Origin: a virus
Reading direction: 5' to 3' (one strand)
Length of the DNA stretch: 64,000 nt
Virus record (IMG/VR): IMGVR_UViG_3300009788_000091
Span: 1 to 64,000 of that record
In this document: piece after piece, positions 1-64,000 of the stretch
Layout of the letters: each line of letters begins with the position of its first letter
Numbering within the stretch: the stretch's first letter is position 1
The notes under the pieces: model-generated
Database searches by the model: none
Told to the model about the DNA's origin: nothing
What the model saw: only the letters and a program-made list of their open reading frames with translations
Translations under genes and position numbers: made by a program

Positions 1-933
1 ATCGTCTTCGTCATCATCATCTTCTGTTTCTTCGTCATCCTCATCATCATCTTCTTCAGATTCTTCGTCATCGTCCTCATCATCATCGTCATCTGAATCA
101 TCTTCATCATCATCGTCATCCGATTCGTCATCGTCATCGTCATCTTCAATTTCATCATCGTCATCACCATCTTCAATTTCATCATCATTGTCATCATCTT
201 TATATGATTCGCCTTCATGTTCAATGATTTCTAAAGCACGTGATTTCAATTTAGAAAATAATTTTTCTAATTTATCATCACTAACTTTAGGCTGAAGTTT
301 ATCAAGATTTGGCAGATTATCAAGTATCTCATCTTCATCAACTAACTCATTTGCAACTAAATTAGCTGGTTTCTTTGAGAACTTCGCTACTTCATATTTT
401 CGTTTCTTACCTTCGCCTTGCGCTTCTACAATCATTGGATAACCCTTATCCAAATCACAAATATCATCAGCGCTGTCACATTCTTCAATTTCAGAAAGTA
501 AAAGTTTATAAGCGACCATTGGCAATTTCATAACTCTGACGCCTTGATCTGGATTCTTCATATCAATTGCATTAACATAAACATCCGTCACCGGCATAAA
601 CAACCGCCAAACCTGTTGCAGTTTCTTCGACTTGTGAGTTTCATATTTTTCTTTTAATTTGAAACCATATTCCATAACCTTATCAATCTCGCCATCTTTA
701 ATCTTTGGAGAACCTACTTGAATAATTGGTCTTTTATTTTTCCAAATTGCATAACTTACAACCCGTTTATAAAGACCACCTTTTTTATAAGGTGGTAAAA
801 TCAAAATCTTATTTTTTCCGGCTTTGAACTTAAACATCTTATCTCGTAGTTTTCCACCTCCAGAAATTTGAGCCTTATCTTCCTGCGCCTGATTTTTCAA
901 TTCATCCATATTTACTGAATGTCTTTTACCCAT
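1..933 (-). CDS. gp32-like single-stranded DNA-binding protein (3' end outside window)
   Basis: The reading frame is open from the ATG at 933 to the window edge (311 codons), so the C-terminus is missing. A basic N-terminal region leads into a core with an ILILPPYKKGG segment and a YAIWKN segment. From about residue 243 almost every residue is Asp, Glu or Ser. A basic/aromatic core followed by an acidic tail is the plan of phage ssDNA-binding proteins such as T4 gp32, where the tail recruits replication and recombination partners. I see only two cysteines in the core, so the gp32 zinc site seems absent. The neighbouring UvsY-like and polymerase genes support the call. A GGAG lies 9 nt before the start. 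Identity is inferred from architecture and context. Confidence 0.6.
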   Translation of the reverse strand, partial: MGKRHSVNMDELKNQAQEDKAQISGGGKLRDKMFKFKAGKNKILILPPYKKGGLYKRVVSYAIWKNKRPIIQVGSPKIKDGEIDKVMEYGFKLKEKYETHKSKKLQQVWRLFMPVTDVYVNAIDMKNPDQGVRVMKLPMVAYKLLLSEIEECDSADDICDLDKGYPMIVEAQGEGKKRKYEVAKFSKKPANLVANELVDEDEILDNLPNLDKLQPKVSDDKLEKLFSKLKSRALEIIEHEGESYKDDDNDDEIEDGDDDDEIEDDDDDDESDDDDDEDDSDDDDDEDDDEESEEDDDEDDEETEDDDDEDD

Positions 934-935
934 TT

Positions 936-1448
936 TCAATTACTCCTTTTTTTCTTTTTTCGAATTAAATGATCCGCACTTGATGCTTTTGAACGAACAA
1001 CACCAGCATCAAGTTCTTTCCGCCGCATCAAACCTATGTTTGTTAACTGTTGCCCTTTTTGTGTAATACTATTTACCGCCGCCCAACACACACTATGTTT
1101 CCATTTCGTTTCCAAATACTGATCCACCGCTTCAACAACCATACTATGCGTTCCAATCATTGCTTTTATGTTTGCTTCAGACGGTTTCTTTTTACCTTTA
1201 AACTTCTTTCTGATTGACTTGTCAACCTTTGATTCAATGAGTTTAATACGATTTTCTGCCGTATCCATTTGTAACTCTGCGTCAGATTTTATCATACCGA
1301 TATTGAACACCAATGAACTATTTCTTGCCATCTCACTTGACAATTTTGACCTATTTAGCTTTGCATTATTTTCAAATCCTGAAATTAAATTAGAATATTT
1401 TTCTCTTAATTTTGTTGAATTTAAAATTTTATTTTTTTTCCTTCCCAT
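936..1448 (-). CDS. UvsY-like recombination mediator (putative)
   Basis: This 170-residue, basic, mostly helical protein has Lys/Arg-rich ends. The central segment (about residues 45-140) has the pattern of phage recombination mediators of the UvsY type: an IRKKFKGKKKPSE stretch, then a long helix with HSMVVEAVDQYLETKWKHS and a terminal QKGQQLTNIGLMRRKEL. UvsY loads the UvsX recombinase onto SSB-coated ssDNA. The gene lies 2 nt upstream of the SSB gene and overlaps the polymerase 3' end by 28 nt, so the three are translated together. No UvsX/RecA homologue is inside the window. The assignment rests on weak sequence resemblance plus neighbourhood; another small DNA-binding protein is possible. 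Confidence 0.4.
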   Translation of the reverse strand: MGRKKNKILNSTKLREKYSNLISGFENNAKLNRSKLSSEMARNSSLVFNIGMIKSDAELQMDTAENRIKLIESKVDKSIRKKFKGKKKPSEANIKAMIGTHSMVVEAVDQYLETKWKHSVCWAAVNSITQKGQQLTNIGLMRRKELDAGVVRSKASSADHLIRKKKKRSN

Positions 1449-4099
1449 CGATCTTTCACTCCAAAATCTATATCAAGTTTAACTTCATACTTTGTACCTT
1501 CACCCAAAATTCTAGGTAAACAAGCATTTGCATACTTCTCTACTGTTCTCATTTCAGATAAAGGACCATCCACATACAACCCATCATGTAAGGACAGTAT
1601 GATTTTCGATTTCATCTTCTTTCTTCGTAACATTTCATGAAATTTAATCTTTCCACCTAAATAATTTCCACCAGAAACAAATAATTCATTTGCATATCCT
1701 TGAATCGGAAAATTCATAGCTTGCCGATACACAGCTTCTAAATCCATTTCACGCATACGGCATTCCTGGGAATAAACACTTTGAAACCAATCAGCACATG
1801 TAAAACGCCTTTTACGACCTGTTTCTGGTAAAACTAAAAGACCATCAGTACGAGCTATTAATTTTTGATCTTCACGCCATAAATTTAATCTTTTATATTT
1901 ATCAAAATAAATTTGGATCATGTCTTCAACTTCTTCAGTCTCACGATTGAATTCTTCTGCAATACTATAAGCAGTTTTACCATAATTCAATCCAAACCCA
2001 ATAGTCTTTGCCATGACTCGCAATTCTTCATATTCAGCTGTCAAATGAATTTTCTTTTTAATCTGTTTTCTATTCCCTGATATTTTCCAATCATCAGGTG
2101 GTTCATAATTTCGAATCGATATAAATTTCTTCTCAGTCATATTTTCAGGCAATATTCCCAACCGAGTACCAAACATAACAATATTTCTAGAATGGATATC
2201 CACATCATTACGAATCTCTTTAATCATAACTAAATCTTTAGAAAGAAAAGCTACAACTCTCATTTCTAACTGTTTAAAATCGATGATTCCAATTACATTC
2301 TTTTTACTACTTGGAATAAATATTTGCCGCAAATTAATATCATATTTAGGATTTGGCCTGGGAATTTGATGTAGTGCTGGGTCTGAAATGGAAAGTCTAC
2401 CTGTTCTTGGCGTATGGATATTTGATGAACAATGAACAAAATTATTACTATCAGTCCAACTTAACATCCCGCCTTTGCCATCGTTGCCATCCATATAAGT
2501 TGATTTCATTTTAGACAAAGTTCGCATTTCTAAAATTAATAATGGCATCTTTTGATATTTCTTAAATTGTAAAAGTTTTTTCAATGAATCTTCATCAGTT
2601 GACCATAAACCAGTAGGTGTTTGTTTCCCACGTCTATTTCCAAAAGCGCCTTGACCTTCTAAATAATCAGCTAATTGAGTTGGGCTGGCTGGATTAAAAT
2701 CTTTATTTTTGGCAATCTTTTTTGTTTCTTTTACAATGTCTGCGATTTCGAATTGGAACTTCTTAGACATTTTAAGAAGCATTTGAACATCTAATTTCAT
2801 ACCGTGATATTCTATATCAGCCATTACATTAACTAATTTCATTTGTTGTTTATAAAAAAGATCGACCATTCCTTCTTTTTCCAACAATTTTTTTAAAATT
2901 GGTTTTAGCCTCCGAGTACCATCCGCATCTTTCGAAGCATATAAAGCAAGATCTAACGGTGGAATAAATAAATAAGATTTTTTTCTAGCTTTACTTTTAT
3001 TGACATAAATCCAGTTTCCTTTCTCGTAATTAGAATCTTCAATATCATACCATTCAAGACAGAAAGTTAAATTATGTGGCTTGTTTTCATCAATTAAAGA
3101 ATGGGCAATACAAGTATCAAAAGTAAAATTAGAAACTGGAAAACCTGCGGCTCTAGCAAAATTAACATCAAACTTTCCATTATGAGCACTTTTCTTTGCT
3201 TTAGATTTAAAAATCAATTTCATATGTGCTTTCAGTTCTTTTTCGTATTTACTTATAAATGTATTGATCTTTTTGATTTGGTCCAAATTTTTATTAATAT
3301 CTTTTCTAGATCTTCCTTGTTTCTCCATTACTTTTTTAATTTTATCAATATGTTCTTTTGCATATAGATGATGTGGAATAACATAAACCAAACCGGGCTT
3401 CTCACAAAAAACTGACATAATAATTGAATGTTGAAAAAATTTCAATCCAGTTGTCTCAAAGTCGAAAGTAAATGATTTCACATTCATTAATTTCTTTGTG
3501 ACTTTTTTCAAATGATCTAATGTTGTTACAAATTCATATTTTAATTTTTTTCGCTTAGGTATAATTCCTTTTTTTACATAATCTCTCGCACGTTTCAAAT
3601 CATGAATAACTAAATCATCAAATTCCCATTTATGTAAACAACCAGATGGACTATAAGTTGCAATAATCTTTGTTTTAAAATTACGATCAGCTATTTCAAA
3701 ATCTTCAAAAAAACCTCTATTATCCCCGATATTTTTTTCACCAATAAATGTTTCAAGAGCATTATCACCCATTGCCACAATAATTTTTGGTTTAACTCTT
3801 AAAACTTCTTTCATAATATGTTTTTGACAAGCCTTTACATGAATTGCTTTTGGCTTTTTATATTTCGGAGCGCACTTTAAAGCATGACTTAAAAACACAT
3901 TTCTTCGTTTTAATCCAGCTCGTTTCAATAAATATGAAAGTTTCTTACCAACATCCCCACTAAAAGGTTCACCTGATTCATCTTCACTATGACCTGGTGA
4001 TGCTCCAACAATCATAATATCGGCTTCATCATTGCCTACACCGGCCATACAATTCGTATAAGCATTAAAATGTAATTCACAATCAGTACACTTTTTCAT
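1421..4099 (-). CDS. Family A DNA polymerase with N-terminal UDG domain and 3'-5' exonuclease
   Basis: The protein has 892 residues. Residues 1-175 form a family 4-like uracil-DNA glycosylase domain: four cluster-type cysteines (C4, C7, C76, C91), motif VGASPGHSED (31-40) and an SPS motif near 150 in place of the usual HPS. Residues 190-400 are a proofreading exonuclease with DFE (213-215), N307/D311 and YxxxD (387-391) intact. Residues 420-892 are the polymerase: TGRLS...P..HQIP (566-580), motif A DFKQLEMR (D607), motif B R694-K698-YG (706-707), and motif C H838-D839-G840. Motif C is HDG rather than the usual HDE. This is probably the replicative polymerase. A UDG-like domain on a family A phage polymerase is known from SPO1. 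Whether the UDG part excises or only senses uracil cannot be told. Confidence 0.93.
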   Translation of the reverse strand: MKKCTDCELHFNAYTNCMAGVGNDEADIMIVGASPGHSEDESGEPFSGDVGKKLSYLLKRAGLKRRNVFLSHALKCAPKYKKPKAIHVKACQKHIMKEVLRVKPKIIVAMGDNALETFIGEKNIGDNRGFFEDFEIADRNFKTKIIATYSPSGCLHKWEFDDLVIHDLKRARDYVKKGIIPKRKKLKYEFVTTLDHLKKVTKKLMNVKSFTFDFETTGLKFFQHSIIMSVFCEKPGLVYVIPHHLYAKEHIDKIKKVMEKQGRSRKDINKNLDQIKKINTFISKYEKELKAHMKLIFKSKAKKSAHNGKFDVNFARAAGFPVSNFTFDTCIAHSLIDENKPHNLTFCLEWYDIEDSNYEKGNWIYVNKSKARKKSYLFIPPLDLALYASKDADGTRRLKPILKKLLEKEGMVDLFYKQQMKLVNVMADIEYHGMKLDVQMLLKMSKKFQFEIADIVKETKKIAKNKDFNPASPTQLADYLEGQGAFGNRRGKQTPTGLWSTDEDSLKKLLQFKKYQKMPLLILEMRTLSKMKSTYMDGNDGKGGMLSWTDSNNFVHCSSNIHTPRTGRLSISDPALHQIPRPNPKYDINLRQIFIPSSKKNVIGIIDFKQLEMRVVAFLSKDLVMIKEIRNDVDIHSRNIVMFGTRLGILPENMTEKKFISIRNYEPPDDWKISGNRKQIKKKIHLTAEYEELRVMAKTIGFGLNYGKTAYSIAEEFNRETEEVEDMIQIYFDKYKRLNLWREDQKLIARTDGLLVLPETGRKRRFTCADWFQSVYSQECRMREMDLEAVYRQAMNFPIQGYANELFVSGGNYLGGKIKFHEMLRRKKMKSKIILSLHDGLYVDGPLSEMRTVEKYANACLPRILGEGTKYEVKLDIDFGVKDRWEGKKIKF

Positions 4100-4356
4100 T
4101 TTTTGTAACTGCCTCTAGCTTTTGACATAGTGTCAAAATCAACAAATTCCCTTGATCGCTTTCTAGCAATACGTTCTCTTTTATCCAAACTTTTTTTTAT
4201 AAATTTAACAGCACGTTGCAATGCTTGTTCTTTTGTCTCTGTTTGACTCACATCGGTACTATATGAAAGATGCAAATCATATGATTCATAATCACCAATA
4301 TTTATTTTCAACCCTTCTGAATACATAACGCGATCACGTTGTTCTAGTTTTTTCAT
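4096..4356 (-). CDS. Small protein of unknown function in the replication operon
   Basis: The product has 86 residues, with an N-terminal half rich in beta-type residues (LKINIGDYESYDLHLSYS) and a basic helical C-terminal half (RAVKFIKKSLDKRERIARKRSRE). I do not recognise the family by name. The stop overlaps the polymerase start in an ATGA arrangement, and its start lies 23 nt inside the 3' end of the primase-helicase gene. It is therefore translationally coupled on both sides and probably serves replication or recombination. No cysteines, membrane segments or enzyme motifs are visible. Confidence 0.7.
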   Translation of the reverse strand: MKKLEQRDRVMYSEGLKINIGDYESYDLHLSYSTDVSQTETKEQALQRAVKFIKKSLDKRERIARKRSREFVDFDTMSKARGSYKK

Positions 4357-6160
4357 AATTCCTCCGCTGATTTTTCTTTTTCTTTTTTAATTTTTCAATT
4401 TGTAACGCTTTTGAAAAAAAGCTACCAGTTTCATGAAACATTGATCGTTGACCTTCATACGCAATTAAAGCTTTTCCGCCATCTCCCCATCGTCCAGCAA
4501 TTTTTACTTGAACTAAATCTTCAAAATGACCCTGTTTTACTTCATCATCTTCACAAATATCATTTTCATCTTCTTTCAAATCTCGATGAAGCATAATTGC
4601 AATATCCGCATCCTGCCAAATAGAACTTGAATCTTTAAAATCATCTGTATCCATAGCCCTATGCCCAATTTTTCTAGGATGAACAACTAAAACAAAAACA
4701 ATATTTAAAGTTTCAGCCAACAATTTAAACCGTCTGGTAATATTACCCACTTCAGAAGTCACATTTTCATTTCGAACTAAAAAATGTAAATTATCAAAAA
4801 CAACAAATTTTATTCCATACCGTTTAACTGCATTTTTTATATCATCACAAACATTGTCTAAATCTAATTTATCTTGAACTGGGTATCCAAAATAAACATT
4901 GTCTTTTGTCTGGTCATTTGCAAAAAATAATTGCTCCTCGGTGATTTCTTCTGGTTTAGTAAAATCAAAATTTTTATAAGCAATAACTTTTTCACCAAGC
5001 CGTTTTCCACGCATCTCACAACAATAAAGCAAAGTAGGAACATCTTCTTTTGATAAAGAAAGCATCCAGTTTAAAACAAAAGTAGTTTTCCCAATCTTCG
5101 GGGGGGAACTTACAATAACTAAGTAACCCTTTTTTGCACCGCCCATGATTTTATTAACTCTTGACCAAGGAGTTTCAAAACCGTAAATCTCATCTTCATC
5201 CGCTAAAAATAAATCGCTATGAATTTCTTTCAATGTGTCTTTCAAAGACATAATATTTCTAACTTCAAATCGTCTAGCGAGTTGTTTAAGTTTCAAAAAA
5301 TCTTTTAAACTATAATTTTCTTCATGTTTTTCATCATTCCAAAAATATTTATTTACATCTTTAATACTTTTCGGTAATTCAATATTAAAACAACGGTCTA
5401 ATCCCAATCGTTCAGCAATTTTTTTTGCTCCTGCTTGGCCATCAACATCAGAATCAAACACTAAATATATTTTTTTAAATCGTTCAAGCCGTTCATACCA
5501 TTCCTGTTTGAATGAACCAGCTCCCGCTGTAACAGAAACAACATTTTTGATTCCAGAATTATAAAGTGAAACACAATCTAATTCAGCTTCCGTGATGAAA
5601 ATCTCTTTGTGTTCTTTATCGCTTATAATTTCATCATGAAATAATGATGTTTCACCACCTTTAATTCTTCTCCATTTCCATTTTTTATCTTCAAATTTGA
5701 TAGCTCGAAATTTAATATTTACAAGCTGGCCATTTCTCCAAAATGGGATTGAAACAAATTCATAACCAGATTTTTTATTTGAACCCAATTGAAAATGATT
5801 AATAGTCTTTTTTTCAAAACCACGTTCTTTCATTAAATAAGAAAGACATTTTCTTTCTTTCTCGTAAATAAACCGATGATATTTTTCTGCTAAGGTCTGA
5901 TCAATCTTAACAGCTTTCTTTTGTTTTCTTTTTGATGTTTTTAAATTTAATTCAGTAACCGAACGCCCTTCAATCTCTTTCTTAAATGTCCTTAATTTTT
6001 TTCCTTTTCGATCACAATTAAAACAATGCCAAGACCCGGTTTCAATATGGATTCCCAGTCGTTCTGTATTATCCGGGCAAAAAAGACAATTCATCACATA
6101 ATTGTCACCTGATTTTCGGAATTTAATTTTCTTTGATTTTAAATATTCTTTAATAGTCAC
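4334..6160 (-). CDS. T7 gp4-like bifunctional primase-helicase
   Basis: The protein has 608 residues. It starts with a zinc-binding module (C25, C28, C46, C49), as in DnaG/T7 gp4 primases that use it to read template initiation sites. A TOPRIM core follows, with E191 (ITEAELD) and the D236/D238 pair (VFDSDVDG). The C-terminal half is a DnaB-type helicase with Walker A SPPKIGKT (352-359), Walker B VVFDNLHFL (D456) and a downstream LVVHPRK switch motif. It would form a ring on the lagging strand, unwinding DNA and making primers. The start is a GTG that overlaps the TGA of the upstream gene with no strong ribosome binding site, suggesting translational coupling. Length and domain order match the family. 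Confidence 0.95.
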   Translation of the reverse strand: MTIKEYLKSKKIKFRKSGDNYVMNCLFCPDNTERLGIHIETGSWHCFNCDRKGKKLRTFKKEIEGRSVTELNLKTSKRKQKKAVKIDQTLAEKYHRFIYEKERKCLSYLMKERGFEKKTINHFQLGSNKKSGYEFVSIPFWRNGQLVNIKFRAIKFEDKKWKWRRIKGGETSLFHDEIISDKEHKEIFITEAELDCVSLYNSGIKNVVSVTAGAGSFKQEWYERLERFKKIYLVFDSDVDGQAGAKKIAERLGLDRCFNIELPKSIKDVNKYFWNDEKHEENYSLKDFLKLKQLARRFEVRNIMSLKDTLKEIHSDLFLADEDEIYGFETPWSRVNKIMGGAKKGYLVIVSSPPKIGKTTFVLNWMLSLSKEDVPTLLYCCEMRGKRLGEKVIAYKNFDFTKPEEITEEQLFFANDQTKDNVYFGYPVQDKLDLDNVCDDIKNAVKRYGIKFVVFDNLHFLVRNENVTSEVGNITRRFKLLAETLNIVFVLVVHPRKIGHRAMDTDDFKDSSSIWQDADIAIMLHRDLKEDENDICEDDEVKQGHFEDLVQVKIAGRWGDGGKALIAYEGQRSMFHETGSFFSKALQIEKLKKKKKNQRRNYEKTRTT

Positions 6161-6789
6161 TTTTTTGTTATCTTTTCAAGATGAACGTTTACCCAATTTT
6201 TAATTTTCCCTCGTCTAACCATTTGTAATTTTTTAACGTAAATTGTTTGTCTTAAATTAGCAACACCATCATAAACTTTTTTCGCTGCAAATTGGTATTT
6301 TACATTATTAGATAATGCCATATCTAATTCATCTTGTGGAATAGTGACCTTAATTTCAAAAGCGTCTTCAATTGGGTCACGATCTTCTATATGATTTAAC
6401 AAACGGTCTTCCGCACCGCTACTACACAAATGAGAAACACTTGGAAACGAACCTTTACCTTTATTAGTCCAATTAAGTCCCTCAATTTGAGCATTCAAAA
6501 AAGCCTTAAAATTTTTTACATTATGTCTGTCCATTATAGCAATAGATTTTTTGAAATGGGCGATGTTTTTTGCTGTTGGTAGAATATCGATAATTGATTT
6601 ATTTTTATAAAAAGATTTTTTTAATTTATTATAAAGATTAATTAATTGAATTACTTTAACATCAATTTCATTTTTTTGTTTTCTTTTACGTTTATTTTTC
6701 TTTTTATCAATTAATTCAAGCGTTAAATTAACAATGATTTTTCCATCAATTGTTTTTGAAACAGATTGTTTTTTTAAAATTAAATTCAA
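6157..6789 (-). CDS. Basic protein of unknown function upstream of the primase-helicase
   Basis: The product has 210 residues and is strongly basic in residues 25-70, with a Lys/Arg run followed by a helical IDVKVIQLINLYNKLKKSFYKNK segment. The C-terminal third has mixed beta character. I do not recognise a family. Its stop overlaps the GTG of the primase-helicase gene, so a role at the fork (helicase loader or accessory factor) is a contextual guess only. The start appears to be TTG, four bases after a GGGGGG run that can act as ribosome binding site; the next in-frame ATG is far inside the protein. Confidence 0.65.
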   Translation of the reverse strand: MNLILKKQSVSKTIDGKIIVNLTLELIDKKKNKRKRKQKNEIDVKVIQLINLYNKLKKSFYKNKSIIDILPTAKNIAHFKKSIAIMDRHNVKNFKAFLNAQIEGLNWTNKGKGSFPSVSHLCSSGAEDRLLNHIEDRDPIEDAFEIKVTIPQDELDMALSNNVKYQFAAKKVYDGVANLRQTIYVKKLQMVRRGKIKNWVNVHLEKITKK

Positions 6790-6839
6790 AATCCCCCCAA
6801 AATTTTTTCAATTTCATTTTCATTTTCTTCCTATCGATT

Positions 6840-6875
6840 TATATTGACTTCAAAAATTAATCTGAAGCCAATATA
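6840..6875. terminator. 13-bp inverted repeat between replication genes
   Basis: Two 13-base arms, TATATTGACTTCA (6840-6852) and TGAAGCCAATATA (6863-6875), pair with one mismatch around a 10-base loop. It lies in the 115-bp gap after the acidic zinc-ribbon gene and before the next minus-strand gene. No T-run follows on either strand, so an ordinary intrinsic terminator is doubtful. It could be an attenuator, an mRNA-processing hairpin or an operator. Confidence 0.4.
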
Positions 6876-6904
6876 AATGATAAGAGAGAACAGTTTAAGG
6901 GAAC

Positions 6905-7855
6905 TTAGTTCTTCTTTTTCTTCTTCTTTTTAGATTTTTTATCTTTCGATTTTACCAATTTTTTTACAATCCAAGATGTAAGTGCTTTTGAATCACCAAT
7001 ACCAATTGGGCGGCTTGATCCTAAAATTCCTGCAATCATTAATTTCTCAGCATATTTTAATTTATTAAGCCTTTTTGGTTTCTTTCTTAAACTAGGTATC
7101 AATTTTTCTAATTCAGCACGACGTTTTTCTTTTTCTTCTTTCTTTTTAGCAGACTTACTTTTTTTCTTTTTTTGTTTTGCTTGTTTTTTAGCTTCACCTA
7201 AAGGCTCATCTTCTTCATCATCTTCAAAATCACCATCTTCGTCATCATCCGATTCTTCTTCACCATCAGATTCTTCATCATCATCTGAATCATCATCTTC
7301 TGATTCTTCGTCGTCACCTTCTTCATCCTCATCGTCATCTTCTTCATCATCGTCTTCATCAGAATCATCCTGATTTTCTTTCTCATCTTCTTCGTCATCT
7401 TCGGATTCATCATCTTCCACATTATCATCAGAATCTTCGTCGGAATCATCATCATCTGAATCATCATCATCTGAATCATCATCATCTGAATCATCATCAT
7501 CTGAATCATCATCTGATTCTTCTTCATCTGAATCTTCTTTATCATCGGATTCTTCTTCATCATCAGAATCTTCTTCAACTTCTTCTTCATCTTCTTTTAA
7601 ATTTAATCCACAATATGGGCAATTATCAAATTCATGACAAACATTCGAACCGCATCGCGGACAACCGCCCCATTCTTCCGAATCTTCACCCAAACTTTTA
7701 ATTGTCTCACTAATTTTGCCTTTTAAAACGGCAAGAGATAAACCTTGTTGTGAAATTTGTAATATAAACTCTGCAAGATTAAAATTATCACCTTTACCAA
7801 CTTTAATTTTATGAATTTTACAAAATGCTTTTAATCCTTTAAATTCATCAGTCAT
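6905..7855 (-). CDS. Zinc-ribbon protein with long Asp/Glu/Ser tract and Lys-rich tail
   Basis: The protein has 316 residues in three zones. Residues 1-85 are a globular region ending in a zinc ribbon (CPRCG...C...CPYCG). Residues 86-222 are a low-complexity acidic tract dominated by Asp, Glu and Ser. Residues 223-316 are very basic and end in a run of Lys. I do not recognise the family. Acidic tracts in phage replication proteins often imitate DNA or dock onto basic surfaces, and the Lys-rich tail could bind DNA; both statements are inference. It starts in an ATGA overlap with the stop of the UvsW-like helicase gene, so it is expressed with recombination genes. Confidence 0.75.
   Translation of the reverse strand: MTDEFKGLKAFCKIHKIKVGKGDNFNLAEFILQISQQGLSLAVLKGKISETIKSLGEDSEEWGGCPRCGSNVCHEFDNCPYCGLNLKEDEEEVEEDSDDEEESDDKEDSDEEESDDDSDDDDSDDDDSDDDDSDDDDSDEDSDDNVEDDESEDDEEDEKENQDDSDEDDDEEDDDEDEEGDDEESEDDDSDDDEESDGEEESDDDEDGDFEDDEEDEPLGEAKKQAKQKKKKSKSAKKKEEKEKRRAELEKLIPSLRKKPKRLNKLKYAEKLMIAGILGSSRPIGIGDSKALTSWIVKKLVKSKDKKSKKKKKKKN
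7443..7514 (-). repeat. 15-bp coding microsatellite in the acidic tract
   Basis: The plus-strand unit GAATCATCATCATCT is repeated four times exactly (7443-7502), followed by a 12-bp partial copy. On the coding strand each unit encodes a five-residue Asp-rich block with one Ser. Identical tandem codons favour slippage, so the acidic tract length is probably variable between relatives. Confidence 0.9.
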
Positions 7856-10200
7856 ACTATTCCCTTTCTATTTTTCAATTTTAAAATATTTGTACTTGGA
7901 AAAGCTTTAATAATATTATTTCCGGCTTCTTTCAAGCGTTCCATTTTTACATCCCAAAAATAATAAACTTTCGGTATTGCCTTTTCACCAAAATATTTTT
8001 CAAGATCCCCATGACTTCTTTCAATACGGCCTTTTTGTTGATTAAATCTTTCAATATTATTTCCACTCGGCATTGTCAAAAATAAATGATCGAGTGTCCG
8101 AATATCTAAACCTACATCAACTTTTTGAGTACCAACTATTACATCCAATTTTCGTTTTCTTGCTAAATTAAAAACTCTCTTTTCTTCTGATTCCAAATCC
8201 AAGTCAAGCATATAATTTTTAACTCGGTCTGAAAATCCCATATTACAAATCGACTCTTTGGAAGTCGAACCTATTAAAAACCCTGTCCGCAATTTTGACA
8301 AGTCGAATTTTAATCTAATTGCATGTTCTTTCCTTTCCGTTAGAATCAAACAGATTTTTCCTTTTGCTACAGAGCGACGAACCATATACAAAATTAATTT
8401 ATTACGCTCTGTGTCTTCACACATATTCGTAATCATCGAAACCCTTTGATTTGGATTATCATCATAATCTTCATCATAAAATTTTGTAGGTATTAAATAA
8501 ATTTTTGCTTTTATACGGGATTCAATATTTTTATCTTCAATTTTATGAATTATTTTTCCAAAAGAATCATAAATCAAAAATTGACAACGATCTTTTCTTT
8601 TTTCATTAGCAGAGACACCAATTCGATATTTAGCAGGAAATTCATTTATTACATTTTGAAAAGTTGAAGCCGCAAATCGTTGAACTTCATCACAACCAAT
8701 AAAACCACAACGGTCTGAAAAAAAACCAAGCGCATTTCGTTTGGCGAGATTAAATAAACTTTGTTGCATACAAATATTTAATTTTCCAAATTTTGGTTTT
8801 GCAAATACTCCGCCAATCCCACCAAGATCTGATTTTCTAAAATTTAAAAGTTTTGGATCAAGCGCAGCTTTAATCCATTGTTTTTGATGAGTAGTATTCC
8901 ATACAACCACACACGCATGTTGTTTTGCTTTCGCAATTGCTTCCAAAAGTATTATCGTTTTTCCACTATTATGAACAACCATGCTATTAGCGACAAAATT
9001 ATGATTAGGATCAGCGCAACAAATATCATAAACTTTTTTCTTTCCTATTTTACGTTTTTTAATAACTTTTGAATATTTAGGAATACCTTGATTAAAATTA
9101 AATTTCACTCCTGCCTCAGAATGAAGTTTTTTATGGTCAAATTTATGCATTAAAGCAAGATTTTGAATTTTATTATCACTTTCATCAAAATTTAAATGAT
9201 GAATATCAAAAATAGCAGGATCAAAAACTTTTAATTTTTTAGCTTCAATCTTATTATGCCTAAAAATCTCTATATATTTTTCTAACGATAAATTATTAAA
9301 ATTTGCTTCATATATCGCTCTATGAATTAAAAGACGTTTAGTAAAACCACGTCTGACTTTATTTATTTTTTGTTTACCTGCGAATCGATGATACCAAAGA
9401 TTGCAAATCATATTTGGTCTTTTACGTTTTTTCTTAAAAGATATAGATTTTTCTGGTTTTAATGTATCAACCATAATTAAATCAACACCAATTTTTAAAT
9501 GTTGTAATTCACACCAACCATTATTTGTCATAAAACCATGATCGGCTGTTGCTTGAATTTTTTTGCCATTTTTTAAAATAATTTCATAAACAATTTTTCG
9601 ACCATTACAAAAAATATTTTCAATATTATTTAATTGAATCGTATTACCATTATAGGATCTTACTTTAGTTGGAATTTTTAAATCCCATGCTTTACCACAT
9701 ATTTTATTAGTTAACTCTTTATGTTGAAGATACATACGTTCTAAAGAAACTTCAGAACCTTTACCACCACGATTTATTCTAATTTTAGTATCACCTACCA
9801 AACATGAACAAGCACCACGAATTAATCCTTGTTCTTTTTCAAGAATTTTTGCAACAGGTTCAACTTGTTCTGATCTTAATTTTATATTTGATGAAAAAGA
9901 AATTGGTGGAAAAGAAATTCGATGATCTCTTGTCAAAACAGAATGATTAAACTTTTCAAAAATCTTTTTTAATTTTTTGTAACCCCCACGGTAAATAAAA
10001 ATTTCTTCTGCTTTAAAAAAATAAGATCGAATTTTATGTGGGACACCGTGGGTAGAAAAACCTAATCTTTTAAGTTGCCAAATTTTAGGATTTCTTTTTG
10101 TAAACTTTTTTAAAATTAACTTTGCGCATTTATTATCAAATTGTTTAAATTTTTTCCAATCAAAATGTATATAAGAATCAATTGTTAAAATAATTTTCAT
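7852..10200 (-). CDS. UvsW-like SF2 DNA helicase precursor containing an intein
   Basis: The 782-residue precursor consists of exteins 1-132 and 412-782 (503 residues after splicing) around a 279-residue intein. Joining the exteins restores a Walker A loop GACSSGKT. Downstream are motif II CDEVQ (a DEVQ variant of DEAH), motif III SAN, and the C-terminal motif VI QQKGRIERSHG, as in superfamily 2 helicases related to T4 UvsW. UvsW remodels branched DNA and R-loops and shifts replication from origin to recombination mode. The helicase cannot bind ATP until the intein is removed. This is the first large gene of the minus-strand replication block after the control region. Family assignment is from motifs; a RecG-like or type-III-like role cannot be excluded. 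Confidence 0.85.
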   Translation of the reverse strand: MKIILTIDSYIHFDWKKFKQFDNKCAKLILKKFTKRNPKIWQLKRLGFSTHGVPHKIRSYFFKAEEIFIYRGGYKKLKKIFEKFNHSVLTRDHRISFPPISFSSNIKLRSEQVEPVAKILEKEQGLIRGACSCLVGDTKIRINRGGKGSEVSLERMYLQHKELTNKICGKAWDLKIPTKVRSYNGNTIQLNNIENIFCNGRKIVYEIILKNGKKIQATADHGFMTNNGWCELQHLKIGVDLIMVDTLKPEKSISFKKKRKRPNMICNLWYHRFAGKQKINKVRRGFTKRLLIHRAIYEANFNNLSLEKYIEIFRHNKIEAKKLKVFDPAIFDIHHLNFDESDNKIQNLALMHKFDHKKLHSEAGVKFNFNQGIPKYSKVIKKRKIGKKKVYDICCADPNHNFVANSMVVHNSGKTIILLEAIAKAKQHACVVVWNTTHQKQWIKAALDPKLLNFRKSDLGGIGGVFAKPKFGKLNICMQQSLFNLAKRNALGFFSDRCGFIGCDEVQRFAASTFQNVINEFPAKYRIGVSANEKRKDRCQFLIYDSFGKIIHKIEDKNIESRIKAKIYLIPTKFYDEDYDDNPNQRVSMITNMCEDTERNKLILYMVRRSVAKGKICLILTERKEHAIRLKFDLSKLRTGFLIGSTSKESICNMGFSDRVKNYMLDLDLESEEKRVFNLARKRKLDVIVGTQKVDVGLDIRTLDHLFLTMPSGNNIERFNQQKGRIERSHGDLEKYFGEKAIPKVYYFWDVKMERLKEAGNNIIKAFPSTNILKLKNRKGIV
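8968..9804 (-). mobile_element. Intein with HNH homing endonuclease in the helicase Walker A motif
   Basis: The element covers precursor residues 133-411. It begins with Cys (CLVGDTKI, block A), has a block B-like TADHGF about 86 residues in, and ends with block F KVYDICCADPNHNFVAN and block G VVHN, followed by Ser as the +1 extein residue. The centre carries an HNH nuclease signature: IHHLNFDESDNK, then IQNLALMHKFDHKKLH. All splicing residues are present, so it should be active in splicing, and the nuclease may still promote homing. The boundaries were checked codon by codon. Confidence 0.93.
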
Positions 10201-10255
10201 CGTAATCCCATCTCACAATGTGGTATACGCTTTTAACTTTTAAAAAAATTTCTTG

Positions 10256-10480
10256 TCAAGGGTTTTTTATCGAAGGTGGGCTAATTAATTCCATCAAGGT
10301 CATTTCGCCGTTTACTAAAATCCAATCTCCCGGTGGATTTAAAACTTTATTCGCAATTTTCACGATGCAATCGAATTTTTGCAATGAATCCAAATGCATA
10401 AATTTTGGTGGTAATTTTTTTTGAATTTCTTGCATGATTTCAACTTCTTGATTCAAATTTGTTTTTTCGGCTTCCGACAT
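10256..10480 (-). CDS. Small conserved-looking protein at the edge of the control region
   Basis: The product has 74 residues from the ATG at 10480 (MSEAEKTNLN). An in-frame upstream start would add 21 residues but gives an unlikely hydrophobic leader. The sequence contains KLPPKFMHLDSLQKFDCIVKI and ends PPGDWILVNGEMTLMELISPP, a plausible compact fold. I do not recognise it. It lies upstream of the UvsW-like gene and downstream of the 20-bp iterons, so it may be the first gene of the early minus-strand transcript. The opposite strand also has an open frame here, but that one has no credible protein features. Confidence 0.55.
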   Translation of the reverse strand: MSEAEKTNLNQEVEIMQEIQKKLPPKFMHLDSLQKFDCIVKIANKVLNPPGDWILVNGEMTLMELISPPSIKNP

Positions 10481-10612
10481 GAAAAAAATCTTAATTTCAA
10501 ACAAATCAAAAGTCAATAAAAAATTTTTTAATTTAAAAATCAATCACTTAACGCAAATCGGCGATTGGGCCTTCGTGGTTTTATCGTCTGAAAAAGAAAA
10601 GCGTTTTGATTT

Positions 10613-10707
10613 TTACAATGTGTTATATTATCTTACAATGTATTATATTATCTTACAATGTATTATATTATCTTACAATGTATTATATTATCTTACAATG
10701 TGTTATT
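10613..10707. repeat. 20-bp iterons (TTACAATGT family), 4.7 copies
   Basis: The unit TTACAATGTATTATATTATC is repeated in perfect register at 10613, 10633, 10653 and 10673, with a partial copy from 10693. Copy 1 and the partial copy have G instead of A at position 10. The 20-bp period is two helical turns, so a protein would meet each copy on the same face. On the minus strand each unit carries TATAAT. The array may be a replication origin, an operator or a promoter cluster. Confidence 0.95.
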
Positions 10708-10860
10708 TTTCTTTCTTTTTTCGTTTTTATTCTTTTTCTTTTTTCTTTCTTTCATTTATCTACTGAATATTAAGTATTATTGAATATTAAATAATAATAA
10801 TAACTCCATAATATATGAGTGCCTATATATTCCACCATAGGACCACAACGTGATATGTAA

Positions 10861-10960
10861 TGTATAACATTGTTATACATTGGTCCTACATTGTAATATC
10901 ATAATGTATAACAAGTGTTATACATTGGTCCCACAATGTAATATCATAATTTATAACAAT
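10861..10960. repeat. Three 44-45-bp direct repeats carrying TGTATAACA/TGTTATACA palindromes
   Basis: Copy 1 (from 10861) has perfect arms around one base: ATGTATAACA-T-TGTTATACAT (first arm base at 10860). Copy 2 (from 10905) has 11-bp arms around AG. Copy 3 (from 10950) keeps only a half site. The spacer between palindromes is conserved: TGGTCC, then an ACATTGTAATATCAT-like stretch. An 8-bp inverted repeat, TAGGACCA (10838-10845) and TGGTCCTA (10881-10888), encloses the first palindrome. The arrangement is typical of binding sites for a dimeric regulator or initiator. Confidence 0.9.
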
Positions 10961-10989
10961 TAGATTTATGTATTTAATTAGATATATTT

Positions 10990-11035
10990 GAACAGAACTG
11001 TTTTAGTCCTTCCGTGGATTTAAACAGCCCTGTTC
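10990..11035. promoter_or_regulatory. Pair of AACAG-NN-CTGTT palindromes in inverted orientation
   Basis: GAACAGAACTGTTTTA (10990-11005) and TAAACAGCCCTGTTC (11021-11035) are each nearly palindromic and are inverted copies of each other. They lie between the 44-bp repeats and the gene-proximal operators. They look like a two-site operator; as RNA they could form one long hairpin. A related hyphenated palindrome, TATGATAACAAGTGTCATA, lies at 11081-11099. No function can be assigned. Confidence 0.55.
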
Positions 11036-11124
11036 TCCCCCGGCACTCACCTTCCATGGTGGTAAACTTTTTGACGTTTCTATGATAACAAGTGTCATAA
11101 AACCAACAAGTCACACTGAGTCAT

Positions 11125-11176
11125 CATATCAATTTGATACGATTAATGGTATTGAATTGATATGATTAATCGTATA
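11125..11176. promoter_or_regulatory. Tandem palindromic operators upstream of the plus-strand island
   Basis: The 14-mer TTGATAYGATTAAT occurs at 11134-11147 and 11157-11170, a period of 23. Each is the left part of a palindrome that would be GATACGATTAATCGTATC if perfect. Seen as inverted repeats, CATATCAATT (11125-11134) pairs with 11155-11164, and ATACGATTAAT (11137-11147) pairs with 11165-11175, an interleaved order. The site is 100-150 bp before the first plus-strand gene and just upstream of a possible promoter, as expected of a repressor-controlled region. Confidence 0.65.
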
Positions 11177-11182
11177 AGCTAA

Positions 11183-11211
11183 TTGGTTTATTTTTTTATG
11201 ATAAATAAAAT
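11183..11211 (+). promoter_or_regulatory. Possible sigma70-type promoter for the HAD gene
   Basis: TTGGTT (11183-11188) and TAAAAT (11206-11211) are separated by 17 bp. The -35 match is weak and the region is very AT-rich, so a chance match is possible. Position between the operators and the five-fold repeat before the start codon is suitable. Confidence 0.3.
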
Positions 11212-11220
11212 ATAAATCTA

Positions 11221-11273
11221 ACGTAAAGGTTGACGTAAAGGTTGACGTAAATCTAACGCAAATAGGACGCAAA
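11221..11273 (+). repeat. Five ACGYAAA repeats directly before a start codon
   Basis: ACGTAAA occurs at 11221, 11233 and 11245, and ACGCAAA at 11256 and 11267. Spacing is 12, 12, 11 and 11 bp. The last repeat contributes AGGA, 9 nt upstream of the ATG at 11278, so the array runs into the ribosome binding site. It could be a DNA site array in the promoter downstream region or a translational control element in the mRNA leader. Confidence 0.85.
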
Positions 11274-11277
11274 TAAA

Positions 11278-11583
11278 ATGATTAAACCAGCAACAGTTGC
11301 ATTTGATGTCGATGGAACTTTGATCGAATATGACGATACCCCACGCTATGATGTGATTGCTTTTTTTAAACAGTTTGAACAATGGGGATGTGAAATGATT
11401 ATTTGGTCTGGTGGTGGAGTTGACTATGCAAAACATTGGGCAGAAAAGTTAGGGCTTGAAGCAAAAATTATTGAGAAATGGAGTATCAAACCTGATATTG
11501 CAATTGATGATTTTCCTAATGGGGTGCCGTGGGAAAAACCAATAGCAAAAGCTAATATTTGTGTTTTTAATAAAGGTAAATAA
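11278..11583 (+). CDS. Compact HAD-superfamily hydrolase
   Basis: This 101-residue protein has all four HAD motifs: motif I FDVDGT with the nucleophile D10 and D12, motif II Ser44 in IIWSGGG, motif III Lys71, and motif IV D77-D78 in IAIDDFP. There is no cap domain, so it is a minimal phosphatase, possibly acting on a large substrate such as a nucleic acid end. Phage HAD proteins of this size are common and mostly uncharacterised; some HAD domains are 3'-phosphatases of polynucleotide kinases. It is the first gene of the plus-strand island, preceded by operators and the ACGYAAA array. The substrate is unknown. Confidence 0.85.
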   Translation: MIKPATVAFDVDGTLIEYDDTPRYDVIAFFKQFEQWGCEMIIWSGGGVDYAKHWAEKLGLEAKIIEKWSIKPDIAIDDFPNGVPWEKPIAKANICVFNKGK

Positions 11584-11716
11584 TGGAAAGTATAATTTCC
11601 AAATAGTATTAAAAATGTATAAAATACTTTCCAAAATTATGGTAAAATTTTTCTATGGTTTATAGTTTATAGTATACAGTAAACTATAAACTATGACCAG
11701 AATGGAGATTTAGTTA

Positions 11717-11887
11717 ATGAAAATATTAAGCATTTTTAAAAAAATTATAATAGGGATTATTAATCTTATATGTATGCAATTGATGGCAATTATTTTTGTC
11801 ATCTTTTTCACCCCCTATATGGTATGCCTAATAGCGACAAATAGAATGTTTAGAAACGATATGTCAAATGAATTTTTGTGGAAATAA
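11717..11887 (+). CDS. Small membrane protein (56 aa)
   Basis: The frame begins at ATG 11717, 9 nt after a GGAG, and ends at TAA 11885-11887. A short basic N-terminus (MKILSIFKK) is followed by a long hydrophobic stretch, about residues 10-41, able to cross the membrane once or twice, and a polar tail. No family is recognised. It is followed 3 nt later by another tiny membrane protein, so the two may act together on the envelope. The 130 bp between the HAD gene and this gene hold an imperfect repeat of TATAGTTTAT-like sequence and nothing coding. Confidence 0.6.
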   Translation: MKILSIFKKIIIGIINLICMQLMAIIFVIFFTPYMVCLIATNRMFRNDMSNEFLWK

Positions 11888-11890
11888 ACG

Positions 11891-11986
11891 ATGAAAAAAG
11901 AGTTAATATTATCTGTGGTAATAATTCTAATTGTCACTATCTATATTTTATGGGAAATCGGATCGACGACTCACTTACCGGAGTAA
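11891..11986 (+). CDS. Very small membrane protein (31 aa)
   Basis: MKKELILSVVIILIVTIYIL is a textbook single membrane span with a basic N-terminal flank; a short polar tail with HLPE follows. The frame begins 3 nt after the preceding small membrane gene. Its stop is 3 nt before the next start, and its own last codons supply the GGAG ribosome binding site of that gene. Such tight packing supports real translation. Function is unknown; a pinholin-like or inner-membrane regulator role is only a possibility. Confidence 0.5.
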   Translation: MKKELILSVVIILIVTIYILWEIGSTTHLPE

Positions 11987-11989
11987 AAA

Positions 11990-12514
11990 ATGAAACGTAA
12001 ATGGGAAATTCAAATATGTAAAAATTGGTGGTTTAGTCTGGGTTTCCACGTAGATCACACCGATCCCAGTATTACTTTGCATTTTCCAGGGGCCATTTTT
12101 TATATTGGAAATTGTAAACAACCTGGCTTTAAGAAATTACAACCACTTCCTGTCGAGAAAGAGATTCTTGATCAGTTACCTTCAGAAGAACGCCAAGGGC
12201 TTGTAGATCTTTCTATAGAAACTCGAAATTTAATAAATGAAGGCGTTTACTCGTTGTATAGTATTAAAGATGGAGTAGATCTTAGTAAATCAAAATATAT
12301 TCTCTATACATCAAAGAGATCTTTTTTGTTAAACGAAACAGGAGGAGTTTTAAAAGAAAAATCGCCTAACTTTCAAATATCTGTAGATCAGGCGATTACC
12401 TTCATAGACAATGAAGCTAAAGACTTATCTGATAGCTGGAAAAACTTTCAACCCAAAGTTCCGCTTTCTTTTGTTGTAGCAGCTAGAAAAGCTATAAAAG
12501 CAAAAAATTCATAA
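11990..12514 (+). CDS. Unknown 174-residue protein
   Basis: The product opens with an aromatic-rich region (NWWFSLGFHVDHTDPSITLHF) resembling a small beta domain. The middle and C-terminal parts are mixed alpha/beta, with a helical tail ending VVAARKAIKAKN. There is no signal peptide, membrane segment or cysteine-based site. I do not recognise a family. A GGAG lies 6 nt upstream, inside the end of the preceding mini-gene. The gene closes the first plus-strand transcription unit; a terminator-like hairpin lies about 70 bp downstream. Confidence 0.7.
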   Translation: MKRKWEIQICKNWWFSLGFHVDHTDPSITLHFPGAIFYIGNCKQPGFKKLQPLPVEKEILDQLPSEERQGLVDLSIETRNLINEGVYSLYSIKDGVDLSKSKYILYTSKRSFLLNETGGVLKEKSPNFQISVDQAITFIDNEAKDLSDSWKNFQPKVPLSFVVAARKAIKAKNS

Positions 12515-12586
12515 CAGAGCAATACAGTAAAATTTAGATAGCACTTATTTTTTAACACTGTTAAATATTTCGCCCATACCCTGAAC

Positions 12587-12616
12587 AGTGTAAACCCTTC
12601 GATTTACACTTTTAAA
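12587..12616 (+). terminator. Probable intrinsic terminator
   Basis: AGTGTAAA (12587-12594) and TTTACACT (12603-12610) form an 8-bp stem around an 8-base loop, followed by TTT. The stem is AT-rich, so termination may be leaky. It follows the first plus-strand gene group. Confidence 0.5.
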
Positions 12617-13190
12617 AATTGATAACATTTTGACTAATTACTGGCAAAAAATGGAAATATTGACAAAAATTAGCTTTACCGCCGATGAGGTAGGCCCGCT
12701 TAAGAGACAGCGGATGAGGTATGTGTATATTCACGAATAAAAAAACAGAATTGAACAATATATAGGTATAATTTTTTAACTACTCTATTTGATTGAGTTA
12801 ATTCGTATTTTAATGTTTAGCCATGTATATACATCTTCAAAATTGACCCATGGAGTATACTCGTAATTTTTCTAAATAATTGCTTACAAGGCAATTACTA
12901 CAAAATGGAATGAACTGATTCTTGTTTTAAATGGACTGAGCCCTATTTAAACCACTATTTTAGAGACTTTTAACCCGTAACTCATGGGGAAGGATGGGTC
13001 ATTAAAGACACACTCTCAAGACGTTCTCAGAGGCGATAGATAGAACTACTGATTTCGGTAGATAGAACTACTGATTTCGGTAGATAGAACTACCGACGAC
13101 ATGGCGACGTGTGCCATACAGCATATGCTGTAATAATACCCAATAAAATCAGACTATTAAATGACCCATCTTGTTATACATTGTCAATCA
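12617..13190. other. Gene-free structured region inside the plus-strand island
   Basis: No credible reading frame is present on either strand. The region holds several ordered elements: two adjacent small stems around 12681-12715, with GATGAGGTA appearing twice; a TAATTGC/GCAATTA hairpin (12877-12897); an 11-bp inverted repeat, GATGGGTCATT (12993-13003) and AATGACCCATC (13160-13170), that brackets a triple 22-bp repeat; and a perfect 16-bp palindrome TACAGCATATGCTGTA (13117-13132). It could encode a structured RNA or be an origin or packaging-related site. A TGTTATACA box follows at 13172-13180. Confidence 0.55.
13037..13100. repeat. 22-bp tandem repeats, three copies
   Basis: TAGATAGAACTACTGATTTCGG is present at 13037-13058 and 13059-13080, then a diverged copy at 13081-13100. 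Each copy contains a GTAG-ATAGAA-CTAC mini-hairpin; in the last the stem extends to CGGTAG/CTACCG. There is no spacer variation, so this is not a CRISPR array. Confidence 0.9.
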
Positions 13191-13195
13191 AATGA

Positions 13196-13212
13196 GTATA
13201 ACCATGTTATAC
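13196..13212. promoter_or_regulatory. GTATAAC/GTTATAC palindrome upstream of the RHH gene promoter
   Basis: GTATAAC (13196-13202) and GTTATAC (13206-13212) flank a 3-base centre and lie 9 bp upstream of a -35 box. The sequence belongs to the same family as the palindromes in the 10.9-kb control region, so the same protein may bind here. Confidence 0.55.
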
Positions 13213-13220
13213 GTTTTTAC

Positions 13221-13249
13221 TTGACAAACCGCGTTATTTATATTACAAT
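13221..13249 (+). promoter_or_regulatory. Strong sigma70-type promoter overlapping a TTACAATGTAA palindrome
   Basis: A consensus -35 TTGACA (13221-13226) is followed, after exactly 17 bp, by TACAAT (13244-13249) as -10. The -10 lies inside the perfect palindrome TTACAATGTAA (13243-13253). This is the core of the 20-bp iterons at 10.6 kb. Transcription would start near 13256, giving a leader of about 30 nt before the ribbon-helix-helix gene. Confidence 0.8.
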
Positions 13250-13287
13250 GTAAGATAATAAAGATTGAATTAAAGAGGGAGATGAAA

Positions 13288-13521
13288 ATGAAAAAGAAAT
13301 TAATAAAAAGATCTAGATCCTCATATAAAAGAAAAAATAAAAAAACTAAATCAGGTTGTAATAAACTTCATGCTTTTCGAGCTGATCCTGAATTAACTAG
13401 TCTGTTAGATAGTATTCCAAATAAAAGTGAATTTATTGTTCAGTCTTTAAGGGAACAATGTAGCAAAAAACAATTAATATTATGTCCACGATGTAAGGGT
13501 AGAGGAAGGATATTTACATGA
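13288..13521 (+). CDS. Ribbon-helix-helix-like regulator with CxxC tail
   Basis: This 77-residue basic protein has a Lys/Arg-rich N-terminus, then FRADPELTSLLDSIPNKSEF, which matches the strand-helix-helix pattern of small RHH DNA-binding proteins. A CPRCKGRGRIF tail resembles half of a DnaJ zinc motif. RHH dimers usually repress by binding short palindromes. Two ATGs are in frame (13282 and 13288); AGGGAG ends directly before the first and is 6 nt from the second, so 13288 is preferred. The gene follows a strong promoter whose -10 overlaps TTACAATGTAA, suggesting autoregulation. Its stop overlaps the next gene start in ATGA. Confidence 0.65.
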   Translation: MKKKLIKRSRSSYKRKNKKTKSGCNKLHAFRADPELTSLLDSIPNKSEFIVQSLREQCSKKQLILCPRCKGRGRIFT

Positions 13522-14036
13522 AACAAATTAATTTTAATATATTGATGTGTTTTTCAACTTTGTTTTTTTTAATATGTAATCCCGTTCAAGCTTTAGATGT
13601 GTCTGAAATCGAGGATGAGCCAGTTAGTTTAAAAGAATTTAAGGCAAGTCAAAAGAAACAAAAAATAAAAAAATATCCTATTATTCTTGCGTCTTCAGTT
13701 TTTGTAATGAATTCAAAAAAGTTTATTGGAAAGCAATATCAAATAATGATTATGGGAGATGGTATGGCTAATATGAGTTACTTCAGTAAATTAATAGGAC
13801 GAGAATGCCAGTTTACTTATTATTATAATTTTGATATTGGATTTGGTAAAAAAACAGGATCTGGAAATTATTATTTTGTTGTTCCGAAAAAAGATTGTGC
13901 TCAATTCAATGATATTGCAGATAGTAATATTAGCACTGCTCATGTCATGGTTGAATTTGAAAAAATAGTTCAAATTGTAAATAGTGCGGGTCAAACTTTA
14001 TCATTGCCTGTTTTTAAGGTTATTAAAAAACTTTAA
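13518..14036 (+). CDS. Secreted or periplasmic protein of unknown function
   Basis: The 172-residue product starts with a Sec signal peptide (basic MKQINFN, hydrophobic core through FFLICNPV, likely cleavage after VQA). A short acidic/basic linker leads into a beta-rich domain (about residues 52-170) with two cysteines, C94 and C123 by position, that could form a disulfide. I do not recognise the family. It is co-transcribed with the RHH regulator and overlaps it by 4 nt. A phage protein exported to the periplasm could affect superinfection, envelope stability or predation; this is speculation. Confidence 0.7.
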   Translation: MKQINFNILMCFSTLFFLICNPVQALDVSEIEDEPVSLKEFKASQKKQKIKKYPIILASSVFVMNSKKFIGKQYQIMIMGDGMANMSYFSKLIGRECQFTYYYNFDIGFGKKTGSGNYYFVVPKKDCAQFNDIADSNISTAHVMVEFEKIVQIVNSAGQTLSLPVFKVIKKL

Positions 14037-14109
14037 AATTAAAATTTTTTAAGGAAATTATTGCATTAATAGTTTTATTTGGGTAATAGGCTATATGAAG
14101 GAATAGAAA

Positions 14110-14814
14110 ATGCTTACTGATTACCCAAAACTTCATTGTCCATTTATTAGAAAAGAATTTGATGTGAATAAACATCATTGGCAGGAATTAGGTAATAAAT
14201 ATGGATTACGAAAACCTATAGCTTATCTTGTAATTGATCAAATAAATCCTGGCTTTGAATGGGTGTTCGATGATCCTGATACTTTTGCAGTTGAAAAATT
14301 AGATGGTACAAATGTTAAAATTTTAACTAAAAATGGACGATTGCTCCATATTCAAAATCGAAAAAATGTTATTGACCCACTTGAAATAATAAAAGGAAAA
14401 ACTTTTATTATTGAAGGTATTTTTCGCGCTATTCAAAAAGGTTATGTTTTATCAGATGGCGAACAGGTTGGTGAAATAATTGGTCCTAAATTACAAAATA
14501 ATCCATATTTTCTTGATAATCATATCTGGTATCCATTTGACAAAGCAATTGGACATTTACGATATAAATCTTTTGAAGAACATGATAGAACATTTGATAA
14601 TTGGTCTTCTTGGTTTAGAAATTTTCTTAAAAGCCGTTTTTGTATTAAAACACATAAATGTACATTTGAAGAAGCAGAATTTGCAGAAGGAATAATTTTC
14701 TATAATTTAAAACGTAAAGCTGAAAAAAAATGTTGGCGAGCTAAATTAAGACGAAATATGTTTGTGTGGTATTATGAAGATAAGGGAATTATTATTAAAA
14801 ATTATCCACAATAA
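14110..14814 (+). CDS. RNA ligase-like nucleotidyltransferase
   Basis: This 234-residue protein has the covalent nucleotidyltransferase signature: motif I EKLDGTN with the lysine nucleophile K63, an R in QNRKN that corresponds to the conserved Arg after motif I, motif IV AEGIIFYN, and motif V with AKLRR. The size and absence of an OB-fold domain fit small phage RNA ligases rather than DNA ligases. Such enzymes reseal broken RNA, including tRNAs cut by host defence nucleases. A tRNA gene and a metallophosphoesterase lie just downstream. AAGGAAT precedes the ATG. RNA rather than DNA as substrate is inferred. Confidence 0.8.
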   Translation: MLTDYPKLHCPFIRKEFDVNKHHWQELGNKYGLRKPIAYLVIDQINPGFEWVFDDPDTFAVEKLDGTNVKILTKNGRLLHIQNRKNVIDPLEIIKGKTFIIEGIFRAIQKGYVLSDGEQVGEIIGPKLQNNPYFLDNHIWYPFDKAIGHLRYKSFEEHDRTFDNWSSWFRNFLKSRFCIKTHKCTFEEAEFAEGIIFYNLKRKAEKKCWRAKLRRNMFVWYYEDKGIIIKNYPQ

Positions 14815-14827
14815 TAAAGGAGAAATC

Positions 14828-15145
14828 ATGATTCGTATTATTCTAACTTGTTTTGTTTTAATGCTTTTACCAAACTCTGCAAACACAGCTGCAATACCTG
14901 TGCCTGGATCTGGTCTTGGATATACTTGCACTGATAATCCAGGGGAAAAGAAAACTTGTACCTGTACTGGTGCCGCTGATTGTTGGTGGATGGGTCGTTC
15001 TGGGGTTTGTGAAGGCGACGTGATTGTTTTGACATGCGGCAACGATGGAAAATGTACTTGTGACTGGAAAAAGAATTCCATTACTCCTCCAGGCAGTCGT
15101 TTAATTGAAGGTAAAGATAAATTATTTATTATTGAAATGAATTAA
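14828..15145 (+). CDS. Small cysteine-rich secreted protein
   Basis: The start is ATG 14828, preceded by AAAGGAG 5-6 nt upstream; a longer in-frame start upstream would bury the signal peptide. The 105-residue product has a Sec signal (MIRIILTCFVLMLLPNSANTA). A mature part of about 85 residues has seven or so cysteines (CTDN, CTCTG, DCWW, VCEG, TCGN, CTCDW), suggesting a disulfide-bonded or metal-binding domain. No family is recognised. It lies between the RNA ligase gene and the tRNA. Confidence 0.7.
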   Translation: MIRIILTCFVLMLLPNSANTAAIPVPGSGLGYTCTDNPGEKKTCTCTGAADCWWMGRSGVCEGDVIVLTCGNDGKCTCDWKKNSITPPGSRLIEGKDKLFIIEMN

Positions 15146-15153
15146 TTTAAATT

Positions 15154-15229
15154 TGGCCCGTAGTCTAATTGGTAGGACAACAGATTTTGATTCTGTAGGT
15201 TGATGGTTCAAATCCATCCGGGCCAGCCA
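15154..15229 (+). tRNA. tRNA-Gln (anticodon TTG)
   Basis: A 76-nt cloverleaf can be drawn by hand. The acceptor stem is TGGCCCG with CGGGCCA. The D-arm contains AATTGGTAGGAC, the anticodon stem is ACAGA/TCTGT with loop TTTTGAT, and the T-arm is GATGG-TTCAAAT-CCATC. Discriminator G and an encoded CCA follow. The first T is typical of bacterial tRNA-Gln. It is the only tRNA gene I find in the window. It would decode CAA, the Gln codon favoured in an AT-rich genome. Confidence 0.95.
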
Positions 15230-15262
15230 ATATAGAAATAACAAATTAAAGGAAAAACAAAG

Positions 15263-15583
15263 ATGAAATTAGTAATGATGACACATTTTATAATTGTAGT
15301 TGTAATATCATTATGTTTGTATTTAATAATGTCATCAAATCCTGTTCAGAAATTTTTTGCATCTGAAAAAGTAAAAAATTATGATGCAGAAAGTTTCTGG
15401 TACGGGTATAAAAAAGGATTACGTCAAGGATGCGTACAAGTTATTTATGAAGATGTCGCAATGGATGATTCAATGCCTGATAGTGTTTATAAAAAATTAG
15501 ATAAACTTGGATGTAGTTTAGATAGACTTTATGGTCCTAACTGGAAAACAGAAAAACTTCCACCACATTATTATGAAAAATAA
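15263..15583 (+). CDS. Membrane-anchored small protein
   Basis: The product has 106 residues with one N-terminal membrane segment (about residues 7-24) and no clear cleavage site. An external or periplasmic domain follows, with two cysteines in GCVQVIYED and LGCSLDRL. The family is unknown. AAAGGA lies about 11 nt upstream of the ATG. It starts 33 nt after the tRNA and ends 3 nt before the metallophosphoesterase gene, so it is expressed with both. Confidence 0.65.
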   Translation: MKLVMMTHFIIVVVISLCLYLIMSSNPVQKFFASEKVKNYDAESFWYGYKKGLRQGCVQVIYEDVAMDDSMPDSVYKKLDKLGCSLDRLYGPNWKTEKLPPHYYEK

Positions 15584-15586
15584 ATA

Positions 15587-16174
15587 ATGAAAATGTCGAA
15601 TATTTTTTTCACATCTGATTTGCATTTTTGGCATAAAAAAGTAATTAAATATTGTAACCGTCCGTATACTAGTCTGGAACAAATGAATGAACATTTGATC
15701 AGACGGTATAATTCTTTTGTTCATAAAGATTCTATAGTTTATTTTTTAGGCGACATTTCATTTGCTGGAGTTATAAAAACAACTGGTATTCTTTCCAGAC
15801 TTAATGGGTTTAAAGTTCTAATTAAAGGTAATCATGATTATAAATGGAAAGACGCTAAATGGTTGAAAATGGGTTTTAATGCAGTATGTGATGATTATAC
15901 TCTTTATATTGAAAATTATAAATTACAATTGAGTCATTATCCTTATTACCCTACATTGTGGGAACAAATTAAAACAGTTGTTTTATTTCAAAAATTACGT
16001 TATTTGGATAATAGATTACAAGATAAAGGTGATTGGCTCTTACATGGGCATGTTCATAATTCTTGGAAGATTAGACGAAAGATGATTAATGTAGGTGTTG
16101 ATGTTTGGAATTATAGGCCAATTTCTTTGTTTGAAATATTGAAATTGATAAGGAGTATTGAAAATGATAAGTGA
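15587..16174 (+). CDS. Calcineurin-like metallophosphoesterase
   Basis: This 195-residue protein carries the complete two-metal phosphoesterase set: D11-x-H13 (SDLHFWH), D56 (LGDISF), N82-H83 (GNHD), H117 (LSHYP) and H153-x-H155 (HGHVH). Phage members of this family remove phosphates from nucleotides or from nucleic acid ends. Its position beside an RNA ligase and a tRNA suggests processing of RNA termini, but the sequence alone does not fix the substrate. Either ATG 15587 or the ATG two codons later could be used; neither has a strong ribosome binding site. Confidence 0.9.
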   Translation: MKMSNIFFTSDLHFWHKKVIKYCNRPYTSLEQMNEHLIRRYNSFVHKDSIVYFLGDISFAGVIKTTGILSRLNGFKVLIKGNHDYKWKDAKWLKMGFNAVCDDYTLYIENYKLQLSHYPYYPTLWEQIKTVVLFQKLRYLDNRLQDKGDWLLHGHVHNSWKIRRKMINVGVDVWNYRPISLFEILKLIRSIENDK

Positions 16175-16376
16175 TGAGCAACGTTTTTCTTTTATATTAT
16201 CTGTAATTGGTTTTACTGGAATACTTTCAATTATTGCTGCTGCTATAATATCAGTTAAAGCACCAACTTTAATTCCACCTTTTGTTCTTATTTTATTAGT
16301 TATATTTGGAGTTATACATCTTGTTTCATTAGGATTTTTTCTTCAACTTTGTGGTAGATTAACATTGAATGACTAG
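16164..16376 (+). CDS. Two-span membrane protein
   Basis: AGGAG ends 8 nt before ATG 16164, which is preferred over an in-frame TTG at 16158. The 70-residue product has two hydrophobic segments (about residues 9-30 and 36-64) joined by a short loop with Lys and Pro; both ends are polar. It overlaps the end of the metallophosphoesterase gene and the start of the next gene, so it is translated in a chain. Holin-like by topology only; the better holin candidate lies at 21989-22438. Confidence 0.6.
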   Translation: MISDEQRFSFILSVIGFTGILSIIAAAIISVKAPTLIPPFVLILLVIFGVIHLVSLGFFLQLCGRLTLND

Positions 16377-16596
16377 ATTTAAATTTATTGCAGGAAGACG
16401 TTATCGTCATCATGATTGTTTAGATATAGATATTTATGTTTGTCATTGTTCTTATAGGGATGATAAAAGATCTAAATTAAAAATTCATTATATTAATCGT
16501 AGTGGTCATTTTATTATTGTTTCTGATGCTGTTACTATTTATTCAAAAGATTATTATAAATGGAAATTAATAGATATTCCAATTAACCTTTATTAA
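16369..16596 (+). CDS. Small basic protein of unknown function
   Basis: The 75-residue product is rich in His, Arg and aromatic residues (GRRYRHHDCLDIDIYVCHCSY) and has a beta-like pattern throughout. Three cysteines and several histidines near the N-terminus might bind metal. It overlaps the preceding membrane-protein gene by 8 nt. At its 3' end it overlaps the convergent metallopeptidase gene by 14 nt. The family is not recognised. Confidence 0.5.
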   Translation: MTRFKFIAGRRYRHHDCLDIDIYVCHCSYRDDKRSKLKIHYINRSGHFIIVSDAVTIYSKDYYKWKLIDIPINLY

Positions 16597-16924
16597 TAGC
16601 ACCAAACATTATTTTAAATAATGAAAAATTACAAAGAATTAAATTTGCAATTGCGTGTTCAAGTTTTTCAACTTGTTTTTCTGTTAATTCAAAATCATAT
16701 TCATATTCAAAACTATGAACTAATTCATGGCAAAAAGTGTAAAGATGATCACAATAATTTAAACCTTTTTTAATTTTAATTATTTTAGTTTCATTGCAAC
16801 ATTCCCCATAGTCTTTTGTTTTTTTTCCTTTAGAATTTTTAATATAAGAAACAAATTCAATTTTCCACCATGTATCTTTAATCAAAAGTTCTTTTGGATA
16901 ATCATGAGGGGCTGGAAGTCTCAT
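16583..16924 (-). CDS. HExxH zinc metallopeptidase-like protein
   Basis: The protein has 113 residues with HELVHSFEYEY preceded by FC and followed by EKLEHAIANLI, the helix pattern of gluzincin-like or ImmA-like peptidases. The first half is a small beta region with LIKDTWWKIEF. It lies on the minus strand within an otherwise plus-strand island, convergent with the preceding gene. Small HExxH phage proteins occur as anti-repressors, domesticated peptidases and SprT-like factors. Which of these applies is unclear. A weak AGG precedes the ATG. Confidence 0.7.
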   Translation of the reverse strand: MRLPAPHDYPKELLIKDTWWKIEFVSYIKNSKGKKTKDYGECCNETKIIKIKKGLNYCDHLYTFCHELVHSFEYEYDFELTEKQVEKLEHAIANLILCNFSLFKIMFGAINKG

Positions 16925-17020
16925 GGTTTAATTTTAACCTATACTTATTTATGACACTCATTGTTATACAAATTTTAAATTTAGTTGGTAATATAAATTT
17001 AGTATGTAGAATAAATTTAT

Positions 17021-17230
17021 ATGAACGGTTTATCCCACCTAAATTTGATCAAGAAACACTGTGAATATTGTAATGCCGATTTTAAAGTATTAATCGTCAA
17101 AAAATTGATGTTTTGTTCTGAAGTTTGTAAAATATTTCATGATGAAGAAAAAGAACGAAAAGAAGAAAAGAATAAAAAACAAGGTGTGTCATTTAAAGCT
17201 TTTCATTGGAAAAATCAGAAATTTAGATAG
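17021..17230 (+). CDS. Small zinc-finger-like protein
   Basis: The product has 69 residues: an N-terminal CEYCNADF and CSEVCKIF pair (two CxxC/CxxxC knuckles) followed by a charged Lys/Glu helix and a basic tail. It resembles short treble-clef knuckles found in nucleases and regulators, without any catalytic motif. No convincing ribosome binding site precedes the ATG. The 96-bp divergent gap upstream (16925-17020) contains one TTGTTATACAAA box, so transcription may start close to the ATG. It overlaps the 3' end of a minus-strand mini-gene. Confidence 0.5.
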   Translation: MNGLSHLNLIKKHCEYCNADFKVLIVKKLMFCSEVCKIFHDEEKERKEEKNKKQGVSFKAFHWKNQKFR

Positions 17231-17336
17231 GCTGACAATAACCGCAAACTGGGCATTTCAACCAACCTATACAATCTGGCATTTCATACATATAACCCCA
17301 GTGACACATTTTACAAATTTTAAATTTATAATCCAT
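17223..17336 (-). CDS. Mini rubredoxin-like zinc ribbon (37 aa)
   Basis: Reading from ATG 17336 gives MDYKFKICKMCHWGYMYEMP, then a KCPVCGYC knuckle before the stop at 17223. The two knuckles, CKMC and CPVCGYC, with an aromatic-rich loop have the plan of rubredoxin or zinc-ribbon domains reduced to the minimum. The start overlaps the stop region of the endolysin gene by 11 nt, so translation is probably coupled. It is too short for usual gene callers. Function is unknown. Confidence 0.5.
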   Translation of the reverse strand: MDYKFKICKMCHWGYMYEMPDCIGWLKCPVCGYCQPI

Positions 17337-18021
17337 AACGAGTATATTCAAAATGCATTGGATCAGGCCGTCTAAAATCACCCCCCCAAAAGAAACCTTC
17401 TGATTTAAATGCTTTCACAATGCCTAGATCCATATCACCAACAATACCAAGTCGATTTGTTTTAGCATTATGATCCATAGCGATTCCCCATGAATGCATT
17501 GATAGACGATTTTTACCCCGCGTGTTTCTAAGTGCATAGCATCCATCAAAACTTACCAATTTGGATTGTAATTTATTTCGAACAATTTTGGCATAGACGT
17601 TTTTAAATTTAGGAATAAGAAATTTATTACACCAGAAACCGTTTGAGCCTTTCCACTGATAAGGAAAGCAATGATTCAATGACAATGGGGTTGTACAAAA
17701 CCCACCATATGATTTCCAATATCCAATGATTAATGGATTTCCAAATAACTCTCGTAATTGATTTCTTGATTCAGGAATAAATAATTTTGGCTTTTTTGGT
17801 ATTTCATTATAAGAAAATAATTTTGACCATGTTTCAAGCCCAACAATTCCGTCTGCATTTAAACCGTTATCTTTTTGAAATTGAATGACAGCTTGTTTTG
17901 TGTGTTTTCCAAATATACCATCAACTATACCAGTATTATATTGTTTAGGTTTTAAAGTTCGAAGTTGTATTTGAAGTTTATAAATATTAATATTTTTTGA
18001 ATCACCAATAGAAAAAATCAA
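17326..18021 (-). CDS. Endolysin: peptidoglycan-binding domain plus M15 peptidase
   Basis: The protein has 231 residues. Residues 1-70 are a PG-binding-1 domain with the repeat-like VDGIFGKHTKQAVIQFQKDN and ADGIVGLETW. Residues 85-231 are a peptidase M15 (D-Ala-D-Ala/L-Ala-D-Glu carboxypeptidase type) domain with zinc ligands H176, D183 (MHSWGIAMDHN) and H223 (DPMHFEY), plus D215 as likely general base. It would cut peptide cross-links of the cell wall at lysis. There is no signal peptide, so release needs the holin. It is encoded several kilobases from the holin cassette, beside the tail-tip genes. Confidence 0.92.
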   Translation of the reverse strand: MIFSIGDSKNINIYKLQIQLRTLKPKQYNTGIVDGIFGKHTKQAVIQFQKDNGLNADGIVGLETWSKLFSYNEIPKKPKLFIPESRNQLRELFGNPLIIGYWKSYGGFCTTPLSLNHCFPYQWKGSNGFWCNKFLIPKFKNVYAKIVRNKLQSKLVSFDGCYALRNTRGKNRLSMHSWGIAMDHNAKTNRLGIVGDMDLGIVKAFKSEGFFWGGDFRRPDPMHFEYTRYGL

Positions 18022-18039
18022 TTTAAATACCTTAAAAAT

Positions 18040-18483
18040 TTATACTTTTGTATATTCAATCCATACTTCCCCACCATCATGAACCGCATTAACACTACTT
18101 CCAGTATGAATTTGTATGACGGTTCCAGAGTTTATGAGGGCAACACCAATAAATCCATTTATGTCTGTTGGATGCACAGTGGGCAATTTCAATTTGTTGG
18201 TTCCCTGATTTAAAAAACCATCAGTTTTTATCAACCTGTCTACAGTCGCCCCTATTGGTATAAATTGTTGATTACTTGCTCCCTGTGCAGCGACAATAAA
18301 TAATTTTCTAAATATTGGTTTGCCTGTAGGCTTGTGAACTCCACCAGTATCCAATTCTTCAAGTGAAAAACTTTTTTGATCATGTAGTTCATTTATTAAT
18401 TCAGATAATGATGGCCCAGCGCTATGTTTATGCCCATCGTTTAAATTTTTTCCACCTTCAAAATGATCTTTTTTAATTTTCAT
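18040..18483 (-). CDS. Tail-fibre tip-like protein A
   Basis: The 147-residue product has an N-terminal 45 residues almost identical to those of the next gene (DHFEGGKNLNDGHKH...). It continues with DTGG..TGKPIFRKLF and ends GGEVWIEYTKV. The pattern of a PIxRK segment followed by a terminal W-EYTK strand is common in phage fibre tips and head-fibre domains. The His-rich NDGHKH might be a trimer-core metal site. Together with its paralogue it probably offers alternative or joint receptor-binding tips. Confidence 0.6.
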   Translation of the reverse strand: MKIKKDHFEGGKNLNDGHKHSAGPSLSELINELHDQKSFSLEELDTGGVHKPTGKPIFRKLFIVAAQGASNQQFIPIGATVDRLIKTDGFLNQGTNKLKLPTVHPTDINGFIGVALINSGTVIQIHTGSSVNAVHDGGEVWIEYTKV

Positions 18484-18496
18484 ATATATATATTCT

Positions 18497-18943
18497 TTAA
18501 ACTTTTATATATTCTAACCAAACTACTGCTGATAAAAAAGCATCATTGCCGTTATAAACACTTCCTATCCAAAAATTAATATTTGTGTCATCTATGGAAT
18601 TAATACCAGCAGAATCATTTGTATTAAAATTACCATTAACAATTGGAACAAAATCACCATCGGATTGTTTGAAGGAACCCCCACTATTTATTATACTTTC
18701 TATGGGGTCAGATATACCGTGTGCAAAACTGACAATTGCATTACCACCAGTAGCCCCAATAACAATAACTTTTCTAAATATTGTTTTACCTAAAAATTTA
18801 CCACCAGTATCAATTTCTTCTAATGAATAATTTTTTTGCTCATGTAATTCATTTATTAATCCAGATAATGTTGGACCATCATTATGTTTATGCCCATCAT
18901 TTAAATTTTTTCCGCCTTCAAAATGGTCATTTAGGATTTTCAT
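18497..18943 (-). CDS. Tail-fibre tip-like protein B
   Basis: This 148-residue paralogue of the 18040-18483 gene has the same N-terminal module (residues 1-47), the same IFRK..VI motif and the same WLEYIKV ending. The central part (about residues 60-135) is unrelated in sequence. The pair arose by tandem duplication followed by replacement or fast divergence of the exposed part, as expected for receptor binding. The leader between the upstream terminator hairpin and its ATG is only 20 nt and has no clear ribosome binding site. Confidence 0.6.
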   Translation of the reverse strand: MKILNDHFEGGKNLNDGHKHNDGPTLSGLINELHEQKNYSLEEIDTGGKFLGKTIFRKVIVIGATGGNAIVSFAHGISDPIESIINSGGSFKQSDGDFVPIVNGNFNTNDSAGINSIDDTNINFWIGSVYNGNDAFLSAVVWLEYIKV

Positions 18944-18963
18944 AAATTTATTTTCTTTTTAAA

Positions 18964-18998
18964 ATATAGCCCCTAACTTATTAGGTCAGGGGCTATAT
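18964..18998 (-). terminator. Intrinsic terminator
   Basis: ATATAGCCCCTAAC (18964-18977) pairs with GTCAGGGGCTATAT (18985-18998) with one mismatch. On the minus strand the stem is followed by TTTT. It lies just after the stop of the 19017-19262 gene. Confidence 0.85.
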
Positions 18999-19016
18999 TG
19001 TGGATGTAGACGTAGA

Positions 19017-19262
19017 TTATTTCTTGTCAAATGCTTTAGCAATTGCAGCTAATGCATTCATTTTGGTTTTTAATTCATTAACCAAAGTAATTGCAGTACC
19101 AAGATCGCTTGCATCAGCAGCAGCAACAACAGTACCTTTCATTGAGGTCATTTCATCCCGAATTGCATCTAACAAAGCATCAAGTGATGCTCTGCTTTTA
19201 TCAGCATGACCTTTTGATAATCCTGCTCCTGCTTCTCGATTTCCAATTTTTGGAATTGCCAT
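19017..19262 (-). CDS. Small helical protein, probable virion-associated
   Basis: The 81-residue product is Ala-rich and helical, with MAIPKIGNREAGAGLSKGHA at the start and a coiled-coil-like second half. It has no cysteine or membrane segment. A good AAAGGAG ribosome binding site precedes it and a strong terminator follows, as expected of a highly expressed gene, and it lies between structural genes. Structural or scaffold-like function is inferred from that context; no family is recognised. Confidence 0.65.
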   Translation of the reverse strand: MAIPKIGNREAGAGLSKGHADKSRASLDALLDAIRDEMTSMKGTVVAAADASDLGTAITLVNELKTKMNALAAIAKAFDKK

Positions 19263-19321
19263 GATTTAATCTCCTTTAAAAAAGTTGATTTTAAAAAATT
19301 ATAATAAACTTTTTAAAAAGA

Positions 19322-19630
19322 TTACTCGTTTTTACCTTCCCAGGCAGTATAATGAATTACTTCTGCATCAACCATAAGATCACTATCGTTTCCAATAGTA
19401 AACCCATCGTCTTCTAAAGTAATCATATTTGCTGGAAAAGTCATAGTACCTGCGGTAACTCTTTTCACCGCGCTACTACCGGCCATTAAATCAGATTTAT
19501 AGGCTGAAACAAGACCTGTTATATTTTCCAATTGAACTGAGCGTGGTTTAAAACCAAGAATCACTTTCTTAGTTGCACTAGTTTCACCAACTACACTTCC
19601 AGTTTTCATCCAATTATTTGAACTACCCAT
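19322..19630 (-). CDS. Small probable structural protein
   Basis: The 102-residue, beta-rich protein contains KKVILGFKPRSVQLENITG, TFPANMITLEDDGFTIG and EVIHYTAW. The repeated FxPRSVxL/xNxT type pattern is seen in small phage decoration or fibre-associated proteins. It has a strong AAAGGAG ribosome binding site. No cysteine, membrane or enzyme motif is visible. The 94-bp gap upstream contains only a 6-bp GTAGTT/AACTAC stem. Confidence 0.55.
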   Translation of the reverse strand: MGSSNNWMKTGSVVGETSATKKVILGFKPRSVQLENITGLVSAYKSDLMAGSSAVKRVTAGTMTFPANMITLEDDGFTIGNDSDLMVDAEVIHYTAWEGKNE

Positions 19631-19724
19631 TATTATCTCCTTTGGTTAGCGTTAATTTAATTCCACCTTAACTCATCGATTCAACATTAGCTATATCGAT
19701 TCTTAAAGTAGTAGTTTGAGTCAA

Positions 19725-20267
19725 CTACAATGACTCTTTAAACAATTCTAAAATCTCTTTGTCGGTCTGTTCAATGATACCACGGACTTTTACAATTTGT
19801 TCAGAAACCTTATTTACTTGAATTAACATGTTTTGATAAATTTCTTTTGCTTTAACTTCTGATTTAAGAAATTCTTCTGTTAATTCAATTTTCCTTTTAA
19901 CTAGATGTTTTAAAACTGGATTTTCTAATTTTTCATCTTTAAATTGAATAAGAACAGATTGCATTTGTTTTAATTGTTCGGTTGTTAAATGGGGTTTTCT
20001 ACGCATGGCATTAATTTTATTTAAATTTTGAACTGCTGCGGCATTTATTTGTTTTGCTTTATTAAATTCGTGTTGTTCTTTTGTTACAACAATTTTTTCT
20101 TCACCCATAGATTTATCAACAACTTCTTTTTCTTCTACCTGTTTCATAATTTCCTCACTTTCTTTTTCAAGTTCACGATCTTCTTCTTTACTTATAAATT
20201 GCGAAATATTGTAATCATTAATTCTTTCCATTTCTTCATCATATAATTGTTTAGCTGTTTTCTTCAT
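19725..20267 (-). CDS. Coiled-coil protein of unknown function
   Basis: The 180-residue product is charged and almost entirely helical, with heptad-like Glu/Lys/Leu runs from residue 30 to the end (ELEKESEEIMKQVEEKEVV, then LIQVNKVSEQIVKVRGIIEQ). It overlaps the end of the upstream 66-residue gene by 17 nt. It could be a scaffold, a tail chaperone-like protein or part of the lysis operon; nothing in the sequence decides. Confidence 0.65.
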   Translation of the reverse strand: MKKTAKQLYDEEMERINDYNISQFISKEEDRELEKESEEIMKQVEEKEVVDKSMGEEKIVVTKEQHEFNKAKQINAAAVQNLNKINAMRRKPHLTTEQLKQMQSVLIQFKDEKLENPVLKHLVKRKIELTEEFLKSEVKAKEIYQNMLIQVNKVSEQIVKVRGIIEQTDKEILELFKESL

Positions 20268-20451
20268 GTTTCACCTTTTCTGCCTGAAGATAATGGACTC
20301 CAAAATTAGTTTTTACATAAAGAAAATTACCATCAATTTTTTTAATAACCCCATTTTCATTAACTAATGTTCTAGTAACTGATAGTCCTTTTTTGTCTTT
20401 ATAAACAATTTTCACGTTTACTTTTACTTTATCTTCAATTTTAAATTCCAT
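20251..20451 (-). CDS. Small beta-rich protein (SH3/KOW-like size)
   Basis: The 66-residue product has alternating hydrophobic strands (VKVNVKIVYKD, GLSVTRTLVNENGVIKKIDG, FLYVKTNFGVHYL), the pattern of a small barrel. No catalytic or metal-binding residues are seen. It is embedded in the overlapping gene chain between the lysis cassette and the coiled-coil gene. The family is not recognised. Confidence 0.6.
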   Translation of the reverse strand: MEFKIEDKVKVNVKIVYKDKKGLSVTRTLVNENGVIKKIDGNFLYVKTNFGVHYLQAEKVKHEENS

Positions 20452-20459
20452 GATTTTCC

Positions 20460-20879
20460 TTAAATGTTGATTTCAAATAAAGCCATTGTTCCAGACGCTG
20501 CAATACTTCCCATAAGACCACCAACCATACCAGAATCAGTAGATTTACCAACTGACCAGCCTGTTACCCCACCAACTATTAACGATAATGGAAGTTTAAT
20601 CCACCATTTATTCCAAATGGGTGAATGGCTTATAGCTGTTTCCATTAATCTATTGTTTAACCTTTTTTCCATTTCTAAGTCAATTTCTATTTGATCACAA
20701 CTTAACATTGATTGACGCAATAGATTAAAATGTTCTTTATTAAAACATAATACTTCTTTTTTAATTACATGATTTGGATAAAAATGATCGATAACCATTT
20801 GTTCATCAGCGTTTGTAATTTTTAAATTTATTAATAAATTTAGAAATGAAAGCATTATCAGATAATTTAGCATTTTCAT
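20460..20879 (-). CDS. Exported protein with C-terminal glycine-rich membrane hairpin
   Basis: The 139-residue product starts with a hydrophobic export signal (MKMLNYLIMLSFLNLLINL). A periplasmic-type helical region with two cysteines (VLCFNKEH, MLSCDQIE) follows. The C-terminus (about residues 95-137) is hydrophobic with GGVTGWSVGKSTDSGMVGG, a glycine-zipper-like membrane hairpin. Its 5' end overlaps the 3' end of the preceding membrane/coiled-coil gene by 74 nt in another frame, as outer spanin genes often do. It has no lipobox. A part in outer membrane disruption is a reasonable but unproven idea. Confidence 0.55.
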   Translation of the reverse strand: MKMLNYLIMLSFLNLLINLKITNADEQMVIDHFYPNHVIKKEVLCFNKEHFNLLRQSMLSCDQIEIDLEMEKRLNNRLMETAISHSPIWNKWWIKLPLSLIVGGVTGWSVGKSTDSGMVGGLMGSIAASGTMALFEINI

Positions 20880-21057
20880 TTTTCCGTTTCTCCTTTTTTA
20901 ATTTGCCTTCATTTTCTAATTTCATTTTTAAATTTTTATTTTCTAATCTTTTCATTTTATGTTGAATTCCATCATAGAATGCAACAATTAAAGCTGGTAT
21001 TAATTTAATTGCTAAATCTAATAAACCTTTCCATATTGTTGATTTTTTTTTAGTCAT
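20806..21057 (-). CDS. Inner-membrane-anchored coiled-coil protein (i-spanin candidate)
   Basis: The 83-residue product has one N-terminal membrane span (KGLLDLAIKLIPALIVAFYDG) followed by a long charged coiled coil rich in Lys, Glu and Asn. That topology matches inner-membrane spanins, which bridge to an outer-membrane partner. The 3' part contains the start of the next exported protein in another frame. It overlaps the upstream gene by 8 nt. Confidence 0.5.
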   Translation of the reverse strand: MTKKKSTIWKGLLDLAIKLIPALIVAFYDGIQHKMKRLENKNLKMKLENEGKLKKEKRKNENAKLSDNAFISKFINKFKNYKR

Positions 21058-21334
21058 CTTTTTTTAACAATTCGTTTAATTTATCTTTTGTTTCTTTATT
21101 TTTTCGAAAACGATCAAGAAGTTTATCTTTTAATCTTTTAACTTGACCACCTTCTTTATCCATTCTGTCTTTTATAGCTTGTTCTTTTTTAATGTTTTTC
21201 AATTTTAATTGAACAAGAAAATAAATTATACCACCACCAAAGAGAAGTCCAACAATTCCAGCCACACTTGCCCAACCGCCGCTTGCGACACTGAGAATAT
21301 TTTTTCCTAAAGATAAAAGGTCACTCCAGTCCAA
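21050..21334 (-). CDS. Second membrane-anchored coiled-coil protein
   Basis: The 94-residue product has one Gly-rich membrane span (GGWASVAGIVGLLFGGGIIYFLV) and a Lys/Glu-rich coiled coil to the C-terminus. Like its downstream neighbour it has spanin-like topology. Two such genes in a row, joined by overlapping starts and stops, suggest a hetero-oligomeric membrane complex or a holin/antiholin partner. Family not recognised. Confidence 0.5.
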   Translation of the reverse strand: MDWSDLLSLGKNILSVASGGWASVAGIVGLLFGGGIIYFLVQLKLKNIKKEQAIKDRMDKEGGQVKRLKDKLLDRFRKNKETKDKLNELLKKDD

Positions 21335-21992
21335 CAGTTAATTCCTTACGTGACGTTCGTGCTAAATCACTATAAGCACGAATTATAATTTTATCATTTT
21401 GTTTTACATCTATAATTGTATGGTTTGTTTTTTCTTGATTAAAAACTTCTTCATTATTTTTATGTATAATTAATTGTCTGGTAAATCGACTGGATAAAAT
21501 TTCTAAATCTCCATCTGAATTAATAATAGTTCCAATTTCTCCTAATTTTTGGAAATTTAATTCGGATATTCTTAAATGAATTGAACCTAAAATAGATGCT
21601 CGTTGTGGTGCCATTAGATCACTAAACATTACAATTCCGATATCGCAATCATCTTGCATCGTTAAATTTTCTAAAGTAAATTCAAGATTAGCTCCATTTA
21701 CGTATGGTTTTGTAATTTCTCGATTACAAGAAATCATAGTTACTTCACCATTACCAGTATCAGTTATAATTTTAAATTGGAAAGTTTGACTTGTTTTTCG
21801 GAAGATTGTACATCCACCTTTTTCACCTTCAAGTGTTACACACAATTTATTATCAATTAAAATTTCAGCTTCTTTAGTATTAGTTTCAAATGCTGAAAGA
21901 AATTCTTGTGATTGACTATCATCTGCATATTGTGTCTCAGGACAACCACCCATTAAGAAAATTGAAAATAAAATTAAATAGATAATTTTCAT
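21321..21992 (-). CDS. Putative lipoprotein of the lysis operon
   Basis: The 223-residue protein begins MKIIYLILFSIFLMGGC; the Cys at 17 after MGG is a plausible though atypical lipobox. The mature part is beta-rich with further cysteines (KLCVTLEGEKGGC, MISCNREI, DDCDIGI) and looks like one or two Ig-like or jelly-roll domains. It follows the holin gene with an ATGA overlap. An outer-membrane lipoprotein here could be the partner of the coiled-coil membrane proteins downstream. It is larger than usual outer spanins, so other roles such as superinfection exclusion are possible. Confidence 0.6.
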   Translation of the reverse strand: MKIIYLILFSIFLMGGCPETQYADDSQSQEFLSAFETNTKEAEILIDNKLCVTLEGEKGGCTIFRKTSQTFQFKIITDTGNGEVTMISCNREITKPYVNGANLEFTLENLTMQDDCDIGIVMFSDLMAPQRASILGSIHLRISELNFQKLGEIGTIINSDGDLEILSSRFTRQLIIHKNNEEVFNQEKTNHTIIDVKQNDKIIIRAYSDLARTSRKELTVGLE

Positions 21993-22438
21993 TTTTTTAC
22001 TTTTTCCTCACCAAAAATTTTCAATAATTTTACTAATTTTATTGGAACAGGAAAGCCCATTTGACTAAGATTTTCCATTATTGAAAGTGCTTCAGTTATA
22101 ACTAAAAATGATTCAATAATTGTTGCAGCAAAAGGAATAGGAACTGACTTATCTACTAATCGTCCTGTAAGAATTAATATAAAATAGACTGAGCATTTTA
22201 TGACAACTCTAAAAAAGATTCCACTTGATAAATTTTCATTTTTACATGCTTTACAAAAACCAGTAACTGTATCAAATAAAATTAAAATATAAACAGCGAT
22301 TAATACATGAATATCTGTAAACAACCAACTATAACTACAAACCACCATCGACCAGGCAGCTTTACTTAATTTAAATTGAGCAATATTGAGCAAGATATTT
22401 TTGCATGAACTGATAGTTAATTCGTTAGCATGTGTCAT
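21989..22438 (-). CDS. Holin (phage_holin_4 / TcdE-like)
   Basis: The 149-residue protein has three or four hydrophobic segments, with the family-type central LIAVYILILFDTVTGFCKAC followed by LSSGIFFRVVIKCSVYFILI. These correspond to the D-x-x-T-G and K-x-x-Y pattern of the phage_holin_4 family. It would form lesions in the inner membrane and time endolysin release. It is the first gene of an overlapping five-gene minus-strand chain, placed after a terminator, so it may have its own promoter or use readthrough. Confidence 0.8.
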   Translation of the reverse strand: MTHANELTISSCKNILLNIAQFKLSKAAWSMVVCSYSWLFTDIHVLIAVYILILFDTVTGFCKACKNENLSSGIFFRVVIKCSVYFILILTGRLVDKSVPIPFAATIIESFLVITEALSIMENLSQMGFPVPIKLVKLLKIFGEEKVKK

Positions 22439-22455
22439 TTTTATTATTCATAAAA

Positions 22456-22486
22456 AGAGGAAGCTACTTTAAAAATAACTTCCTCT
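22456..22486 (-). terminator. Intrinsic terminator before the lysis cassette
   Basis: AGAGGAAG (22456-22463) and CTTCCTCT (22479-22486) form an 8-bp stem with a 15-base loop. On the minus strand TTTTT follows. It ends the transcript of the 22501-22875 gene. Confidence 0.85.
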
Positions 22487-22500
22487 CAAAATAATATTAA

Positions 22501-22875
22501 TTAACTTGCGGGTGCTGCTTCTGGAGCTGGTACTTCAAGTTCAGGACCACGAACTGCCAAATAAACATCATGAAGGGCTAGAACTGCTCTTAATGACTTT
22601 TCAATCACTTCTTCAACTTGATCATTTTCAATATCAAGTTCACTTTCTACATAGTCCATAAGTTCTTTAGATTCAGCCTCGTCCATATCTTTCATTTCTT
22701 TAGGTACAAGACTAATATCACTAAATGCTGGACCAGCAGCAGTAAAAGCTGGAACGAGATGCACAAGATCCGCTACTTCCATTTTGTCATCAGACATAGC
22801 CCGATCAACTGCTTCACCGAGTTCAACACCAAATTTAACTACTTCTTTTGTTTCTTTAATTCCATATTGTCCCAT
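22501..22875 (-). CDS. Acidic probable structural protein
   Basis: The 124-residue acidic helical protein starts MGQYGIKETKEVVKFGVELGE and ends in a Pro/Ala/Glu-rich tail. No family is recognised. It is a single-gene unit: a TGTAAAACA/TGTTATACT double box lies 23 bp upstream, a good ribosome binding site (AAAGGAG) precedes the ATG and a strong terminator follows. That isolation suggests high, independent expression, as for virion or abundant late proteins. Confidence 0.65.
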   Translation of the reverse strand: MGQYGIKETKEVVKFGVELGEAVDRAMSDDKMEVADLVHLVPAFTAAGPAFSDISLVPKEMKDMDEAESKELMDYVESELDIENDQVEEVIEKSLRAVLALHDVYLAVRGPELEVPAPEAAPAS

Positions 22876-22897
22876 TTTGATCTCCTTTCAAATATTC

Positions 22898-22916
22898 TGT
22901 AAAACAATGTTATACT
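22898..22916. promoter_or_regulatory. Double 9-mer box upstream of the 22501-22875 gene
   Basis: TGTAAAACA (22898-22906) and TGTTATACT (22908-22916) are spaced 10 bp apart. It is one of the dispersed TGTTATACA-family boxes found at late gene boundaries; here the orientation is opposite to that at 45157-45175. Confidence 0.55.
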
Positions 22917-22939
22917 AATTTGATTAAAAAATATAGTTC

Positions 22940-23770
22940 TCAATAAATAACGCCTTGCGCTAATTTAATCATTGGATTTTCTGGATTTCTACCCCCAAAA
23001 TACACTGTAATAACAGTTTCAATTCCTTTTCCATCGGTTGATTTTTTTAACATCCATACCCAAAAATACCTAAATGTTCGAACAATTGAATACATCCATT
23101 TGTATTGTTTTTTCATTTTATTTTTTTCTTCTGTCAATTCAATTGCTTTTAATCTAATCCAAGTTAAAAGGGCCTCACTTGTCATTTTACCTTGTTTTAT
23201 GTTTTTATGTTGAAAACTATTAAAAATAATTCCACCAACTAACCAAATATATTCCCAAATAGTAGGTGCATAATTAACACACATTTTATAAAATGCGACA
23301 TCACTTCCTTGTTTCCATCTTTTAATATTATATTTATTAAGACTTACATTATTAAAATTGAACCCATTTTCTAAACCATAAAAAACAATATCAAGTTTAA
23401 AATCAGAATCAATTAAAACACTACCTGAACAAATTGCGGCATAATTATCTAAAGCTTCGGGATTATCATCTCTGCCTGGATTTCGATTATAAAGCCCTTT
23501 TATTGGTTTTCCATTTTTTATTCGTTGAAGATCAAATATGCTATTATAAAATTCATATTTATCTTCATTTGTTAAAAGATCATGATGTTTTAATAACCAA
23601 ATAAAATAACATTTACCCAAAATTCCATTATCATTTGCGGCTGTTTTTCTTGTAAAACCTGGAAATGGTGGACGATCACCACGGTAATCTAATAAAGAAA
23701 GACCATCTTCAGCAACCCAATTGTTAGAATATTCTTCTTTTAATTGGATTGTTTCAGTTTTATCAATCAT
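22940..23770 (-). CDS. Fibre-locus protein of unknown function
   Basis: The 276-residue protein is rich in aromatics and mostly helical. It contains RGDRPPFPGFTRKTAANDNG near the N-terminus and YNRNPGRDDNPEALDNYAAI in the middle. I recognise the type as a phage protein often found beside fibres but cannot name a function. There is no signal peptide or clear catalytic motif; the DDN...DNY segment could be an active or metal site. It lies 7 nt downstream of the exported fibre-like gene, so it may be its chaperone or modifying enzyme. Confidence 0.6.
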   Translation of the reverse strand: MIDKTETIQLKEEYSNNWVAEDGLSLLDYRGDRPPFPGFTRKTAANDNGILGKCYFIWLLKHHDLLTNEDKYEFYNSIFDLQRIKNGKPIKGLYNRNPGRDDNPEALDNYAAICSGSVLIDSDFKLDIVFYGLENGFNFNNVSLNKYNIKRWKQGSDVAFYKMCVNYAPTIWEYIWLVGGIIFNSFQHKNIKQGKMTSEALLTWIRLKAIELTEEKNKMKKQYKWMYSIVRTFRYFWVWMLKKSTDGKGIETVITVYFGGRNPENPMIKLAQGVIY

Positions 23771-23777
23771 AGATTAA

Positions 23778-25745
23778 TTATCTTGGTCCAATACACATAA
23801 ATTGAAATGGAGCATCAGCTTGAGCACCAGAACTACAAACAATTGTATCCACACCTACACTAGTTGCACTACTAGTAGTCGCTCGGCTACAAAAACCATT
23901 GGCGTCTAAAGTTATAAAACAATTTGGAGATGTGCTGAATGTTCCAGTGACAAGAGTAAAGGTCATACTTCCAACGGCGTCGTCTGAAGGATTGCCCACA
24001 ATCCAATCGCCATCTTCGCGTGAAACGGTTGGTGTTCCACTATTTGTTATAAATGCTGTAGCTACTTTAATGCCGCCGCTTGATGGGCTAGACAATTGAT
24101 TCAAGACGATAGTTTGTGGGACATGTCGGGTCACAGGAAATACTTCCCAATGAACGTCTTGCTGACCAAGAGTTGCTGTTCTGTTCACAATCACTCTGGA
24201 ATTCAAAAGTAAAGAAATAGCATCTTGTTCAAACATTAACCTAAGTGTCTTTTTCGCCACCAAATTAAAAGTGAACAAACCACATCGACGATGAGAAATT
24301 TTACCAGTGATTCGATTTCCAGCTCCAGGTTCAGTTGTTCTATGACCGCTTGGAATTCTTTCATTTCCTTCAGCTAATATAGTCTGAGCATTATTGGGAG
24401 TTTCAACAATTTGAAATGTAGTAAAGACACCACCAAAATTTGTAGCATTACCTACTTCAAACTCATGAGCGAATGAAACACAAGCTCGAAAAGTGCCCGC
24501 AAACGGCGGAGTAAATGAAATGGCATTTTGTTCGTCAGCGGCTGTGCATGTACTAGAAGTGCTTTCTGTGGTGCCCGCACATCCAATTAAAACAGGCGCA
24601 GAACCAGGATTGGTAACAAGATCCAAATTTGTAGTACCCATCCCTGTATAAGTTGTAACATCACTCGTTCCTAAAGAAATAATTGCACCTGGTCCACCAA
24701 TATTTGCATTAATATGCCAACCTTGATCTTTAGGTTGAATTACTTTTTGTGAACCAAGCGGGAATCGTTTTACAATCCACTGCATTTGCCCAGCAGTTCC
24801 GGTTGCAGTTGCGTTTTGTATGGTTAAATTTCCACTACTCACTTCACCAAAAATTTCAAGACTTTTTGGACCTTCTACAAGATGGTCGAAAGTTCCATGT
24901 AAGGCTATAACATCAAAATTAGATGCATCTTGATTTCCATAACTTCGTTTATCCAAATCAGCGCTAGCTGTGTTATCTCGTAAAGTATATGTGCTATCGG
25001 CGACAGCTACACTTAATGCAACAGTAAACATCACCTGTACATCATATGAACCTGGAGAAAGACTTGACCATTTCATTGTAGGCAAATCATCATCAGCAGT
25101 ATCAACAATCGCCTCTGCATCTGAATTAGCAACAACAATAGCTGGACATGCTGCTGTTGTAGGAAAAGCACCAGAAGATGTGCTTGTTCTAGTCCAAGAA
25201 CAACTTGCAGTGGCAGGATAATTAGCATTTGTAGCAATGGCAGACTGCGCGACTTTAGTTAATTCATTTAATCCAAGAAAAGTGGAATCCACTTTAATTT
25301 CAGCAGCATCTGCTGTTGCTAAAATTCTTAATGAAAGATTTCCAGTATTAGGACAAGTGAATGTGACTTCCGCATCCGTATAAACAGTAACAGGTGTTAA
25401 TACAACTTCGCGTAAAGCATTGGTTCCATCGTAAATTTGCAACTTAAGATTTGCATCACCCCCATTGTATTTCATGCTGACAACACAATCACGGTTATGT
25501 AATGATTTTGGAACCGCTACTAGATTGGATCTTAAAAAATCATTGTTTACAGCAGCGTCATATTTTCCAGCTGCCAATCCTTCCGCAAAGTCAGTCTTTT
25601 CAATTGAGAAAACACCGCCAGATCGAATCCATCTAAAACCTGCTTGTTCAAAACCTGGATTTACAATTTGATTAACTGGGTTTTGTGCAAATGCACTGTT
25701 TCCAATTAAAAAAACCAAAGTTAATAAAAATTTAAATGTTTTCAT
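23778..25745 (-). CDS. Fibre-like beta protein with a Sec signal peptide
   Basis: The 655-residue protein begins with a clear signal peptide (MKTFKFLLTLVFLIGNSAFA, cleavage before QNP). A jelly-roll carbohydrate-binding-like domain follows (NPGFEQAGFRW...), then Ser/Thr/Ala-rich beta domains, and a C-terminal region with PNCFITLDANGFCSR. The mature protein looks like a secreted adhesin, yet it is encoded within the tail-fibre genes with the same strong AAAGGGG ribosome binding site. Either the phage exports a surface-binding protein from the host or the signal is retained on a host-derived fibre domain. Function is inferred from composition and location. Confidence 0.65.
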   Translation of the reverse strand: MKTFKFLLTLVFLIGNSAFAQNPVNQIVNPGFEQAGFRWIRSGGVFSIEKTDFAEGLAAGKYDAAVNNDFLRSNLVAVPKSLHNRDCVVSMKYNGGDANLKLQIYDGTNALREVVLTPVTVYTDAEVTFTCPNTGNLSLRILATADAAEIKVDSTFLGLNELTKVAQSAIATNANYPATASCSWTRTSTSSGAFPTTAACPAIVVANSDAEAIVDTADDDLPTMKWSSLSPGSYDVQVMFTVALSVAVADSTYTLRDNTASADLDKRSYGNQDASNFDVIALHGTFDHLVEGPKSLEIFGEVSSGNLTIQNATATGTAGQMQWIVKRFPLGSQKVIQPKDQGWHINANIGGPGAIISLGTSDVTTYTGMGTTNLDLVTNPGSAPVLIGCAGTTESTSSTCTAADEQNAISFTPPFAGTFRACVSFAHEFEVGNATNFGGVFTTFQIVETPNNAQTILAEGNERIPSGHRTTEPGAGNRITGKISHRRCGLFTFNLVAKKTLRLMFEQDAISLLLNSRVIVNRTATLGQQDVHWEVFPVTRHVPQTIVLNQLSSPSSGGIKVATAFITNSGTPTVSREDGDWIVGNPSDDAVGSMTFTLVTGTFSTSPNCFITLDANGFCSRATTSSATSVGVDTIVCSSGAQADAPFQFMCIGPR

Positions 25746-25758
25746 GTTCTACCCCTTT

Positions 25759-26457
25759 TTATGCACTAAATGATGGTATGAAACTGTCTCTTAATACTCT
25801 GGCTTCTCCAACAGAAGAAACACTTTCATTTCCAAAGTCCCTAAAAATCTTTACCAATAATATATTACCAGGAGCCACTGCAACTGCATTAATTTCACCT
25901 GATCCATCTGTTAAATCAATATCCCCAATTGCTTTTACTTCCAAAGAACTTGCTGGAACGGTTGTTTCTGCGTTTATACTCGTATGGGTGTCTGATAATG
26001 ATCCCAATTGACTTGTACCTGGTTGAATCAATGTAGTGACAGCTCTTACTAAAACATTGTTTGCTGTTGGTACAATTCCATAAACCCCATTTTTTAAATT
26101 AATTTGATCTCCAGCAACATAAGTTAATGGTACATTTGCAATTGCAAAAGCATTTACAGCATCTAATTCATTTAATAAAAAACTACGCACACCTTGAGCA
26201 TCTACATCTTCTGGTGCCTGATCGACTGCTCCAAGATAAAAAACAAAACTTCCAGCACTTCCACCACCACCTAAACGAATAAATTCAGGAACAGTACTTT
26301 TAACAATCCAATAAGTATTATTATCAGTTTGTTTTACAATTTTTCCTATATCGGCAGTTACATATGTTGCGCCTATTCTTGCAGCTGTATTAGCAAATGC
26401 AAACGCATGAAATTGATGGATGTTAGCCAGTACTAAATCTTTATGTAAATTACTCAT
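25759..26457 (-). CDS. Tail-fibre-associated structural protein
   Basis: The 232-residue protein starts with LHKDLVLANIHQFHAFAFAN, followed by IGKIVKQTDNNTYWIV, a short beta unit found in phage fibre and baseplate-linked proteins that display multiple domains. A linker-rich central part and a beta-rich C-terminal half (SSLEVKAIGDIDLTDGSG) follow. It lies between two fibre genes with AAGGGG before the start. Likely part of the distal fibre or its attachment; no enzyme motif is seen. Confidence 0.6.
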   Translation of the reverse strand: MSNLHKDLVLANIHQFHAFAFANTAARIGATYVTADIGKIVKQTDNNTYWIVKSTVPEFIRLGGGGSAGSFVFYLGAVDQAPEDVDAQGVRSFLLNELDAVNAFAIANVPLTYVAGDQINLKNGVYGIVPTANNVLVRAVTTLIQPGTSQLGSLSDTHTSINAETTVPASSLEVKAIGDIDLTDGSGEINAVAVAPGNILLVKIFRDFGNESVSSVGEARVLRDSFIPSFSA

Positions 26458-26467
26458 TTTCGTCCCC

Positions 26468-28576
26468 TTATACTTTAAATATAATATCGCCTAAATTGTC
26501 AACAATAATACCACCAGTGTCAGCATCTAAAATCAAATTAGAAACTGATTCACCCGTTGCTGCACCTGCTTCGCCAGCAAATGGTAATCGAGTAAAGTTT
26601 GATTCAGAAATATTTCTAATTGCAGTTACGCTTACACCAGAATCATTTTGAACTGCAACAACTGCTGCTGCAATTGCTGCACTAGATAATAATGGATTTG
26701 GTGCAGCAGATTGTGTAGCACCGAAACCTGTAGCTGGTATAATTAAAAGAGTATCATCAGTTAGTAAATTTATACTATATTTAATCCATTCATCAGGATT
26801 TGCTGTAAAATCAGTTGGAGTAAAATTAGCCCCACCTGTTACAACACCTGTTTCAAAATTAATTAAACCGCCGGTAAAACCAGAAATTATTGTTCCAAAT
26901 GGTAATGTAAAAACACTTCCATCAGCAGCGGTTATACTTGATCCAGCAACATTGACAATTGTGTCATTTGGACTATTTGGAGTAATTTTAAGTAATTTTC
27001 GAGCTAAACTTTCATCGTGAACTTCATTTAAACTAGCATCTACTGTTAATGCATTTCCTAAAATATCAGAATAAACCGTTTTTGCAGCTGTAAGAAGATC
27101 TCGTGTAGCATTTCCATCTCCAAATTCATTTATAAACCAAAGAAGTGTTGCACCAGCATTTTTTGTAATACTCCAAGTTTCACCAGCTTGATCATTATCA
27201 CTATCTAAATCCACACTAAGAGTTGGATCATTTGTAAATAAAGTATTGAAAAATTGAATTTGACCATCTTCTTGAATTTTAAAAATAAGATTCGCAAGTA
27301 AAACTGAATTATTATAAAAATTATATGCGTGTCCTGCTCCATCATTATTCGCATCAATCAAAAAATCCATATCAGTTAATGATTGGAGAACAGAATTAAA
27401 AGTAACTGTATCAGTAGCAATGTCATCACCAAAAGTTGAGCTGCCTTCTACAACTATAGTTGATTGAAACACAGTTGCTACTGCTGAAATATTTTGAAAA
27501 TATGCATTTCCATGAGCGTCAATAAATGCAATGGGTGTTCCACCACTATCAAGAATTCGCCATTTAATTCCTTGAATTCCACTTCCACCACCTGATGGGA
27601 AAAGTGTATGTGAAGCTGGTACATCAGGAGTATCTTCATCACTAGCATTAACTTGGGTAGCGAGTTGTACACCCGTTACAGTCTGTTTTGTAGTGATGGT
27701 GTCTGGATTAATGTCAGAATGAATTCCAGTTGTAATGTCATGTTCAACACCAAAAAAAGCACCTAATGCACCAATTGGAACACTTAAATTATTTACATCA
27801 GTTTGATTAAAACCTGTTGGGCTACTTCCTAGACCAATACCAGTTACTATTCCTAAAAATAAAATATTACTATCAAGTCTTAAATCAGTATTTCTTTTAA
27901 CAGTAGGCCCAATTAAAAAAACTTGATAATCAGAAGCAGTCGTTGAAATACTTCCAACAATTTGGCCTAATGCAGTTGTTGTTTCGATTTTATTATTTGA
28001 ACCATCCCAAAGAACAGTTAAATCTTCAAATAATTGCGCCTCACTTTTAGGATCTTTTAACCAAATTCTTACTTTTCTTCCAGCATTACTAACACCAGCT
28101 TCAGTAACGCTATCAACAATAACTGTAAGAGTTTCATCACCATCATCAACAACTGAATCAGGATCAGCCAATTCACCTATTGCTTCTTCTAAAAATGTAA
28201 ATTTAATTTTTCCAGTACGAACATTAATTTCACTTTCTCTTGGAACACGATTAAATCTTGCACCAATAAAATATGGAATTGCAGCTGTATTTTGAAAAGG
28301 AACGCTAGTGAAATTTAATGGATCAGGAATTAAAAGATTTCCTTGTGCGCCATCTGTGCCAGTCAAAGGAGTAAAAACTGTAAAGGTATCAATTACTGAT
28401 GAAGATAAAAGTGTAGTCGTTGCAATGTCAGGAGAAAAAACTCCATTAATTGGGTAAACTATTCCAAATAAATCTTTAGTTAGTTGTTCGAGATAATCAA
28501 AAAAATTGGTAGTGATCTCTTGTTGTGCTAGAAATTTTTTAAGAAAAATATCTACTTTTCTATCACTTGTCGCCAT
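26468..28576 (-). CDS. Long tail fibre protein
   Basis: The 702-residue protein begins with a helical attachment segment (FLKKFLAQQEITTNFFDYLE), continues as an extended beta-rich Thr/Ser/Asn-rich shaft, and ends with repeated Gly/Thr segments. The middle contains IKWRILDSGGTPIAFIDAHG and AYFQNISAV, typical of beta-helical fibre shafts. It follows the baseplate gpI-like gene, the usual location of fibres. The double 9-mer box lies 19 bp before the start, so it may head its own fibre transcript. Confidence 0.8.
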   Translation of the reverse strand: MATSDRKVDIFLKKFLAQQEITTNFFDYLEQLTKDLFGIVYPINGVFSPDIATTTLLSSSVIDTFTVFTPLTGTDGAQGNLLIPDPLNFTSVPFQNTAAIPYFIGARFNRVPRESEINVRTGKIKFTFLEEAIGELADPDSVVDDGDETLTVIVDSVTEAGVSNAGRKVRIWLKDPKSEAQLFEDLTVLWDGSNNKIETTTALGQIVGSISTTASDYQVFLIGPTVKRNTDLRLDSNILFLGIVTGIGLGSSPTGFNQTDVNNLSVPIGALGAFFGVEHDITTGIHSDINPDTITTKQTVTGVQLATQVNASDEDTPDVPASHTLFPSGGGSGIQGIKWRILDSGGTPIAFIDAHGNAYFQNISAVATVFQSTIVVEGSSTFGDDIATDTVTFNSVLQSLTDMDFLIDANNDGAGHAYNFYNNSVLLANLIFKIQEDGQIQFFNTLFTNDPTLSVDLDSDNDQAGETWSITKNAGATLLWFINEFGDGNATRDLLTAAKTVYSDILGNALTVDASLNEVHDESLARKLLKITPNSPNDTIVNVAGSSITAADGSVFTLPFGTIISGFTGGLINFETGVVTGGANFTPTDFTANPDEWIKYSINLLTDDTLLIIPATGFGATQSAAPNPLLSSAAIAAAVVAVQNDSGVSVTAIRNISESNFTRLPFAGEAGAATGESVSNLILDADTGGIIVDNLGDIIFKV

Positions 28577-28594
28577 CCAAAACCCCTTTAATTC

Positions 28595-28613
28595 AGTATA
28601 ACTTTGTCTAACA
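28595..28613. promoter_or_regulatory. Double 9-mer box upstream of the fibre genes
   Basis: AGTATAACT (28595-28603) and TGTCTAACA (28605-28613) with 10-bp period form a degenerate member of the dispersed box family. It lies in a 64-bp gap in an otherwise compact gene block. Confidence 0.45.
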
Positions 28614-28640
28614 CATTATGTAAATAAAAACACACCTTTA

Positions 28641-30485
28641 TCATAATGAAAACCCCGGTAAAACTTGTCTAACATCCAATGGTAATTGAAACATTTCTAT
28701 TTCACCAGTTTGCATTGTTGTAGTTGCATCAGTTTTCATACCAAAACGTCCTTTTTCAAACGAAGAATCAATGACTTTATGAATCACATTTGAATCAACA
28801 AATGTTTTAAGCAGCGTGTCATTAGTTAAAGGATTAAAGGTAGTTGTCACTGTAAAAATATAAGATGCTTCAGGTACAATATCAAATGATGTTGTTGCTC
28901 CAATTTGACTTGAAACTCCAACGACTGTTTTATGAAGTGAAACTGAAGCTGTAATAGTATTAATTCGATATTCATAAAAATTTAATGCATCTTGGAAAAA
29001 GAATAAAACAGAAAAAATACCACCAGCTGGATCAGTATCATTAGCTTTAACTTGTAAAACAATATCTTTAAAATCCGCATCACCTAAAACATCAGTAGCA
29101 ACAATAGTATTTGGTGATAATTCAAATTCATTTTCTAAATTAACAATTGCAGAACCGCTAATTATTTCAAATCTTCCTGATCCTTCTATAAAATCATCAA
29201 AAAATCTAATAAAAATTACATTCAATCGTTCAGATGACGGCCTCATTAAATTGAGAATTCTAAGCATCAAATTTTTATTTAAATCACCTTCATCAACAAT
29301 TCGAATGTCTGAAAAGAATTCATCTAATTGCCCTTCAATAAATTCTATAAAACCGGCAATTCGGGGGGTTAAAGTTCCACTAGTTACATCATAAACTGGA
29401 TTTGTGGCAATTCTAAAATTATCCATATCACCAAGATAATTTCCAGTAATGACTCCTGATCCACCGATAACAATCTTTTGAGTATTTGAAGGATCTCCTA
29501 ATCCTCCCAATGCGATTAATCCAGTTGATTCAGTTCCGCCATAATAAAGTCGAACCCCATTTGCTCGATCCATTACTAGAGCCAAATGTCTTGGAACACC
29601 ATCATCAATATTTGCAGCTGGAGTCAAAGATCCTGTAACACTTACAGACCCATCATTAATTTCAAAATTAATTGTATTTGTAGAACTATCAAATTCAATT
29701 TTGACCCCTTTTCCAGACCCGTCAACTTTATGAAATAAAGTTTTGCTTGATTGTAAAACAGTAGTTCTAATGAACATTTCAATGGTCAAATCACCTACAA
29801 AGTCGTATACGGCTGAATGATTTTGAGAGACAACTCCACCATTAAATTTAATATGTTTTGTGCTTCCCAATGGAAATCCAGACGCAGGATTATTAAAGAA
29901 AAATACATCTCCAGTTATCAAAGCATTATTTCTAAAAAAACTACTATCTTTTACATTATTTTCAAAACTCAATAAATCTATTACATCATTAACAGTATCT
30001 TGTTGTTGTTCAACACCTGGTACAGAAATAAACCAAGAATCCTCACCTAATTGTTCTTCACCAAATGCGGCTTCACCAACAATCATTCTAAAATCAAAAA
30101 AATTAAATATTCTAACTGATTTGCCTGTAAAAAGACGAACAATATTTTCATAGCCTTGTTCTGTACCTAATTGTTTCCATAATGCTACAGCAAGAGCTAT
30201 TAATTTTCTTAAATCATTTTCAGTTAAATCTTGAGTAATATTATTTAATTCTCTAGTAAAACCAACTTGGTCTTTTAAAAATTGTAATAAATCTGCTCTT
30301 GTTGTTGCAGGATCAAGAATTGTTTTAATTTCTTCAATTTTTTTCTGAATATCTTCAAAAATATTTTGTGGGCCAGTAAGAAATCTTTCAACAAAATTAT
30401 TACCTTGTTTTTGGTCAATTATCCGAATTGGACGATGGAGGAATTTAAAAATGTCATGTGCGAATTGTGGATCAATTTTACCCAT
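28641..30485 (-). CDS. Baseplate gpI-like tail protein with LamG-like insertion
   Basis: Residues 1-165 carry the P2 gpI/tail-protein-I pattern: FLKDQVGFTRELNNITQDLT, then a helix with ALWKQLGTEQGYENIVRLFT and FFDFRMIVGEAAFGEEQLG. Residues of about 205-375 form a concanavalin/LamG-like beta sandwich (DLTIEMFIRT...DDGVPRHLALVMD). The C-terminal part returns to a gpI-like helix region and a second beta domain. The protein joins the baseplate wedge to the fibre; the sandwich may bind host glycans. Its first 8 nt overlap the preceding mini zinc-ribbon gene. Confidence 0.85.
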   Translation of the reverse strand: MGKIDPQFAHDIFKFLHRPIRIIDQKQGNNFVERFLTGPQNIFEDIQKKIEEIKTILDPATTRADLLQFLKDQVGFTRELNNITQDLTENDLRKLIALAVALWKQLGTEQGYENIVRLFTGKSVRIFNFFDFRMIVGEAAFGEEQLGEDSWFISVPGVEQQQDTVNDVIDLLSFENNVKDSSFFRNNALITGDVFFFNNPASGFPLGSTKHIKFNGGVVSQNHSAVYDFVGDLTIEMFIRTTVLQSSKTLFHKVDGSGKGVKIEFDSSTNTINFEINDGSVSVTGSLTPAANIDDGVPRHLALVMDRANGVRLYYGGTESTGLIALGGLGDPSNTQKIVIGGSGVITGNYLGDMDNFRIATNPVYDVTSGTLTPRIAGFIEFIEGQLDEFFSDIRIVDEGDLNKNLMLRILNLMRPSSERLNVIFIRFFDDFIEGSGRFEIISGSAIVNLENEFELSPNTIVATDVLGDADFKDIVLQVKANDTDPAGGIFSVLFFFQDALNFYEYRINTITASVSLHKTVVGVSSQIGATTSFDIVPEASYIFTVTTTFNPLTNDTLLKTFVDSNVIHKVIDSSFEKGRFGMKTDATTTMQTGEIEMFQLPLDVRQVLPGFSL

Positions 30486-30645
30486 CTAAAGTTCCTTTTT
30501 GTAATAATAATGCACAATCATGACAATATAATTCCAATTCATCATCACCAAAAATATCAGCAGCAGGTGGAAAATATGCTAAAGATTCTTCACATTCTGC
30601 ACAACGAATTATCTCCCATGCTGTAATATTCCCATTTCCGCCCAT
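30478..30645 (-). CDS. 55-residue zinc-ribbon protein in the baseplate operon
   Basis: The frame from ATG 30645 to TAA 30478 encodes a protein with CAEC near residue 15, a Pro/Ala/Asp-rich loop, and CHDC near residue 41: two knuckles about 22 residues apart. AAGGAAAT precedes the start. The stop overlaps the gpI-like start (ATGGGTAA), so the gene is translationally coupled to baseplate genes. A baseplate-assembly factor or virion zinc protein is plausible. Nothing in the family is recognised. Confidence 0.65.
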   Translation of the reverse strand: MGGNGNITAWEIIRCAECEESLAYFPPAADIFGDDELELYCHDCALLLQKGTLDG

Positions 30646-30659
30646 TTAAATTATTTCCT

Positions 30660-33467
30660 TCATATTACAGAAACCGTTACTGTTCCAGCTATTGGTAATT
30701 CCCTTGTAGCCAAAACTACATCGGCTGATGGAGTTGTTAAAACTACTTTTTTAATATTTACTGGATCGACTTCAAAAATTTCAGCAATGATTACTGAAAA
30801 TGGTATCTCTTGCCCAAATTCCCACCTTTTTGTTACACCATCATCAAATGTTGCTTCAGGATTTAAAAGTGATGTAATTGCATTTTTAATTTGTTCTTCA
30901 TTACCTCCTGTAACAGTTGCAACAACATCGATAATTTTTGGTGTAAAATTGACAATTGTAACTTCATGATTGGATAAAATAATTGGACTAATCCCAAGTA
31001 CTTTATTCCCATTAAAAAAATCAGTTAATTCTGTTCTTTCAGCTTCAGTTAATAAAATTCCACCTTGTCCTACAACAACTAGTTCAATTGTTTTAACTCC
31101 AAAAGTTTCTTCAATTCCTAATGCTCGACTTACAATTTCACTCCCACTAGCAGCAGTAAATTGAGTAGCTAAAAATTCAAAGTCTGGAATAGTAATAGCT
31201 CTACCTCTAGTTCGAAGTGTTGCTGGGCCTTCAATTTTTAATCTTGCTAAATCTTCATCAGTAGAGCCTTCTTTAACTGTAAATCCTTTAGCTTGACGTG
31301 GATTAAAAATTCGGTCAACAAAACTAATTCCACTTTTATTAACTGTGATAGTTTCAGCGCCAACATTTCCATCATTATCGGCACCAATTCGATAAATCGC
31401 TCGTATATTATCGACACCAGCAAGAGGAATTTTACCTCTAGTTCCATCTCCAAATTTTATTGTAGCTTGATCATCAGCGGCGATAGTAACTGTTAAATCT
31501 TTTGATACTGAAGTAGAATTTAGAAAATTTTCTACAATATTCCAAGGTTGAAAACCTGATCCCTCGTTTGCTTCAACAATTAATGTTCCTTCAATAATAG
31601 GATTGAAAGTTAATAAAAATGCTTGATCAGGAGTACCATTTGAACTCGCTAATGGGTCTTCAGCTACAGATTGTCCTTGAACTACAGGTACTAATAAAAA
31701 TTGTTTTCCAGTATCAATTCTTATTCGATCTACATTTGGATTTTTTCCAATTCCAATATTTTCATGAGGGAAAGAAGTTTCGCTTAATCCTAATATTTCA
31801 AATGTCGCATCGTTGCCTGATGGTGCGACTAATCGTACAAGACTTAGACCACCTACAATGGGTGAAGTTAATTTAAGTTGACCGCCACTATCGCTTGCAA
31901 CACTAGAAAGACTTGCATCAACTACAGTTAATGCTGCATTTATATTTGAAACAATTGTACTGATTGTATAAGGAGAACTAACACCTGCATCTCCAGTTAC
32001 ATCAATTTCAGTTTCTGCAAACGCATCAACTTTAATTTTAATATTAAAATTAGATGTATCAAGAGCACTACCATCAAAACCTGTTCCAGTTATACTAGCT
32101 GCTGTTTCGGTAAATTTTGTTACTCGAAATCTTGACCAAGATCCAGCTAAACTATTGACAATAGTTGATATCCAATTTTGTGTTTGATTTTGTGGTAAAT
32201 CAAATGAAACTTTACCATCAGCTGTAAAAAATGAGGTTAAATCATTGGTATTTGCTACTTCATTCCAGACTGATCCAACTACATAAGCTTGTTCATCAAG
32301 ATCAACAACTGCTTGTCCTAAAAGACCTTTAGTTGTAATAATATTTTTTCCACCAGTAAATGTACTTACAACAGTTTCTGATGCACCTGTTGCTGATAGA
32401 ACAACTCGAACAACAGTATCTTTTCTATTACTTGTTCCTAAAAAATCAGTTAAATCAAATTCAAGATTTGATCCAAGATTTGTTACAGAATCAGGTTTAT
32501 CATCATCTAATGTATTATCAAAAAATTCCCAAACCCCTTCAATACCTGAACCAAAAGAATTAAAAACAAATTCTACAGTATCCCATAAAATATCTAGATG
32601 ATTTATATAAATAATATCACCAGCTTTTGGTTTATCATCAAATAAGTCAAAAAATAAACCATCTGTTGATGCTAATCCAACTCGATTTAATCCAAATCCT
32701 CCACTTAAAACATCAAAATTATCAGTAGCACCATCATCTTCAACAATAGAAATTGATTCTACATCTTGGGCTAATGGGATGATTGAAATTATATCAATTC
32801 CATCGTTAATTGCGAATACACGTCCATTAATTTCATCAGCAACAGAATTATTAATTGAATCTGTAATAGCTTGTAAGGTTAAAGCAATGGTTCCGCCTGG
32901 TGTCCATTCAATACCATTTCTAAAATCAACACCCTCAATAGTAAGTTTATCACCACCATCAAAAGCATTATCTTTAATTAAAATTTTACCAGCTGTAAAT
33001 GTGAAAATAGATGTAGGATTATCTGTTGGTGTTATTGTAAAACTTAAATCAGTTTCATAAATAATTTGAGGATTTTCTTCTGTTTCAACTGTAGCAAACT
33101 GTGAATTGATTGGAACAATATTTGTACTAGCAAGAAATACTTTTGAAAATTCTAAGATAACATCAGCTTGAGCAGGTTTAGCCTGGCTCAATCTAACATC
33201 AATTAAAGCTAATTGGCCTTTAACTGATTCTAAAAGCCGTGAAGTAGGTAATAAAGTTTCTGTTGCAGCAATATCCAATAGAACATTGTTTAAATGCGCA
33301 ACTAATGCAAACGCACTTAAAAGCTGGATAAAGGGTTCATTTGGATTTTCATCTGTAATTTCAGGTACAAAAGTTCGTTTAAATTGCAATAATGATCGAA
33401 AAATTTCAGGATAATAAAAGCCAGAAAAATCAAAATCAGGAATTTCTATTATGTCACCATTAGCCAC
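30660..33467 (-). CDS. Baseplate J-like protein (gpJ family)
   Basis: The 935-residue protein begins with a DFDFSGFYYPEIFRSLLQFK segment, continues with a very long beta-rich insertion (about residues 150-600), then the conserved core IKFGDGTRGKIPLAG and DNDGNVGAETITV, and ends in a baseplate_J-type helix/strand region (NEEQIKNAITSLL...). P2 gpJ and T4 gp6 proteins form the wedge iris. It is about three times as long as P2 gpJ because of the insertion. It lies between the gp25-like and gpI-like genes, as expected. Confidence 0.88.
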   Translation of the reverse strand: MANGDIIEIPDFDFSGFYYPEIFRSLLQFKRTFVPEITDENPNEPFIQLLSAFALVAHLNNVLLDIAATETLLPTSRLLESVKGQLALIDVRLSQAKPAQADVILEFSKVFLASTNIVPINSQFATVETEENPQIIYETDLSFTITPTDNPTSIFTFTAGKILIKDNAFDGGDKLTIEGVDFRNGIEWTPGGTIALTLQAITDSINNSVADEINGRVFAINDGIDIISIIPLAQDVESISIVEDDGATDNFDVLSGGFGLNRVGLASTDGLFFDLFDDKPKAGDIIYINHLDILWDTVEFVFNSFGSGIEGVWEFFDNTLDDDKPDSVTNLGSNLEFDLTDFLGTSNRKDTVVRVVLSATGASETVVSTFTGGKNIITTKGLLGQAVVDLDEQAYVVGSVWNEVANTNDLTSFFTADGKVSFDLPQNQTQNWISTIVNSLAGSWSRFRVTKFTETAASITGTGFDGSALDTSNFNIKIKVDAFAETEIDVTGDAGVSSPYTISTIVSNINAALTVVDASLSSVASDSGGQLKLTSPIVGGLSLVRLVAPSGNDATFEILGLSETSFPHENIGIGKNPNVDRIRIDTGKQFLLVPVVQGQSVAEDPLASSNGTPDQAFLLTFNPIIEGTLIVEANEGSGFQPWNIVENFLNSTSVSKDLTVTIAADDQATIKFGDGTRGKIPLAGVDNIRAIYRIGADNDGNVGAETITVNKSGISFVDRIFNPRQAKGFTVKEGSTDEDLARLKIEGPATLRTRGRAITIPDFEFLATQFTAASGSEIVSRALGIEETFGVKTIELVVVGQGGILLTEAERTELTDFFNGNKVLGISPIILSNHEVTIVNFTPKIIDVVATVTGGNEEQIKNAITSLLNPEATFDDGVTKRWEFGQEIPFSVIIAEIFEVDPVNIKKVVLTTPSADVVLATRELPIAGTVTVSVI

Positions 33468-33470
33468 GAT

Positions 33471-33842
33471 TTACCCCTTTGCGAATGATCGTCTGAAAGT
33501 TTCAACCTTATTTGTTTCTAAGTCTACATAACTAACAATTAATGCTACCTCACCTAAAGTATCTTCATCAAATGTAATCGGTGTACTAGGTGCTAATTCT
33601 AATAATCCTAAAAATTGTCCAAAAATTCGTTGCACTTCTCTTTTTGCTTTTCCTCTAAAAGCAGCGTCTTTAATGCTAAAAATGAGATTTGGATTCAATC
33701 CTAAATTCTGAAAAGCATTGTCATCCCCACCTTCAGATAATGCTAATGTGAGCAATTTTTTCTTTTGCTCAGCGCCATTTTTTTCAATAGCTGCCCCTCC
33801 AGATTTATTAACTCCGACTGGAATTTTTAATCCTGTAGCCAT
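33471..33842 (-). CDS. Baseplate wedge protein, gp25/gpW-like
   Basis: The 123-residue protein begins with GLKIPVGVNKSGGAA and contains KKLLTLALSEGGDDNAFQNLG, then RREVQRIFGQFL-like helix and TFDEDTLGEVALIVSYVDLE. The family resemblance is to gp25/lysozyme-like baseplate wedge proteins (GPW_gp25), which contact gpJ and the sheath. It is encoded directly before gpJ, the usual order. It shares one base with the upstream mini zinc-ribbon gene (TAATG). Confidence 0.8.
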   Translation of the reverse strand: MATGLKIPVGVNKSGGAAIEKNGAEQKKKLLTLALSEGGDDNAFQNLGLNPNLIFSIKDAAFRGKAKREVQRIFGQFLGLLELAPSTPITFDEDTLGEVALIVSYVDLETNKVETFRRSFAKG

Positions 33843-34009
33843 TATATAATCTTCCTTTTAATCAATTTTTTATATTTTTGAAATTTTTCCATTTTACAAT
33901 CTTTACAAATATAAACTTTATCCCCATTTTTGCCTTTTAAAATACCAGTGAGTTTTTTAAAATTTAACCCCTTTTCACAATTATAACAATTTCCTAGTTT
34001 ATCATCCAT
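33842..34009 (-). CDS. Second 55-residue zinc-ribbon protein in the baseplate operon
   Basis: ATG 34009 to TAA 33842 encodes MDDKLGNCYNCEKGLNF..., a Lys-rich loop, CKDCKMEKF and a basic tail. The knuckles CYNC (8-11) and CKDC (35-38) are 24 residues apart. It ends in a TAATG junction with the gp25-like gene and starts 9 nt after the Pro-rich gene. Size, spacing and location match the 30478-30645 gene, though the sequences differ. Function unknown. Confidence 0.65.
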   Translation of the reverse strand: MDDKLGNCYNCEKGLNFKKLTGILKGKNGDKVYICKDCKMEKFQKYKKLIKRKII

Positions 34010-34017
34010 ATCTTTTA

Positions 34018-34518
34018 TCATTCAACCCTCACACTTATATCAATATCAATATCTGGAATATCAGGTATTGGTATTGCAGGTAAATCAGGCAGATTTGGAA
34101 AAGGAATGGCCAAACTTGGTGGAAATGGGATGCTTGGTAATCCTAATGATGGCAAAGTTGGTAAATCAAGATCTGGTACATCAAGATCAGATGAAAATTC
34201 AGGTAAATCAAGATCAGGTTGATTTGGCGAATCAGGTAAACTAGGAAATGGTATAGTCAAACTAGGTGGAAACGGAATAGAAGGTAAACCTAATGATGGT
34301 AAACCAGCTATATTAACATCAGGTACATCGAGATCAGATGAAAATTCAGGTAAATCAAGATCAGGTTGATTTGGCAAATCAGGTAAACTAGGAAATGGTA
34401 TAGTTAAACTAGGTGGAAAAGGAATACTAGGTAATTCAAGTATTGGTTGACGAAATTCAAAATTAAAAACTTCATCTTCATCAATTTTTCCAATTGCTGT
34501 TGTTACAAGAGTTGACAC
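34018..34518 (-). CDS. Proline-rich repeat protein in the baseplate cluster
   Basis: The 166-residue product is built of a 49-residue repeat: PSIPFPPSLTIPFPSLPDLP, then NQPDLDLPEFSSDLDVP and a short linker. Two nearly identical copies are followed by a diverged third. A Pro every two to four residues gives extended polyproline-like structure. It ends IDIDISVRVE. It lies between the gp25-like wedge and spike genes, so it could be a flexible tether, a spike accessory or a length-setting rod. The DNA repeat has a 147-bp period. Confidence 0.75.
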   Translation of the reverse strand: MSTLVTTAIGKIDEDEVFNFEFRQPILELPSIPFPPSLTIPFPSLPDLPNQPDLDLPEFSSDLDVPDVNIAGLPSLGLPSIPFPPSLTIPFPSLPDSPNQPDLDLPEFSSDLDVPDLDLPTLPSLGLPSIPFPPSLAIPFPNLPDLPAIPIPDIPDIDIDISVRVE

Positions 34519-34926
34519 TTATTTCACCTTTTTCTTTATTTTTACTAAATCTAATCCAGTTAAATCATCTGATGTAATTTCACCAATATCTGGCGCATCT
34601 TCTAATTTTGCTGGCCCATCTACTCTAGCTTCATCTTGTAATTGAAGTTCTAAAATTTGTCGTTTTAATAATGAAGTAATCGTTGATTTTGGTACACCTG
34701 GATCAAATTCAAGTTCTAATGTTCGATAAACTGGAACCATTTCATATTGAAGTTTATTATCTTTATCCAAAATAGGAACATTTGTATTTGGATCTAATTT
34801 TGGTTTAGGAACATCAGCAATTTTAATTGGATGCCCACCACGTAAAAATTCAAATTTAAATGCAATTTTATTTGTAGCTTGGTTTACATATTTTCTAACT
34901 TGTTTAATTGAATATTTATGTTTCAT
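34519..34926 (-). CDS. Baseplate-cluster protein of unknown function
   Basis: The 135-residue protein has a basic N-terminal half (KYSIKQVRKYVNQATNKIAF), a middle DPNTNVPILDKDNKLQYEMVP, and an acidic/basic tail with LTGLDLVKIKKKVK. It looks like a small alpha/beta domain. It starts in an ATGA overlap with the upstream gene and directly precedes the Pro-rich gene. The position beside spike and wedge genes suggests a baseplate component; no family is recognised. Confidence 0.65.
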   Translation of the reverse strand: MKHKYSIKQVRKYVNQATNKIAFKFEFLRGGHPIKIADVPKPKLDPNTNVPILDKDNKLQYEMVPVYRTLELEFDPGVPKSTITSLLKRQILELQLQDEARVDGPAKLEDAPDIGEITSDDLTGLDLVKIKKKVK

Positions 34927-35198
34927 AAAATTATACCTACTCCTGGTTGTGCGACAATTGGAAATGGGCCTCCTAATGGTCCAGTACCTGTAATCCCATT
35001 GACAAGTGTATTTACTAAAGCATTTATTTGAAAATGTAAAATAACATCTAATGCTACAGCTGTTGCAATTGCATTTGCTAATTTAATTTGATTAGCAGCA
35101 GCAACAGGATCTGCTAAAACTTCAGGAAAATTAGTTTGAAGTTGAGTTTGAAGACTTGCAAACATTGTTGCTGTTAATAATGGTGGATTTAAAGGCAT
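34923..35198 (-). CDS. Small hydrophobic-helical baseplate-cluster protein
   Basis: The 91-residue, Ala/Leu/Asn-rich helical protein ends in a Gly/Pro-rich tail (GITGTGPLGGPFPIVAQPGV). It has no clear membrane topology despite its hydrophobicity; amphipathic helices are more likely. Its start shares one base with the stop of the spike gene. Similar small proteins sit next to gpV-like spikes in other phages; a tip or chaperone role is inferred only. Confidence 0.6.
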   Translation of the reverse strand: MPLNPPLLTATMFASLQTQLQTNFPEVLADPVAAANQIKLANAIATAVALDVILHFQINALVNTLVNGITGTGPLGGPFPIVAQPGVGIIL

Positions 35199-36133
35199 TA
35201 GAGTAAATTCCCTTTCAATTTAATAAATGAAGCAGTCGGCGCTGTAGGTGGAGATAAATCAAATAACGCATAAGTAACTGGAGCAAATGGCGGCCCAGTT
35301 AATCCAACAGCTGATGGATGAAAATGTGTGTCAAATAAAACAGATAAGTTCTGAGAAATAACCGCATTAAAAACAGCAAATTTACCAAGATTTACTGACC
35401 CCGCTTCAATATTTGCAACTCCAGTATTTGCAATAAATTCATCAGTTGAAATAGCTTGAATCGTCCCATCTTTTATAGTTAAAAGATTTCCATCTTTATC
35501 AGACAAAACAACATCGTCTTTTAATTTAAAAAATGATCCATCTTTTGAAACACCTGAAACAGTATTAGTTTCACTATCTAAAAATAAATAAGCACCATCT
35601 TTTCCAATTAATTTAAATGATCCATTTTTATCAATTTGAAATAAAGCGCCTGAATTGTGACGAATCACAATTTGTGGGCTATCTGCTTTATCATCTAAAA
35701 TAATTGAATGTCCTTTTCCAGTATTTAATTCAAATCTTTCTTCACCTTCAGTGTCATCAAACATTAAAATATGACCACTATTGGTTTTCCAGCCCATTCG
35801 TTTTGTATAATTTTTTTTAAATTCTTCAGCAATATCTGCTGATGTTGAATAAACCATACATCGCCATCTTGGTTCTGGTAATTCAACATCAGTAGTATCA
35901 AAACTTCCATCATCCATTTCAATTTCGATTTCTATTTCATCCCCAACTTTAGGGACAAAAAAGAATCCGGCTCCATTAGCTGAAGCATATGGATAACAAG
36001 GAAGTGCAGGAAGTGGGTATTCACCATCAAAAATTGTAGGCGCTTCAAAAAACACACCACCACGAAGTCCAACACCCAAATCTGGATCTGTATTTCGTGT
36101 TACAATTGCATTATGGGTTTGTTTAACAGACAT
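35198..36133 (-). CDS. Baseplate spike protein (gpV/gp5-like)
   Basis: The 311-residue protein has an N-terminal OB-fold-type region (AIVTRNTDPDLGVGLRGGVF...FFFVPKVGDEIEIEIE). A GHILMFDDTEGEERFEL junction follows, then a repetitive beta-helix (GKGHSIILDDK...SGALFQIDKNGSFKLIG...DGSFFKLKDD). This is the plan of the membrane-piercing spike of contractile tails. The C-terminal part contains HFHPSAVG, possibly a metal-binding tip. It follows directly after the hub gene, sharing one base. Confidence 0.88.
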   Translation of the reverse strand: MSVKQTHNAIVTRNTDPDLGVGLRGGVFFEAPTIFDGEYPLPALPCYPYASANGAGFFFVPKVGDEIEIEIEMDDGSFDTTDVELPEPRWRCMVYSTSADIAEEFKKNYTKRMGWKTNSGHILMFDDTEGEERFELNTGKGHSIILDDKADSPQIVIRHNSGALFQIDKNGSFKLIGKDGAYLFLDSETNTVSGVSKDGSFFKLKDDVVLSDKDGNLLTIKDGTIQAISTDEFIANTGVANIEAGSVNLGKFAVFNAVISQNLSVLFDTHFHPSAVGLTGPPFAPVTYALFDLSPPTAPTASFIKLKGNLL

Positions 36134-37548
36134 TAAAAACCTTCTCCCACTCCGCTTGAAATAGTACTACTACGACCACTTTCTTCTTTTTTAACTTTTT
36201 CAAATCTTCGATCAGTTTCACTAATTTCAAATGCTGGCGGTGATTGAACAACTTCATCATCAATTACATTTCTACAATTAAAACTTGTTGAATAAGGACC
36301 ATCTTTTGACATTTTATGAACAACTTTTGTAAAATAATATTTGCCTGAAAGTGTATCACTAATTCCTTCTAGATTATGAACTTGTCTAGATTGAATAACT
36401 TCATTACCCACTAATGAACCACTTCCAGTTACAAAATGTTCTTTTTGTCTTTTGATGAATTCTTGAATTGATTTTCTAGCATCGGATTCTGATTTAAATC
36501 TTTTATGTGGAGGAAATTTAAAACTTCTTCCAAAAGCTTTGAATGCAACTTGAATCCCATCTTTATTAAATGGTGGTTTAGAAAATGCTTTTGCTCCAAT
36601 TCGTGCTTCTTTTAATTCAGCAAGTTGTTTTTGTTCTTCATTCCCAAATTTTTTAAACGGATTAAATGACGATCCACCAACTTTTTTATTTGTTACTAAA
36701 AATATTTCAAAGTCTGTACCTTGGTCATATGCATCCAAAGTCGGATTAAATGATAGTAATGTATTTTTATATGAAAGATCACCTTCATTATATGTAAAAG
36801 TAAATACTTCTCTTTGTTTGGCTAATGCCCCCGGTTGAAAAAATAAAACGAATTTCTTTCGATCAGGATCAAATTTAGAAAATAAATCAAAACCATTTAT
36901 ACCTGCGATCTTTTTTAAAAATTCATAATCACTAACGCCTTTTGGTTGAACTCGGTTAAATAAACCAGCTGTTCTACGAATATTTTCAAATGATCGTGAA
37001 TCTTTAATTTTGATATCAAAACCATTTCTTGACCCAATGATTGAAGCAATTTGACTATCACGAAAATTCTTATAAGAAACTCCACTTCTTGGACGTTTTC
37101 TAGAAGCTTTATAAAGTAAATCAAAACATTCAATACTTAATGTAGGTGGTGAATCCTTTGGAAAATCAGGTTCTTTTTTTACAATAATTCCTGCTCCAAT
37201 TGTAACAAGACTTTTTCCATAACCCATTTTTAATTCAATAATATGCCCTTCAGCAAATAATTTTGAATCTAAAATTGATAACACTTTACCACCACCAAAA
37301 TTATCTATTTGATTACTAAAATTTATTATCAATTTATCAAATTGAGTAGCATTATCTTCATAACTAATTTCACTAATAAAAGTTTTAATTTCTTCAGTAA
37401 TTTGCATTGCCTGAGACCCAATACCAGCTCTAATAAATAATTCATAAACTGGGGTATGAATATCTCTTGGTTTTACTACATTAGAACCAAGTGATTGTGT
37501 TTCAGTAGCTGAAATTTTTCCTTGATTTATTAATGATGTAACGGACAT
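36133..37548 (-). CDS. Baseplate hub protein (gpD/gp27-like)
   Basis: The 471-residue protein contains ELFIRAGIGSQAMQITEEIK, LIINFSNQID, and a LKMGYG segment of the late-control-D/gp27 hub family. A central FRDSQIASIIGSRNGFDIKI segment and a C-terminal KYYFTKVVHKMSKDGPYSTS region follow. The hub trimer joins the tail tube to the spike, and the spike gene follows immediately. The length is somewhat above P2 gpD. A Ser/Gly-rich tail ends the protein. Confidence 0.85.
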   Translation of the reverse strand: MSVTSLINQGKISATETQSLGSNVVKPRDIHTPVYELFIRAGIGSQAMQITEEIKTFISEISYEDNATQFDKLIINFSNQIDNFGGGKVLSILDSKLFAEGHIIELKMGYGKSLVTIGAGIIVKKEPDFPKDSPPTLSIECFDLLYKASRKRPRSGVSYKNFRDSQIASIIGSRNGFDIKIKDSRSFENIRRTAGLFNRVQPKGVSDYEFLKKIAGINGFDLFSKFDPDRKKFVLFFQPGALAKQREVFTFTYNEGDLSYKNTLLSFNPTLDAYDQGTDFEIFLVTNKKVGGSSFNPFKKFGNEEQKQLAELKEARIGAKAFSKPPFNKDGIQVAFKAFGRSFKFPPHKRFKSESDARKSIQEFIKRQKEHFVTGSGSLVGNEVIQSRQVHNLEGISDTLSGKYYFTKVVHKMSKDGPYSTSFNCRNVIDDEVVQSPPAFEISETDRRFEKVKKEESGRSSTISSGVGEGF

Positions 37549-37557
37549 GTATCACCT

Positions 37558-38421
37558 TTAAAGAAAAATTGTTGTTGGCCTATTACGTGAAGCCAATTTT
37601 AAATCCCTTAAGTCTAAATTTTCTGGAGTGTTTTTTAAAGCTATACTCTGTTGTGTAACTCTAATTTGTGAAATTTCATCTGCTTCAATAAGAATAATTT
37701 CATCACCTGGAGTCAATGTAGCTTTGCCAGGTTGAACCCGTCTTAATACATCACCCAATAACGGATCTCCATATTCTTTGTCAGCAATTGATTCAAGAGT
37801 ATCACCATCTTTCACGTTTACTGTTCTACTTTGTGTATGTAAAGACGCGCCTGGAATATTAACAAGGCTTTTTACAGTTGAAGCAATACCAATTCCACCA
37901 GCGATAATTCCAGCACCAAATTTAATTGCGCCAGCTAAATTAGAAGCTGAATCTTTTATTTCATTTTCGGTTGAAGTTTTTTGAAATTGAATATCAACAA
38001 TAGCTCCACGTAAAGCGCCATTTGTTCGAATTTCATCATAACTAATCCGAACACCACGAATAAATCCGACAAATTCTAGATCAGTTCCAATGACTAATTG
38101 AACTTTTGGAGCGCGTTTTAAAGTTGAATCTCTACGTGCAAATCTTTTTAATTCAGCTAATTGTTGATTAATACTTGTAAAAAGATCAGAAGTTTTCCAA
38201 AGTCTAGCAGTAAAACTAATTGTTTCAGCTTCTCCACGAACCCATTGAAATGCTGGTGTAGATTTATTAATTGTAGTGGTTTCTCCTAAAAAAGCACCAA
38301 TAGTTTCTTCTAAATTTTGGGCAATAAAATCACCTTCAAACTCAGTTTCAAAGCCTGAATCCAGTCCGATGATTTTAAAAGTTTTTGAACTAAACCCTAA
38401 AAGTTCACCAATAAAACCCAT
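37558..38421 (-). CDS. LysM-containing tail/baseplate protein
   Basis: The 287-residue protein has an N-terminal region with FKIIGLDSGFETEFEGDFIA and a WVRGEAETISFTARLW segment. A Gly/Ala-rich linker leads to a C-terminal LysM domain (VKDGDTLESIADKEYGDPLL...LTPGDEIILI). Contractile phages encode such proteins between tape measure and hub (gp53/XkdP-like), where LysM packs against the tube or hub rather than degrading peptidoglycan. Order and spacing here are the same. Confidence 0.85.
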   Translation of the reverse strand: MGFIGELLGFSSKTFKIIGLDSGFETEFEGDFIAQNLEETIGAFLGETTTINKSTPAFQWVRGEAETISFTARLWKTSDLFTSINQQLAELKRFARRDSTLKRAPKVQLVIGTDLEFVGFIRGVRISYDEIRTNGALRGAIVDIQFQKTSTENEIKDSASNLAGAIKFGAGIIAGGIGIASTVKSLVNIPGASLHTQSRTVNVKDGDTLESIADKEYGDPLLGDVLRRVQPGKATLTPGDEIILIEADEISQIRVTQQSIALKNTPENLDLRDLKLASRNRPTTIFL

Positions 38422-38422
38422 T

Positions 38423-40789
38423 TTATTTTCCTATACCCAATCCGTTAGTTAAAAGTTCTGTTTTATTTAAAACTGTTCTTCCATTTGCTTCACTATTTTC
38501 AATCATTCCTTTTGTGACAGCTAATACTAAATCTTTATTTCTTAATCTAAATTCACCTTGTAAATTCACATTTGTTTGTTGAGATGCTTGCCCCTGTCTA
38601 CCTTGATTGGCAGATAATTGTCTTATTTCACTCAATAAAGCATCTTCACTTGGGGTTTTAACAGATGCTTTTTGTTTTAATGTTTCAGTAGTAATTCTTT
38701 TAAAATTAAGATCAGCATTTAAATCACTATTATTTATTCTAGGTGTTACTGAAACTCCAATTCCAGCTAATGCATCTATTCCTGCAATACCTGGAAGTGC
38801 TGATAAAGCTGATTTAATTCCACTTGTTGTTAAACCAAGTTTATCAAGAAATGAAGTTGGTAAAAAACCAACAAGTCCAGCAAATAAAATTTTAAGTGTG
38901 GATATAACTGCTTTGAATGGGAATAATAATGCTTGAATAATAGATGATCGTATTTTAAACAGAATACTTATTAATGGTTGTGCAAAAAAATCTTTTACTG
39001 AATTAAATGCGGATATGGCAGTATCCTTTATTTCTTTTCTAAAAATAAATAAAACTGCTCCAATTCCCGCTATTCCAGCAATTATTAATCCAATCGGGCT
39101 GAGTAGAAATGAAAAAAGACCAAAAGCTGCAACAAGAACAAATTTCATTACAGCAAATATTCCAAGTAAGACTGACCCCATTAAACTAAACAATCCAATT
39201 ATCCCACTAATAGCACCGCCGATAACAAAAAATGCAATTCCAAGAAATCCTAAAATTGGTGCTGCAACGGCACCAATGATAAGAATTTTTGCTGCAATTT
39301 TTCCAAAATCTTTTGCTGATAAACCAGTTAAATCAATAATTGGTTTTAAAAAATTACTAATTGTTTTAAAAGTATCTTTTGCTGTTGTTTTTATTTCTTT
39401 GAATCCTTCTTTAAATCCTTCTGCAAATAAAATTGATGAAATTAATAATCCTGCAAATTGATTATCTTTTAAATTTTTCATCTCTTTATTTAAATTTATT
39501 GTTTCACCACCAGCAAGTTGAAATCCTCTTACTAAAACTTGAATAAACTGTACTGATTTTTTTACAAGTGGTTCAATCCCAAGAGCTAAAATTGCACCAA
39601 TTTCAATTCCTAATCCTTCTGTAGCAGATTTTAAAAGTGTAAATTGGCCTATTAAACTTCTTAATCTAATTTTAGCCATTAAAGTAGCTGAACCTGCTGC
39701 ACCTAATAATTGAACTCGTAATGCAGTAATAAATGGAATAGTCCCTTCTGAAAGAATTTTATTAATTTCTTCTTGGCTTTTCCCTAATTTTTTAAATCCG
39801 GCAATTAAAAATCCTGAATTTTTGTTAGTAATTTTTACACTTCTACTAAATTGCGCATCAAAAGCACTAAAGGCCCCCGCGCCTCTTAATCCAAAAACTT
39901 CAAATGCAATTCTTGCTTTTTCAGCTGGATCTCGAATTGCAGCGATCTTTTTCGAAATGTTTGCCATAATAACAGGCACTGGTCGAAGTTTAATTTGTCC
40001 ATCAACTACTTCTTTCATTGCTCTAGCAAGACCTTCTTTTCCACCTAACGCTTTAAGTGCTAATTTACTAGGCTTAGTCAATCTGACTAAAGCATTTTTA
40101 AAAGCAGTTCCAGCAAGTGTACCTTTAATACCAGCATTTGAAATAATACCTAATGCAGCAGCAGTTTCTTCAAATGGAATTCCAAGTTGTTTTGCAGCTG
40201 GACCAGCAAGTTTTAAAGCATCTCCTAATTCAATCATGTTTGTATTAGTTCTTGCTGTCGCAAGGGCCAATACGTCTGCGACTCGAACGGCTTCTTTTGC
40301 TTCTAAACCAAATGCTCCTAATTGATTAACTGTAATTCTTGCTGAATCAGCCAAGGTAATTCCAGATGCAGCAGCTGCATCTAAAACGCCTGGGAGTGCA
40401 GCAATGACTTGTCGTTGATTTAATCCTGCTCTGGCAAGAAATTCTGCTCCTTCACCAGCTTGTTTTGCTGTAAAAATTGTAGTCGCCCCAAGAAGTTTTG
40501 TTGTACTATTTAATTCTTTCATATCTTCATCAGTAGATAAAAGAATTGCCTGAACAGTTGCCATTTGCGCTTCAAAACTTGCAAAAGTTTTAATAGCAGC
40601 AGCAGCTCCAATTGTAAGTGGTGCTAATCCAATTCCTGCTGAACGTAATCCTTGACCAACTCGACTTACTGCTTCACTTGCTTTTCTGACTGAAGAACGA
40701 AAACTATTAAATTTTGCTTTAGTTCGTTGAAGGGAGCGTTCTGCACCAGTTGAGCTAAATCTTAAGATGGCATTTAATTGAAAAGCCAT
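38423..40789 (-). CDS. Tail tape measure protein
   Basis: The 788-residue protein has an N-terminal helical TP901-type tape-measure core (LLGATTIFTAKQAGEGAEFL..., MIELGDALKLAGPAAKQLGI) and a long hydrophobic region (about residues 500-600) with several membrane-spanning-like segments. A C-terminal helical tail follows. It sets tail length and is ejected with the DNA. By the usual 0.15 nm per residue the tail tube would be near 120 nm, an estimate only. The frameshifted chaperone gene lies directly upstream. Confidence 0.93.
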   Translation of the reverse strand: MAFQLNAILRFSSTGAERSLQRTKAKFNSFRSSVRKASEAVSRVGQGLRSAGIGLAPLTIGAAAAIKTFASFEAQMATVQAILLSTDEDMKELNSTTKLLGATTIFTAKQAGEGAEFLARAGLNQRQVIAALPGVLDAAAASGITLADSARITVNQLGAFGLEAKEAVRVADVLALATARTNTNMIELGDALKLAGPAAKQLGIPFEETAAALGIISNAGIKGTLAGTAFKNALVRLTKPSKLALKALGGKEGLARAMKEVVDGQIKLRPVPVIMANISKKIAAIRDPAEKARIAFEVFGLRGAGAFSAFDAQFSRSVKITNKNSGFLIAGFKKLGKSQEEINKILSEGTIPFITALRVQLLGAAGSATLMAKIRLRSLIGQFTLLKSATEGLGIEIGAILALGIEPLVKKSVQFIQVLVRGFQLAGGETINLNKEMKNLKDNQFAGLLISSILFAEGFKEGFKEIKTTAKDTFKTISNFLKPIIDLTGLSAKDFGKIAAKILIIGAVAAPILGFLGIAFFVIGGAISGIIGLFSLMGSVLLGIFAVMKFVLVAAFGLFSFLLSPIGLIIAGIAGIGAVLFIFRKEIKDTAISAFNSVKDFFAQPLISILFKIRSSIIQALLFPFKAVISTLKILFAGLVGFLPTSFLDKLGLTTSGIKSALSALPGIAGIDALAGIGVSVTPRINNSDLNADLNFKRITTETLKQKASVKTPSEDALLSEIRQLSANQGRQGQASQQTNVNLQGEFRLRNKDLVLAVTKGMIENSEANGRTVLNKTELLTNGLGIGK

Positions 40790-40808
40790 TTATTTTTTCT
40801 CCCCCTAT

Positions 40809-41045
40809 TTATTTCCCCAAATATTTCATTTTACCAGTTGTTGTAGGTTTAATGCTTGATTTTGATTTCTCCATTGCTCTAGTTTCATCAATTTTTTGTT
40901 TTGTTAATCTTTTTAAGGCAAAAAAGAAATCCTTCCTTTTCATCTTACGAATCTCCGTCCAAGTCACACCGCCTTGCATGTTGTAGGACAAAACAAATTT
41001 GCCCTCCAATATTTCATCCCTTGCGGTTATAGGGATGAACTGTCG
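40809..41045 (-). CDS. Tail assembly chaperone, -1 frameshift extension
   Basis: This frame (78 codons from the slip site) is basic (KMKRKDFFFALKRLTKQKI) and lacks a convincing start. The only nearby initiation codon is TTG at 41066 without ribosome binding site. It is best read as the second half of a fusion with the upstream chaperone frame through a -1 shift at 41051-41045, giving about 362 residues. Pairs of short and frameshifted chaperones coat the tape measure protein in many phages, including P2 E/E' and lambda G/GT. The tape measure gene follows 19 nt later. Confidence 0.75.
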   Translation of the reverse strand, partial: RQFIPITARDEILEGKFVLSYNMQGGVTWTEIRKMKRKDFFFALKRLTKQKIDETRAMEKSKSSIKPTTTGKMKYLGK

Positions 41046-41896
41046 AAAAAATATTGATAACTCCAATCTATAGCTTTATAAAAAGGTCTTTTACAATGGC
41101 TACATTTACCTTCCATCGCCATAAGTGGACCCCCACTATTATCTGTTATCAATTCTGAAATTTTCTCAATATCAATTTTTTTCAACTTTTTAATAATAGT
41201 TTTAATATCGAAAAATTTTGTATTATCTGGTTTAGAAGTGGAAACTTTTTCGATACTTGTTTCAAAAAGTAATTTTTTCATCTTACCTGCATTTTGAACA
41301 ACACTAATATCCGCCTTTTCCATTGTATACCATTTTGAATGGTTTACCCAAATTGTAGTGATAATATCTTTATCAATATGAATTGGTTTTGCTAAATCAT
41401 ATCTTTTTAATCGTTCATGTTCTTCATTTTTTTGATGAATTTCTAAAGTTTTAAGATCTGCTTTAAAATTTTTCATTAATTTAAAACAACTTGGACACGA
41501 TATTTCCATTTTTAATTCATATCCAAGTTCTTCAGTTCGAAGAAACATGTACATATACATCATGTTTGCAAAATCGACTTGATTTAATTTTGCAGTTTTC
41601 TGATCGTCTGAAAATGATTTGAAGTCTTCACCCGCAAGTTGATCTAATAAAATGCCCATCATTTTATTAATCATTATTCCGACATTATTTTCATCATTCC
41701 AAATTGCAGCGATTTTTTCTTCAATATCCATATCCCATTCAATAAAACTGAAACTACGATCCTTGATAAAAGCACCGTCTTCTCTCGTTGGGATAACAGG
41801 CAGGTTTGGTCCTAGATCAAATAGTGTTGTAATTTCATACGGTTTATCACTAAATGATTTTTTTTCTTGTTTTACGTTTTCTTCTTTATTTTCCAT
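41027..41896 (-). CDS. Tail assembly chaperone, zero-frame product
   Basis: The ATG at 41896 has GGGGGAA at the right distance; an in-frame TTG 15 nt upstream is less likely. The 289-residue product is helical, with two CxxC knuckles far apart (CPSC near residue 131 and CSHC near residue 266), which may bind one zinc ion. It ends ...IDWSYQYFFDSSSL; the (I/L)DWSYQ(Y/S)FF end is a hallmark I associate with tail assembly proteins of contractile phages. The 3' end overlaps the next frame by 40 nt including a slippery heptamer. Confidence 0.75.
   Translation of the reverse strand: MENKEENVKQEKKSFSDKPYEITTLFDLGPNLPVIPTREDGAFIKDRSFSFIEWDMDIEEKIAAIWNDENNVGIMINKMMGILLDQLAGEDFKSFSDDQKTAKLNQVDFANMMYMYMFLRTEELGYELKMEISCPSCFKLMKNFKADLKTLEIHQKNEEHERLKRYDLAKPIHIDKDIITTIWVNHSKWYTMEKADISVVQNAGKMKKLLFETSIEKVSTSKPDNTKFFDIKTIIKKLKKIDIEKISELITDNSGGPLMAMEGKCSHCKRPFYKAIDWSYQYFFDSSSL
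41045..41051 (-). other. Programmed -1 frameshift site T TTT TTC
   Basis: In the chaperone frame the codons are TAT TTT TTC; re-pairing one base back gives TTT TTT, and reading continues CGA CAG in the extension frame. The zero frame stops six codons later. P2 uses T TTT TTG at the corresponding place. Confidence 0.75.
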
Positions 41897-41967
41897 TTTG
41901 CATTCCCCCAATTAATAATCTTTTTGATTATTTTGTTTGGAACGTTAATTAATTTTATAAATCGTAC

Positions 41968-41986
41968 TGTTTTACAATGTTATACA
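41968..41986. promoter_or_regulatory. Double 9-mer box before the chaperone/tape-measure genes
   Basis: TGTTTTACA (41968-41976) and TGTTATACA (41978-41986) are 10 bp apart in the 115-bp gap between tube and chaperone genes. It is the only box of the series lying more than 60 bp from the start codon. Confidence 0.6.
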
Positions 41987-42011
41987 ATTATCTTACTTTA
42001 AAACCTCTCGA

Positions 42012-42455
42012 TTAAACAGGGAGTGGTCTATCAGCAGAAAATGTCCATTCAAGCATTGCTGGTTCACCTTCATTTGCGAGATCCAAATCGGGTGTCTTTT
42101 TCTTCAGAATCCACAATCCAGTCAAAGAGGTAGTCGATGCTATGTTTCCAAAGATACTGCGCTTAACAAGCGTTCCTACCTTCTTGTAGAGCGGATCTAC
42201 AGGATCTCTACCTTGAACAAACCAAAATTGTAATGCTGTGCGCTCTGCAACATGATGTTCAAAGGTTGTTCCTGTAAATTCGATTGGTTTGCTATTACCA
42301 CCAGATGCTTTAGTTCTATCTGGTAAATCGACAGCTTCAGTTTCATCTTCAAATCCTGTAAGAGTTGCAAAAACAATCGGAGGAAGGCCGACGATTATTA
42401 ATGAATAATTATTTACAGGAATATGACCAGCTTGAACCGATCCTTGTAAAACCAT
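42012..42455 (-). CDS. Tail tube protein
   Basis: The 147-residue protein is beta-rich, starts MVLQGSVQAGHIPVNNYSLI, and contains EAVDLPDRTKASGGNSKPIE followed by TFEHHVAERTALQFWFVQGR. This fits T4 gp19-like tube proteins. Size and location directly after the sheath gene support the call. Hexameric rings would stack inside the sheath. The gap after it holds one double 9-mer box. Confidence 0.88.
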   Translation of the reverse strand: MVLQGSVQAGHIPVNNYSLIIVGLPPIVFATLTGFEDETEAVDLPDRTKASGGNSKPIEFTGTTFEHHVAERTALQFWFVQGRDPVDPLYKKVGTLVKRSIFGNIASTTSLTGLWILKKKTPDLDLANEGEPAMLEWTFSADRPLPV

Positions 42456-42486
42456 ATTGTTCTCCTTTTTTAATCAACTAAAAATA

Positions 42487-45129
42487 TTATGTTTCTTCTG
42501 TAACTCCCAATTTCGAAATTCTGATAATGAATCTCTCAACGGTATCTGCCAATCTCAATTGAATTTCTGCATTCAAATCGCCAGCAGCTCTTGTGGCATC
42601 AGTGTTATTTTCATCATCAATTTTAATTCGAGCAGCATCATCGACATCTTTACCTCGAATTGCGCCTTTGGCAAATTCAGGAATAAAGAATGCTCTAAAT
42701 GCTGAAATAAGACTTTGTTGGGCCTCATCATCATTAAGTGCGAAAATAATGAAATCAAAGTTTTCAAGAAAGATGTTTTCAAAGTGAGACATCGTTTCGC
42801 GTTGGTGTTTGAATTTAAATGCTGTATCAAGACCAACAGTACGATCACCCCACATAATGAAGTTACCTTCTTTACGTTTGATAATATTAATTCCAGCAGG
42901 ATTTAAAAATTCTTCATCCAATTCTTTTCCTTCTAAACCGTCTGGAAGTTTAACGATATTTGAAAGAATAACATCAACACCAGCTGCTGCTTTATGAAAT
43001 CCATCGAAATCATTTGCTACTCTAGCTTCTTTTCCATGAATAGCACCAGTCAGGCTAATTAATTTATTTCCTGGTCCTTCTGTATTTACAACAAATGCAA
43101 ATGATGGAAAATGAACAACTCCAAAATCATTTTTTCCAAGTGTTTCAGAAATAAATTCATCAACTGCTTGTTCATCAACAATATTGGATGGAACTTCATA
43201 TCTATATTGCCAATTTTGACTTGCAGCAAATGCTACCCCTGCTTTTTGTACAGCAGCAACAGTGTTACCTGGACTTGCCAATTTAACTAATCCAAGATTT
43301 CTATTTCTTAAGCCTTTTAATGCTGAAGTTCCGGTATTATAAGCATCAATAAAATCTTGGTCAGCAATTTCAGAAAGTCCATCAAACCCAGCACTCAACT
43401 CCTGAATATATTCGACTCTAAAATTATCACCCAATGCTGCATCAACTGTCATATCTGATCCAGCTGCAACTGTTATTGAGCCAGCAGTATTAGAAACAAT
43501 TCTAAAACGCTTTCTTCTTTCAATAACATTTGGAATTAAAATCCCATCAACAAGTTTACCAACTTCAAGTGGACAAACTCGAAGGATAATCGTGTCGGCG
43601 ACTGCAAATACTTTTGTCGAATCCTTTGAAGTATCAATAATTGTGAAACCAACTCCAAATTCATTTGGTGCTGCAAACGCAACTCCTGAAGTTACTGTAA
43701 GACCAGTCAAGAATGGCATTTTTTCAGAAACATAATCCCAAATTTGATCTAATCCACCTGCAAGTGTAGCTCCGCCCCAAGTTGGTTGACCACCACCTCC
43801 AGCGGAAGTTGTAGTAAATGCATTACCAGCAAGACCTGCTGTTTGCGCAAACAAATCCATCGTGGATGCTGATGCTTTTTCAGCAAAAAGAAGATCAAGC
43901 AACAACACATCTTGGCTTGCATTAATAAACGCTACGAGATTATCAAGCGTTGCTTCCGCTGAACCGCCAATTAAAACTTCAGCAGTTGCATCTGCAACTA
44001 CAGTTTTGAAAGTGATTGTCTTACCATTAATTACAACAGTATCTGCATCAGCAGGTTGACCAGGGAAAGTTGCAAGACCTGCGGCTCTTGCACCAGCAGT
44101 CGATACTGTCAAAGTTACTCGGTCTAAAATAACGGATGCTCCAAGAGTCAATGGCGCTGCTTTTGCAGTTGCAGCAGCAACAGAAGAAACTACTTCATCA
44201 TGAATTTTTGCAGTCAATACTGTTGAAGTAAGTGTCAATGATTTACTAAACACGTTTGCTGGTCGAATTGCAGCGCTAACTGATCCAACAAATAAATCTT
44301 CTGCTTTAAGTAAGAAATCAGCATTTGGATCATCATTAATGGTATTTAAAAAATATTTCAATGAATTTGGATCAGAACTAAGATTATCTAAATCTTTTAC
44401 TTTAACTGCGATTCCACCTTCGACCAAATAAACTTCAAGCCCCCATTCATCAGCAGGTTGGTCTAAACCTTCTTTTATTAAAACAGCTAAAGCTAATCCA
44501 TCATTTAAAAGTTCAGCAGAAAATAATAAATTCGCACTTCCATCAATTTCAACTACTAAATCAATATCAGATGGTACTGTAATAACTCCTAATGCGGTAT
44601 TTGAAAGAATTTCAAAAGATTTTCCAGGTACAGCAGAAAGTGTTAATTTCCCACCTGCTAATTCATCTTTTTTCAAACCAGCTGGTATATTAGTAAATGT
44701 GATTGTAGTAGGAGTAATAGCGGCATAAGAATCAACATGTTTTTGTTTCTTTCCAGCCCAACGTCCACCATTTCCAGCAAGCCATTTAATTGAATCGCCA
44801 CGAACATCAAGACGATTTTTTTGAATTAATTCAGCGGCTTTTTCATTTCCATCAGTTACTCGACTAAGCCATAATGAGCCAGCAGCGGCACCTTGGTCAA
44901 AAAAATCAAAAGCGGCATCAGGACCAAGTGATTCAGGAATTCGATTTCCTGCTTTAAATTTAAATTGAGTTTCATTTAGGGCAAGAAATGCTTTTCCAAC
45001 CGGGCCTTTTTGTAAAACGGTAGTATAAGCAGTCGTTCCTAAAGCGCCTGGTTCAATTGTACCAGCGGCTTGTTCTTCAATGATTGCAACTCCAGCACCC
45101 CTTAACGGTCCAAATCTTCGTTGTGCCAT
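42487..45129 (-). CDS. Contractile tail sheath protein
   Basis: The 880-residue protein begins with GVAIIEEQAAGTIEPGALGT, typical of sheath N-termini. Residues of about 130-560 are Ala/Thr/Val-rich inserted domains. The C-terminal 250 residues have the conserved sheath core: YRYEVPSNIVDEQAVDEFI, NFIMWGDRTVG, and MSHFENIFLENFDFIIFALN. It is much longer than T4 gp18 (659 residues), the excess being in surface insertions. Its strong AAAGGGG ribosome binding site and upstream double box fit high late expression. Confidence 0.92.
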   Translation of the reverse strand: MAQRRFGPLRGAGVAIIEEQAAGTIEPGALGTTAYTTVLQKGPVGKAFLALNETQFKFKAGNRIPESLGPDAAFDFFDQGAAAGSLWLSRVTDGNEKAAELIQKNRLDVRGDSIKWLAGNGGRWAGKKQKHVDSYAAITPTTITFTNIPAGLKKDELAGGKLTLSAVPGKSFEILSNTALGVITVPSDIDLVVEIDGSANLLFSAELLNDGLALAVLIKEGLDQPADEWGLEVYLVEGGIAVKVKDLDNLSSDPNSLKYFLNTINDDPNADFLLKAEDLFVGSVSAAIRPANVFSKSLTLTSTVLTAKIHDEVVSSVAAATAKAAPLTLGASVILDRVTLTVSTAGARAAGLATFPGQPADADTVVINGKTITFKTVVADATAEVLIGGSAEATLDNLVAFINASQDVLLLDLLFAEKASASTMDLFAQTAGLAGNAFTTTSAGGGGQPTWGGATLAGGLDQIWDYVSEKMPFLTGLTVTSGVAFAAPNEFGVGFTIIDTSKDSTKVFAVADTIILRVCPLEVGKLVDGILIPNVIERRKRFRIVSNTAGSITVAAGSDMTVDAALGDNFRVEYIQELSAGFDGLSEIADQDFIDAYNTGTSALKGLRNRNLGLVKLASPGNTVAAVQKAGVAFAASQNWQYRYEVPSNIVDEQAVDEFISETLGKNDFGVVHFPSFAFVVNTEGPGNKLISLTGAIHGKEARVANDFDGFHKAAAGVDVILSNIVKLPDGLEGKELDEEFLNPAGINIIKRKEGNFIMWGDRTVGLDTAFKFKHQRETMSHFENIFLENFDFIIFALNDDEAQQSLISAFRAFFIPEFAKGAIRGKDVDDAARIKIDDENNTDATRAAGDLNAEIQLRLADTVERFIIRISKLGVTEET

Positions 45130-45156
45130 AACTTTTTACCCCTTTTTATAGTTCAT

Positions 45157-45175
45157 AGTATAACAGTGTTTTACA
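45157..45175. promoter_or_regulatory. Double 9-mer box upstream of the sheath gene
   Basis: On the minus strand, TGTAAAACA and TGTTATACT are 10 bp apart, 28 bp before the ATG. TGTTATACT also resembles an extended -10 (TG-N-TATACT), so promoter function is possible here. Confidence 0.6.
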
Positions 45176-45189
45176 TTTCAACCAAAAAA

Positions 45190-46521
45190 TTATTGTAATG
45201 ATGTAATTACCCCCAAACCACCATCCGCGACAAGTGGTACATCTTTTGACAATTTGTCATAAAAACTCACTGCTAATAGTTCAAAACTACCTGTTGCAGT
45301 CATTGTATCAGTAGCGTCATCGGCACCACCAGCTTCTTTAGAAGCTTTATTACGACTCGTGTCAATTCTATCGACTAAATCTAGATCATATCCACTTGCT
45401 AGTCCAAAAGAAGTGATTGATTTTTTGTTTGCAAAAAACCTATTAAAATCATTTTGAAGTAATATTTGATCTAATTGTCGATCAGTAAATATAGCAAATT
45501 CAAATCGGATTGCTTCTTGTCTGGCACCAAATTGTAGAACAGCTGTAAGATTTGGTTTATCCCTTACAAAATCTTTTCCAATATTATTTGTATCTTGAAC
45601 AGTAAAACCGGGCCTATCAAATGCACGAATGCTTTCAAAAATCATGCTAGGAAATTCTGGTACTTGAAAAAAGTCTTGTGATTGTCTCACATAAATCCTT
45701 GGAAAATATTCAAACGTTATTTCAATCAACTTTCCTAATGCAATCGGTGCATCGAAAGTTACAACCCCCGGTTCATTTGTAAATCCATCCTGTCTTAACG
45801 TGCCAAGTGCATAACTGAGAAATTTATTATCCAATTTTAAAGGATCGTCATCTCTAACAATGACCTTCTTAATTCCAGTTATGTTGTAATTTTTGTTTTC
45901 AAGCACAGTATTTAGATCAACGGTTGAGGCCGTTGCTGTTGCTCGATAAACGACTCGGCTCGTAGACCTGAATTCATTATTCAGTGTCCTTATTACACTA
46001 TCATAAATAAGATCTTCTAAAAATTCAATATCAAATTCACCAAGAATTTTTAATTCTTTGACTTTGGGTGTTAAAAGTGGGTCAGTTGTAACCAAATTAA
46101 TAATTAAACCTATTGATTTATCTAAGATTACTGTAGCAATTGGAAGCGTATCAAAATTTGCATTTAAAACACTTTCAGTCATCCAATCAGAGGCTCCAGC
46201 TGTTGCCCATACTGATCCATTCCAAAATAAATCACTCCCAGTAGTTCTTACTTTAAATCCAATACTTGTTCCAGCTGGTAAATCTTCAAATAAACGTGCT
46301 TCAAATTTTAACCATTTTTGAACCGCATTAGGAGTAATCAATGGTGTTTTAATATAAAGATTAGCATCCAAAGGAAATTTATCATTTACATCTGCTTTTA
46401 ATTGAATGAAAGTTTCAGCTTTATTTTCTGTATTTAATCTTATTTTTGTTGCGTCTGAAAAGATAAGATCAGATCGTATGCTTTCGTCAAAAGTAAAATT
46501 TTTAATTAATCGATTTATCAT
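45190..46521 (-). CDS. Tail-associated structural protein
   Basis: The 443-residue beta-rich protein contains WLKFEARLFEDLPAGTSIGF, SDLFWNGSVWATAGASDW and PRIYVRQSQDFFQVPEFPSM. The N-terminal part looks like a jelly roll; the C-terminal part contains a helix-rich FAIFTDRQLDQILLQNDFNR. It lies between the neck and sheath genes, where phages encode tail terminator, stabilisation or collar proteins. No precise family is recognised, and the size suggests a collar or whisker-like component. Confidence 0.65.
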   Translation of the reverse strand: MINRLIKNFTFDESIRSDLIFSDATKIRLNTENKAETFIQLKADVNDKFPLDANLYIKTPLITPNAVQKWLKFEARLFEDLPAGTSIGFKVRTTGSDLFWNGSVWATAGASDWMTESVLNANFDTLPIATVILDKSIGLIINLVTTDPLLTPKVKELKILGEFDIEFLEDLIYDSVIRTLNNEFRSTSRVVYRATATASTVDLNTVLENKNYNITGIKKVIVRDDDPLKLDNKFLSYALGTLRQDGFTNEPGVVTFDAPIALGKLIEITFEYFPRIYVRQSQDFFQVPEFPSMIFESIRAFDRPGFTVQDTNNIGKDFVRDKPNLTAVLQFGARQEAIRFEFAIFTDRQLDQILLQNDFNRFFANKKSITSFGLASGYDLDLVDRIDTSRNKASKEAGGADDATDTMTATGSFELLAVSFYDKLSKDVPLVADGGLGVITSLQ

Positions 46522-47165
46522 TATCTGTCCTTAAAATCTGGTGCTCCAATTTTAGTTTTTCTAAATGCTTCTTCTACAGCTAATCTCCAATTTCTTTTTA
46601 TTACTTCTTGTACAGCTTTATTTTTAAAAGTTCTTGTTAAAAATTTTCTTGGTGGTACACGAAAAGTATCTCTGCCAGATCCCGTATTAACATTTGCTGC
46701 TTTACGTGCGCTAGCTGCTTGTCTTCCCCCTTTTTCTCTTAATGCAGCTGCAATTGCTGCCCTCATTTCTTGAGTAACAGTAATTGTATAGCCCTCATGT
46801 AATAATAGCACAACTTTTTTCATATCAAACGGCGGACTTCCACTTCCTTTACCGCCAGTAGTTTTTATATTTTTTACAATTCCAACTTCAGCTTCAAAAC
46901 TACTTTTTATTTCTTTTGATATTGCCTTTAATAGATTTCTTTGATCAATTAAAGGCGTATTGCCTCTTTTTAAAGCTATTGTTAAAGGTGAATTTTTTGT
47001 AAATTTTTTCTGGCGTATTGATTCTTTTACTTTTCTAACTAAAAATAATGCATTTTTAATTGTGGATTTTCTAATTTCTCTTTCTAAAATTTTTAAAGTA
47101 ATGCCTGAAGTCAAAAAGCGTTGATAATTAACAACGTCACCTGTAATGATGATTCCATCAGACAT
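46521..47165 (-). CDS. Neck/tail-completion protein (Mu gpG- or HK97 gp10-like)
   Basis: The 214-residue basic protein has long helices (IRKSTIKNALFLVRKVKESI), an ALKRGNTPLIDQRNLLKAI segment, and the motif RVPPRKFLTRTF. The PPR-FL signature is typical of phage virion morphogenesis/HK97 gp10-type tail completion proteins. It shares one base with both flanking genes. It probably helps join the tail to the head. Confidence 0.75.
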   Translation of the reverse strand: MSDGIIITGDVVNYQRFLTSGITLKILEREIRKSTIKNALFLVRKVKESIRQKKFTKNSPLTIALKRGNTPLIDQRNLLKAISKEIKSSFEAEVGIVKNIKTTGGKGSGSPPFDMKKVVLLLHEGYTITVTQEMRAAIAAALREKGGRQAASARKAANVNTGSGRDTFRVPPRKFLTRTFKNKAVQEVIKRNWRLAVEEAFRKTKIGAPDFKDR

Positions 47166-47605
47166 TATCCTATTGGGTTCCTATCAGTAAATAACGCGCG
47201 AATAAAACTAAATCCACTACCACTAAAATGAGAACTTAAATCACCTGCACTATGAACAAAATAAAGAGGATTAGATAAAACTCTTTCACCACCATTTGAA
47301 TCAATAAATTTTATAATTCTATCACCACGTTTAATAGTTTTGCCTAAATCTGTTAAATCTTTAGGACGAATAATTATATAACCACTTGCTTCTTCATCAG
47401 TACCAAGTTGGCTAGAATGTTGAACCTGTTCTGTATTTCCGAATACTACTTGTGCTGGAATTACAAATAAAGTTCGAACAATATTATTAATTGGTTCTCT
47501 GCGACCACCTGGACCAATTGAATACGTTGTTTCGCCTTTATCAATTGATTCAATTTCAAGATTGATTGGTTCAATCAATTCAGGTTCATCAAGAAAATTA
47601 GACAT
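47165..47605 (-). CDS. Head-closure/neck protein
   Basis: The 146-residue beta-type protein contains TLFVIPAQVVFGNTEQVQHS, GYIIIRPKDLTDLGKTIKRG and DRIIKFIDSNGGE. Size, beta content and position between the adaptor and gp10-like genes fit head-closure or head-tail connector stoppers. The family is inferred by gene order rather than by a diagnostic motif. It overlaps the adaptor gene by 8 nt. Confidence 0.6.
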   Translation of the reverse strand: MSNFLDEPELIEPINLEIESIDKGETTYSIGPGGRREPINNIVRTLFVIPAQVVFGNTEQVQHSSQLGTDEEASGYIIIRPKDLTDLGKTIKRGDRIIKFIDSNGGERVLSNPLYFVHSAGDLSSHFSGSGFSFIRALFTDRNPIG

Positions 47606-48560
47606 TATCGATATCCCGTAAAATTTTAAAACTTCCAGATACTAAAAATGGTCTTTTATAAATAGCCAAAATATTATTGACCTCTTTATTCCCAGTAGCT
47701 TGAAAACCGCGATTAATACCACGATCTTCAAAAAATTCTTTTTCATGTAAATCAACTTTAACTCTACGTAAAGTTCCAGCAGAAGTTCCAGCAGCTTTTG
47801 TACTTCCAAGTTTTGCAATAAGATCAAAAGCAATTAACTTTGTTGCTTTTTGAACTAAAATAGGTGTACTTCCATCTGGTTCTAAAAATCCAAAACTACC
47901 TGTAATTTCAGTTCTAGTATCTTTTAAAAATACTCGATTTGTAAAAACGCCTGAAAAGATACTATCAGTTCGAATATTAATTTTAATTTTTGGATTCCAT
48001 CTGTCATCTTGAGGTTGTGCTCGACCTTTAAAAGCTTCAAAATCTTTATCTTCACCTTCTAAAAGTTCAGTTGAAGTATCATTGATTATCAATTTAGTAA
48101 TTTCAATAATAGGCACATCAAAATGCATCATATGTGAATTATTACCTTCAACTTTAAATACACCAGTTCGTTTATTGAAAAATCGACCTGTATGCCTATC
48201 AATTAATTCCATTGCTTCTAATATTAATTTATTACCCGTTGCTTTTGGAATATCATCAGAATGAAGTAAATTAGCAGTTCCATTTGCAATTGGATTTTCA
48301 GCACCTGTTTTAACAATCCTGAGTCGATCTGGTGAAGCAAGAATTTCAATAATGCAGTCTGGAAATCCTGCTTGGGATATAACATCTCCAACTAAAGGTA
48401 CAGGATCTGCACCAGCAACAACAAAATTATAAATATCTCCGCTGACATCTATTGTTTTAGAGGAAAGAGTAATACTAGATTTTTTAACTTTAGGATTACC
48501 AGCAATCGATAATTCTAAAAGTAAATCTGCATATTCAATATAATTACCTGTGTTATCCAT
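47598..48560 (-). CDS. Head-tail adaptor-like protein
   Basis: The 320-residue protein has an N-terminal beta domain. A helix region with ATGNKLILEAMELIDRHTGR and FNKRTGVFKVEG resembles head-tail adaptors (gp6/gp15 type, where LIEEATR-like helices contact the portal). A central VPIIEITKLIINDTS and a C-terminal helix pair follow. It starts the neck gene series after the decoration module. Longer than typical adaptors, so it may carry extra beta domains. Confidence 0.65.
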   Translation of the reverse strand: MDNTGNYIEYADLLLELSIAGNPKVKKSSITLSSKTIDVSGDIYNFVVAGADPVPLVGDVISQAGFPDCIIEILASPDRLRIVKTGAENPIANGTANLLHSDDIPKATGNKLILEAMELIDRHTGRFFNKRTGVFKVEGNNSHMMHFDVPIIEITKLIINDTSTELLEGEDKDFEAFKGRAQPQDDRWNPKIKINIRTDSIFSGVFTNRVFLKDTRTEITGSFGFLEPDGSTPILVQKATKLIAFDLIAKLGSTKAAGTSAGTLRRVKVDLHEKEFFEDRGINRGFQATGNKEVNNILAIYKRPFLVSGSFKILRDIDNV

Positions 48561-48589
48561 TTAGACTCCTTATGACAGTATAAGTTACC

Positions 48590-48883
48590 TTATAACGGTA
48601 ATCCATCCCAAAAACCCTTTTTTAAAGTATCAGATTTTGATTTTTCTTCTTCATCAATTTTTAAAGCTTCTGCTTTATTTACACATACCCCATTTCGACG
48701 AACTTTCCCTGGAGGGCATGGTCCATTAAGATGTGCAGATTTTTTTGTTCTACACATTGAATGAGCTACAGCTTGTGCTTGTTCAGGCGACATTCCTTCT
48801 CTAATTAAAATAGGAATACCACGCGCTACACAAGCTTGTTCTGATTCACCAGGTTTTCTTTCTACTTTATTAATATTTTTCAT
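48590..48883 (-). CDS. Small Cys-containing head-cluster protein
   Basis: The product of 97 residues (ATG 48883 with AAAGG upstream; a GTG 12 nt earlier is possible) contains ESEQACVARGIPILIREGMS followed by AQAVAHSMCRTKK, a short helix-turn-helix-like motif often fused to phage head-morphogenesis proteins. A GPCPPGKVRRNGVCV cysteine segment follows. As a free-standing protein it may be a detached domain of a capsid-assembly protein. Function is unknown. Confidence 0.6.
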   Translation of the reverse strand: MKNINKVERKPGESEQACVARGIPILIREGMSPEQAQAVAHSMCRTKKSAHLNGPCPPGKVRRNGVCVNKAEALKIDEEEKSKSDTLKKGFWDGLPL

Positions 48884-48896
48884 TTTACCTTTCACA

Positions 48897-49388
48897 TTAT
48901 ATTTTTACAGTTCTATTTATTTGTATTTTACCTGAATCACTTTCTCTTATTAAAAAAATACTGTTTTTTCCATCAAACGATATCTCGTCATTGTTATTCA
49001 AAAAACCAAAAGTATTATCTACTCCGGTAACAAAACTATAATATAGTTTTCCTGTACCCAAAGAAATAACAGTACATTTTAATTGATTTACAACTGCTTT
49101 TATTTCTAATTCAGATGTGGTAACTGTTTTTTTAATGGTAGTTAAATTATTTGATAATTTTTTATTATTCCATTCAGGTTTAGCTATTTGTGTTAAAATT
49201 TCATTATAAGTATATTTTATATAACCCTTCATAATATCTGGAAATTTTGTGTTAAATTTTAATATAGTTCTAGATCCATCCGCAGTAAATCTTAAGGCAT
49301 TACTATTATTTAACGAGGCGTTTATCATAGAATCTGTTATGTCTTCTTTATTTATAATAATATAAGTTTTTTGATTACGGAACATCAT
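48897..49388 (-). CDS. Beta-rich protein at the end of the decoration module
   Basis: The 163-residue product starts at ATG 49388, 9 nt after AGGAG; a TTG two codons earlier is also in frame. It is rich in Asn, Thr and Lys with alternating strands (SRTILKFNTKFPDIMKGYIK, KLYYSFVTGVDNTFGF, GKIQINRTVKI). It overlaps the FN3/LamG gene by 14 nt. Probably a virion surface or decoration component; no family is recognised. Confidence 0.6.
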   Translation of the reverse strand: MMFRNQKTYIIINKEDITDSMINASLNNSNALRFTADGSRTILKFNTKFPDIMKGYIKYTYNEILTQIAKPEWNNKKLSNNLTTIKKTVTTSELEIKAVVNQLKCTVISLGTGKLYYSFVTGVDNTFGFLNNNDEISFDGKNSIFLIRESDSGKIQINRTVKI

Positions 49389-50397
49389 TAACAATATCTC
49401 CTAATTCCATATTTATCATAGTGCCGTCATTTCCACCCTTATTGTCTGTTATTGTAGGAAATGTATCTCCATCACCCATTCTCCACCAATGCAATAGGTT
49501 TGTAGAAGTTGCATCAGATAATAAATTTGTAGGGTTGCCGGTATTATACAGTCTAGTTATATCAGTGGAAGATAGATTAATATTCCAAACAGCTACCTCA
49601 TCCATAAGTCCTAATAAAAAACTGGAAGTAACTGCATTAGAGGTTATCGCAGCTAAATCAAATCTACTTATATTAATAGCCCCAGGACTATATGTTTTAG
49701 TGGCGGAACTAGATGCATTATCAAATAATTCCCAACTAGAACCGTTTCTTACTAATACTAAAAAATGCCAAGTATTATTTTCTGCATTTCCTTCGACTAC
49801 CCCAGAATCTAAACCAGCATTATCTCTTATAAAAAATCCATAAAGATTGTTATCAGAGATTAATATTTGAATTCTAGGTTGCGTACTTGAATCATCACCA
49901 CCACCAAACATAGTCCTAAAAGTACCAGTCAATCCATTACTTTTGACCCAAAAACCGATAGACATAGTAGTATCTGTTTCCAACCCCGGAATATCAGATA
50001 TATTAACTCTTTCATCTATACCATCAAATATTAAACTTGAAGAACTTAGAAGTGAAGTAGGAGTAGCACTAATCTCACTAGATAGAGCAGATTCTCCTCC
50101 TAAGCCTACTGAGGCTATTTTATAAAAATAAGTAGTGCCATTAATTAATCCGAGATGTTCAAAAGTTAATGCAGGAGCAAAAGCTTTAATTTTAGTATCA
50201 GCAGTAGTTACTCCTCCAGTAGTATTAAAATATATGTGATACCTTAATGCTCCAACAGTAATATTCCATTCTAAATCAATTTTAGAATTTCCAGATGTAG
50301 CTGTAAAACCTGTAGGAATTCCTAATGGAGAATCTGTGCTTCCTTTATCAAATTCCACGTCAGAATTAACAGGTAAAATTATAGTGTTTCTTGACAT
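49375..50397 (-). CDS. Virion decoration protein with FN3 and LamG-like domains
   Basis: The 340-residue protein has an FN3 domain at about residues 25-112 (PTGFTATSGNSKIDLEWNI, YHIYF, TYFYKIASVG). A LamG/concanavalin-like sandwich covers about 118-330 (MSIGFWVKSNG, TWHFLVLVRNGSSWELF, LLGLMDEVAVWN, WWRMGDGD). Such domains bind carbohydrate on capsid or tail surfaces. Its place between capsid and neck genes suggests capsid fibres or collar. Gene context is structural and the domain pair is clear; the exact virion site is inferred. Confidence 0.75.
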   Translation of the reverse strand: MSRNTIILPVNSDVEFDKGSTDSPLGIPTGFTATSGNSKIDLEWNITVGALRYHIYFNTTGGVTTADTKIKAFAPALTFEHLGLINGTTYFYKIASVGLGGESALSSEISATPTSLLSSSSLIFDGIDERVNISDIPGLETDTTMSIGFWVKSNGLTGTFRTMFGGGDDSSTQPRIQILISDNNLYGFFIRDNAGLDSGVVEGNAENNTWHFLVLVRNGSSWELFDNASSSATKTYSPGAINISRFDLAAITSNAVTSSFLLGLMDEVAVWNINLSSTDITRLYNTGNPTNLLSDATSTNLLHWWRMGDGDTFPTITDNKGGNDGTMINMELGDIVNDVP

Positions 50398-50398
50398 T

Positions 50399-51001
50399 TT
50401 ACCACCTAAACAAAGTAAATAAAGTTCCAGATCCTAGAGTAACTGAGTTAGAAGTATAATCAAGTCTAATAAATTTACATGAAATACCGATCATTTCCCA
50501 TACTTGAGAATCGGGGCTATCTATTAGAATTATACCTCCTTTCTGTCCTCCTAGATTATTCCAATTAGTTCCATCGTCTGAACCTTGTAATATAGCTCTA
50601 GCATTAAAAGCATTTAAACCAGTCCAAAGAAGTTGTATACTACCTCCAAATTTAAAATTAGATATATTTAAAGCAGCGGTAGTAAAATTTGAAGTTAAAT
50701 CAAGAATTGTGGAAGTTTCAGAAACAGAAATTATATCTTTAGTTTTCAACTGACCGTTTAAAATATCGACTAAACCAAAAAGCGAATTATGTAAATTACC
50801 TCCTGCTTTAAAGTTGTCTTCGAAATCTACCTGATGAACATTTCTTGGTATATTCTTTTTAACTGTGTGCTCAAATGTTATATCACCCTTTCTAGCCATT
50901 AAAAAATAGTGATCCCCATTTTCAACAAATTGAATAGATACATTAAAGGTTGTAATTAATAGTTTAAATTCTGGCCAAGTATTTGTTATTAGTTGTTCCA
51001 T
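50399..51001 (-). CDS. Decoration-module beta protein
   Basis: The 200-residue product has an N-terminal WPEFKLLITTFNVSIQFVEN segment. A helix follows, then a beta domain with GSIQLLWTGLNAFNARAILQ, GSDDGTNWNNLGG and FIRLDYTSNSVT. The C-terminal part resembles the small sandwich used for measuring-type insertions in other phage structural proteins. It is separated by 1 to 2 nt from both neighbours, so it belongs to the same transcript. Role: virion surface, inferred from context. Confidence 0.6.
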   Translation of the reverse strand: MEQLITNTWPEFKLLITTFNVSIQFVENGDHYFLMARKGDITFEHTVKKNIPRNVHQVDFEDNFKAGGNLHNSLFGLVDILNGQLKTKDIISVSETSTILDLTSNFTTAALNISNFKFGGSIQLLWTGLNAFNARAILQGSDDGTNWNNLGGQKGGIILIDSPDSQVWEMIGISCKFIRLDYTSNSVTLGSGTLFTLFRW

Positions 51002-51003
51002 AA

Positions 51004-51756
51004 TTAATTGTCCAATAAAATAAGATCATAACCAGACACTAATGAAAGTGATCCAGTTGCTGCTTGCCCAAAAATTTTGATATCTGATTTTTCAGTTAAT
51101 ATTAATGGGATTTTAAACTGATGGTCCACATGACCAGCAGATGCACTAATACGTATTTTTGTTTGAAACACTTGCCCAAAAGGTTTAATTTTTAAACTAA
51201 TTCTAGGTGCCCTATTTGACTCACCCGAACCAAGCCACACCCTAATTAAAAGACCTGTTTTATTACTTGGAATGGTAAACATTGTCATCAGAGACTCGTT
51301 ATCACTCGGATTTATCGCCGCAAGAGCATCTCCATTAGATTGATTTCTTGCAATGATTGTTCCATCATTTTCTCCAAGAATGCCTGCGCTGCGAATGATC
51401 ATTAAAAATATACTGCGATATTGATTAGTAGTGTTTACTGTAGTTAATCCATTAAGATTTACAATTTCATTTTGAAAATTAAAAAGATCATCAAGACCAA
51501 ATACTTCCATGGTATTCGCGCCTGTTCCAAGTAAAGTATCGTTCACACTAGTACTATCTATATTTAATATAACAGCAGCAGTTGGAGATGGATATATAGA
51601 TACATTGTCAGGATTATTCCAAATATCTTCTCCAGAAACAGGAACGGATAAATTTTCTCCTGCCTGTATAATTGCTGTAGCACCTGGAATAAATCCTCTT
51701 TGTACAGCTATGAAAAAATCATCAGATATAGTTCTTTTTTTATTAAAACCTGACAT
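51004..51756 (-). CDS. Decoration-module structural protein
   Basis: The start at 51756 makes a TAATG junction with the upstream stop; a longer frame to 51774 exists. The 250-residue beta protein contains MEVFGLDDLFNFQNEIVNLN, YRSIFLMIIRSAGILGENDG, and MTMFTIPSNKTGLLIRVWLG. The 'QNE-VNLNG...Y..I..M...SAG..G.N.G' pattern recurs in phage virion proteins of undefined location. It is likely one of several surface proteins displayed from the head or collar. Confidence 0.65.
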   Translation of the reverse strand: MSGFNKKRTISDDFFIAVQRGFIPGATAIIQAGENLSVPVSGEDIWNNPDNVSIYPSPTAAVILNIDSTSVNDTLLGTGANTMEVFGLDDLFNFQNEIVNLNGLTTVNTTNQYRSIFLMIIRSAGILGENDGTIIARNQSNGDALAAINPSDNESLMTMFTIPSNKTGLLIRVWLGSGESNRAPRISLKIKPFGQVFQTKIRISASAGHVDHQFKIPLILTEKSDIKIFGQAATGSLSLVSGYDLILLDN

Positions 51757-52037
51757 TATAGTCTCCAGGCCCACAATCTAATATTTGCTGAAGCAGTTGC
51801 TCTAAACCAAATTTTTGATTCGCTTAGTCCATCAAATGTAATTGCACCGTCCTCATCAGTTAATATTCCATCAAGATTAGGTCTACGAAAAGAAAAATCA
51901 ATTGTTTGGTTTTTTGAATCATTTATGATTATAATTTTTGTTGCTAAAAACGGAAGTATGATTTGTGCTTCACTGGGAAAGCTAACGGCATTAATTGGTA
52001 ATGATATAAAGAAGAAAGTTCGATTTGTTAAAGCCAA
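51756..52037 (-). CDS. Small decoration-module protein A
   Basis: The 93-residue product appears to start at TTG 52037 after a GGGGAAAG. It ends with TFDGLSESKIWFRATASANI and RLWAWRL, closely similar to the ending of the next upstream gene (VTFTNVDIGRIAVRK...LVRIWAYN). The two are likely paralogous beta modules. The TAATG junction couples it to the following gene. Structural function is inferred. Confidence 0.55.
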   Translation of the reverse strand: MALTNRTFFFISLPINAVSFPSEAQIILPFLATKIIIINDSKNQTIDFSFRRPNLDGILTDEDGAITFDGLSESKIWFRATASANIRLWAWRL

Positions 52038-52062
52038 TTTTTTCTTTCCCCATTAATTATTT

Positions 52063-52142
52063 GCCCAAATTCTGACTAAAACATCAATTGTAAGCCTAAA
52101 TTGCGACCAAAACATTAATTGTAAGCCCAAATTCTGACCAAA
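52063..52142. repeat. 31-bp direct repeats duplicating a gene 3' end
   Basis: Copies at 52063-52093 and 52094-52124, plus at least 18 bp from 52125, share GCCYAAATT and YAATTGTAA segments. The third copy is the coding end of the 52115-52405 gene (VRIWAYN and its stop). The other two lie beyond the stop as non-coding echoes. Confidence 0.85.
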
Positions 52143-52405
52143 GTATTTGTTCCACTAGGTTTTCTAACAGCAATTCGTCCTATATCTACATTTGTAAATG
52201 TAACCATTCCATCTGCAACAGTAATTAAACCGTCTTTTTTAGTCCCATCAGCCCCAGTAGTAGTAAATTCTAAACTTGCACCTTCTGTTTTAATTTTAAG
52301 ATTCCGCATTGAATCTGTAAATTGAAAACTATTGTCTATGTAATTAATAGTTAAATTGCCTAATTCCACATAAAACATTCCATTTCTATTTGCAAAAACT
52401 GTCAT
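52115..52405 (-). CDS. Small decoration-module protein B
   Basis: The 96-residue beta-rich protein contains GNLTINYIDNSFQFTDSMRN and DGLITVADGMVTFTNVDIGR and ends LVRIWAYN. Its second half parallels that of the 51756-52037 product. Its 3' end is echoed twice in the gap downstream, evidence of local duplication. It starts 1 nt after the upstream gene stop. Function: small surface or decoration subunit, inferred. Confidence 0.55.
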   Translation of the reverse strand: MTVFANRNGMFYVELGNLTINYIDNSFQFTDSMRNLKIKTEGASLEFTTTGADGTKKDGLITVADGMVTFTNVDIGRIAVRKPSGTNTLVRIWAYN

Positions 52406-52406
52406 G

Positions 52407-52799
52407 TTAATCTCCTATTGCATCAATCGATTGGCCTGGAAACATTTGTTTACCGACTTTTCTTAAATCAATTCTTGCTGAAATTGGTGGAGGTGGGTTG
52501 TCATAAGTATAAACCATGATTTCTAATTTAATATAATCTGCGTGACAAATAAGTTTTTCTCCCACTTTTCTTTTAACCCCGTTTTTTTCGTTATAAACTA
52601 ATTCAGCATAAAATCTAACTAGATTAAACTTTTTTGGAAATGGTAATGTATGAAACTTCCCATTATGTAAAATCCCAATTCCCGAAATCCTATTTTGAAA
52701 ATCTGTTACGGATGACCATTCTAACCATTGCTTTTGATCTTCTTCTCGATTTAAATCAAAAGCTAAAGTTTGACCATCACGTAAATTGACCTTTATCAT
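52407..52799 (-). CDS. Decoration-module protein of unknown function
   Basis: The 130-residue product starts MIKVNLRDGQTLAFDLNREE, has a W-rich DQKQWLEWSSVTDFQNR segment and ends with SARIDLRKVGKQMFPG. The mixed beta pattern and Pro-rich YDNPPPPIS loop are compatible with a small virion protein. It follows the capsid-associated basic proteins. No family is recognised. Confidence 0.6.
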   Translation of the reverse strand: MIKVNLRDGQTLAFDLNREEDQKQWLEWSSVTDFQNRISGIGILHNGKFHTLPFPKKFNLVRFYAELVYNEKNGVKRKVGEKLICHADYIKLEIMVYTYDNPPPPISARIDLRKVGKQMFPGQSIDAIGD

Positions 52800-52847
52800 T
52801 CGAACATTCCTTTTGTGCTAGGGCCAATTAAGGGATGCTAAAAACTT

Positions 52848-53171
52848 TTACCTCCGCTTATGCTTTGGTGCCTTTAATTCCTTCTTTTGTTTTTTCTTCG
52901 ATTCCTCTTTATCATCGGATTTCTTTGCAGGAGCCTCGGCACCAGCAGGTTTTGCTGGTGCTTTGGCTTTAGCTTCTTCAACTCTTTCTGCAACGACCTT
53001 GATTCGGGCTTTTGGATAAGCCATTTTAATGTAAGCCAACTCACCTTCAGTAACTGTGATTGGTTTACGCGGCATTAAATGGATTGAACCCTTACATGAG
53101 CGTTTGCAGTCCTTTGGAAACCCTTCGACATAAAGAGGGGAATAATCGTAATACATAATTAGTTTTTTCAT
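52848..53171 (-). CDS. Capsid-adjacent basic protein
   Basis: The 107-residue protein has a globular N-terminal half with SPLYVEGFPKDCKRSCKGSI and PITVTEGELAYIKMAYP. The C-terminal half is Ala/Lys/Pro-rich and disordered, ending in KAPKHKRR. The first half resembles short proteins that phages encode next to the major capsid gene. The basic tail could contact DNA or the acidic scaffold. Function unknown. Confidence 0.65.
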   Translation of the reverse strand: MKKLIMYYDYSPLYVEGFPKDCKRSCKGSIHLMPRKPITVTEGELAYIKMAYPKARIKVVAERVEEAKAKAPAKPAGAEAPAKKSDDKEESKKKQKKELKAPKHKRR

Positions 53172-53195
53172 ATTGTTTAACCCCCTTTTTCATTT

Positions 53196-53435
53196 TTACG
53201 CCTTAGATTTTTTTCTTTTCTTCTTTTTTGATCCTAAAACTTTACGCTTTTTTAATTTCTTAGGTTTAGAAGATGCCATTTCTGTTTTAAGCAAAGCGAC
53301 ATGAAAATGTCCATTTGCTTTATATTCAGCCACTACATCTTCACCTTTGATAATTCGTGGGACATCTCTGACCCATCTCATTTTTCCAAGTGTATAAGTT
53401 TTTGGACCTTTTAAAACGACTCTTGCAGTTACCAT
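53196..53435 (-). CDS. Small basic capsid-adjacent protein
   Basis: The ATG at 53435 is chosen because AAAGGAG lies 5-6 nt upstream; in-frame codons extend to 53471. The 79-residue product begins MVTARVVLKGPKTYTLGKMR and includes a compact WVRDVPRIIKGEDVVAEYKA segment. It ends in a strongly Lys/Arg-rich tail. It is encoded directly after the capsid gene. It may be a decoration or DNA-packing helper. Confidence 0.6.
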   Translation of the reverse strand: MVTARVVLKGPKTYTLGKMRWVRDVPRIIKGEDVVAEYKANGHFHVALLKTEMASSKPKKLKKRKVLGSKKKKRKKSKA

Positions 53436-53483
53436 TTGTGCTCCTTTCATTGCCAAATATGGGCTACTCAACTATTTATCTAA

Positions 53484-54698
53484 TTAGGCTAATCCAATGT
53501 TAATGCCAAGAACAACAGCGTCAGTTTCTTCAATCTGACTTGCTACTCTTGCTGTCATAGCAAACTCTGTAACCGAACCAAAGATGTTTCGATCACGTTC
53601 CAACCGAATGTCACGACCAATTCCAAGTATCATATTCCTGAATTCAGTCAACCACATTTGGCTTTCAGCTAGATAACTTAATTTCACATCACTAGGATCA
53701 GAAATCGCTCCTGAACCTGGATGAGTAATAGTTCCAGCTGCGTTATCAATCGTGTAATCGGTAGGATTCACAAAAGGAGTAACAGGAACCTTCGGATTTG
53801 CATTGATAGTTTGCAAAACAAGAATGTCACTACCAGCAACAATATTCTTATTTTTCAATGCAACTGGACTTACACCAGTTCCCAAAGAAAATTCTTCGGT
53901 AATCAAAGGCGTCTGAGGAAGTAGAGCCAATGGCACCAATTCAATTCCAAATGGGCGAAGATTTACTTCACTTGTTGCAGCTGTATCACCAAGACCAGTT
54001 GCGCGTGAAGCCAGGTTATTCCTGAAAAGTTGTTCGGTGGTATCCGAAATGAAAAATTTCAGGTTACGCTTGTTACGTTTGAACTTGCTAGGCATTTCAA
54101 CAATCATGTCACTGAAAATCTGATGCTTAATATTTTCGCCATCATTATCAACGATATGACTTAATCCAGCTAGTTTCATCCAACCATCTTGCAATTTAAG
54201 ATAAGTATCAACGATCACTTCCGTAGCTGATCCGCCATCGACCAATTCACTTTCGAATTTAACTGCACCAAGTTTATCACCTTGGATATACAATTCTTCA
54301 AGATCGTTCGAAAATTGAGTCGCCATCAATCTCATGATGGTATCTTCAACAGCTTCACCTTCTAAGTTTTCAGAAAGGAACTCATCTGAAATTTCCCATG
54401 GAACCATAATTTCTTCTGGTTGTAGGGTGACCTTACTGGTGTTGATTTTTCGTCGAACACCTGGATCAACAGCTTCTTTCTTAGGAACAGCAACTCTGGC
54501 TCCAACTCCAATTTTATCGATATCTAATTTATCATTTCGAAATCGAATAACTCGAACGCGACCTTGAAGACCAGTCACATCAATAACAAAATCAATGAAA
54601 CGATCTGCTTGTGCATCGTTCAATCTTCCTGCTGCTGCGATTTCCGCAGTTGTGATTACTGCTTTTTCCAGCAATTCTTTATTAGTTAGCTTACTCAT
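53484..54698 (-). CDS. Major capsid protein (HK97 fold expected)
   Basis: The 404-residue protein has an N-terminal helical region (LLEKAVITTAEIAAAGRLND), then an E-loop/P-domain-like part with VTLQPEEIMVPWEISDEFLS and ENLEGEAVEDTIMRLMATQF. It ends in a beta region with LAESQMWLTEFRNMILGIGR. The EEIMVPWEISDEF-type strand is a usual sign of HK97-like major capsid proteins. Its length, strong ribosome binding site (AAAGGGGG) and place after protease and scaffold genes agree. Confidence 0.88.
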   Translation of the reverse strand: MSKLTNKELLEKAVITTAEIAAAGRLNDAQADRFIDFVIDVTGLQGRVRVIRFRNDKLDIDKIGVGARVAVPKKEAVDPGVRRKINTSKVTLQPEEIMVPWEISDEFLSENLEGEAVEDTIMRLMATQFSNDLEELYIQGDKLGAVKFESELVDGGSATEVIVDTYLKLQDGWMKLAGLSHIVDNDGENIKHQIFSDMIVEMPSKFKRNKRNLKFFISDTTEQLFRNNLASRATGLGDTAATSEVNLRPFGIELVPLALLPQTPLITEEFSLGTGVSPVALKNKNIVAGSDILVLQTINANPKVPVTPFVNPTDYTIDNAAGTITHPGSGAISDPSDVKLSYLAESQMWLTEFRNMILGIGRDIRLERDRNIFGSVTEFAMTARVASQIEETDAVVLGINIGLA

Positions 54699-54718
54699 TT
54701 TTAACCCCCTTTAAGGTT

Positions 54719-54737
54719 TGTTATACAGTGTTATACA
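54719..54737. promoter_or_regulatory. Double 9-mer box upstream of the major capsid gene
   Basis: Two exact TGTTATACA copies (54719-54727 and 54729-54737) are separated by a G. The box fills most of the 53-bp gap between scaffold and capsid genes, 21 bp before the ATG. Confidence 0.7.
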
Positions 54738-54751
54738 AACAACTCAAATCA

Positions 54752-56020
54752 TTATTTAGTTCGACCTGATCCAGACTTACCACTATTCGCTGCATTTCTT
54801 TTTCGAATAGAAGTACGAATATTATCTAAATTAAGTAAATCTTTAAATACAGATTCAGTTTTAGTTGTTTGATTTTCATCATTATCATCATCTTCGTCGT
54901 CGTCATCTTCGTCATCTATGGCTCCAGATGCACCTGCTGTAACTTCGAGATCATCAAATCGTTTTTTAAGTTTGTCAGAACTAGTTTTTACTTCAGTTTT
55001 GACAGATTCAACTGCTTCTTCAATAGATTCAACTGCTTCTTCCAGATTTTTTATCTGCTTCACAGTTTCATCCATAGATTTTTTCATTGAAGAACCTTTC
55101 TTTTTTTGGCCCATCACCGAAGCGATAAGACTTGAAAGAGATTCAGCAATTTGTCTCAAAGTAGCCAATCTTTGAGATGAAATTTTAGCACCTGCTTTTT
55201 CGACTTGATTTTCATCATCAGAATCTTCGTCAGAATCTTCATCTTCATCAGAATCTTCATCAGATACTTCCGATTTTACAGCCTTGATACGGTCTAGAAG
55301 TTCAGCATACCCAGTTTCAGTTTCATCAGACTTGTTTTTGTCTGCGACCTGTTCAACTTGGTTTGAACTAGCTAACATAGTAACTTGCTCTAAAGCTGCC
55401 ATGTTTAACGCGACGACTTCATTAAGAGCACTCGCACTGCTCTCATGTAACGTTAACGACTGCTCTAACAAGCCTTTCAATTCACCTATATTCTTTTCTA
55501 ACGCTTTAATACGTTTTTCTAAATTCATATTAATTTTTCCTTTTTCTTGATCATCAGAATCTTCATCTTCATCAGAATCTTCATCAGTTTCTTCGTCTGA
55601 ATCAACTTCATCTGTCTTTTCAAACTTTTCAGGATGTTCTGATTTGAATTTTTCAAAATCAAAATTACCATCCATACAAGCGCCAGCAATATCATGTTCC
55701 ATTGCACATGAGAAACAAACAGAACAAAGAAGTCCGATCTTAGGTTCGCTTCCACCTACTTGTTTACAGAAAACGCAAGTGCCTTCATCTGAATCAGATT
55801 TTTTTACTTTTTTAATCCAATTCCCACCTTTTACTGCTGCATCTTTATAAAGTTCTTGCAAAGATTGCGCTATATTTTTAAAATTTTTCGCATTGGCGTT
55901 TTTAAATAAATAAAATGATTCACCAATTGCTGGTTTATCGACACTTGAAACCTCATGCACTTCAAGATCAACAATTCGTTTCTTCCCATTTGATTTAATT
56001 TTCTTTTTTCTTTTTTTCAT
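54752..56020 (-). CDS. Capsid scaffold-like protein with zinc-finger and acidic segments
   Basis: The preferred ATG is 56020 (TAATG with the upstream stop; AGAGGG 8 nt upstream). The 422-residue protein starts very basic. A VDLEVHEVSSVDKPAIGESF segment follows, typical of XkdF/protease-linked phage proteins, then a four-Cys region (CVFC...CSVCFSC). Acidic Asp/Glu/Ser stretches alternate with coiled coils (LEKRIKALEKNIGELKGLLE; IKNLEEAVESIEEAVESVKT). This architecture suits an internal scaffold. It lies between the protease and major capsid genes. Confidence 0.7.
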   Translation of the reverse strand: MKKRKKKIKSNGKKRIVDLEVHEVSSVDKPAIGESFYLFKNANAKNFKNIAQSLQELYKDAAVKGGNWIKKVKKSDSDEGTCVFCKQVGGSEPKIGLLCSVCFSCAMEHDIAGACMDGNFDFEKFKSEHPEKFEKTDEVDSDEETDEDSDEDEDSDDQEKGKINMNLEKRIKALEKNIGELKGLLEQSLTLHESSASALNEVVALNMAALEQVTMLASSNQVEQVADKNKSDETETGYAELLDRIKAVKSEVSDEDSDEDEDSDEDSDDENQVEKAGAKISSQRLATLRQIAESLSSLIASVMGQKKKGSSMKKSMDETVKQIKNLEEAVESIEEAVESVKTEVKTSSDKLKKRFDDLEVTAGASGAIDDEDDDDEDDDNDENQTTKTESVFKDLLNLDNIRTSIRKRNAANSGKSGSGRTK

Positions 56021-57813
56021 TATGAAGCCCTCTTTATTTCCCATTTCATATTAGAATTGGGAGTAAATTCAATACATTTGGTTTTTTGTCCTTCTTCAAT
56101 AAGTCTAGCACGACCACCGATACTAAACCCAGTAATTTTTCCAGTTTTGATTAAAATCCATACTTCATCATCAAAAACTTTAACAGTCATTACCCACGTT
56201 CCTTTAACAATCTTTCGACCATTAATCTCAAAATTGACAGGAGCCATATAACTTTCGACAACAGCAATTTTTCGACTAAAGTCAACATGCATAAATCCTC
56301 GATCTGCTTTGTCATCTAATCCGATAGAATTTAAAAATTCTGGGTCATTTTGAAATGTAAGCTTAATCATGTAATTATGTCCAGCATTTTCAATTTCTTC
56401 TGCACTTACAATTTCATCTTGAAGATCAATACTTTCAGGAATTAAAACTGGCCCCATTACAAGTCTTTTTTCTTCATCTTGTTTTACAATATCATATTTT
56501 AACGATTTAAATTTTGTTCCTTTTCGAAGTTCTAATTGTTTCAAAAATTCATTAAATGATAAATGTAATGGCCAAACAATATCACTATCTAATTTTTTAA
56601 CCCCTGCTTTTAATCGACCAAAAACACCTTTAATGCCGGATGTTAATTCTTTAGTTCGAAAAGAATCTCTTTTAAAATCATTTGGTTTACGTTGGCGTAA
56701 ACGAAAGAAATTTTCTGTTTCATCTACTTTACTTGATTTAAAATCATGATCTTTAGCCCATGATACTGCTTGAGATCTTGAAAATTTCTTTTTATCAAAA
56801 AGCAAAGTTTGAATAACTAACGATTCTTGTTTTTCTAAATAGGTTTGTTTTAATGCAATAATTCTTTTTTTCATATCTAACATAGATTCAGATTCCTTTG
56901 CTTCATTGTCTTCAAATGAATCAAGTGTGTCAGTTCTAGTTTCTGTCTGATTTTCATTTTGGACAGCATTTTCTGTTAATGAATCCGCTGCACTTGCATC
57001 TAAACTTTCTGCTACTTGTAATTCTTCTTTCAGGAAGCCTACTACTGCTTCGACTCCTTCAGTTAGTCGAACTCGAATCAATGTAGCTTCCTGAAACTTA
57101 TCATTTGATAATACCATAAAAGTGAAGGCATCATCTCTTTCTTCGGATGCCCGTACATTTAAACCATGATCCATTACAAATCGTCTTGCTTGCCCTATAT
57201 CAACAAATCGTTGACGCGAAAGAACAAGTGATTGAATTCGTAATCCATCTCCTAAACGACTCAAATTTTTTATTAATGCTTTAAGACATGCTTCTTTAAG
57301 CACCGCATTAAAATTTGGACTATTTAATCGTTTAATCAACGCAAAATCCATTTCAACAGGATAATTTTTATCCCTTTTAATTTTATAATCTTTAAGCCCT
57401 GGCTTATTTTTTACAGAATTTTGAACTTCAGAAATTAAATCGCCTGGAAGAAGTGATACGAATTTCTGTTCATTAATATCCAAAATATGAGTATGAAGTC
57501 CAGATAATGTTGTGTTCTCTACTTGTAATTCATGTGGGTGTGGTGTGCCTGAATCAGTTTCAATAACCTGTATTCCTTCTTGAGTACGAATAGAGATTCT
57601 ATGTATATGTTTAGGCTGTGATTCAGCACCTACTTCACTTTCTTTTGCATTAATTGGATGCCAGTGTTCTCCATCCAATTCAGTCATAATTAATCTATCT
57701 TGAACAAAAAATAAATGTTTGTGAATTCCATCTTTGAGAGTTTTTGTAGGCGACTCAAGTCTGTGAAGATGAGCACCACCTTCACCGATAACTTTTATTT
57801 TTTTATTACCCAT
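56020..57813 (-). CDS. XkdF-like prohead protease fusion with His-rich N-terminus
   Basis: In this 597-residue protein, residues 1-140 contain five or more HxH-type pairs (HLHR, HWHP, HIHR, PHPHEL, LHTHIL) spaced by 15-25 residues. Two copies of an FDKKKFSRSQAVSWAKDHDF-type module follow (about 195-280 and 325-405). The last 170 residues match XkdF/S78_2-like proteases (VLIPESIDLQDEIVSAEEIE...AGHNYMIK, DFSRKIAVVESYMAPVNFEI, WVMTVKVFDDEVW, TGFSIGGRARL). It probably matures the prohead. The His-rich region could bind metal. Confidence 0.78.
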   Translation of the reverse strand: MGNKKIKVIGEGGAHLHRLESPTKTLKDGIHKHLFFVQDRLIMTELDGEHWHPINAKESEVGAESQPKHIHRISIRTQEGIQVIETDSGTPHPHELQVENTTLSGLHTHILDINEQKFVSLLPGDLISEVQNSVKNKPGLKDYKIKRDKNYPVEMDFALIKRLNSPNFNAVLKEACLKALIKNLSRLGDGLRIQSLVLSRQRFVDIGQARRFVMDHGLNVRASEERDDAFTFMVLSNDKFQEATLIRVRLTEGVEAVVGFLKEELQVAESLDASAADSLTENAVQNENQTETRTDTLDSFEDNEAKESESMLDMKKRIIALKQTYLEKQESLVIQTLLFDKKKFSRSQAVSWAKDHDFKSSKVDETENFFRLRQRKPNDFKRDSFRTKELTSGIKGVFGRLKAGVKKLDSDIVWPLHLSFNEFLKQLELRKGTKFKSLKYDIVKQDEEKRLVMGPVLIPESIDLQDEIVSAEEIENAGHNYMIKLTFQNDPEFLNSIGLDDKADRGFMHVDFSRKIAVVESYMAPVNFEINGRKIVKGTWVMTVKVFDDEVWILIKTGKITGFSIGGRARLIEEGQKTKCIEFTPNSNMKWEIKRAS

Positions 57814-57822
57814 ATGTTTTCC

Positions 57823-57841
57823 TGTTATACATTGTTATACA
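57823..57841. promoter_or_regulatory. Double 9-mer box upstream of the protease gene
   Basis: Two exact TGTTATACA copies are 10 bp apart, only 10 bp from the ATG at 57813 and directly next to the AGGAAA ribosome binding site. The box therefore lies in the mRNA leader or at its start. Confidence 0.7.
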
Positions 57842-57924
57842 GACTACTTAAAAAATATCAAACCTTTTAATTTTTTGAAAGCTTTAAAATATAATCCCCT
57901 AATTAATATAATAGCAAATAAATA

Positions 57925-58998
57925 CTAAACTGGCACGATTTCAGATCTACATCTGAAATGCGCTGGTGGAACAATTGGTACACCGTTTCTTGCCAACAAA
58001 TTCGCAGCATCATTTGAATTCAATTTTTGGCCTCTAGATAAATTAAATTCCGATAAATCTTTTCTCCATTTGAAGTTTTCTACGATGTCTTGGCTATTCT
58101 TTTGTTTAAGAATATCCTGCATTTGACTCTGCGCTAACTCAATTGGAAAAACTCGACCATCCATTTGTAGACAAATAGTAGAAGTTCGATTATCAACTAT
58201 AGAAGACCATCGAAGTTGTGTAATTCTGGCTCCGACCATAAGATTTAAATTACTAAAAGCCCTTGCTCTAGTAATTGTTGTTGCGGATAATCCTTCAAAA
58301 TAAGATGTAATAGATTTTTGGCCATTTAATAAAATCGATCTTGGTACAAGTTGTTGAAAACCACCAATTCTTTTAGATATTTGATTTCTTAAAACCACAC
58401 CAGCTTCTTTTTTAGACAATCCTTTTTCAAAAACTCGTTTTTGAATTATATTAATTAAAGTTGGTTTTATATTTTTAAAAAAATAAGCTCCAACTGCAAT
58501 AACATGAAGCCTATTTAATTCTTTTAAAGTAGATGTATCTGTTTCTGTGAATGATGAACTTAATTCTGGAGTGATTTCTCCTTCATCTTGTTTCCTAACA
58601 ATTGATGTTATTTTTATATCAAGATAATAAAGACTTTTTTCTTTAGTTTTGAATCGACGAACAAATTGTTTTCTTTCTATTCTATAAGCTGTTTTTACAT
58701 CTCTTTTAATTCGTTTTTGAACTGCTGTGTCAAATGTAGTAAAAGGTTTGTCTAAAGCTGCAATCATACTTTTTGTTTCGCTTTTTGTAACCTTCTTATT
58801 TGAACGTAAATTGATTTTAGAAACGACATTATTCACTAATTTAGTAGCTCTACGATTCCATTCTCTCATAATAAAACGGGTAAGATTTTTTTCAATTCGA
58901 TTAATTGCACGACCATCATTATCCCCAATAGACTTCTCTAAAATAATTGAAGTCAAATCGAAGATAATTTCTTTTTGATCAAATGTGAGTTGTTTCAT
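57925..58998 (-). CDS. MuF-like head morphogenesis protein
   Basis: The 357-residue, mainly helical basic protein has the family signature in its last third: RWSSIVDNRTSTICLQMDGR (C276) and PIVPPAHFRCRSEIVP (C352). Mu gpF and SPP1 gp7 proteins assemble with the portal and may enter the host. There is no extra toxin domain at the C-terminus. The stop is followed by a 111-bp gap with the double box; the start overlaps the portal gene by 4 nt. Confidence 0.88.
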   Translation of the reverse strand: MKQLTFDQKEIIFDLTSIILEKSIGDNDGRAINRIEKNLTRFIMREWNRRATKLVNNVVSKINLRSNKKVTKSETKSMIAALDKPFTTFDTAVQKRIKRDVKTAYRIERKQFVRRFKTKEKSLYYLDIKITSIVRKQDEGEITPELSSSFTETDTSTLKELNRLHVIAVGAYFFKNIKPTLINIIQKRVFEKGLSKKEAGVVLRNQISKRIGGFQQLVPRSILLNGQKSITSYFEGLSATTITRARAFSNLNLMVGARITQLRWSSIVDNRTSTICLQMDGRVFPIELAQSQMQDILKQKNSQDIVENFKWRKDLSEFNLSRGQKLNSNDAANLLARNGVPIVPPAHFRCRSEIVPV

Positions 58999-60746
58999 TT
59001 AAAATAATCGGAGCGATCAGAGCCGAATCCCTCTTTATCTAATTCAAGTTCCAAAATATGTTGAATATCCATTAAATTTTTAATTAAAGTGTTTGGATTC
59101 TTAAAAAGTTTTTTCAAGACTTTTTGTTGTTCAGCATTTGGTGCTTTAGGTATTTGACCTTGTGGGGCAAAAGTTCCATTGGCATTTGCATTTCCAGCTG
59201 AGTGCATCAACATAGCAAGGCTAAGAGAGAACGGAATATCAGGATGAAAGAATTTCTTAAATTCTTCAGGAATATTCTCATCAACTTCGGGAAGGTCTTG
59301 ATTCAAAACATCACTCAGAAGTTCCCGCGCAATCCTTGGGCTCAATCCACCTGTCTTCTCGCCCCCAACAAGAATTCTCACTATATCCTCATCATTAGTG
59401 ACATTTGGACTATTTGATTTGAAAGTCCAAAATCGAATACCTTGTTGCATCATAATCTTGTTAAAAGCAGTATCAAAATCTTCTCTTTCTGGATTGTATA
59501 CATACTTCTCAGCAAATCTTTCAGATTCTTGAGCAATAGATCGATTTAAATTTTCAACTCTACCTACCATTAATGGGGGAACTCTAAACGATCTACGCAA
59601 TTTATCAGCGTTATTTGAATCATATTTTTGCCACAATTGATCAGAATGTTGAGCCTGGGTAAGCGGTTTAATTTCAATTTTTACATTAGATGGATTGGAT
59701 AAACCATCGTGACTTGATTCGGCTTCAATCAATAAAAATTTTGAATAATTAGAATTACCTTTTACTTGTGAATCAACAAACTCTCTCAATCTTTGAACTG
59801 ATCCAGATGTTAACATTCCACCATTTGCTAAAATTGCCATTGATGGAACATGGTTATTCATCATTGTTAAAATATTAGTTTCATCCGTTTGTCTAGATCC
59901 TTTAATGGAAATAATATTGCCTGTGAATCGTGGCATTCCATAAGGTGTTCGTCTTGTAGTTGGAATTTTAAAATGAAAAAGTTCATTAGCATGGAATTTT
60001 TTATTCAAGCGTTTATTAGCAACATCTCCATTTCGGAGATCAATAATTCGAGTATCACCAAATTCCTTGAAGTAAACTTTCTTTGTACCTACAACTTGTA
60101 CATAGCGTCTAAACCGTCGCATAAAACTTCGTCTTACCAGTTTCAAATCATCTCTTACAAAAAAAAGGCTCATTCTTGTAAGTTCTTTATCAGGTTTAGA
60201 AATTAAAACCGTTGCAGCAGAAATATGATTAATACATGAATATCGTTTTGCATTAGTAAATGAAGGAATTAATTCCCACCAAGCATTCCCTGTTTGTTCT
60301 CGATCTTTTCTGCTTTTTCGTCTTAGTTTAACAAAAGAATCCTCTGGATTAGGATAAGTTAAAAGGCCATCAAGAAATGCTTTTTCTTCAGCCATTTTTG
60401 ATTTATTTGCTGCCATTTGGCTTTCAGTCATTTTTCTAGATTTTAATCTTCCACCAAAACCATCAATACCAATTTCCATTTGTTCAATTGTTTGACCTAA
60501 TTCAGTAGAAAACTCTGAAAGAACGGCCAATTCACTTAATGATAATGGTGGAGCAACGATTTTACTTCCAAGTCTTAATTGTTCATGTTCAGTTTCTAGA
60601 ATTTCATTACTTTGAAATTTTTTAATTTGGGTTGGGCTTACACTTATAACTGTAGCTTTAAGAATATGACGATTACCTTTTTCATCTATAACAGGAATTT
60701 TTTTACTAACAGTATTTTTTGATTTTTTAATTAATTTTTTTGCCAT
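58995..60746 (-). CDS. Portal protein
   Basis: The 583-residue protein has portal-type segments: YSCINHISAATVLISKPDKE, ELFHFKIPTTRRTPYGMPRF and SGSVQRLREFVDSQ. VPPLMVGRVENLNRSIAQES follows, then AEKYVYNPEREDFD, as in PBSX/SPP1-related portals. Its ring forms the DNA entry vertex. It is encoded between terminase and MuF genes as usual. The N-terminal 80 residues are basic and probably flexible. Confidence 0.9.
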   Translation of the reverse strand: MAKKLIKKSKNTVSKKIPVIDEKGNRHILKATVISVSPTQIKKFQSNEILETEHEQLRLGSKIVAPPLSLSELAVLSEFSTELGQTIEQMEIGIDGFGGRLKSRKMTESQMAANKSKMAEEKAFLDGLLTYPNPEDSFVKLRRKSRKDREQTGNAWWELIPSFTNAKRYSCINHISAATVLISKPDKELTRMSLFFVRDDLKLVRRSFMRRFRRYVQVVGTKKVYFKEFGDTRIIDLRNGDVANKRLNKKFHANELFHFKIPTTRRTPYGMPRFTGNIISIKGSRQTDETNILTMMNNHVPSMAILANGGMLTSGSVQRLREFVDSQVKGNSNYSKFLLIEAESSHDGLSNPSNVKIEIKPLTQAQHSDQLWQKYDSNNADKLRRSFRVPPLMVGRVENLNRSIAQESERFAEKYVYNPEREDFDTAFNKIMMQQGIRFWTFKSNSPNVTNDEDIVRILVGGEKTGGLSPRIARELLSDVLNQDLPEVDENIPEEFKKFFHPDIPFSLSLAMLMHSAGNANANGTFAPQGQIPKAPNAEQQKVLKKLFKNPNTLIKNLMDIQHILELELDKEGFGSDRSDYFK

Positions 60747-60756
60747 AAAATTTCCT

Positions 60757-62313
60757 TCATATTAATCCAGGTTCTTCATCTCTTGTTTTTTTTGATCCAC
60801 CAAAAGCTAAATTTACTGCAATATCAAGAGCATCAAATAAATCTTTAAATCGACCTGACGGCATTTTTAAAAGATGTTCCATTAAATCATGCATCCCTTC
60901 AAGAAAATAAATTTGCCCTCTTTCAAAATACGCTGAAAGTTTCCAAGCCCTCACTGTTTTATCTTTATCGGTAAAAACTGGTACTGCTCTTATATTAGCT
61001 AATTTTTCATCAGTTTGCATATCCTGAATTAAGGCCCGTTGATATCCATTAGCTTCAATTCCCAACTTAATTGGGTCATATCTGTCAAATTCACGCTTAA
61101 TAATAGCCTTTTGGTCAGTATAATGCGTTACAGCATTATGGTAACTTAATACATAAATATTTTTTGTTTTCTTGTCAATTCCGATTGTAATGTGCGCAAA
61201 TTTATCAGCATCATCACTTTGTTTAATCGCTAAATCCGCTCCTTGTATTTTAATCAATTTACTAACATTGATATCTTCCAGACGATACCATTTGAACCAA
61301 TCAATCTTAAATATTTTTCCTTTCATTCCTTCGACATCATTTTGCATTTGAGCATTAAAAATAATTCTGCCCATAATTTTACGTAATCGAAGTAAATATC
61401 GAACACTTGCTTTTTCAGGCCATAAAGCTAAATACTTTTTTGACTCTGGAGTATTTCGTTTTAAAAGTTTTTTAATTTCTATTAAAGCTGGATAAACTTG
61501 ATAATATCGTTTTTTTATTTTTCCTTTTTTAGTTTTTTTACAAAGAATATTATGTTGAAGATACCCCCACAAGTCTTCTGGATAATATCGAGTACCAATC
61601 AACGACATTTCCCCACCATCAGGTTCTAAACAAGGTAATAAAACTTTCAAAAACCAAGTTCTAATTTTTTCACGTTGTCCTTCAGTGCGTGAATTTTCTT
61701 CATCAACTAAATCATCACCAATAATTAAATCAAAATGCTTTGAGGCTGGACTTCCACCAACTCCCATCGTTGTAATTGTATCTTCTTTAGCATCTGATTT
61801 TCTTGGTGCTACTCTTATATTACCATCATTCCAAATCGTTCCAATATGATTACCAAATAAAGCTACGAATTCTTTTCTTTTTAATTTCTGTTTAATTTCA
61901 GAAAGAAATGTAACAGCATTATCATCAGTTTTTGAAGCTATAAGAATTCGAATATCTGGATTTTGTATTATTTTTAAAACACAACGAGAAATATTTAAAA
62001 TTGTTGATTTACCATGACCTCTAGGAGCTAAAGTTAAATTCCATCGTTGATCTTTTCCATCTACTTGATTAGGGATAACTAAAGAATTAAACTTAATTCC
62101 AAGATACATAGCCCAATGAAAATCTTTAATCTGATAACCTAAAACTTCAGTCATTAAAAGATCCATTCGATCATGATTCTCAATCTGGTCTTTTAACCAA
62201 TGTTTCTTAGCTAGCCTTTTCTTTTTTAATTCATCAACAATTGTTTGACGATTTCTTAATTTTTTAGTTTTAGACCCACCTGAAGTTTGTTCGCTATCAG
62301 TAATAAAAACCAT
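60757..62313 (-). CDS. terL: Terminase large subunit
   Basis: The 518-residue protein contains Walker A APRGHGKST (96-104) and Walker B LIIGDD (D200-D201). A coupling motif region SLIGTRYY follows, then a nuclease domain starting at IQGADLAI (D360) with acidic partners further on (GIEANGYQ, DLFDALDIAVNLA). It packages and cuts concatemeric DNA. No intein or split is seen. The small subunit gene ends 1 nt upstream. Confidence 0.95.
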   Translation of the reverse strand: MVFITDSEQTSGGSKTKKLRNRQTIVDELKKKRLAKKHWLKDQIENHDRMDLLMTEVLGYQIKDFHWAMYLGIKFNSLVIPNQVDGKDQRWNLTLAPRGHGKSTILNISRCVLKIIQNPDIRILIASKTDDNAVTFLSEIKQKLKRKEFVALFGNHIGTIWNDGNIRVAPRKSDAKEDTITTMGVGGSPASKHFDLIIGDDLVDEENSRTEGQREKIRTWFLKVLLPCLEPDGGEMSLIGTRYYPEDLWGYLQHNILCKKTKKGKIKKRYYQVYPALIEIKKLLKRNTPESKKYLALWPEKASVRYLLRLRKIMGRIIFNAQMQNDVEGMKGKIFKIDWFKWYRLEDINVSKLIKIQGADLAIKQSDDADKFAHITIGIDKKTKNIYVLSYHNAVTHYTDQKAIIKREFDRYDPIKLGIEANGYQRALIQDMQTDEKLANIRAVPVFTDKDKTVRAWKLSAYFERGQIYFLEGMHDLMEHLLKMPSGRFKDLFDALDIAVNLAFGGSKKTRDEEPGLI

Positions 62314-62314
62314 T

Positions 62315-62968
62315 TTATCTTTTTCTCACAATAAATTTAATTTTAGTTTTAGCTTTAGTTTTAATTTTAGTCTTTGATATATTTTTATTTTCCAATAATT
62401 TTTGAGGAATAAATTTTCTTACTTCTTCTGGCATAACCCCTAAAAGTTCAGGACGCATATCAATCACACCCGTACTCAATCGTTGAATATTTTCAACTTC
62501 TTTTTGTATTTCTTCTTTTACTTCTTTTTCAGACATTGTACTAAAACTCATCTCACCTGATACTTTAAATTCAGTAGCTTTCTTTTCAATAAATCCAAAA
62601 TCTTGACCCATTTTAATAACAGAATCATAAATTTCTTTTTTCTGTTTTACAGCGGCTACCAACGCTGTCCATTGACCTTTATTTCTAAATTTAACTTTTA
62701 ATTCATCTAGTTCTTTAACCATCTGTCTGGATTTCAATAAATAGTCTGAATAAACACCAACTGAATCAAGATTTTCTAAAACGTCTTTATCATTTCGTAA
62801 AATTTGTTGTTTATAATGGGATAAATCATCTGGTCTAATTTCCAGTTGTTCCATTATTTCATAATCAGTATAATTTTTTCCTATTAAACGACGAATGTCC
62901 GACATCAAATGGCGTTGTTGTTTTAAACTTCGTTGAGCAGGTTTTTTTTTAGACTTATTTTTTTTCAT
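62315..62968 (-). CDS. Terminase small subunit-like protein
   Basis: The 217-residue protein is basic at the N-terminus. A helix-turn-helix-like MSDIRRLIGKNYTDYEIMEQ and LEIRPDDLSHYKQQI segment follows, then a long helical region. It ends in an unusual alternating Lys/Ile/Thr tail. The plan (DNA-binding HTH, helical oligomerisation core) and location before terL agree with TerS. The ATG has no ribosome binding site because a double 9-mer box abuts it 3 nt upstream. Confidence 0.72.
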   Translation of the reverse strand: MKKNKSKKKPAQRSLKQQRHLMSDIRRLIGKNYTDYEIMEQLEIRPDDLSHYKQQILRNDKDVLENLDSVGVYSDYLLKSRQMVKELDELKVKFRNKGQWTALVAAVKQKKEIYDSVIKMGQDFGFIEKKATEFKVSGEMSFSTMSEKEVKEEIQKEVENIQRLSTGVIDMRPELLGVMPEEVRKFIPQKLLENKNISKTKIKTKAKTKIKFIVRKR

Positions 62969-62971
62969 TAT

Positions 62972-62990
62972 TGTTATACAGTGTTATACA
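62972..62990. promoter_or_regulatory. Double 9-mer box abutting the terminase small subunit start
   Basis: Two exact TGTTATACA copies 10 bp apart (62972-62980, 62982-62990) end 3 nt before the ATG at 62968, occupying the place of a ribosome binding site. Confidence 0.7.
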
Positions 62991-63010
62991 AAATGGATAA
63001 AAAGAAAAAA

Positions 63011-63352
63011 CTAAGATTTTATTTTAAGAAATCTCATACCTTTACATTTTGTACAAACTTTTCTTCCCTCTAATTCAAACGATAAAGCTTCTTTGATCAC
63101 ATCTGACATAAGAACTACTTTTTGATCTTTCAAAGTTTCTAATGGATCAATACCCCCAAATCTAATCATAGCAGTTTTTCTAGTTTTTCGATTTTTTTCA
63201 ATTATAAACCCTTTACCCTTACAACCTGTACATATTTTTTTACCTGAAAAAAATCGAACTAATGTTTTATAATAAAATTCACTAGCATTTAAATTCTTCT
63301 TTGGTTTAACTTTTGGAATATTCCGCATTGAAATCCAACCATATTGTCCCAT
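63011..63352 (-). CDS. Small protein with two DnaJ-type zinc knuckles
   Basis: The ATG at 63352 is chosen: AGGAG is 6 nt upstream, whereas an earlier in-frame start has none. The 113-residue product has CTGCKGKGF at about residue 41 and CTKCKGMRF near the end, flanking a domain with MIRFGGIDPLETL. Two CxxCxG units could form one zinc site as in DnaJ. It lies between dUTPase-side genes and the terminase genes. Function unknown; a packaging or RNA-binding helper is possible. Confidence 0.65.
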   Translation of the reverse strand: MGQYGWISMRNIPKVKPKKNLNASEFYYKTLVRFFSGKKICTGCKGKGFIIEKNRKTRKTAMIRFGGIDPLETLKDQKVVLMSDVIKEALSFELEGRKVCTKCKGMRFLKIKS

Positions 63353-63365
63353 TTTTTTCTCCTTA

Positions 63366-63560
63366 TTAAACTCTTTTTTTACTTGGTGGTAATGGCGTAT
63401 ATCTTTTTCGAAATTTTGCCATATCTGTTTTCTCATAAGATCCAATTGCTTTTCCATTCATTGAATAAACAACAAAAAGTATGTTTGGTGGATCTCCAAC
63501 CCGTTCCACTCTCACCTTGTTACCCGTTTTATTTCTAGTATGCGATGGTCTACTATTCAT
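63366..63560 (-). CDS. Small basic protein of unknown function
   Basis: The 64-residue product, MNSRPSHTRNKTGNKVRVER..., has a central VVYSMNGKAIGSYEKTDMAK segment and a basic tail ending PPSKKRV. It starts in an ATGA-type overlap with the dUTPase stop. No family is recognised. The central part could be one small beta-alpha unit. Confidence 0.55.
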   Translation of the reverse strand: MNSRPSHTRNKTGNKVRVERVGDPPNILFVVYSMNGKAIGSYEKTDMAKFRKRYTPLPPSKKRV

Positions 63561-63994
63561 AATCCGGTACTTCCAAATCCATCAACACCTCGTTCAGTTT
63601 GTGTGAGATGTTCAATAGCTACCCAATGTTGTTTTATATAATCGGCTAAAACAGCTTGGCAAATTTTCATTCCTATTTCGATTTGAAAACCTTGATAACC
63701 TAAATTAATAATAGGAACTTTTATTTCTCCACGATAATTTGAATCAATAGTACCTGGTGCATTTAAAACTGTAATTCCATGTTCAATTGCTAAACCAGAA
63801 CGCGGTCGAATTTGTAATTCTGTGCCTTTAGGTAATTCAACATACAATCCTGTTTTAATTAAAGTCCTCCTATGGGGTTCTAAATAAACTGATTCGGTTG
63901 AACATAAATCAACCCCTGCATCACCTTCATGAGCATGAAAAGGCGCTGAACCTTTAATTTTAGATACAAAATGAATATGTGTCCCTTTTGACAT
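63557..63994 (-). CDS. dut: Trimeric dUTPase
   Basis: The 145-residue protein contains all five dUTPase motifs: GDAGVDL (1), RPRSGLA (2), NAPGTIDSNYRGEI with the catalytic Asp (3), ICQAVL (4) and the C-terminal arm RGVDGFGSTG (5). It hydrolyses dUTP to dUMP and pyrophosphate, lowering uracil incorporation and feeding thymidylate synthesis. Together with the uracil-recognising domain on the phage polymerase it points to a genome kept free of uracil. The start is 6 bp from the window edge, so its ribosome binding site is only partly visible. Confidence 0.96.
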   Translation of the reverse strand: MSKGTHIHFVSKIKGSAPFHAHEGDAGVDLCSTESVYLEPHRRTLIKTGLYVELPKGTELQIRPRSGLAIEHGITVLNAPGTIDSNYRGEIKVPIINLGYQGFQIEIGMKICQAVLADYIKQHWVAIEHLTQTERGVDGFGSTGL

Positions 63995-64000
63995 AGTGTA

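Follow-up and report, generated by a model that had tools for sequence, protein, structure and literature searches.

Phage genome and surroundings of the array

The window, the whole stretch of 64,000 nucleotides that was analyzed, comprises bases 1-64000 of a virus record of 106,178 bp. Because the two ends of the record share 123 exact bases (window 1-123; 106056-106178), located within an acidic-repeat gene, the genome is most likely circular and complete, with a length of about 106,055 bp. It contains the gene set of a contractile-tail phage (sheath, tape measure, baseplate, portal and terminase), with nearly all genes directed leftward and rightward genes found only at about 11.3-17.2 kb. 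The phage also encodes a PagL-like lipid A deacylase, a Fic protein and a holin, and the presence of PagL suggests a Gram-negative host. A tyrosine recombinase of 188 amino acids with no obvious N-terminal domain is encoded at 64796-65362, and the promoter of its operon contains a class II site, as defined below.

A divergent control region upstream of the leftward-reading replication operon contains an array of 20-bp iterons (Table 1). This is the position described in the initial annotation, which placed the array between the replication operon and the remaining control region. The replication genes include those for PolA with its uracil-glycosylase domain (1421-4099), a primase/helicase (4334-6160) and a helicase (7852-10200), the last of which shows an intein-splicing domain and a match to an HNH endonuclease. 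Promoter-scan matches of the type assigned to this operon in Table 1 were observed in the region at a number not above chance. An exact match to the array 20-mer was not found in IMG/VR, and no phage relatives were identified by primase alone; a two-sequence primase alignment brought up just relatives of 23-33% identity, with no comparable array.

Further repeats are present rightward of the array. Adjacent AT-rich inverted repeats, ATCATATCAATTTGATACGATTAAT and TGATATGATTAATCGTATA, at 11118-11171 lie in the rightward promoter region and are likely the operator of a different regulator. Direct repeats (ACGTAAAGGTTG and ACGCAAAT variants) at 11221-11274 are located just ahead of the gene at 11278, and three direct 22-bp repeats of CGGTAGATAGAACTACTGATTT occupy non-coding DNA at 13034-13099.

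Table 1. Features of the window with their coordinates, strand and basis of assignment
Feature	Position	Strand	Basis
Replication operon: PolA with UDG domain, primase-helicase, intein-bearing helicase, small ORF 10256-10543	1421..10543	-	
Weak site ATCTCACAATGTGGTAT, 9 nt before helicase start codon	10210..10226	.	
Putative replication-operon promoter TTGACT-17-TAAGAT, about 100 bp leftward (downstream) of array	10488..10516	-	promoter scan
Iteron array: five class II-like sites in 20-bp steps, ATCTTACAATGT(A/G)TTAT	10610..10706	.	TRF, motif list
Pyrimidine-rich, AT-rich tract immediately right of array	10707..10752	+	sequence; TRF period 17
45-bp repeats: class I GTATAACATTGTTATAC at 10862-10878 (18-bp version at 10906-10923) alternating with class II-like sites at 10883-10899 and 10928-10944	10862..10959	.	
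Operator-like sites upstream of RHH gene: GTTATACATTGTCAATC (13173-13189), GTATAACCATGTTATAC (13196-13212)	13173..13212	.	
RHH-gene promoter: TTGACA 13221-13226, 17 nt, TACAAT 13244-13249	13221..13256	+	sequence
Class II operator ATATTACAATGTAAGAT overlapping RHH-gene promoter	13240..13256	.	motif list
P0001, 79-aa RHH and CxxC-knuckle protein, proposed array binder	13282..13521	+	hhalign, homologues
Late-gene site GTATAACATTGTTTTAC	22899..22915	-	
Weak late-gene site GTTAGACAAAGTTATAC	28596..28612	-	
Late-gene site GTATAACATTGTAAAAC	41969..41985	-	
Late-gene site GTAAAACACTGTTATAC, before tail sheath gene	45158..45174	-	
Late-gene site GTATAACACTGTATAAC, direct heptads, before major capsid-like gene	54720..54736	-	
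Late-gene site GTATAACAATGTATAAC, before head-protease-like gene	57824..57840	-	
Late-gene site GTATAACACTGTATAAC, before gene upstream of terminase large subunit	62973..62989	-	

Structure of the array

Tandem Repeats Finder (TRF) applied to the 64-kb window detected the array at 10613-10706 with a period of 20, 4.7 copies, a 97% match and a score of 174. The nearly five copies initially reported are thus real, with the correction that three units, and not all, are identical: the first has one base change, a G at 10622, which is also seen in the last, incomplete unit. Judged from this copy identity, a recent expansion of the array is plausible. At no more than three mismatches, the 20-mer was found four times, versus 0.01 expected by chance in 64 kb of AT-rich DNA, and at no more than two mismatches it has no further occurrence anywhere in the 106-kb phage genome. 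Promoter-like matches on the plus strand within the array were not more numerous than expected by chance.

The core of the unit is the 17-mer ATCTTACAATGTATTAT. The helical phasing noted initially turned out to be finer than proposed, since each 20-bp unit contains two heptads 10 bp apart. The array consequently has ten heptad registers in exact 10-bp steps (10610, 10620 ... 10700), and in every register the heptad departs at one or two positions from GTAwTAC, the bacterial heptad described below; in the first class II-like site, the left heptad is TTTTTAC. In the reversed genome, comparable in-phase runs did not exceed three heptads, versus ten in the array. This control was made with the bacterial heptads; a reversed-genome control with four heptads was discarded, as the reversed array is also periodic. 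Taken alone, the agreement of one unit with the bacterial heptads is modest, shuffled versions of the unit reaching the same fit with p 0.007.

A genome-wide family of sites

When the k-mers of the complete phage genome were ranked without bias by their occurrence in intergenic as against coding DNA, GTATAAC(A), ACACTGT and ACAATGT were found among the highest-ranking words, alongside CTTGACA, with GTATAACA and ACAATGT at or near the top. The palindromic core ACANTGT was found to be intergenic in 32 of its 54 copies, although intergenic DNA constitutes 13% of the genome. When the array was left out, 27 intergenic and 22 coding copies remained (13% versus 87% of the genome), an 8-fold enrichment (Fisher p 4e-12). 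Since gene calling followed a simple longest-ORF rule, the intergenic boundaries behind these counts are approximate.

The sites fall into two classes, all being heptad pairs spaced 10 bp apart with the core ACANTGT in common. Class I is the palindrome GTATAACANTGTTATAC, which is found in control regions and is perfect at 10862, 88592, 90818, 90905, 94149 and 94186. Imperfect or direct-repeat forms of it precede seven leftward late genes at distances of 4-57 nt, where they overlap the expected start region, mostly without a well-placed -35 element. Class II comprises ATATTACANTGTAATAT and close variants, and is located within TTGACA-type promoters, namely those of the ribbon-helix-helix (RHH) gene, the dUTPase and the integrase operon. 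Class II sites begin 2-4 nt after TTGACT/TTGACA at 64018, 64086, 65873 and 87723, and the class II site of the RHH promoter begins 13 nt after TTGACA and lies over the -10 element. The commonest strong heptad of the phage is GTATAAC, not GTATTAC.

The array 17-mer is a class II form, identical at 15 of 17 positions to the sites at 87723 and 13240, and is one version of a site present at about 30 intergenic positions of the phage. The core of the unit had been said to recur in the 44-bp repeats and in the RHH promoter. This core, TTACAATGT, was indeed found at 13243 (+) in the RHH promoter and, in minus-strand orientation, in one of the two 44/45-bp repeats (10888), but the other repeat has its center base flipped and different flanks. 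The 45-bp repeats contain roughly one heptad per 10-13 bp, and their heptads are stronger than those of the array. As read from the sequence, the array is the densest member of a genome-wide family of putative operators.

Two duplicated segments of about 190 bp, at 90.79-90.98 kb and 94.12-94.31 kb, contain two or three class I palindromes each and are probably further control regions, the ORF called over the first being doubtful. A search of IMG/VR with GTATAACANTGTTATAC returned 32 loci, nearly all with single, chance-like sites. The exception is an apparently unrelated phage (IMGVR_UViG_3300025168_000807; locus L019), in which six GYATAAC-AAT-GTTATRC-like sites are present, several of them just before genes. 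This phage has an RHH-like ORF of its own (6187-6513), and an independent use of the same operator logic is possible.

P0001, the candidate binder

The sequence of P0001 shows a ribbon-helix-helix pattern followed by CPRCKGRG at its end. Alignment of P0001 with a bacterial protein family by hhalign gave 97.8% (E 1.2e-12, residues 29-76, 43% identity), and identities to the bacterial homologues in the alignment, over the RHH core and the first CxxC knuckle, ranged from 31 to 39%. The second zinc-binding half of the bacterial family, with its second C..C and His, is missing from P0001, and therefore P0001 is regarded as a truncated, divergent relative and not as a full member of the family. Nor is there any linkage to znuABC in the phage, the neighbors of P0001 being phage genes.

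The RHH_1 profile (PF01402) had no match in the phage, and names for P0001 from Pfam and PHROGs were rejected as just spurious low matches. The aCcr1 RHH family (NCBIfam NF053762) did not match P0001 itself and matched its bacterial homologues weakly (E 2e-6 to 6e-5), with scores that fall well short of the curated cut-off. The AlphaFold model of P0001 has helices at residues 36-43 and 48-61 after an extended stretch, at low confidence (mean pLDDT 59.5), and Foldseek returned nothing significant for this model or for the second one searched, the best match of P0001 being chain E of a ParDE complex (E 7.3). The assignment of P0001 as an RHH protein therefore rests on family evidence, that is, on the hhalign result and the weak aCcr1 match of the bacterial family, and is putative. 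No convincing viral homologues of P0001 or of its bacterial family were found. Two other small ORFs of the phage (71543-71692 and 73175-73402) are RHH-like by eye.

The promoter of P0001 itself contains 10-bp-spaced heptad pairs, as in the bacterial family. The site at 13196-13212 has one mismatch to class I and two to the GTAwTAC pair, and the site at 13240-13256 has three mismatches to the latter. The residues of P0001 that we take to contact DNA, by analogy with Arc, differ from the bacterial ones, consistent with a preference shifted to GTATAAC.

Bacterial homologues and their putative operators

The first bacterial homologues of P0001 came from 13 genome contigs, and two groups of genomes subsequently yielded homologues in 29 of 193 and 17 of 247 members. 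At the loci whose neighbors were scanned, the homologue gene is followed by znuABC-type zinc-uptake genes. Small proteins combining RHH and zinc-knuckle domains head znuABC operons in Desulfobacterota, Spirochaetes and Lentisphaerae (L040-L052, L069-L118). This type of protein is apparently an undescribed zinc-uptake regulator, and a limited look at the literature revealed no report on an RHH and zinc-knuckle regulator heading znuABC. Some delta-proteobacterial znuABC operons have been described as lacking both ZUR and a ZUR site, such that another mechanism may serve (PMC545781). An RHH regulator at the head of znuABC fits this remark, which was made for species outside those examined here.

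Upstream of the bacterial homologues lies a paired element whose heptads read GTATTAC or GTAATAC, are arranged as direct or inverted copies and are separated by exactly three bases. At no more than two mismatches, GTAwTAC-N3-GTAwTAC was present in 45 of 47 homologue upstream regions, or in 39 of the 41 that are distinct once six duplicates are removed, some of the remaining loci being from close species. Shuffled upstream regions never came closer than three mismatches to the heptad pair, and the signal was confined to the gap of 3, nothing comparable being observed at other gaps. The upstream region of one homologue (L052) contains GTATTACAATGTAATAT, which is the phage class II consensus. Promoter geometry is also shared: TTGACA followed by 3 nt and the site is found at bacterial loci L048-L050 and in two phage promoters, and TTGACA followed by 13 nt and the site at bacterial locus L040 and in the phage RHH promoter.

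When the motif derived from bacteria was scanned on the phage with a gap of 3, 20 sites were detected at no more than two mismatches, 16 of them intergenic. Gaps of 0-2 and 4-12 gave 1-5 sites each, 0-2 of which were intergenic, and a Markov model of intergenic DNA gave a mean of 0.18 sites. As far as the array is concerned, the link between phage and bacteria runs more strongly through the class II sites of the phage than through the heptad fit of the unit itself.

Proposed mechanism and alternative explanations

On balance, the array is fairly probably a multi-copy operator for an RHH regulator of the phage, most likely P0001, which is the best candidate because its bacterial relatives have matching operators in their own promoters. 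The initial suggestion that one protein links the array, the repeats and the RHH promoter is accordingly plausible, and can be extended by naming the RHH protein itself as that protein. The array would probably be part of a genome-wide switch and not an isolated replication origin.

In the proposed mechanism, one RHH dimer would contact one heptad and dimers on neighboring heptads would touch, so that 17-bp pairs could occlude single promoters and a heptad pair in a promoter spacer would block RNA polymerase. The array would accommodate as many as about ten dimers, lined up next to one another on a single face of the DNA. Because its single heptads match more weakly than those of class I, filling of the array is expected to be cooperative and to come late, once the regulator has become plentiful, and the 45-bp repeats, with stronger heptads, would fill before the array. 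The outcome would most likely be a switch-like silencing or remodelling upstream of the replication operon, as suggested by position only. The same protein would repress its own promoter and those of the dUTPase and the integrase, and would act at late-gene start sites, where the class I sites may mediate either repression or activation.

A replication origin, with the iterons as binding sites of an initiator (either the RHH protein or one that escaped recognition), unwinding of the flanking AT/pyrimidine-rich tract and loading of the primase-helicase encoded alongside, was initially considered equally possible; it now appears unlikely. Tandem 20-bp iterons do adjoin an AT-rich tract and the replication operon, and the array is without a convincing -35/-10 pair of its own. 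However, a Rep_3 initiator (PF01051) had no match in the whole record (the control matched in 6 of 14 genomes), and for this reason an origin is less supported than an operator array. GC skew, proposed initially as a check, changes near the array and at 17 kb simply with gene strand and was rejected as evidence for an origin. Moreover, the same sites occur at many promoters, including those of late structural genes, where an initiator would not need them.

A different phage regulator, RHH-like or encoded by an HTH ORF, could bind both the array and the dispersed sites, P0001 being just one of the genes regulated. Small DNA-binding candidates at 71543-71692, 73175-73402 and 80530-80829 could fill this role, and the difference between class I and class II outside the ACANTGT core could mean two proteins; but the operator with the same heptad spacing in the bacterial homologues' own promoters, including GTATTACAATGTAATAT in L052, makes this quite improbable. 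Least probable by far is a centromere-like partition site, where RHH dimers on ten phased heptads would assemble into a complex that segregates a plasmid-like prophage, in the manner of omega/ParB of pSM19035 or ParR of pSK41: the phased array does lie near the RHH gene, and the centromere sites of the pSM19035 RHH protein overlap promoters too (PMC5016525, PMC9499535), but a ParA-type ATPase (AAA_31) was not detected in the record, with 14 of 14 controls matched, and a lysogen could integrate instead, the phage having a small tyrosine recombinase.

Comparison with known systems

The operator array proposed here belongs to known kinds, namely RHH heptad arrays and dispersed phage operators, and is not a new category. 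The RHH protein omega of pSM19035 (ParB-pSM) binds arrays of 7-bp repeats, tolerating direct or inverted orientation (PMC9499535), with an affinity that depends on repeat number, and its parS arrays overlap several promoters (PMC5016525). The phage system resembles it in having heptad arrays in direct or inverted order, overlap with promoters and an RHH protein, here a candidate. However, the heptads of omega are contiguous, whereas those of the phage are 10 bp apart, and omega partners a ParA ATPase, none of which was found in the phage record; the likeness of omega to P0001 is one of description.

NikR is an RHH protein. Its operators in delta-proteobacteria consist of half-sites of the GTGTTAC/GTAACAC type separated by N13-14, or about 20 bp (PMC545781). 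Heptad half-sites and metal-uptake genes are common to both systems, but the half-sites described here are separated by N3 (10 bp), and no nickel-binding domain was seen.

In cluster A mycobacteriophages, one repressor has more than twenty sites genome-wide, in promoters and between genes (PMC9283540). These stoperators are similar in being many copies of one site in promoters and intergenic DNA across the genome. Unlike the 13-bp asymmetric stoperator, bound by an HTH monomer (PMC9283540), the site of the present phage is a heptad dyad or direct pair tied to an RHH family, and a ten-heptad array is present in addition.

The repeat unit of pSK41 parC is 20 bp. In ParR-parC of this plasmid, continuous tandem repeats upstream of the operon are bound by an RHH protein (PMC5016525). 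Continuous tandem repeats upstream of an operon are also seen in the phage, but its site family is genome-wide, and a ParM partner was not identified here, a result that carries no weight as the control of the ParM (StbA) search matched in no genome.

Biological significance

A broader scenario, in our view decidedly doubtful, is that a repressor of bacterial zinc uptake was acquired by the phage, was deprived of one half of its metal site and was put to new use as a global developmental switch. The operators would still be znuABC-like, such that phage development and host zinc control would be coupled through one DNA code, and the array would be a high-order assembly site timing the change-over.

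What does the site family mean for this phage? An otherwise unannotated phage gains a readable regulatory code, in which the early, replication and late control regions have one family of sites, and a candidate binder, P0001, can be named with the support of bacterial promoter footprints. If true, this would be a clear case of bacterial promoter footprints identifying a phage regulon.

Follow-up and report, generated by a model that had tools for sequence, protein, structure and literature searches.

The genome of a large contractile-tailed phage from an uncultured lineage carries a repeated two-box DNA element, in its usual form two 9-bp boxes TGTWWWACA separated by a 1-base gap, and this element is real and functional-looking. 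We propose that it is a dispersed operator, at which a small RHH-type repressor encoded by the phage would restrain the late genes as well as its own. Taken as a whole, we give this reading a probability of about 0.6. The window that we analysed consists of bases 1-64000 of the IMG/VR virus record IMGVR_UViG_3300009788_000091, which has 106,178 bases; the phage is labelled G000.

The late genes of G000 encode a contractile tail sheath, a large terminase, a portal, an XkdF-type head protease and a capsid protein, and its replication genes encode a family A DNA polymerase and a DnaB-type primase-helicase. A search of a phage collection gave no close isolate for the lineage. An archaeal host was raised by some of the capsid and terminase matches, and was dropped because of the family A polymerase and the DnaB-type helicase in G000 and the tmRNA in a relative (a complete gene at L039:6293-6726 of G003). 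Several genes have features of their own. The polymerase (1421-4099) has an N-terminal fusion to a uracil-DNA-glycosylase-like domain, and the helicase gene (7852-10200), which is shorter in the relatives, contains an intein splicing domain and also matches HNH weakly. The protease gene and a tail gene (30660-33467) are longer than the versions of the relatives and align to them in two pieces, which suggests that they contain inserts. A short tyrosine recombinase gene, conserved in three relatives, lies outside the window at L008:2796-3362 (record 64796-65356).

A search of the whole 106-kb record for TGTWWWACA-N-TGTWWWACA gave 10 perfect matches and 13 with at most one mismatch, and none was found in 30 dinucleotide shuffles. 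The spacing is specific too: the 13 matches have the 1-bp gap, versus 0 or 1 for each of nine other spacings. Within the window, the 19-mer occurs 10 times with up to three mismatches, where 0.18 would be expected. The original prediction had listed seven late copies, three exact and the others variant, together with related palindromes in the 10.9-kb control region and before the RHH gene; on recheck all seven coordinates and their division into exact and variant forms proved correct, and the palindromes were found as well (Table 1).

Table 1. Two-box sites of G000 in the window and the candidate regulator gene.
Feature	Position	Strand	Context	Site at the same place in relatives
Late site, direct repeat, exact	62972..62990	-	3 bp before small-terminase-type gene 62315-62968	
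Late site, exact	57823..57841	-	9 bp before head protease gene 56020-57813	G001, G003, G019, G021, G022, L150, L152
Late site, exact	54719..54737	-	20 bp before major capsid gene 53484-54698	G001, G003; weak in G021
Late site, three mismatches	45157..45175	-	27 bp before tail sheath gene 42487-45129	G001, G003; changed palindrome in G019
Late site, one mismatch	41968..41986	-	before gene 41027-41896/41911	
Late site, weakest, three mismatches	28595..28613	-	18 bp before gene 26468-28576	G001, G003; changed palindrome at G019 contig end
Late site, three mismatches	22898..22916	-	22 bp before gene 22501-22875	
Second site before RHH-type gene	13172..13190	+	one good box, one degenerate	
Site AGTATAACC-A-TGTTATACG	13195..13213	+	7 bp upstream of the TTGACA-17-TACAAT promoter of the RHH-type gene	
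Perfect inverted-repeat site TGTATAACA-T-TGTTATACA	10861..10879	.	10.9-kb control region	
Inverted-repeat site, 2-bp spacer	10905..10924	.	in second copy of 45-bp repeat	
Small RHH-type gene, 79 aa, candidate site-binding regulator	13282..13521	+	strand KLHAFRAD, two helices, C-terminal CPxCxGxG	

All seven late sites precede, by 3-71 bp, a start codon on the strand that encodes the late genes, in line with the variable distance that had been noted. They had also been taken to mark the boundaries of transcription blocks. Among the 54 junctions between same-strand late genes, none of the 37 gaps narrower than 40 bp has a site, and only seven of the 17 gaps of at least 40 bp have one, so that a site does not accompany every wide boundary. 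At the terminase gene, the 3 bp between the site and the annotated start are too few to hold a ribosome-binding site; the true start may be elsewhere, or the message may be nearly leaderless.

The box pairs of the late region are mostly direct repeats or mixed, and those of the control regions are inverted, with the form TGTATAACA-N-TGTTATACA. Besides the one at 10861, inverted forms belonging to the same set as the window sites are present beyond the window at 88591, 90817, 90854, 90904, 94148 and 94185. Some control-region sites fall within short open reading frames called by a simple gene finder; these reading frames are probably spurious. Two similar non-coding blocks of G000, 90817-90922 and 94148-94203, hold several inverted sites and share further repeats, and each contains two inverted sites 37 bp apart. 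A 20-bp iteron-like repeat, TTACAATGTATTATATTATC, is present in 4.7 copies at 10613-10706 and adjoins the 45-bp repeat (10843-10959), in which two inverted sites lie; together, these repeats are a candidate replication origin.

The element is conserved in related phages. Scanning viral contigs for the exact direct repeat identified G001 (98.7 kb) and G003 (108.9 kb), with eight sites each, and a reversed-pattern control gave none in G001, G003 or G019. Their late proteins are mostly 40-79% identical to those of G000 (large terminase about 60%, capsid 76-79%, sheath about 56%). All three phages have sites before the genes for the protease, the major capsid protein and the sheath and before the gene-45 orthologue; the genes that have sites in G001 and G003 as in G000 include a tail gene and a small DNA-binding-type gene. 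Other sites are not shared, among them those before g1_61 and g1_124 in G001 and before g3_93 in G003; the G000 counterparts of these genes lack a strict site. The window's terminase used alone as query gave no relatives in viral or genome contigs; further relative fragments were gathered by capsid and terminase alignments, and these partial relatives have some of the G000 sites in common. L150 (49% G+C) and L152 have AGTATAACA-W-TGTATAACA before the terminase and protease genes. In G021 and G022, the protease gene has a variant of the site, and G021 has a further, weak variant at its capsid gene. The site is absent from G020 (28% G+C, capsid 72% identical), which has one AATTTTTT and a TGTCTA-N8-TAGACA palindrome before its capsid gene (L134 1300-1345) and three ATCACA-N2-GTGATA-type palindromes elsewhere.

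G019, whose capsid protein is 78% identical, lacks the TGTWWWACA two-box element and instead has TGTGTTACA-N-TGTAACACA before the sheath and protease genes and just past the gene-46 orthologue. A simultaneous change of consensus at several places is the pattern expected from a changed DNA-binding protein, and the use of a changed palindrome at the same places makes a sequence-specific protein, rather than an RNA signal, the likely reader. Outside G019, a single copy of this palindrome was found in IMG/VR; it belongs to a RelB-type antitoxin gene, and the TTGACA-17-TACAAT promoter of that gene has its -10 within this copy.

The position of the boxes suggests what a bound protein would do. The boxes contain TATAAC or TATACT, and across 28 late sites a -35-like hexamer tends to stand where the box would supply the -10 (mean score 2.37, versus 0.03 +/- 0.39 in shuffled sequence). 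The optimum is sharp and at the expected offset; the shuffle p value of 0.0005 overstates independence because the 28 sites pool orthologues, and the E. coli-like sigma70 model used may not be that of the host. The protease gene of G000 illustrates the arrangement, with a TTGATA-16-TATAAC promoter whose -10 lies within box 1. The fitted -10 likewise falls in box 1 at the protease genes of several phages, and in box 2 for several others. The statement that the element is not a fixed -10 is partly correct: the boxes hold -10-like hexamers, and there are two usable registers 10 bp apart. The site profile also shows a T-rich element at -14 to -9 of the late sites, much of which would be explained by these -35-like hexamers. 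At the RHH-type gene itself, the sites of G001 and G003 overlap the -10, which in G003 (TTGCCA-18-TATACT) is within the first site. In G000, its sites lie 5' of the -35, a position that would also suit activation. Since a protein bound over the -10 would block RNA polymerase, repression is favoured.

The best candidate reader of the sites is the product of the 79-aa RHH-type gene. The original prediction had put forward a phage-encoded regulator and had named this gene among the proteins to try, an option that gained support here. In G000, G001 and G003, sites are present upstream of the gene, which is near the helicase gene in all three; the G001 and G003 orthologues are 38-47% identical over the core, and the conserved parts are this core (xxAFRx followed by two helices) and the C-terminal CPxCxGxG. 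Profile comparison connected the phage core with the cores of RHH-like proteins encoded next to the motif in other genomes (Prob 92, E 5.7e-7), and these with Arc, Mnt, CopG and NikR (Prob 87), the sequences of Arc and CopG being checked ones; a control comparison gave Prob 0.3. Direct comparison of the phage core with classical RHH proteins was weak (Prob 9), and no RHH family match was obtained for the 79-aa protein in Pfam, PHROGs or NCBIfam. For these two reasons, its membership of the RHH class, a domain of about 45 residues with a strand and two helices, is considered likely and no firmer. A poor AF2 model of low confidence (pLDDT 62) has helices at 36-43 and 48-62 and gave no fold match. 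The sites themselves have the form expected for an RHH protein, with pseudo-symmetric boxes that recur after about one turn in direct or inverted order. The fragments G019, L150 and L152 do not include the RHH-type locus. Matches of G030 and G033 to the RHH model were rejected as they cover only its tail end, around CPxCxGxG; the one in G023 was generic, and G023 has no convincing sites.

Loci outside the clade that were found by the exact site alone point in the same direction. At 14 of 21 such loci, several of them near-identical relatives, an RHH-like reading frame starts 0-45 bp downstream; the other seven lack such a neighbour. The 14 neighbours fall into five families, whose strand usually contains AFR or AVR; one is from Morganella and related prophage contigs, and another is a RelB-type antitoxin. 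An AF2 model of an unrelated RHH-like family was too poor for use.

Based on these data, we infer the following mechanism. Each near-symmetric box would take one dimer of the 79-aa protein, and two dimers would lie side by side, one helical turn apart, on the dispersed operator. With dimers placed in this way on near-symmetric boxes, direct and inverted arrangements would both work. At the late genes, where the -10 and spacer of sigma70-like promoters coincide with the boxes, the bound protein would block RNA polymerase, and the structural genes would probably be kept off until late in infection. The protein would also autoregulate, and this would be most direct in G003 and G001, with sites over the -10 of the gene. 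It is tempting to speculate that this amounts to a timer, in which an early, autoregulated RHH repressor is titrated by replicating genomes, each with at least a dozen sites, thereby releasing the late promoters, and that the xAFR strand motif is a family-wide recognition code for TGTWWWACA, re-tuned in relatives such as G019. This combined extension is tentative, and we would give it low odds.

The same protein could act on the same sites as a lysogeny (immunity) repressor that silences a whole prophage genome, like MrpR of SPbeta, whose binding site is a dispersed element of 15 bp. Such a role would be suited by the perfect inverted sites in several non-coding control regions of G000 and by the tyrosine recombinase of G000 and three relatives, which has the signature residues R, HxxR, H and Y. 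However, no prophage, attachment site or lysogeny module was found, the recombinase, in which the usual N-terminal part is missing, could be a resolvase, and the sites of G001 and G003 are mostly at structural genes; we consider this unlikely. Late genes of many phages require an activator, and the upstream position of the sites at the RHH-type gene of G000 would agree with activation of late promoters by its product. Boxes that cover the spacer and -10 of the late genes, 3-71 bp from a start codon, are nevertheless suited to blocking rather than recruiting polymerase, and make an activator quite unlikely.

Two other explanations do without a repressor. The TATAAC and TATACT hexamers and the T-rich element could mean that the boxes are a late promoter for a phage-modified polymerase or sigma factor, which is very unlikely given the perfect palindromes of the control regions, the palindrome switch in G019, the mixed orientations and the RHH-like genes adjoining sites in unrelated genomes; in addition, no sigma factor was noticed among the proteins examined. 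The original prediction had also offered an mRNA-leader element, here understood as one bound as RNA, and the proximity of the sites to start codons agrees with it. That option lost ground, because the element is found in both orientations, its boxes can be direct or inverted, and a relative has another palindrome in its place. For most sites, a promoter can also be fitted whose -10 falls within a box, which would leave the element at least partly untranscribed, and we regard a leader function as highly improbable. The dispersed operator read by an RHH-type repressor is thus our preferred explanation. It gives this uncultured lineage of large phages with contractile tails a candidate switch for the late genes and names one 79-aa protein, and the co-varying series of sites (TAT centre, GTT/AAC centre) is material for learning how RHH-type proteins choose their DNA.

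A literature search for the 9-mers found no relevant description among the papers listed. The earlier view that the element has no described equivalent was nevertheless too strong, as operators dispersed over a phage genome have been described, and so have RHH repressors of viruses, Arc being one of the latter. The late activators Ogr and delta of P2 are small Cys-containing zinc-finger proteins that act at TGT-N12-ACA centred near -55; G000 likewise has a small Cys-containing protein and TGT...ACA sites at late genes, but its sites are TGT-N13-ACA and, in the promoters fitted here, cover the -10 or the spacer. In SPbeta, the repressor MrpR, which has a tyrosine-recombinase fold and maintains lysogeny, reads the 15-bp SPBRE dispersed in intergenic promoter regions (PMC10516654). 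G000 shares with it a short conserved element that recurs in the promoter regions of one large phage and one, here candidate, phage repressor, but its site is a 19-bp two-box one, the candidate is of the RHH type, structural genes are among the targets, and, unlike MrpR, which lacks the catalytic residues, its recombinase retains them. Mycobacteriophage stoperators are also many repressor sites spread over a genome, at which elongation is stopped as well; there, a monomer reads an asymmetric sequence (PMC9283540), whereas the putative repressor sites of G000 are inverted or direct pairs of symmetric or near-symmetric boxes in either orientation. Among RHH proteins, SvtR of the archaeal virus SIRV1 represses its own gene and a tail-fibre structural gene, and was proposed to prevent premature expression (PMC5569661). 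The candidate of G000 would similarly be a virus-encoded repressor with its own gene and structural genes as targets; SvtR, however, has few targets, another site and an archaeal host, while G000 is a tailed phage with sites at many late operons. Omega/ParB of pSM19035 binds as RHH dimers of dimers to direct or inverted box repeats over promoters (PMC9499535), which resembles the short boxes described here, although these have a 10-bp period, and omega has 7-bp boxes, is encoded by a plasmid and has a role in partition too. The element of G000 is therefore a new, probably RHH-type case among the known dispersed phage operators and viral RHH repressors.
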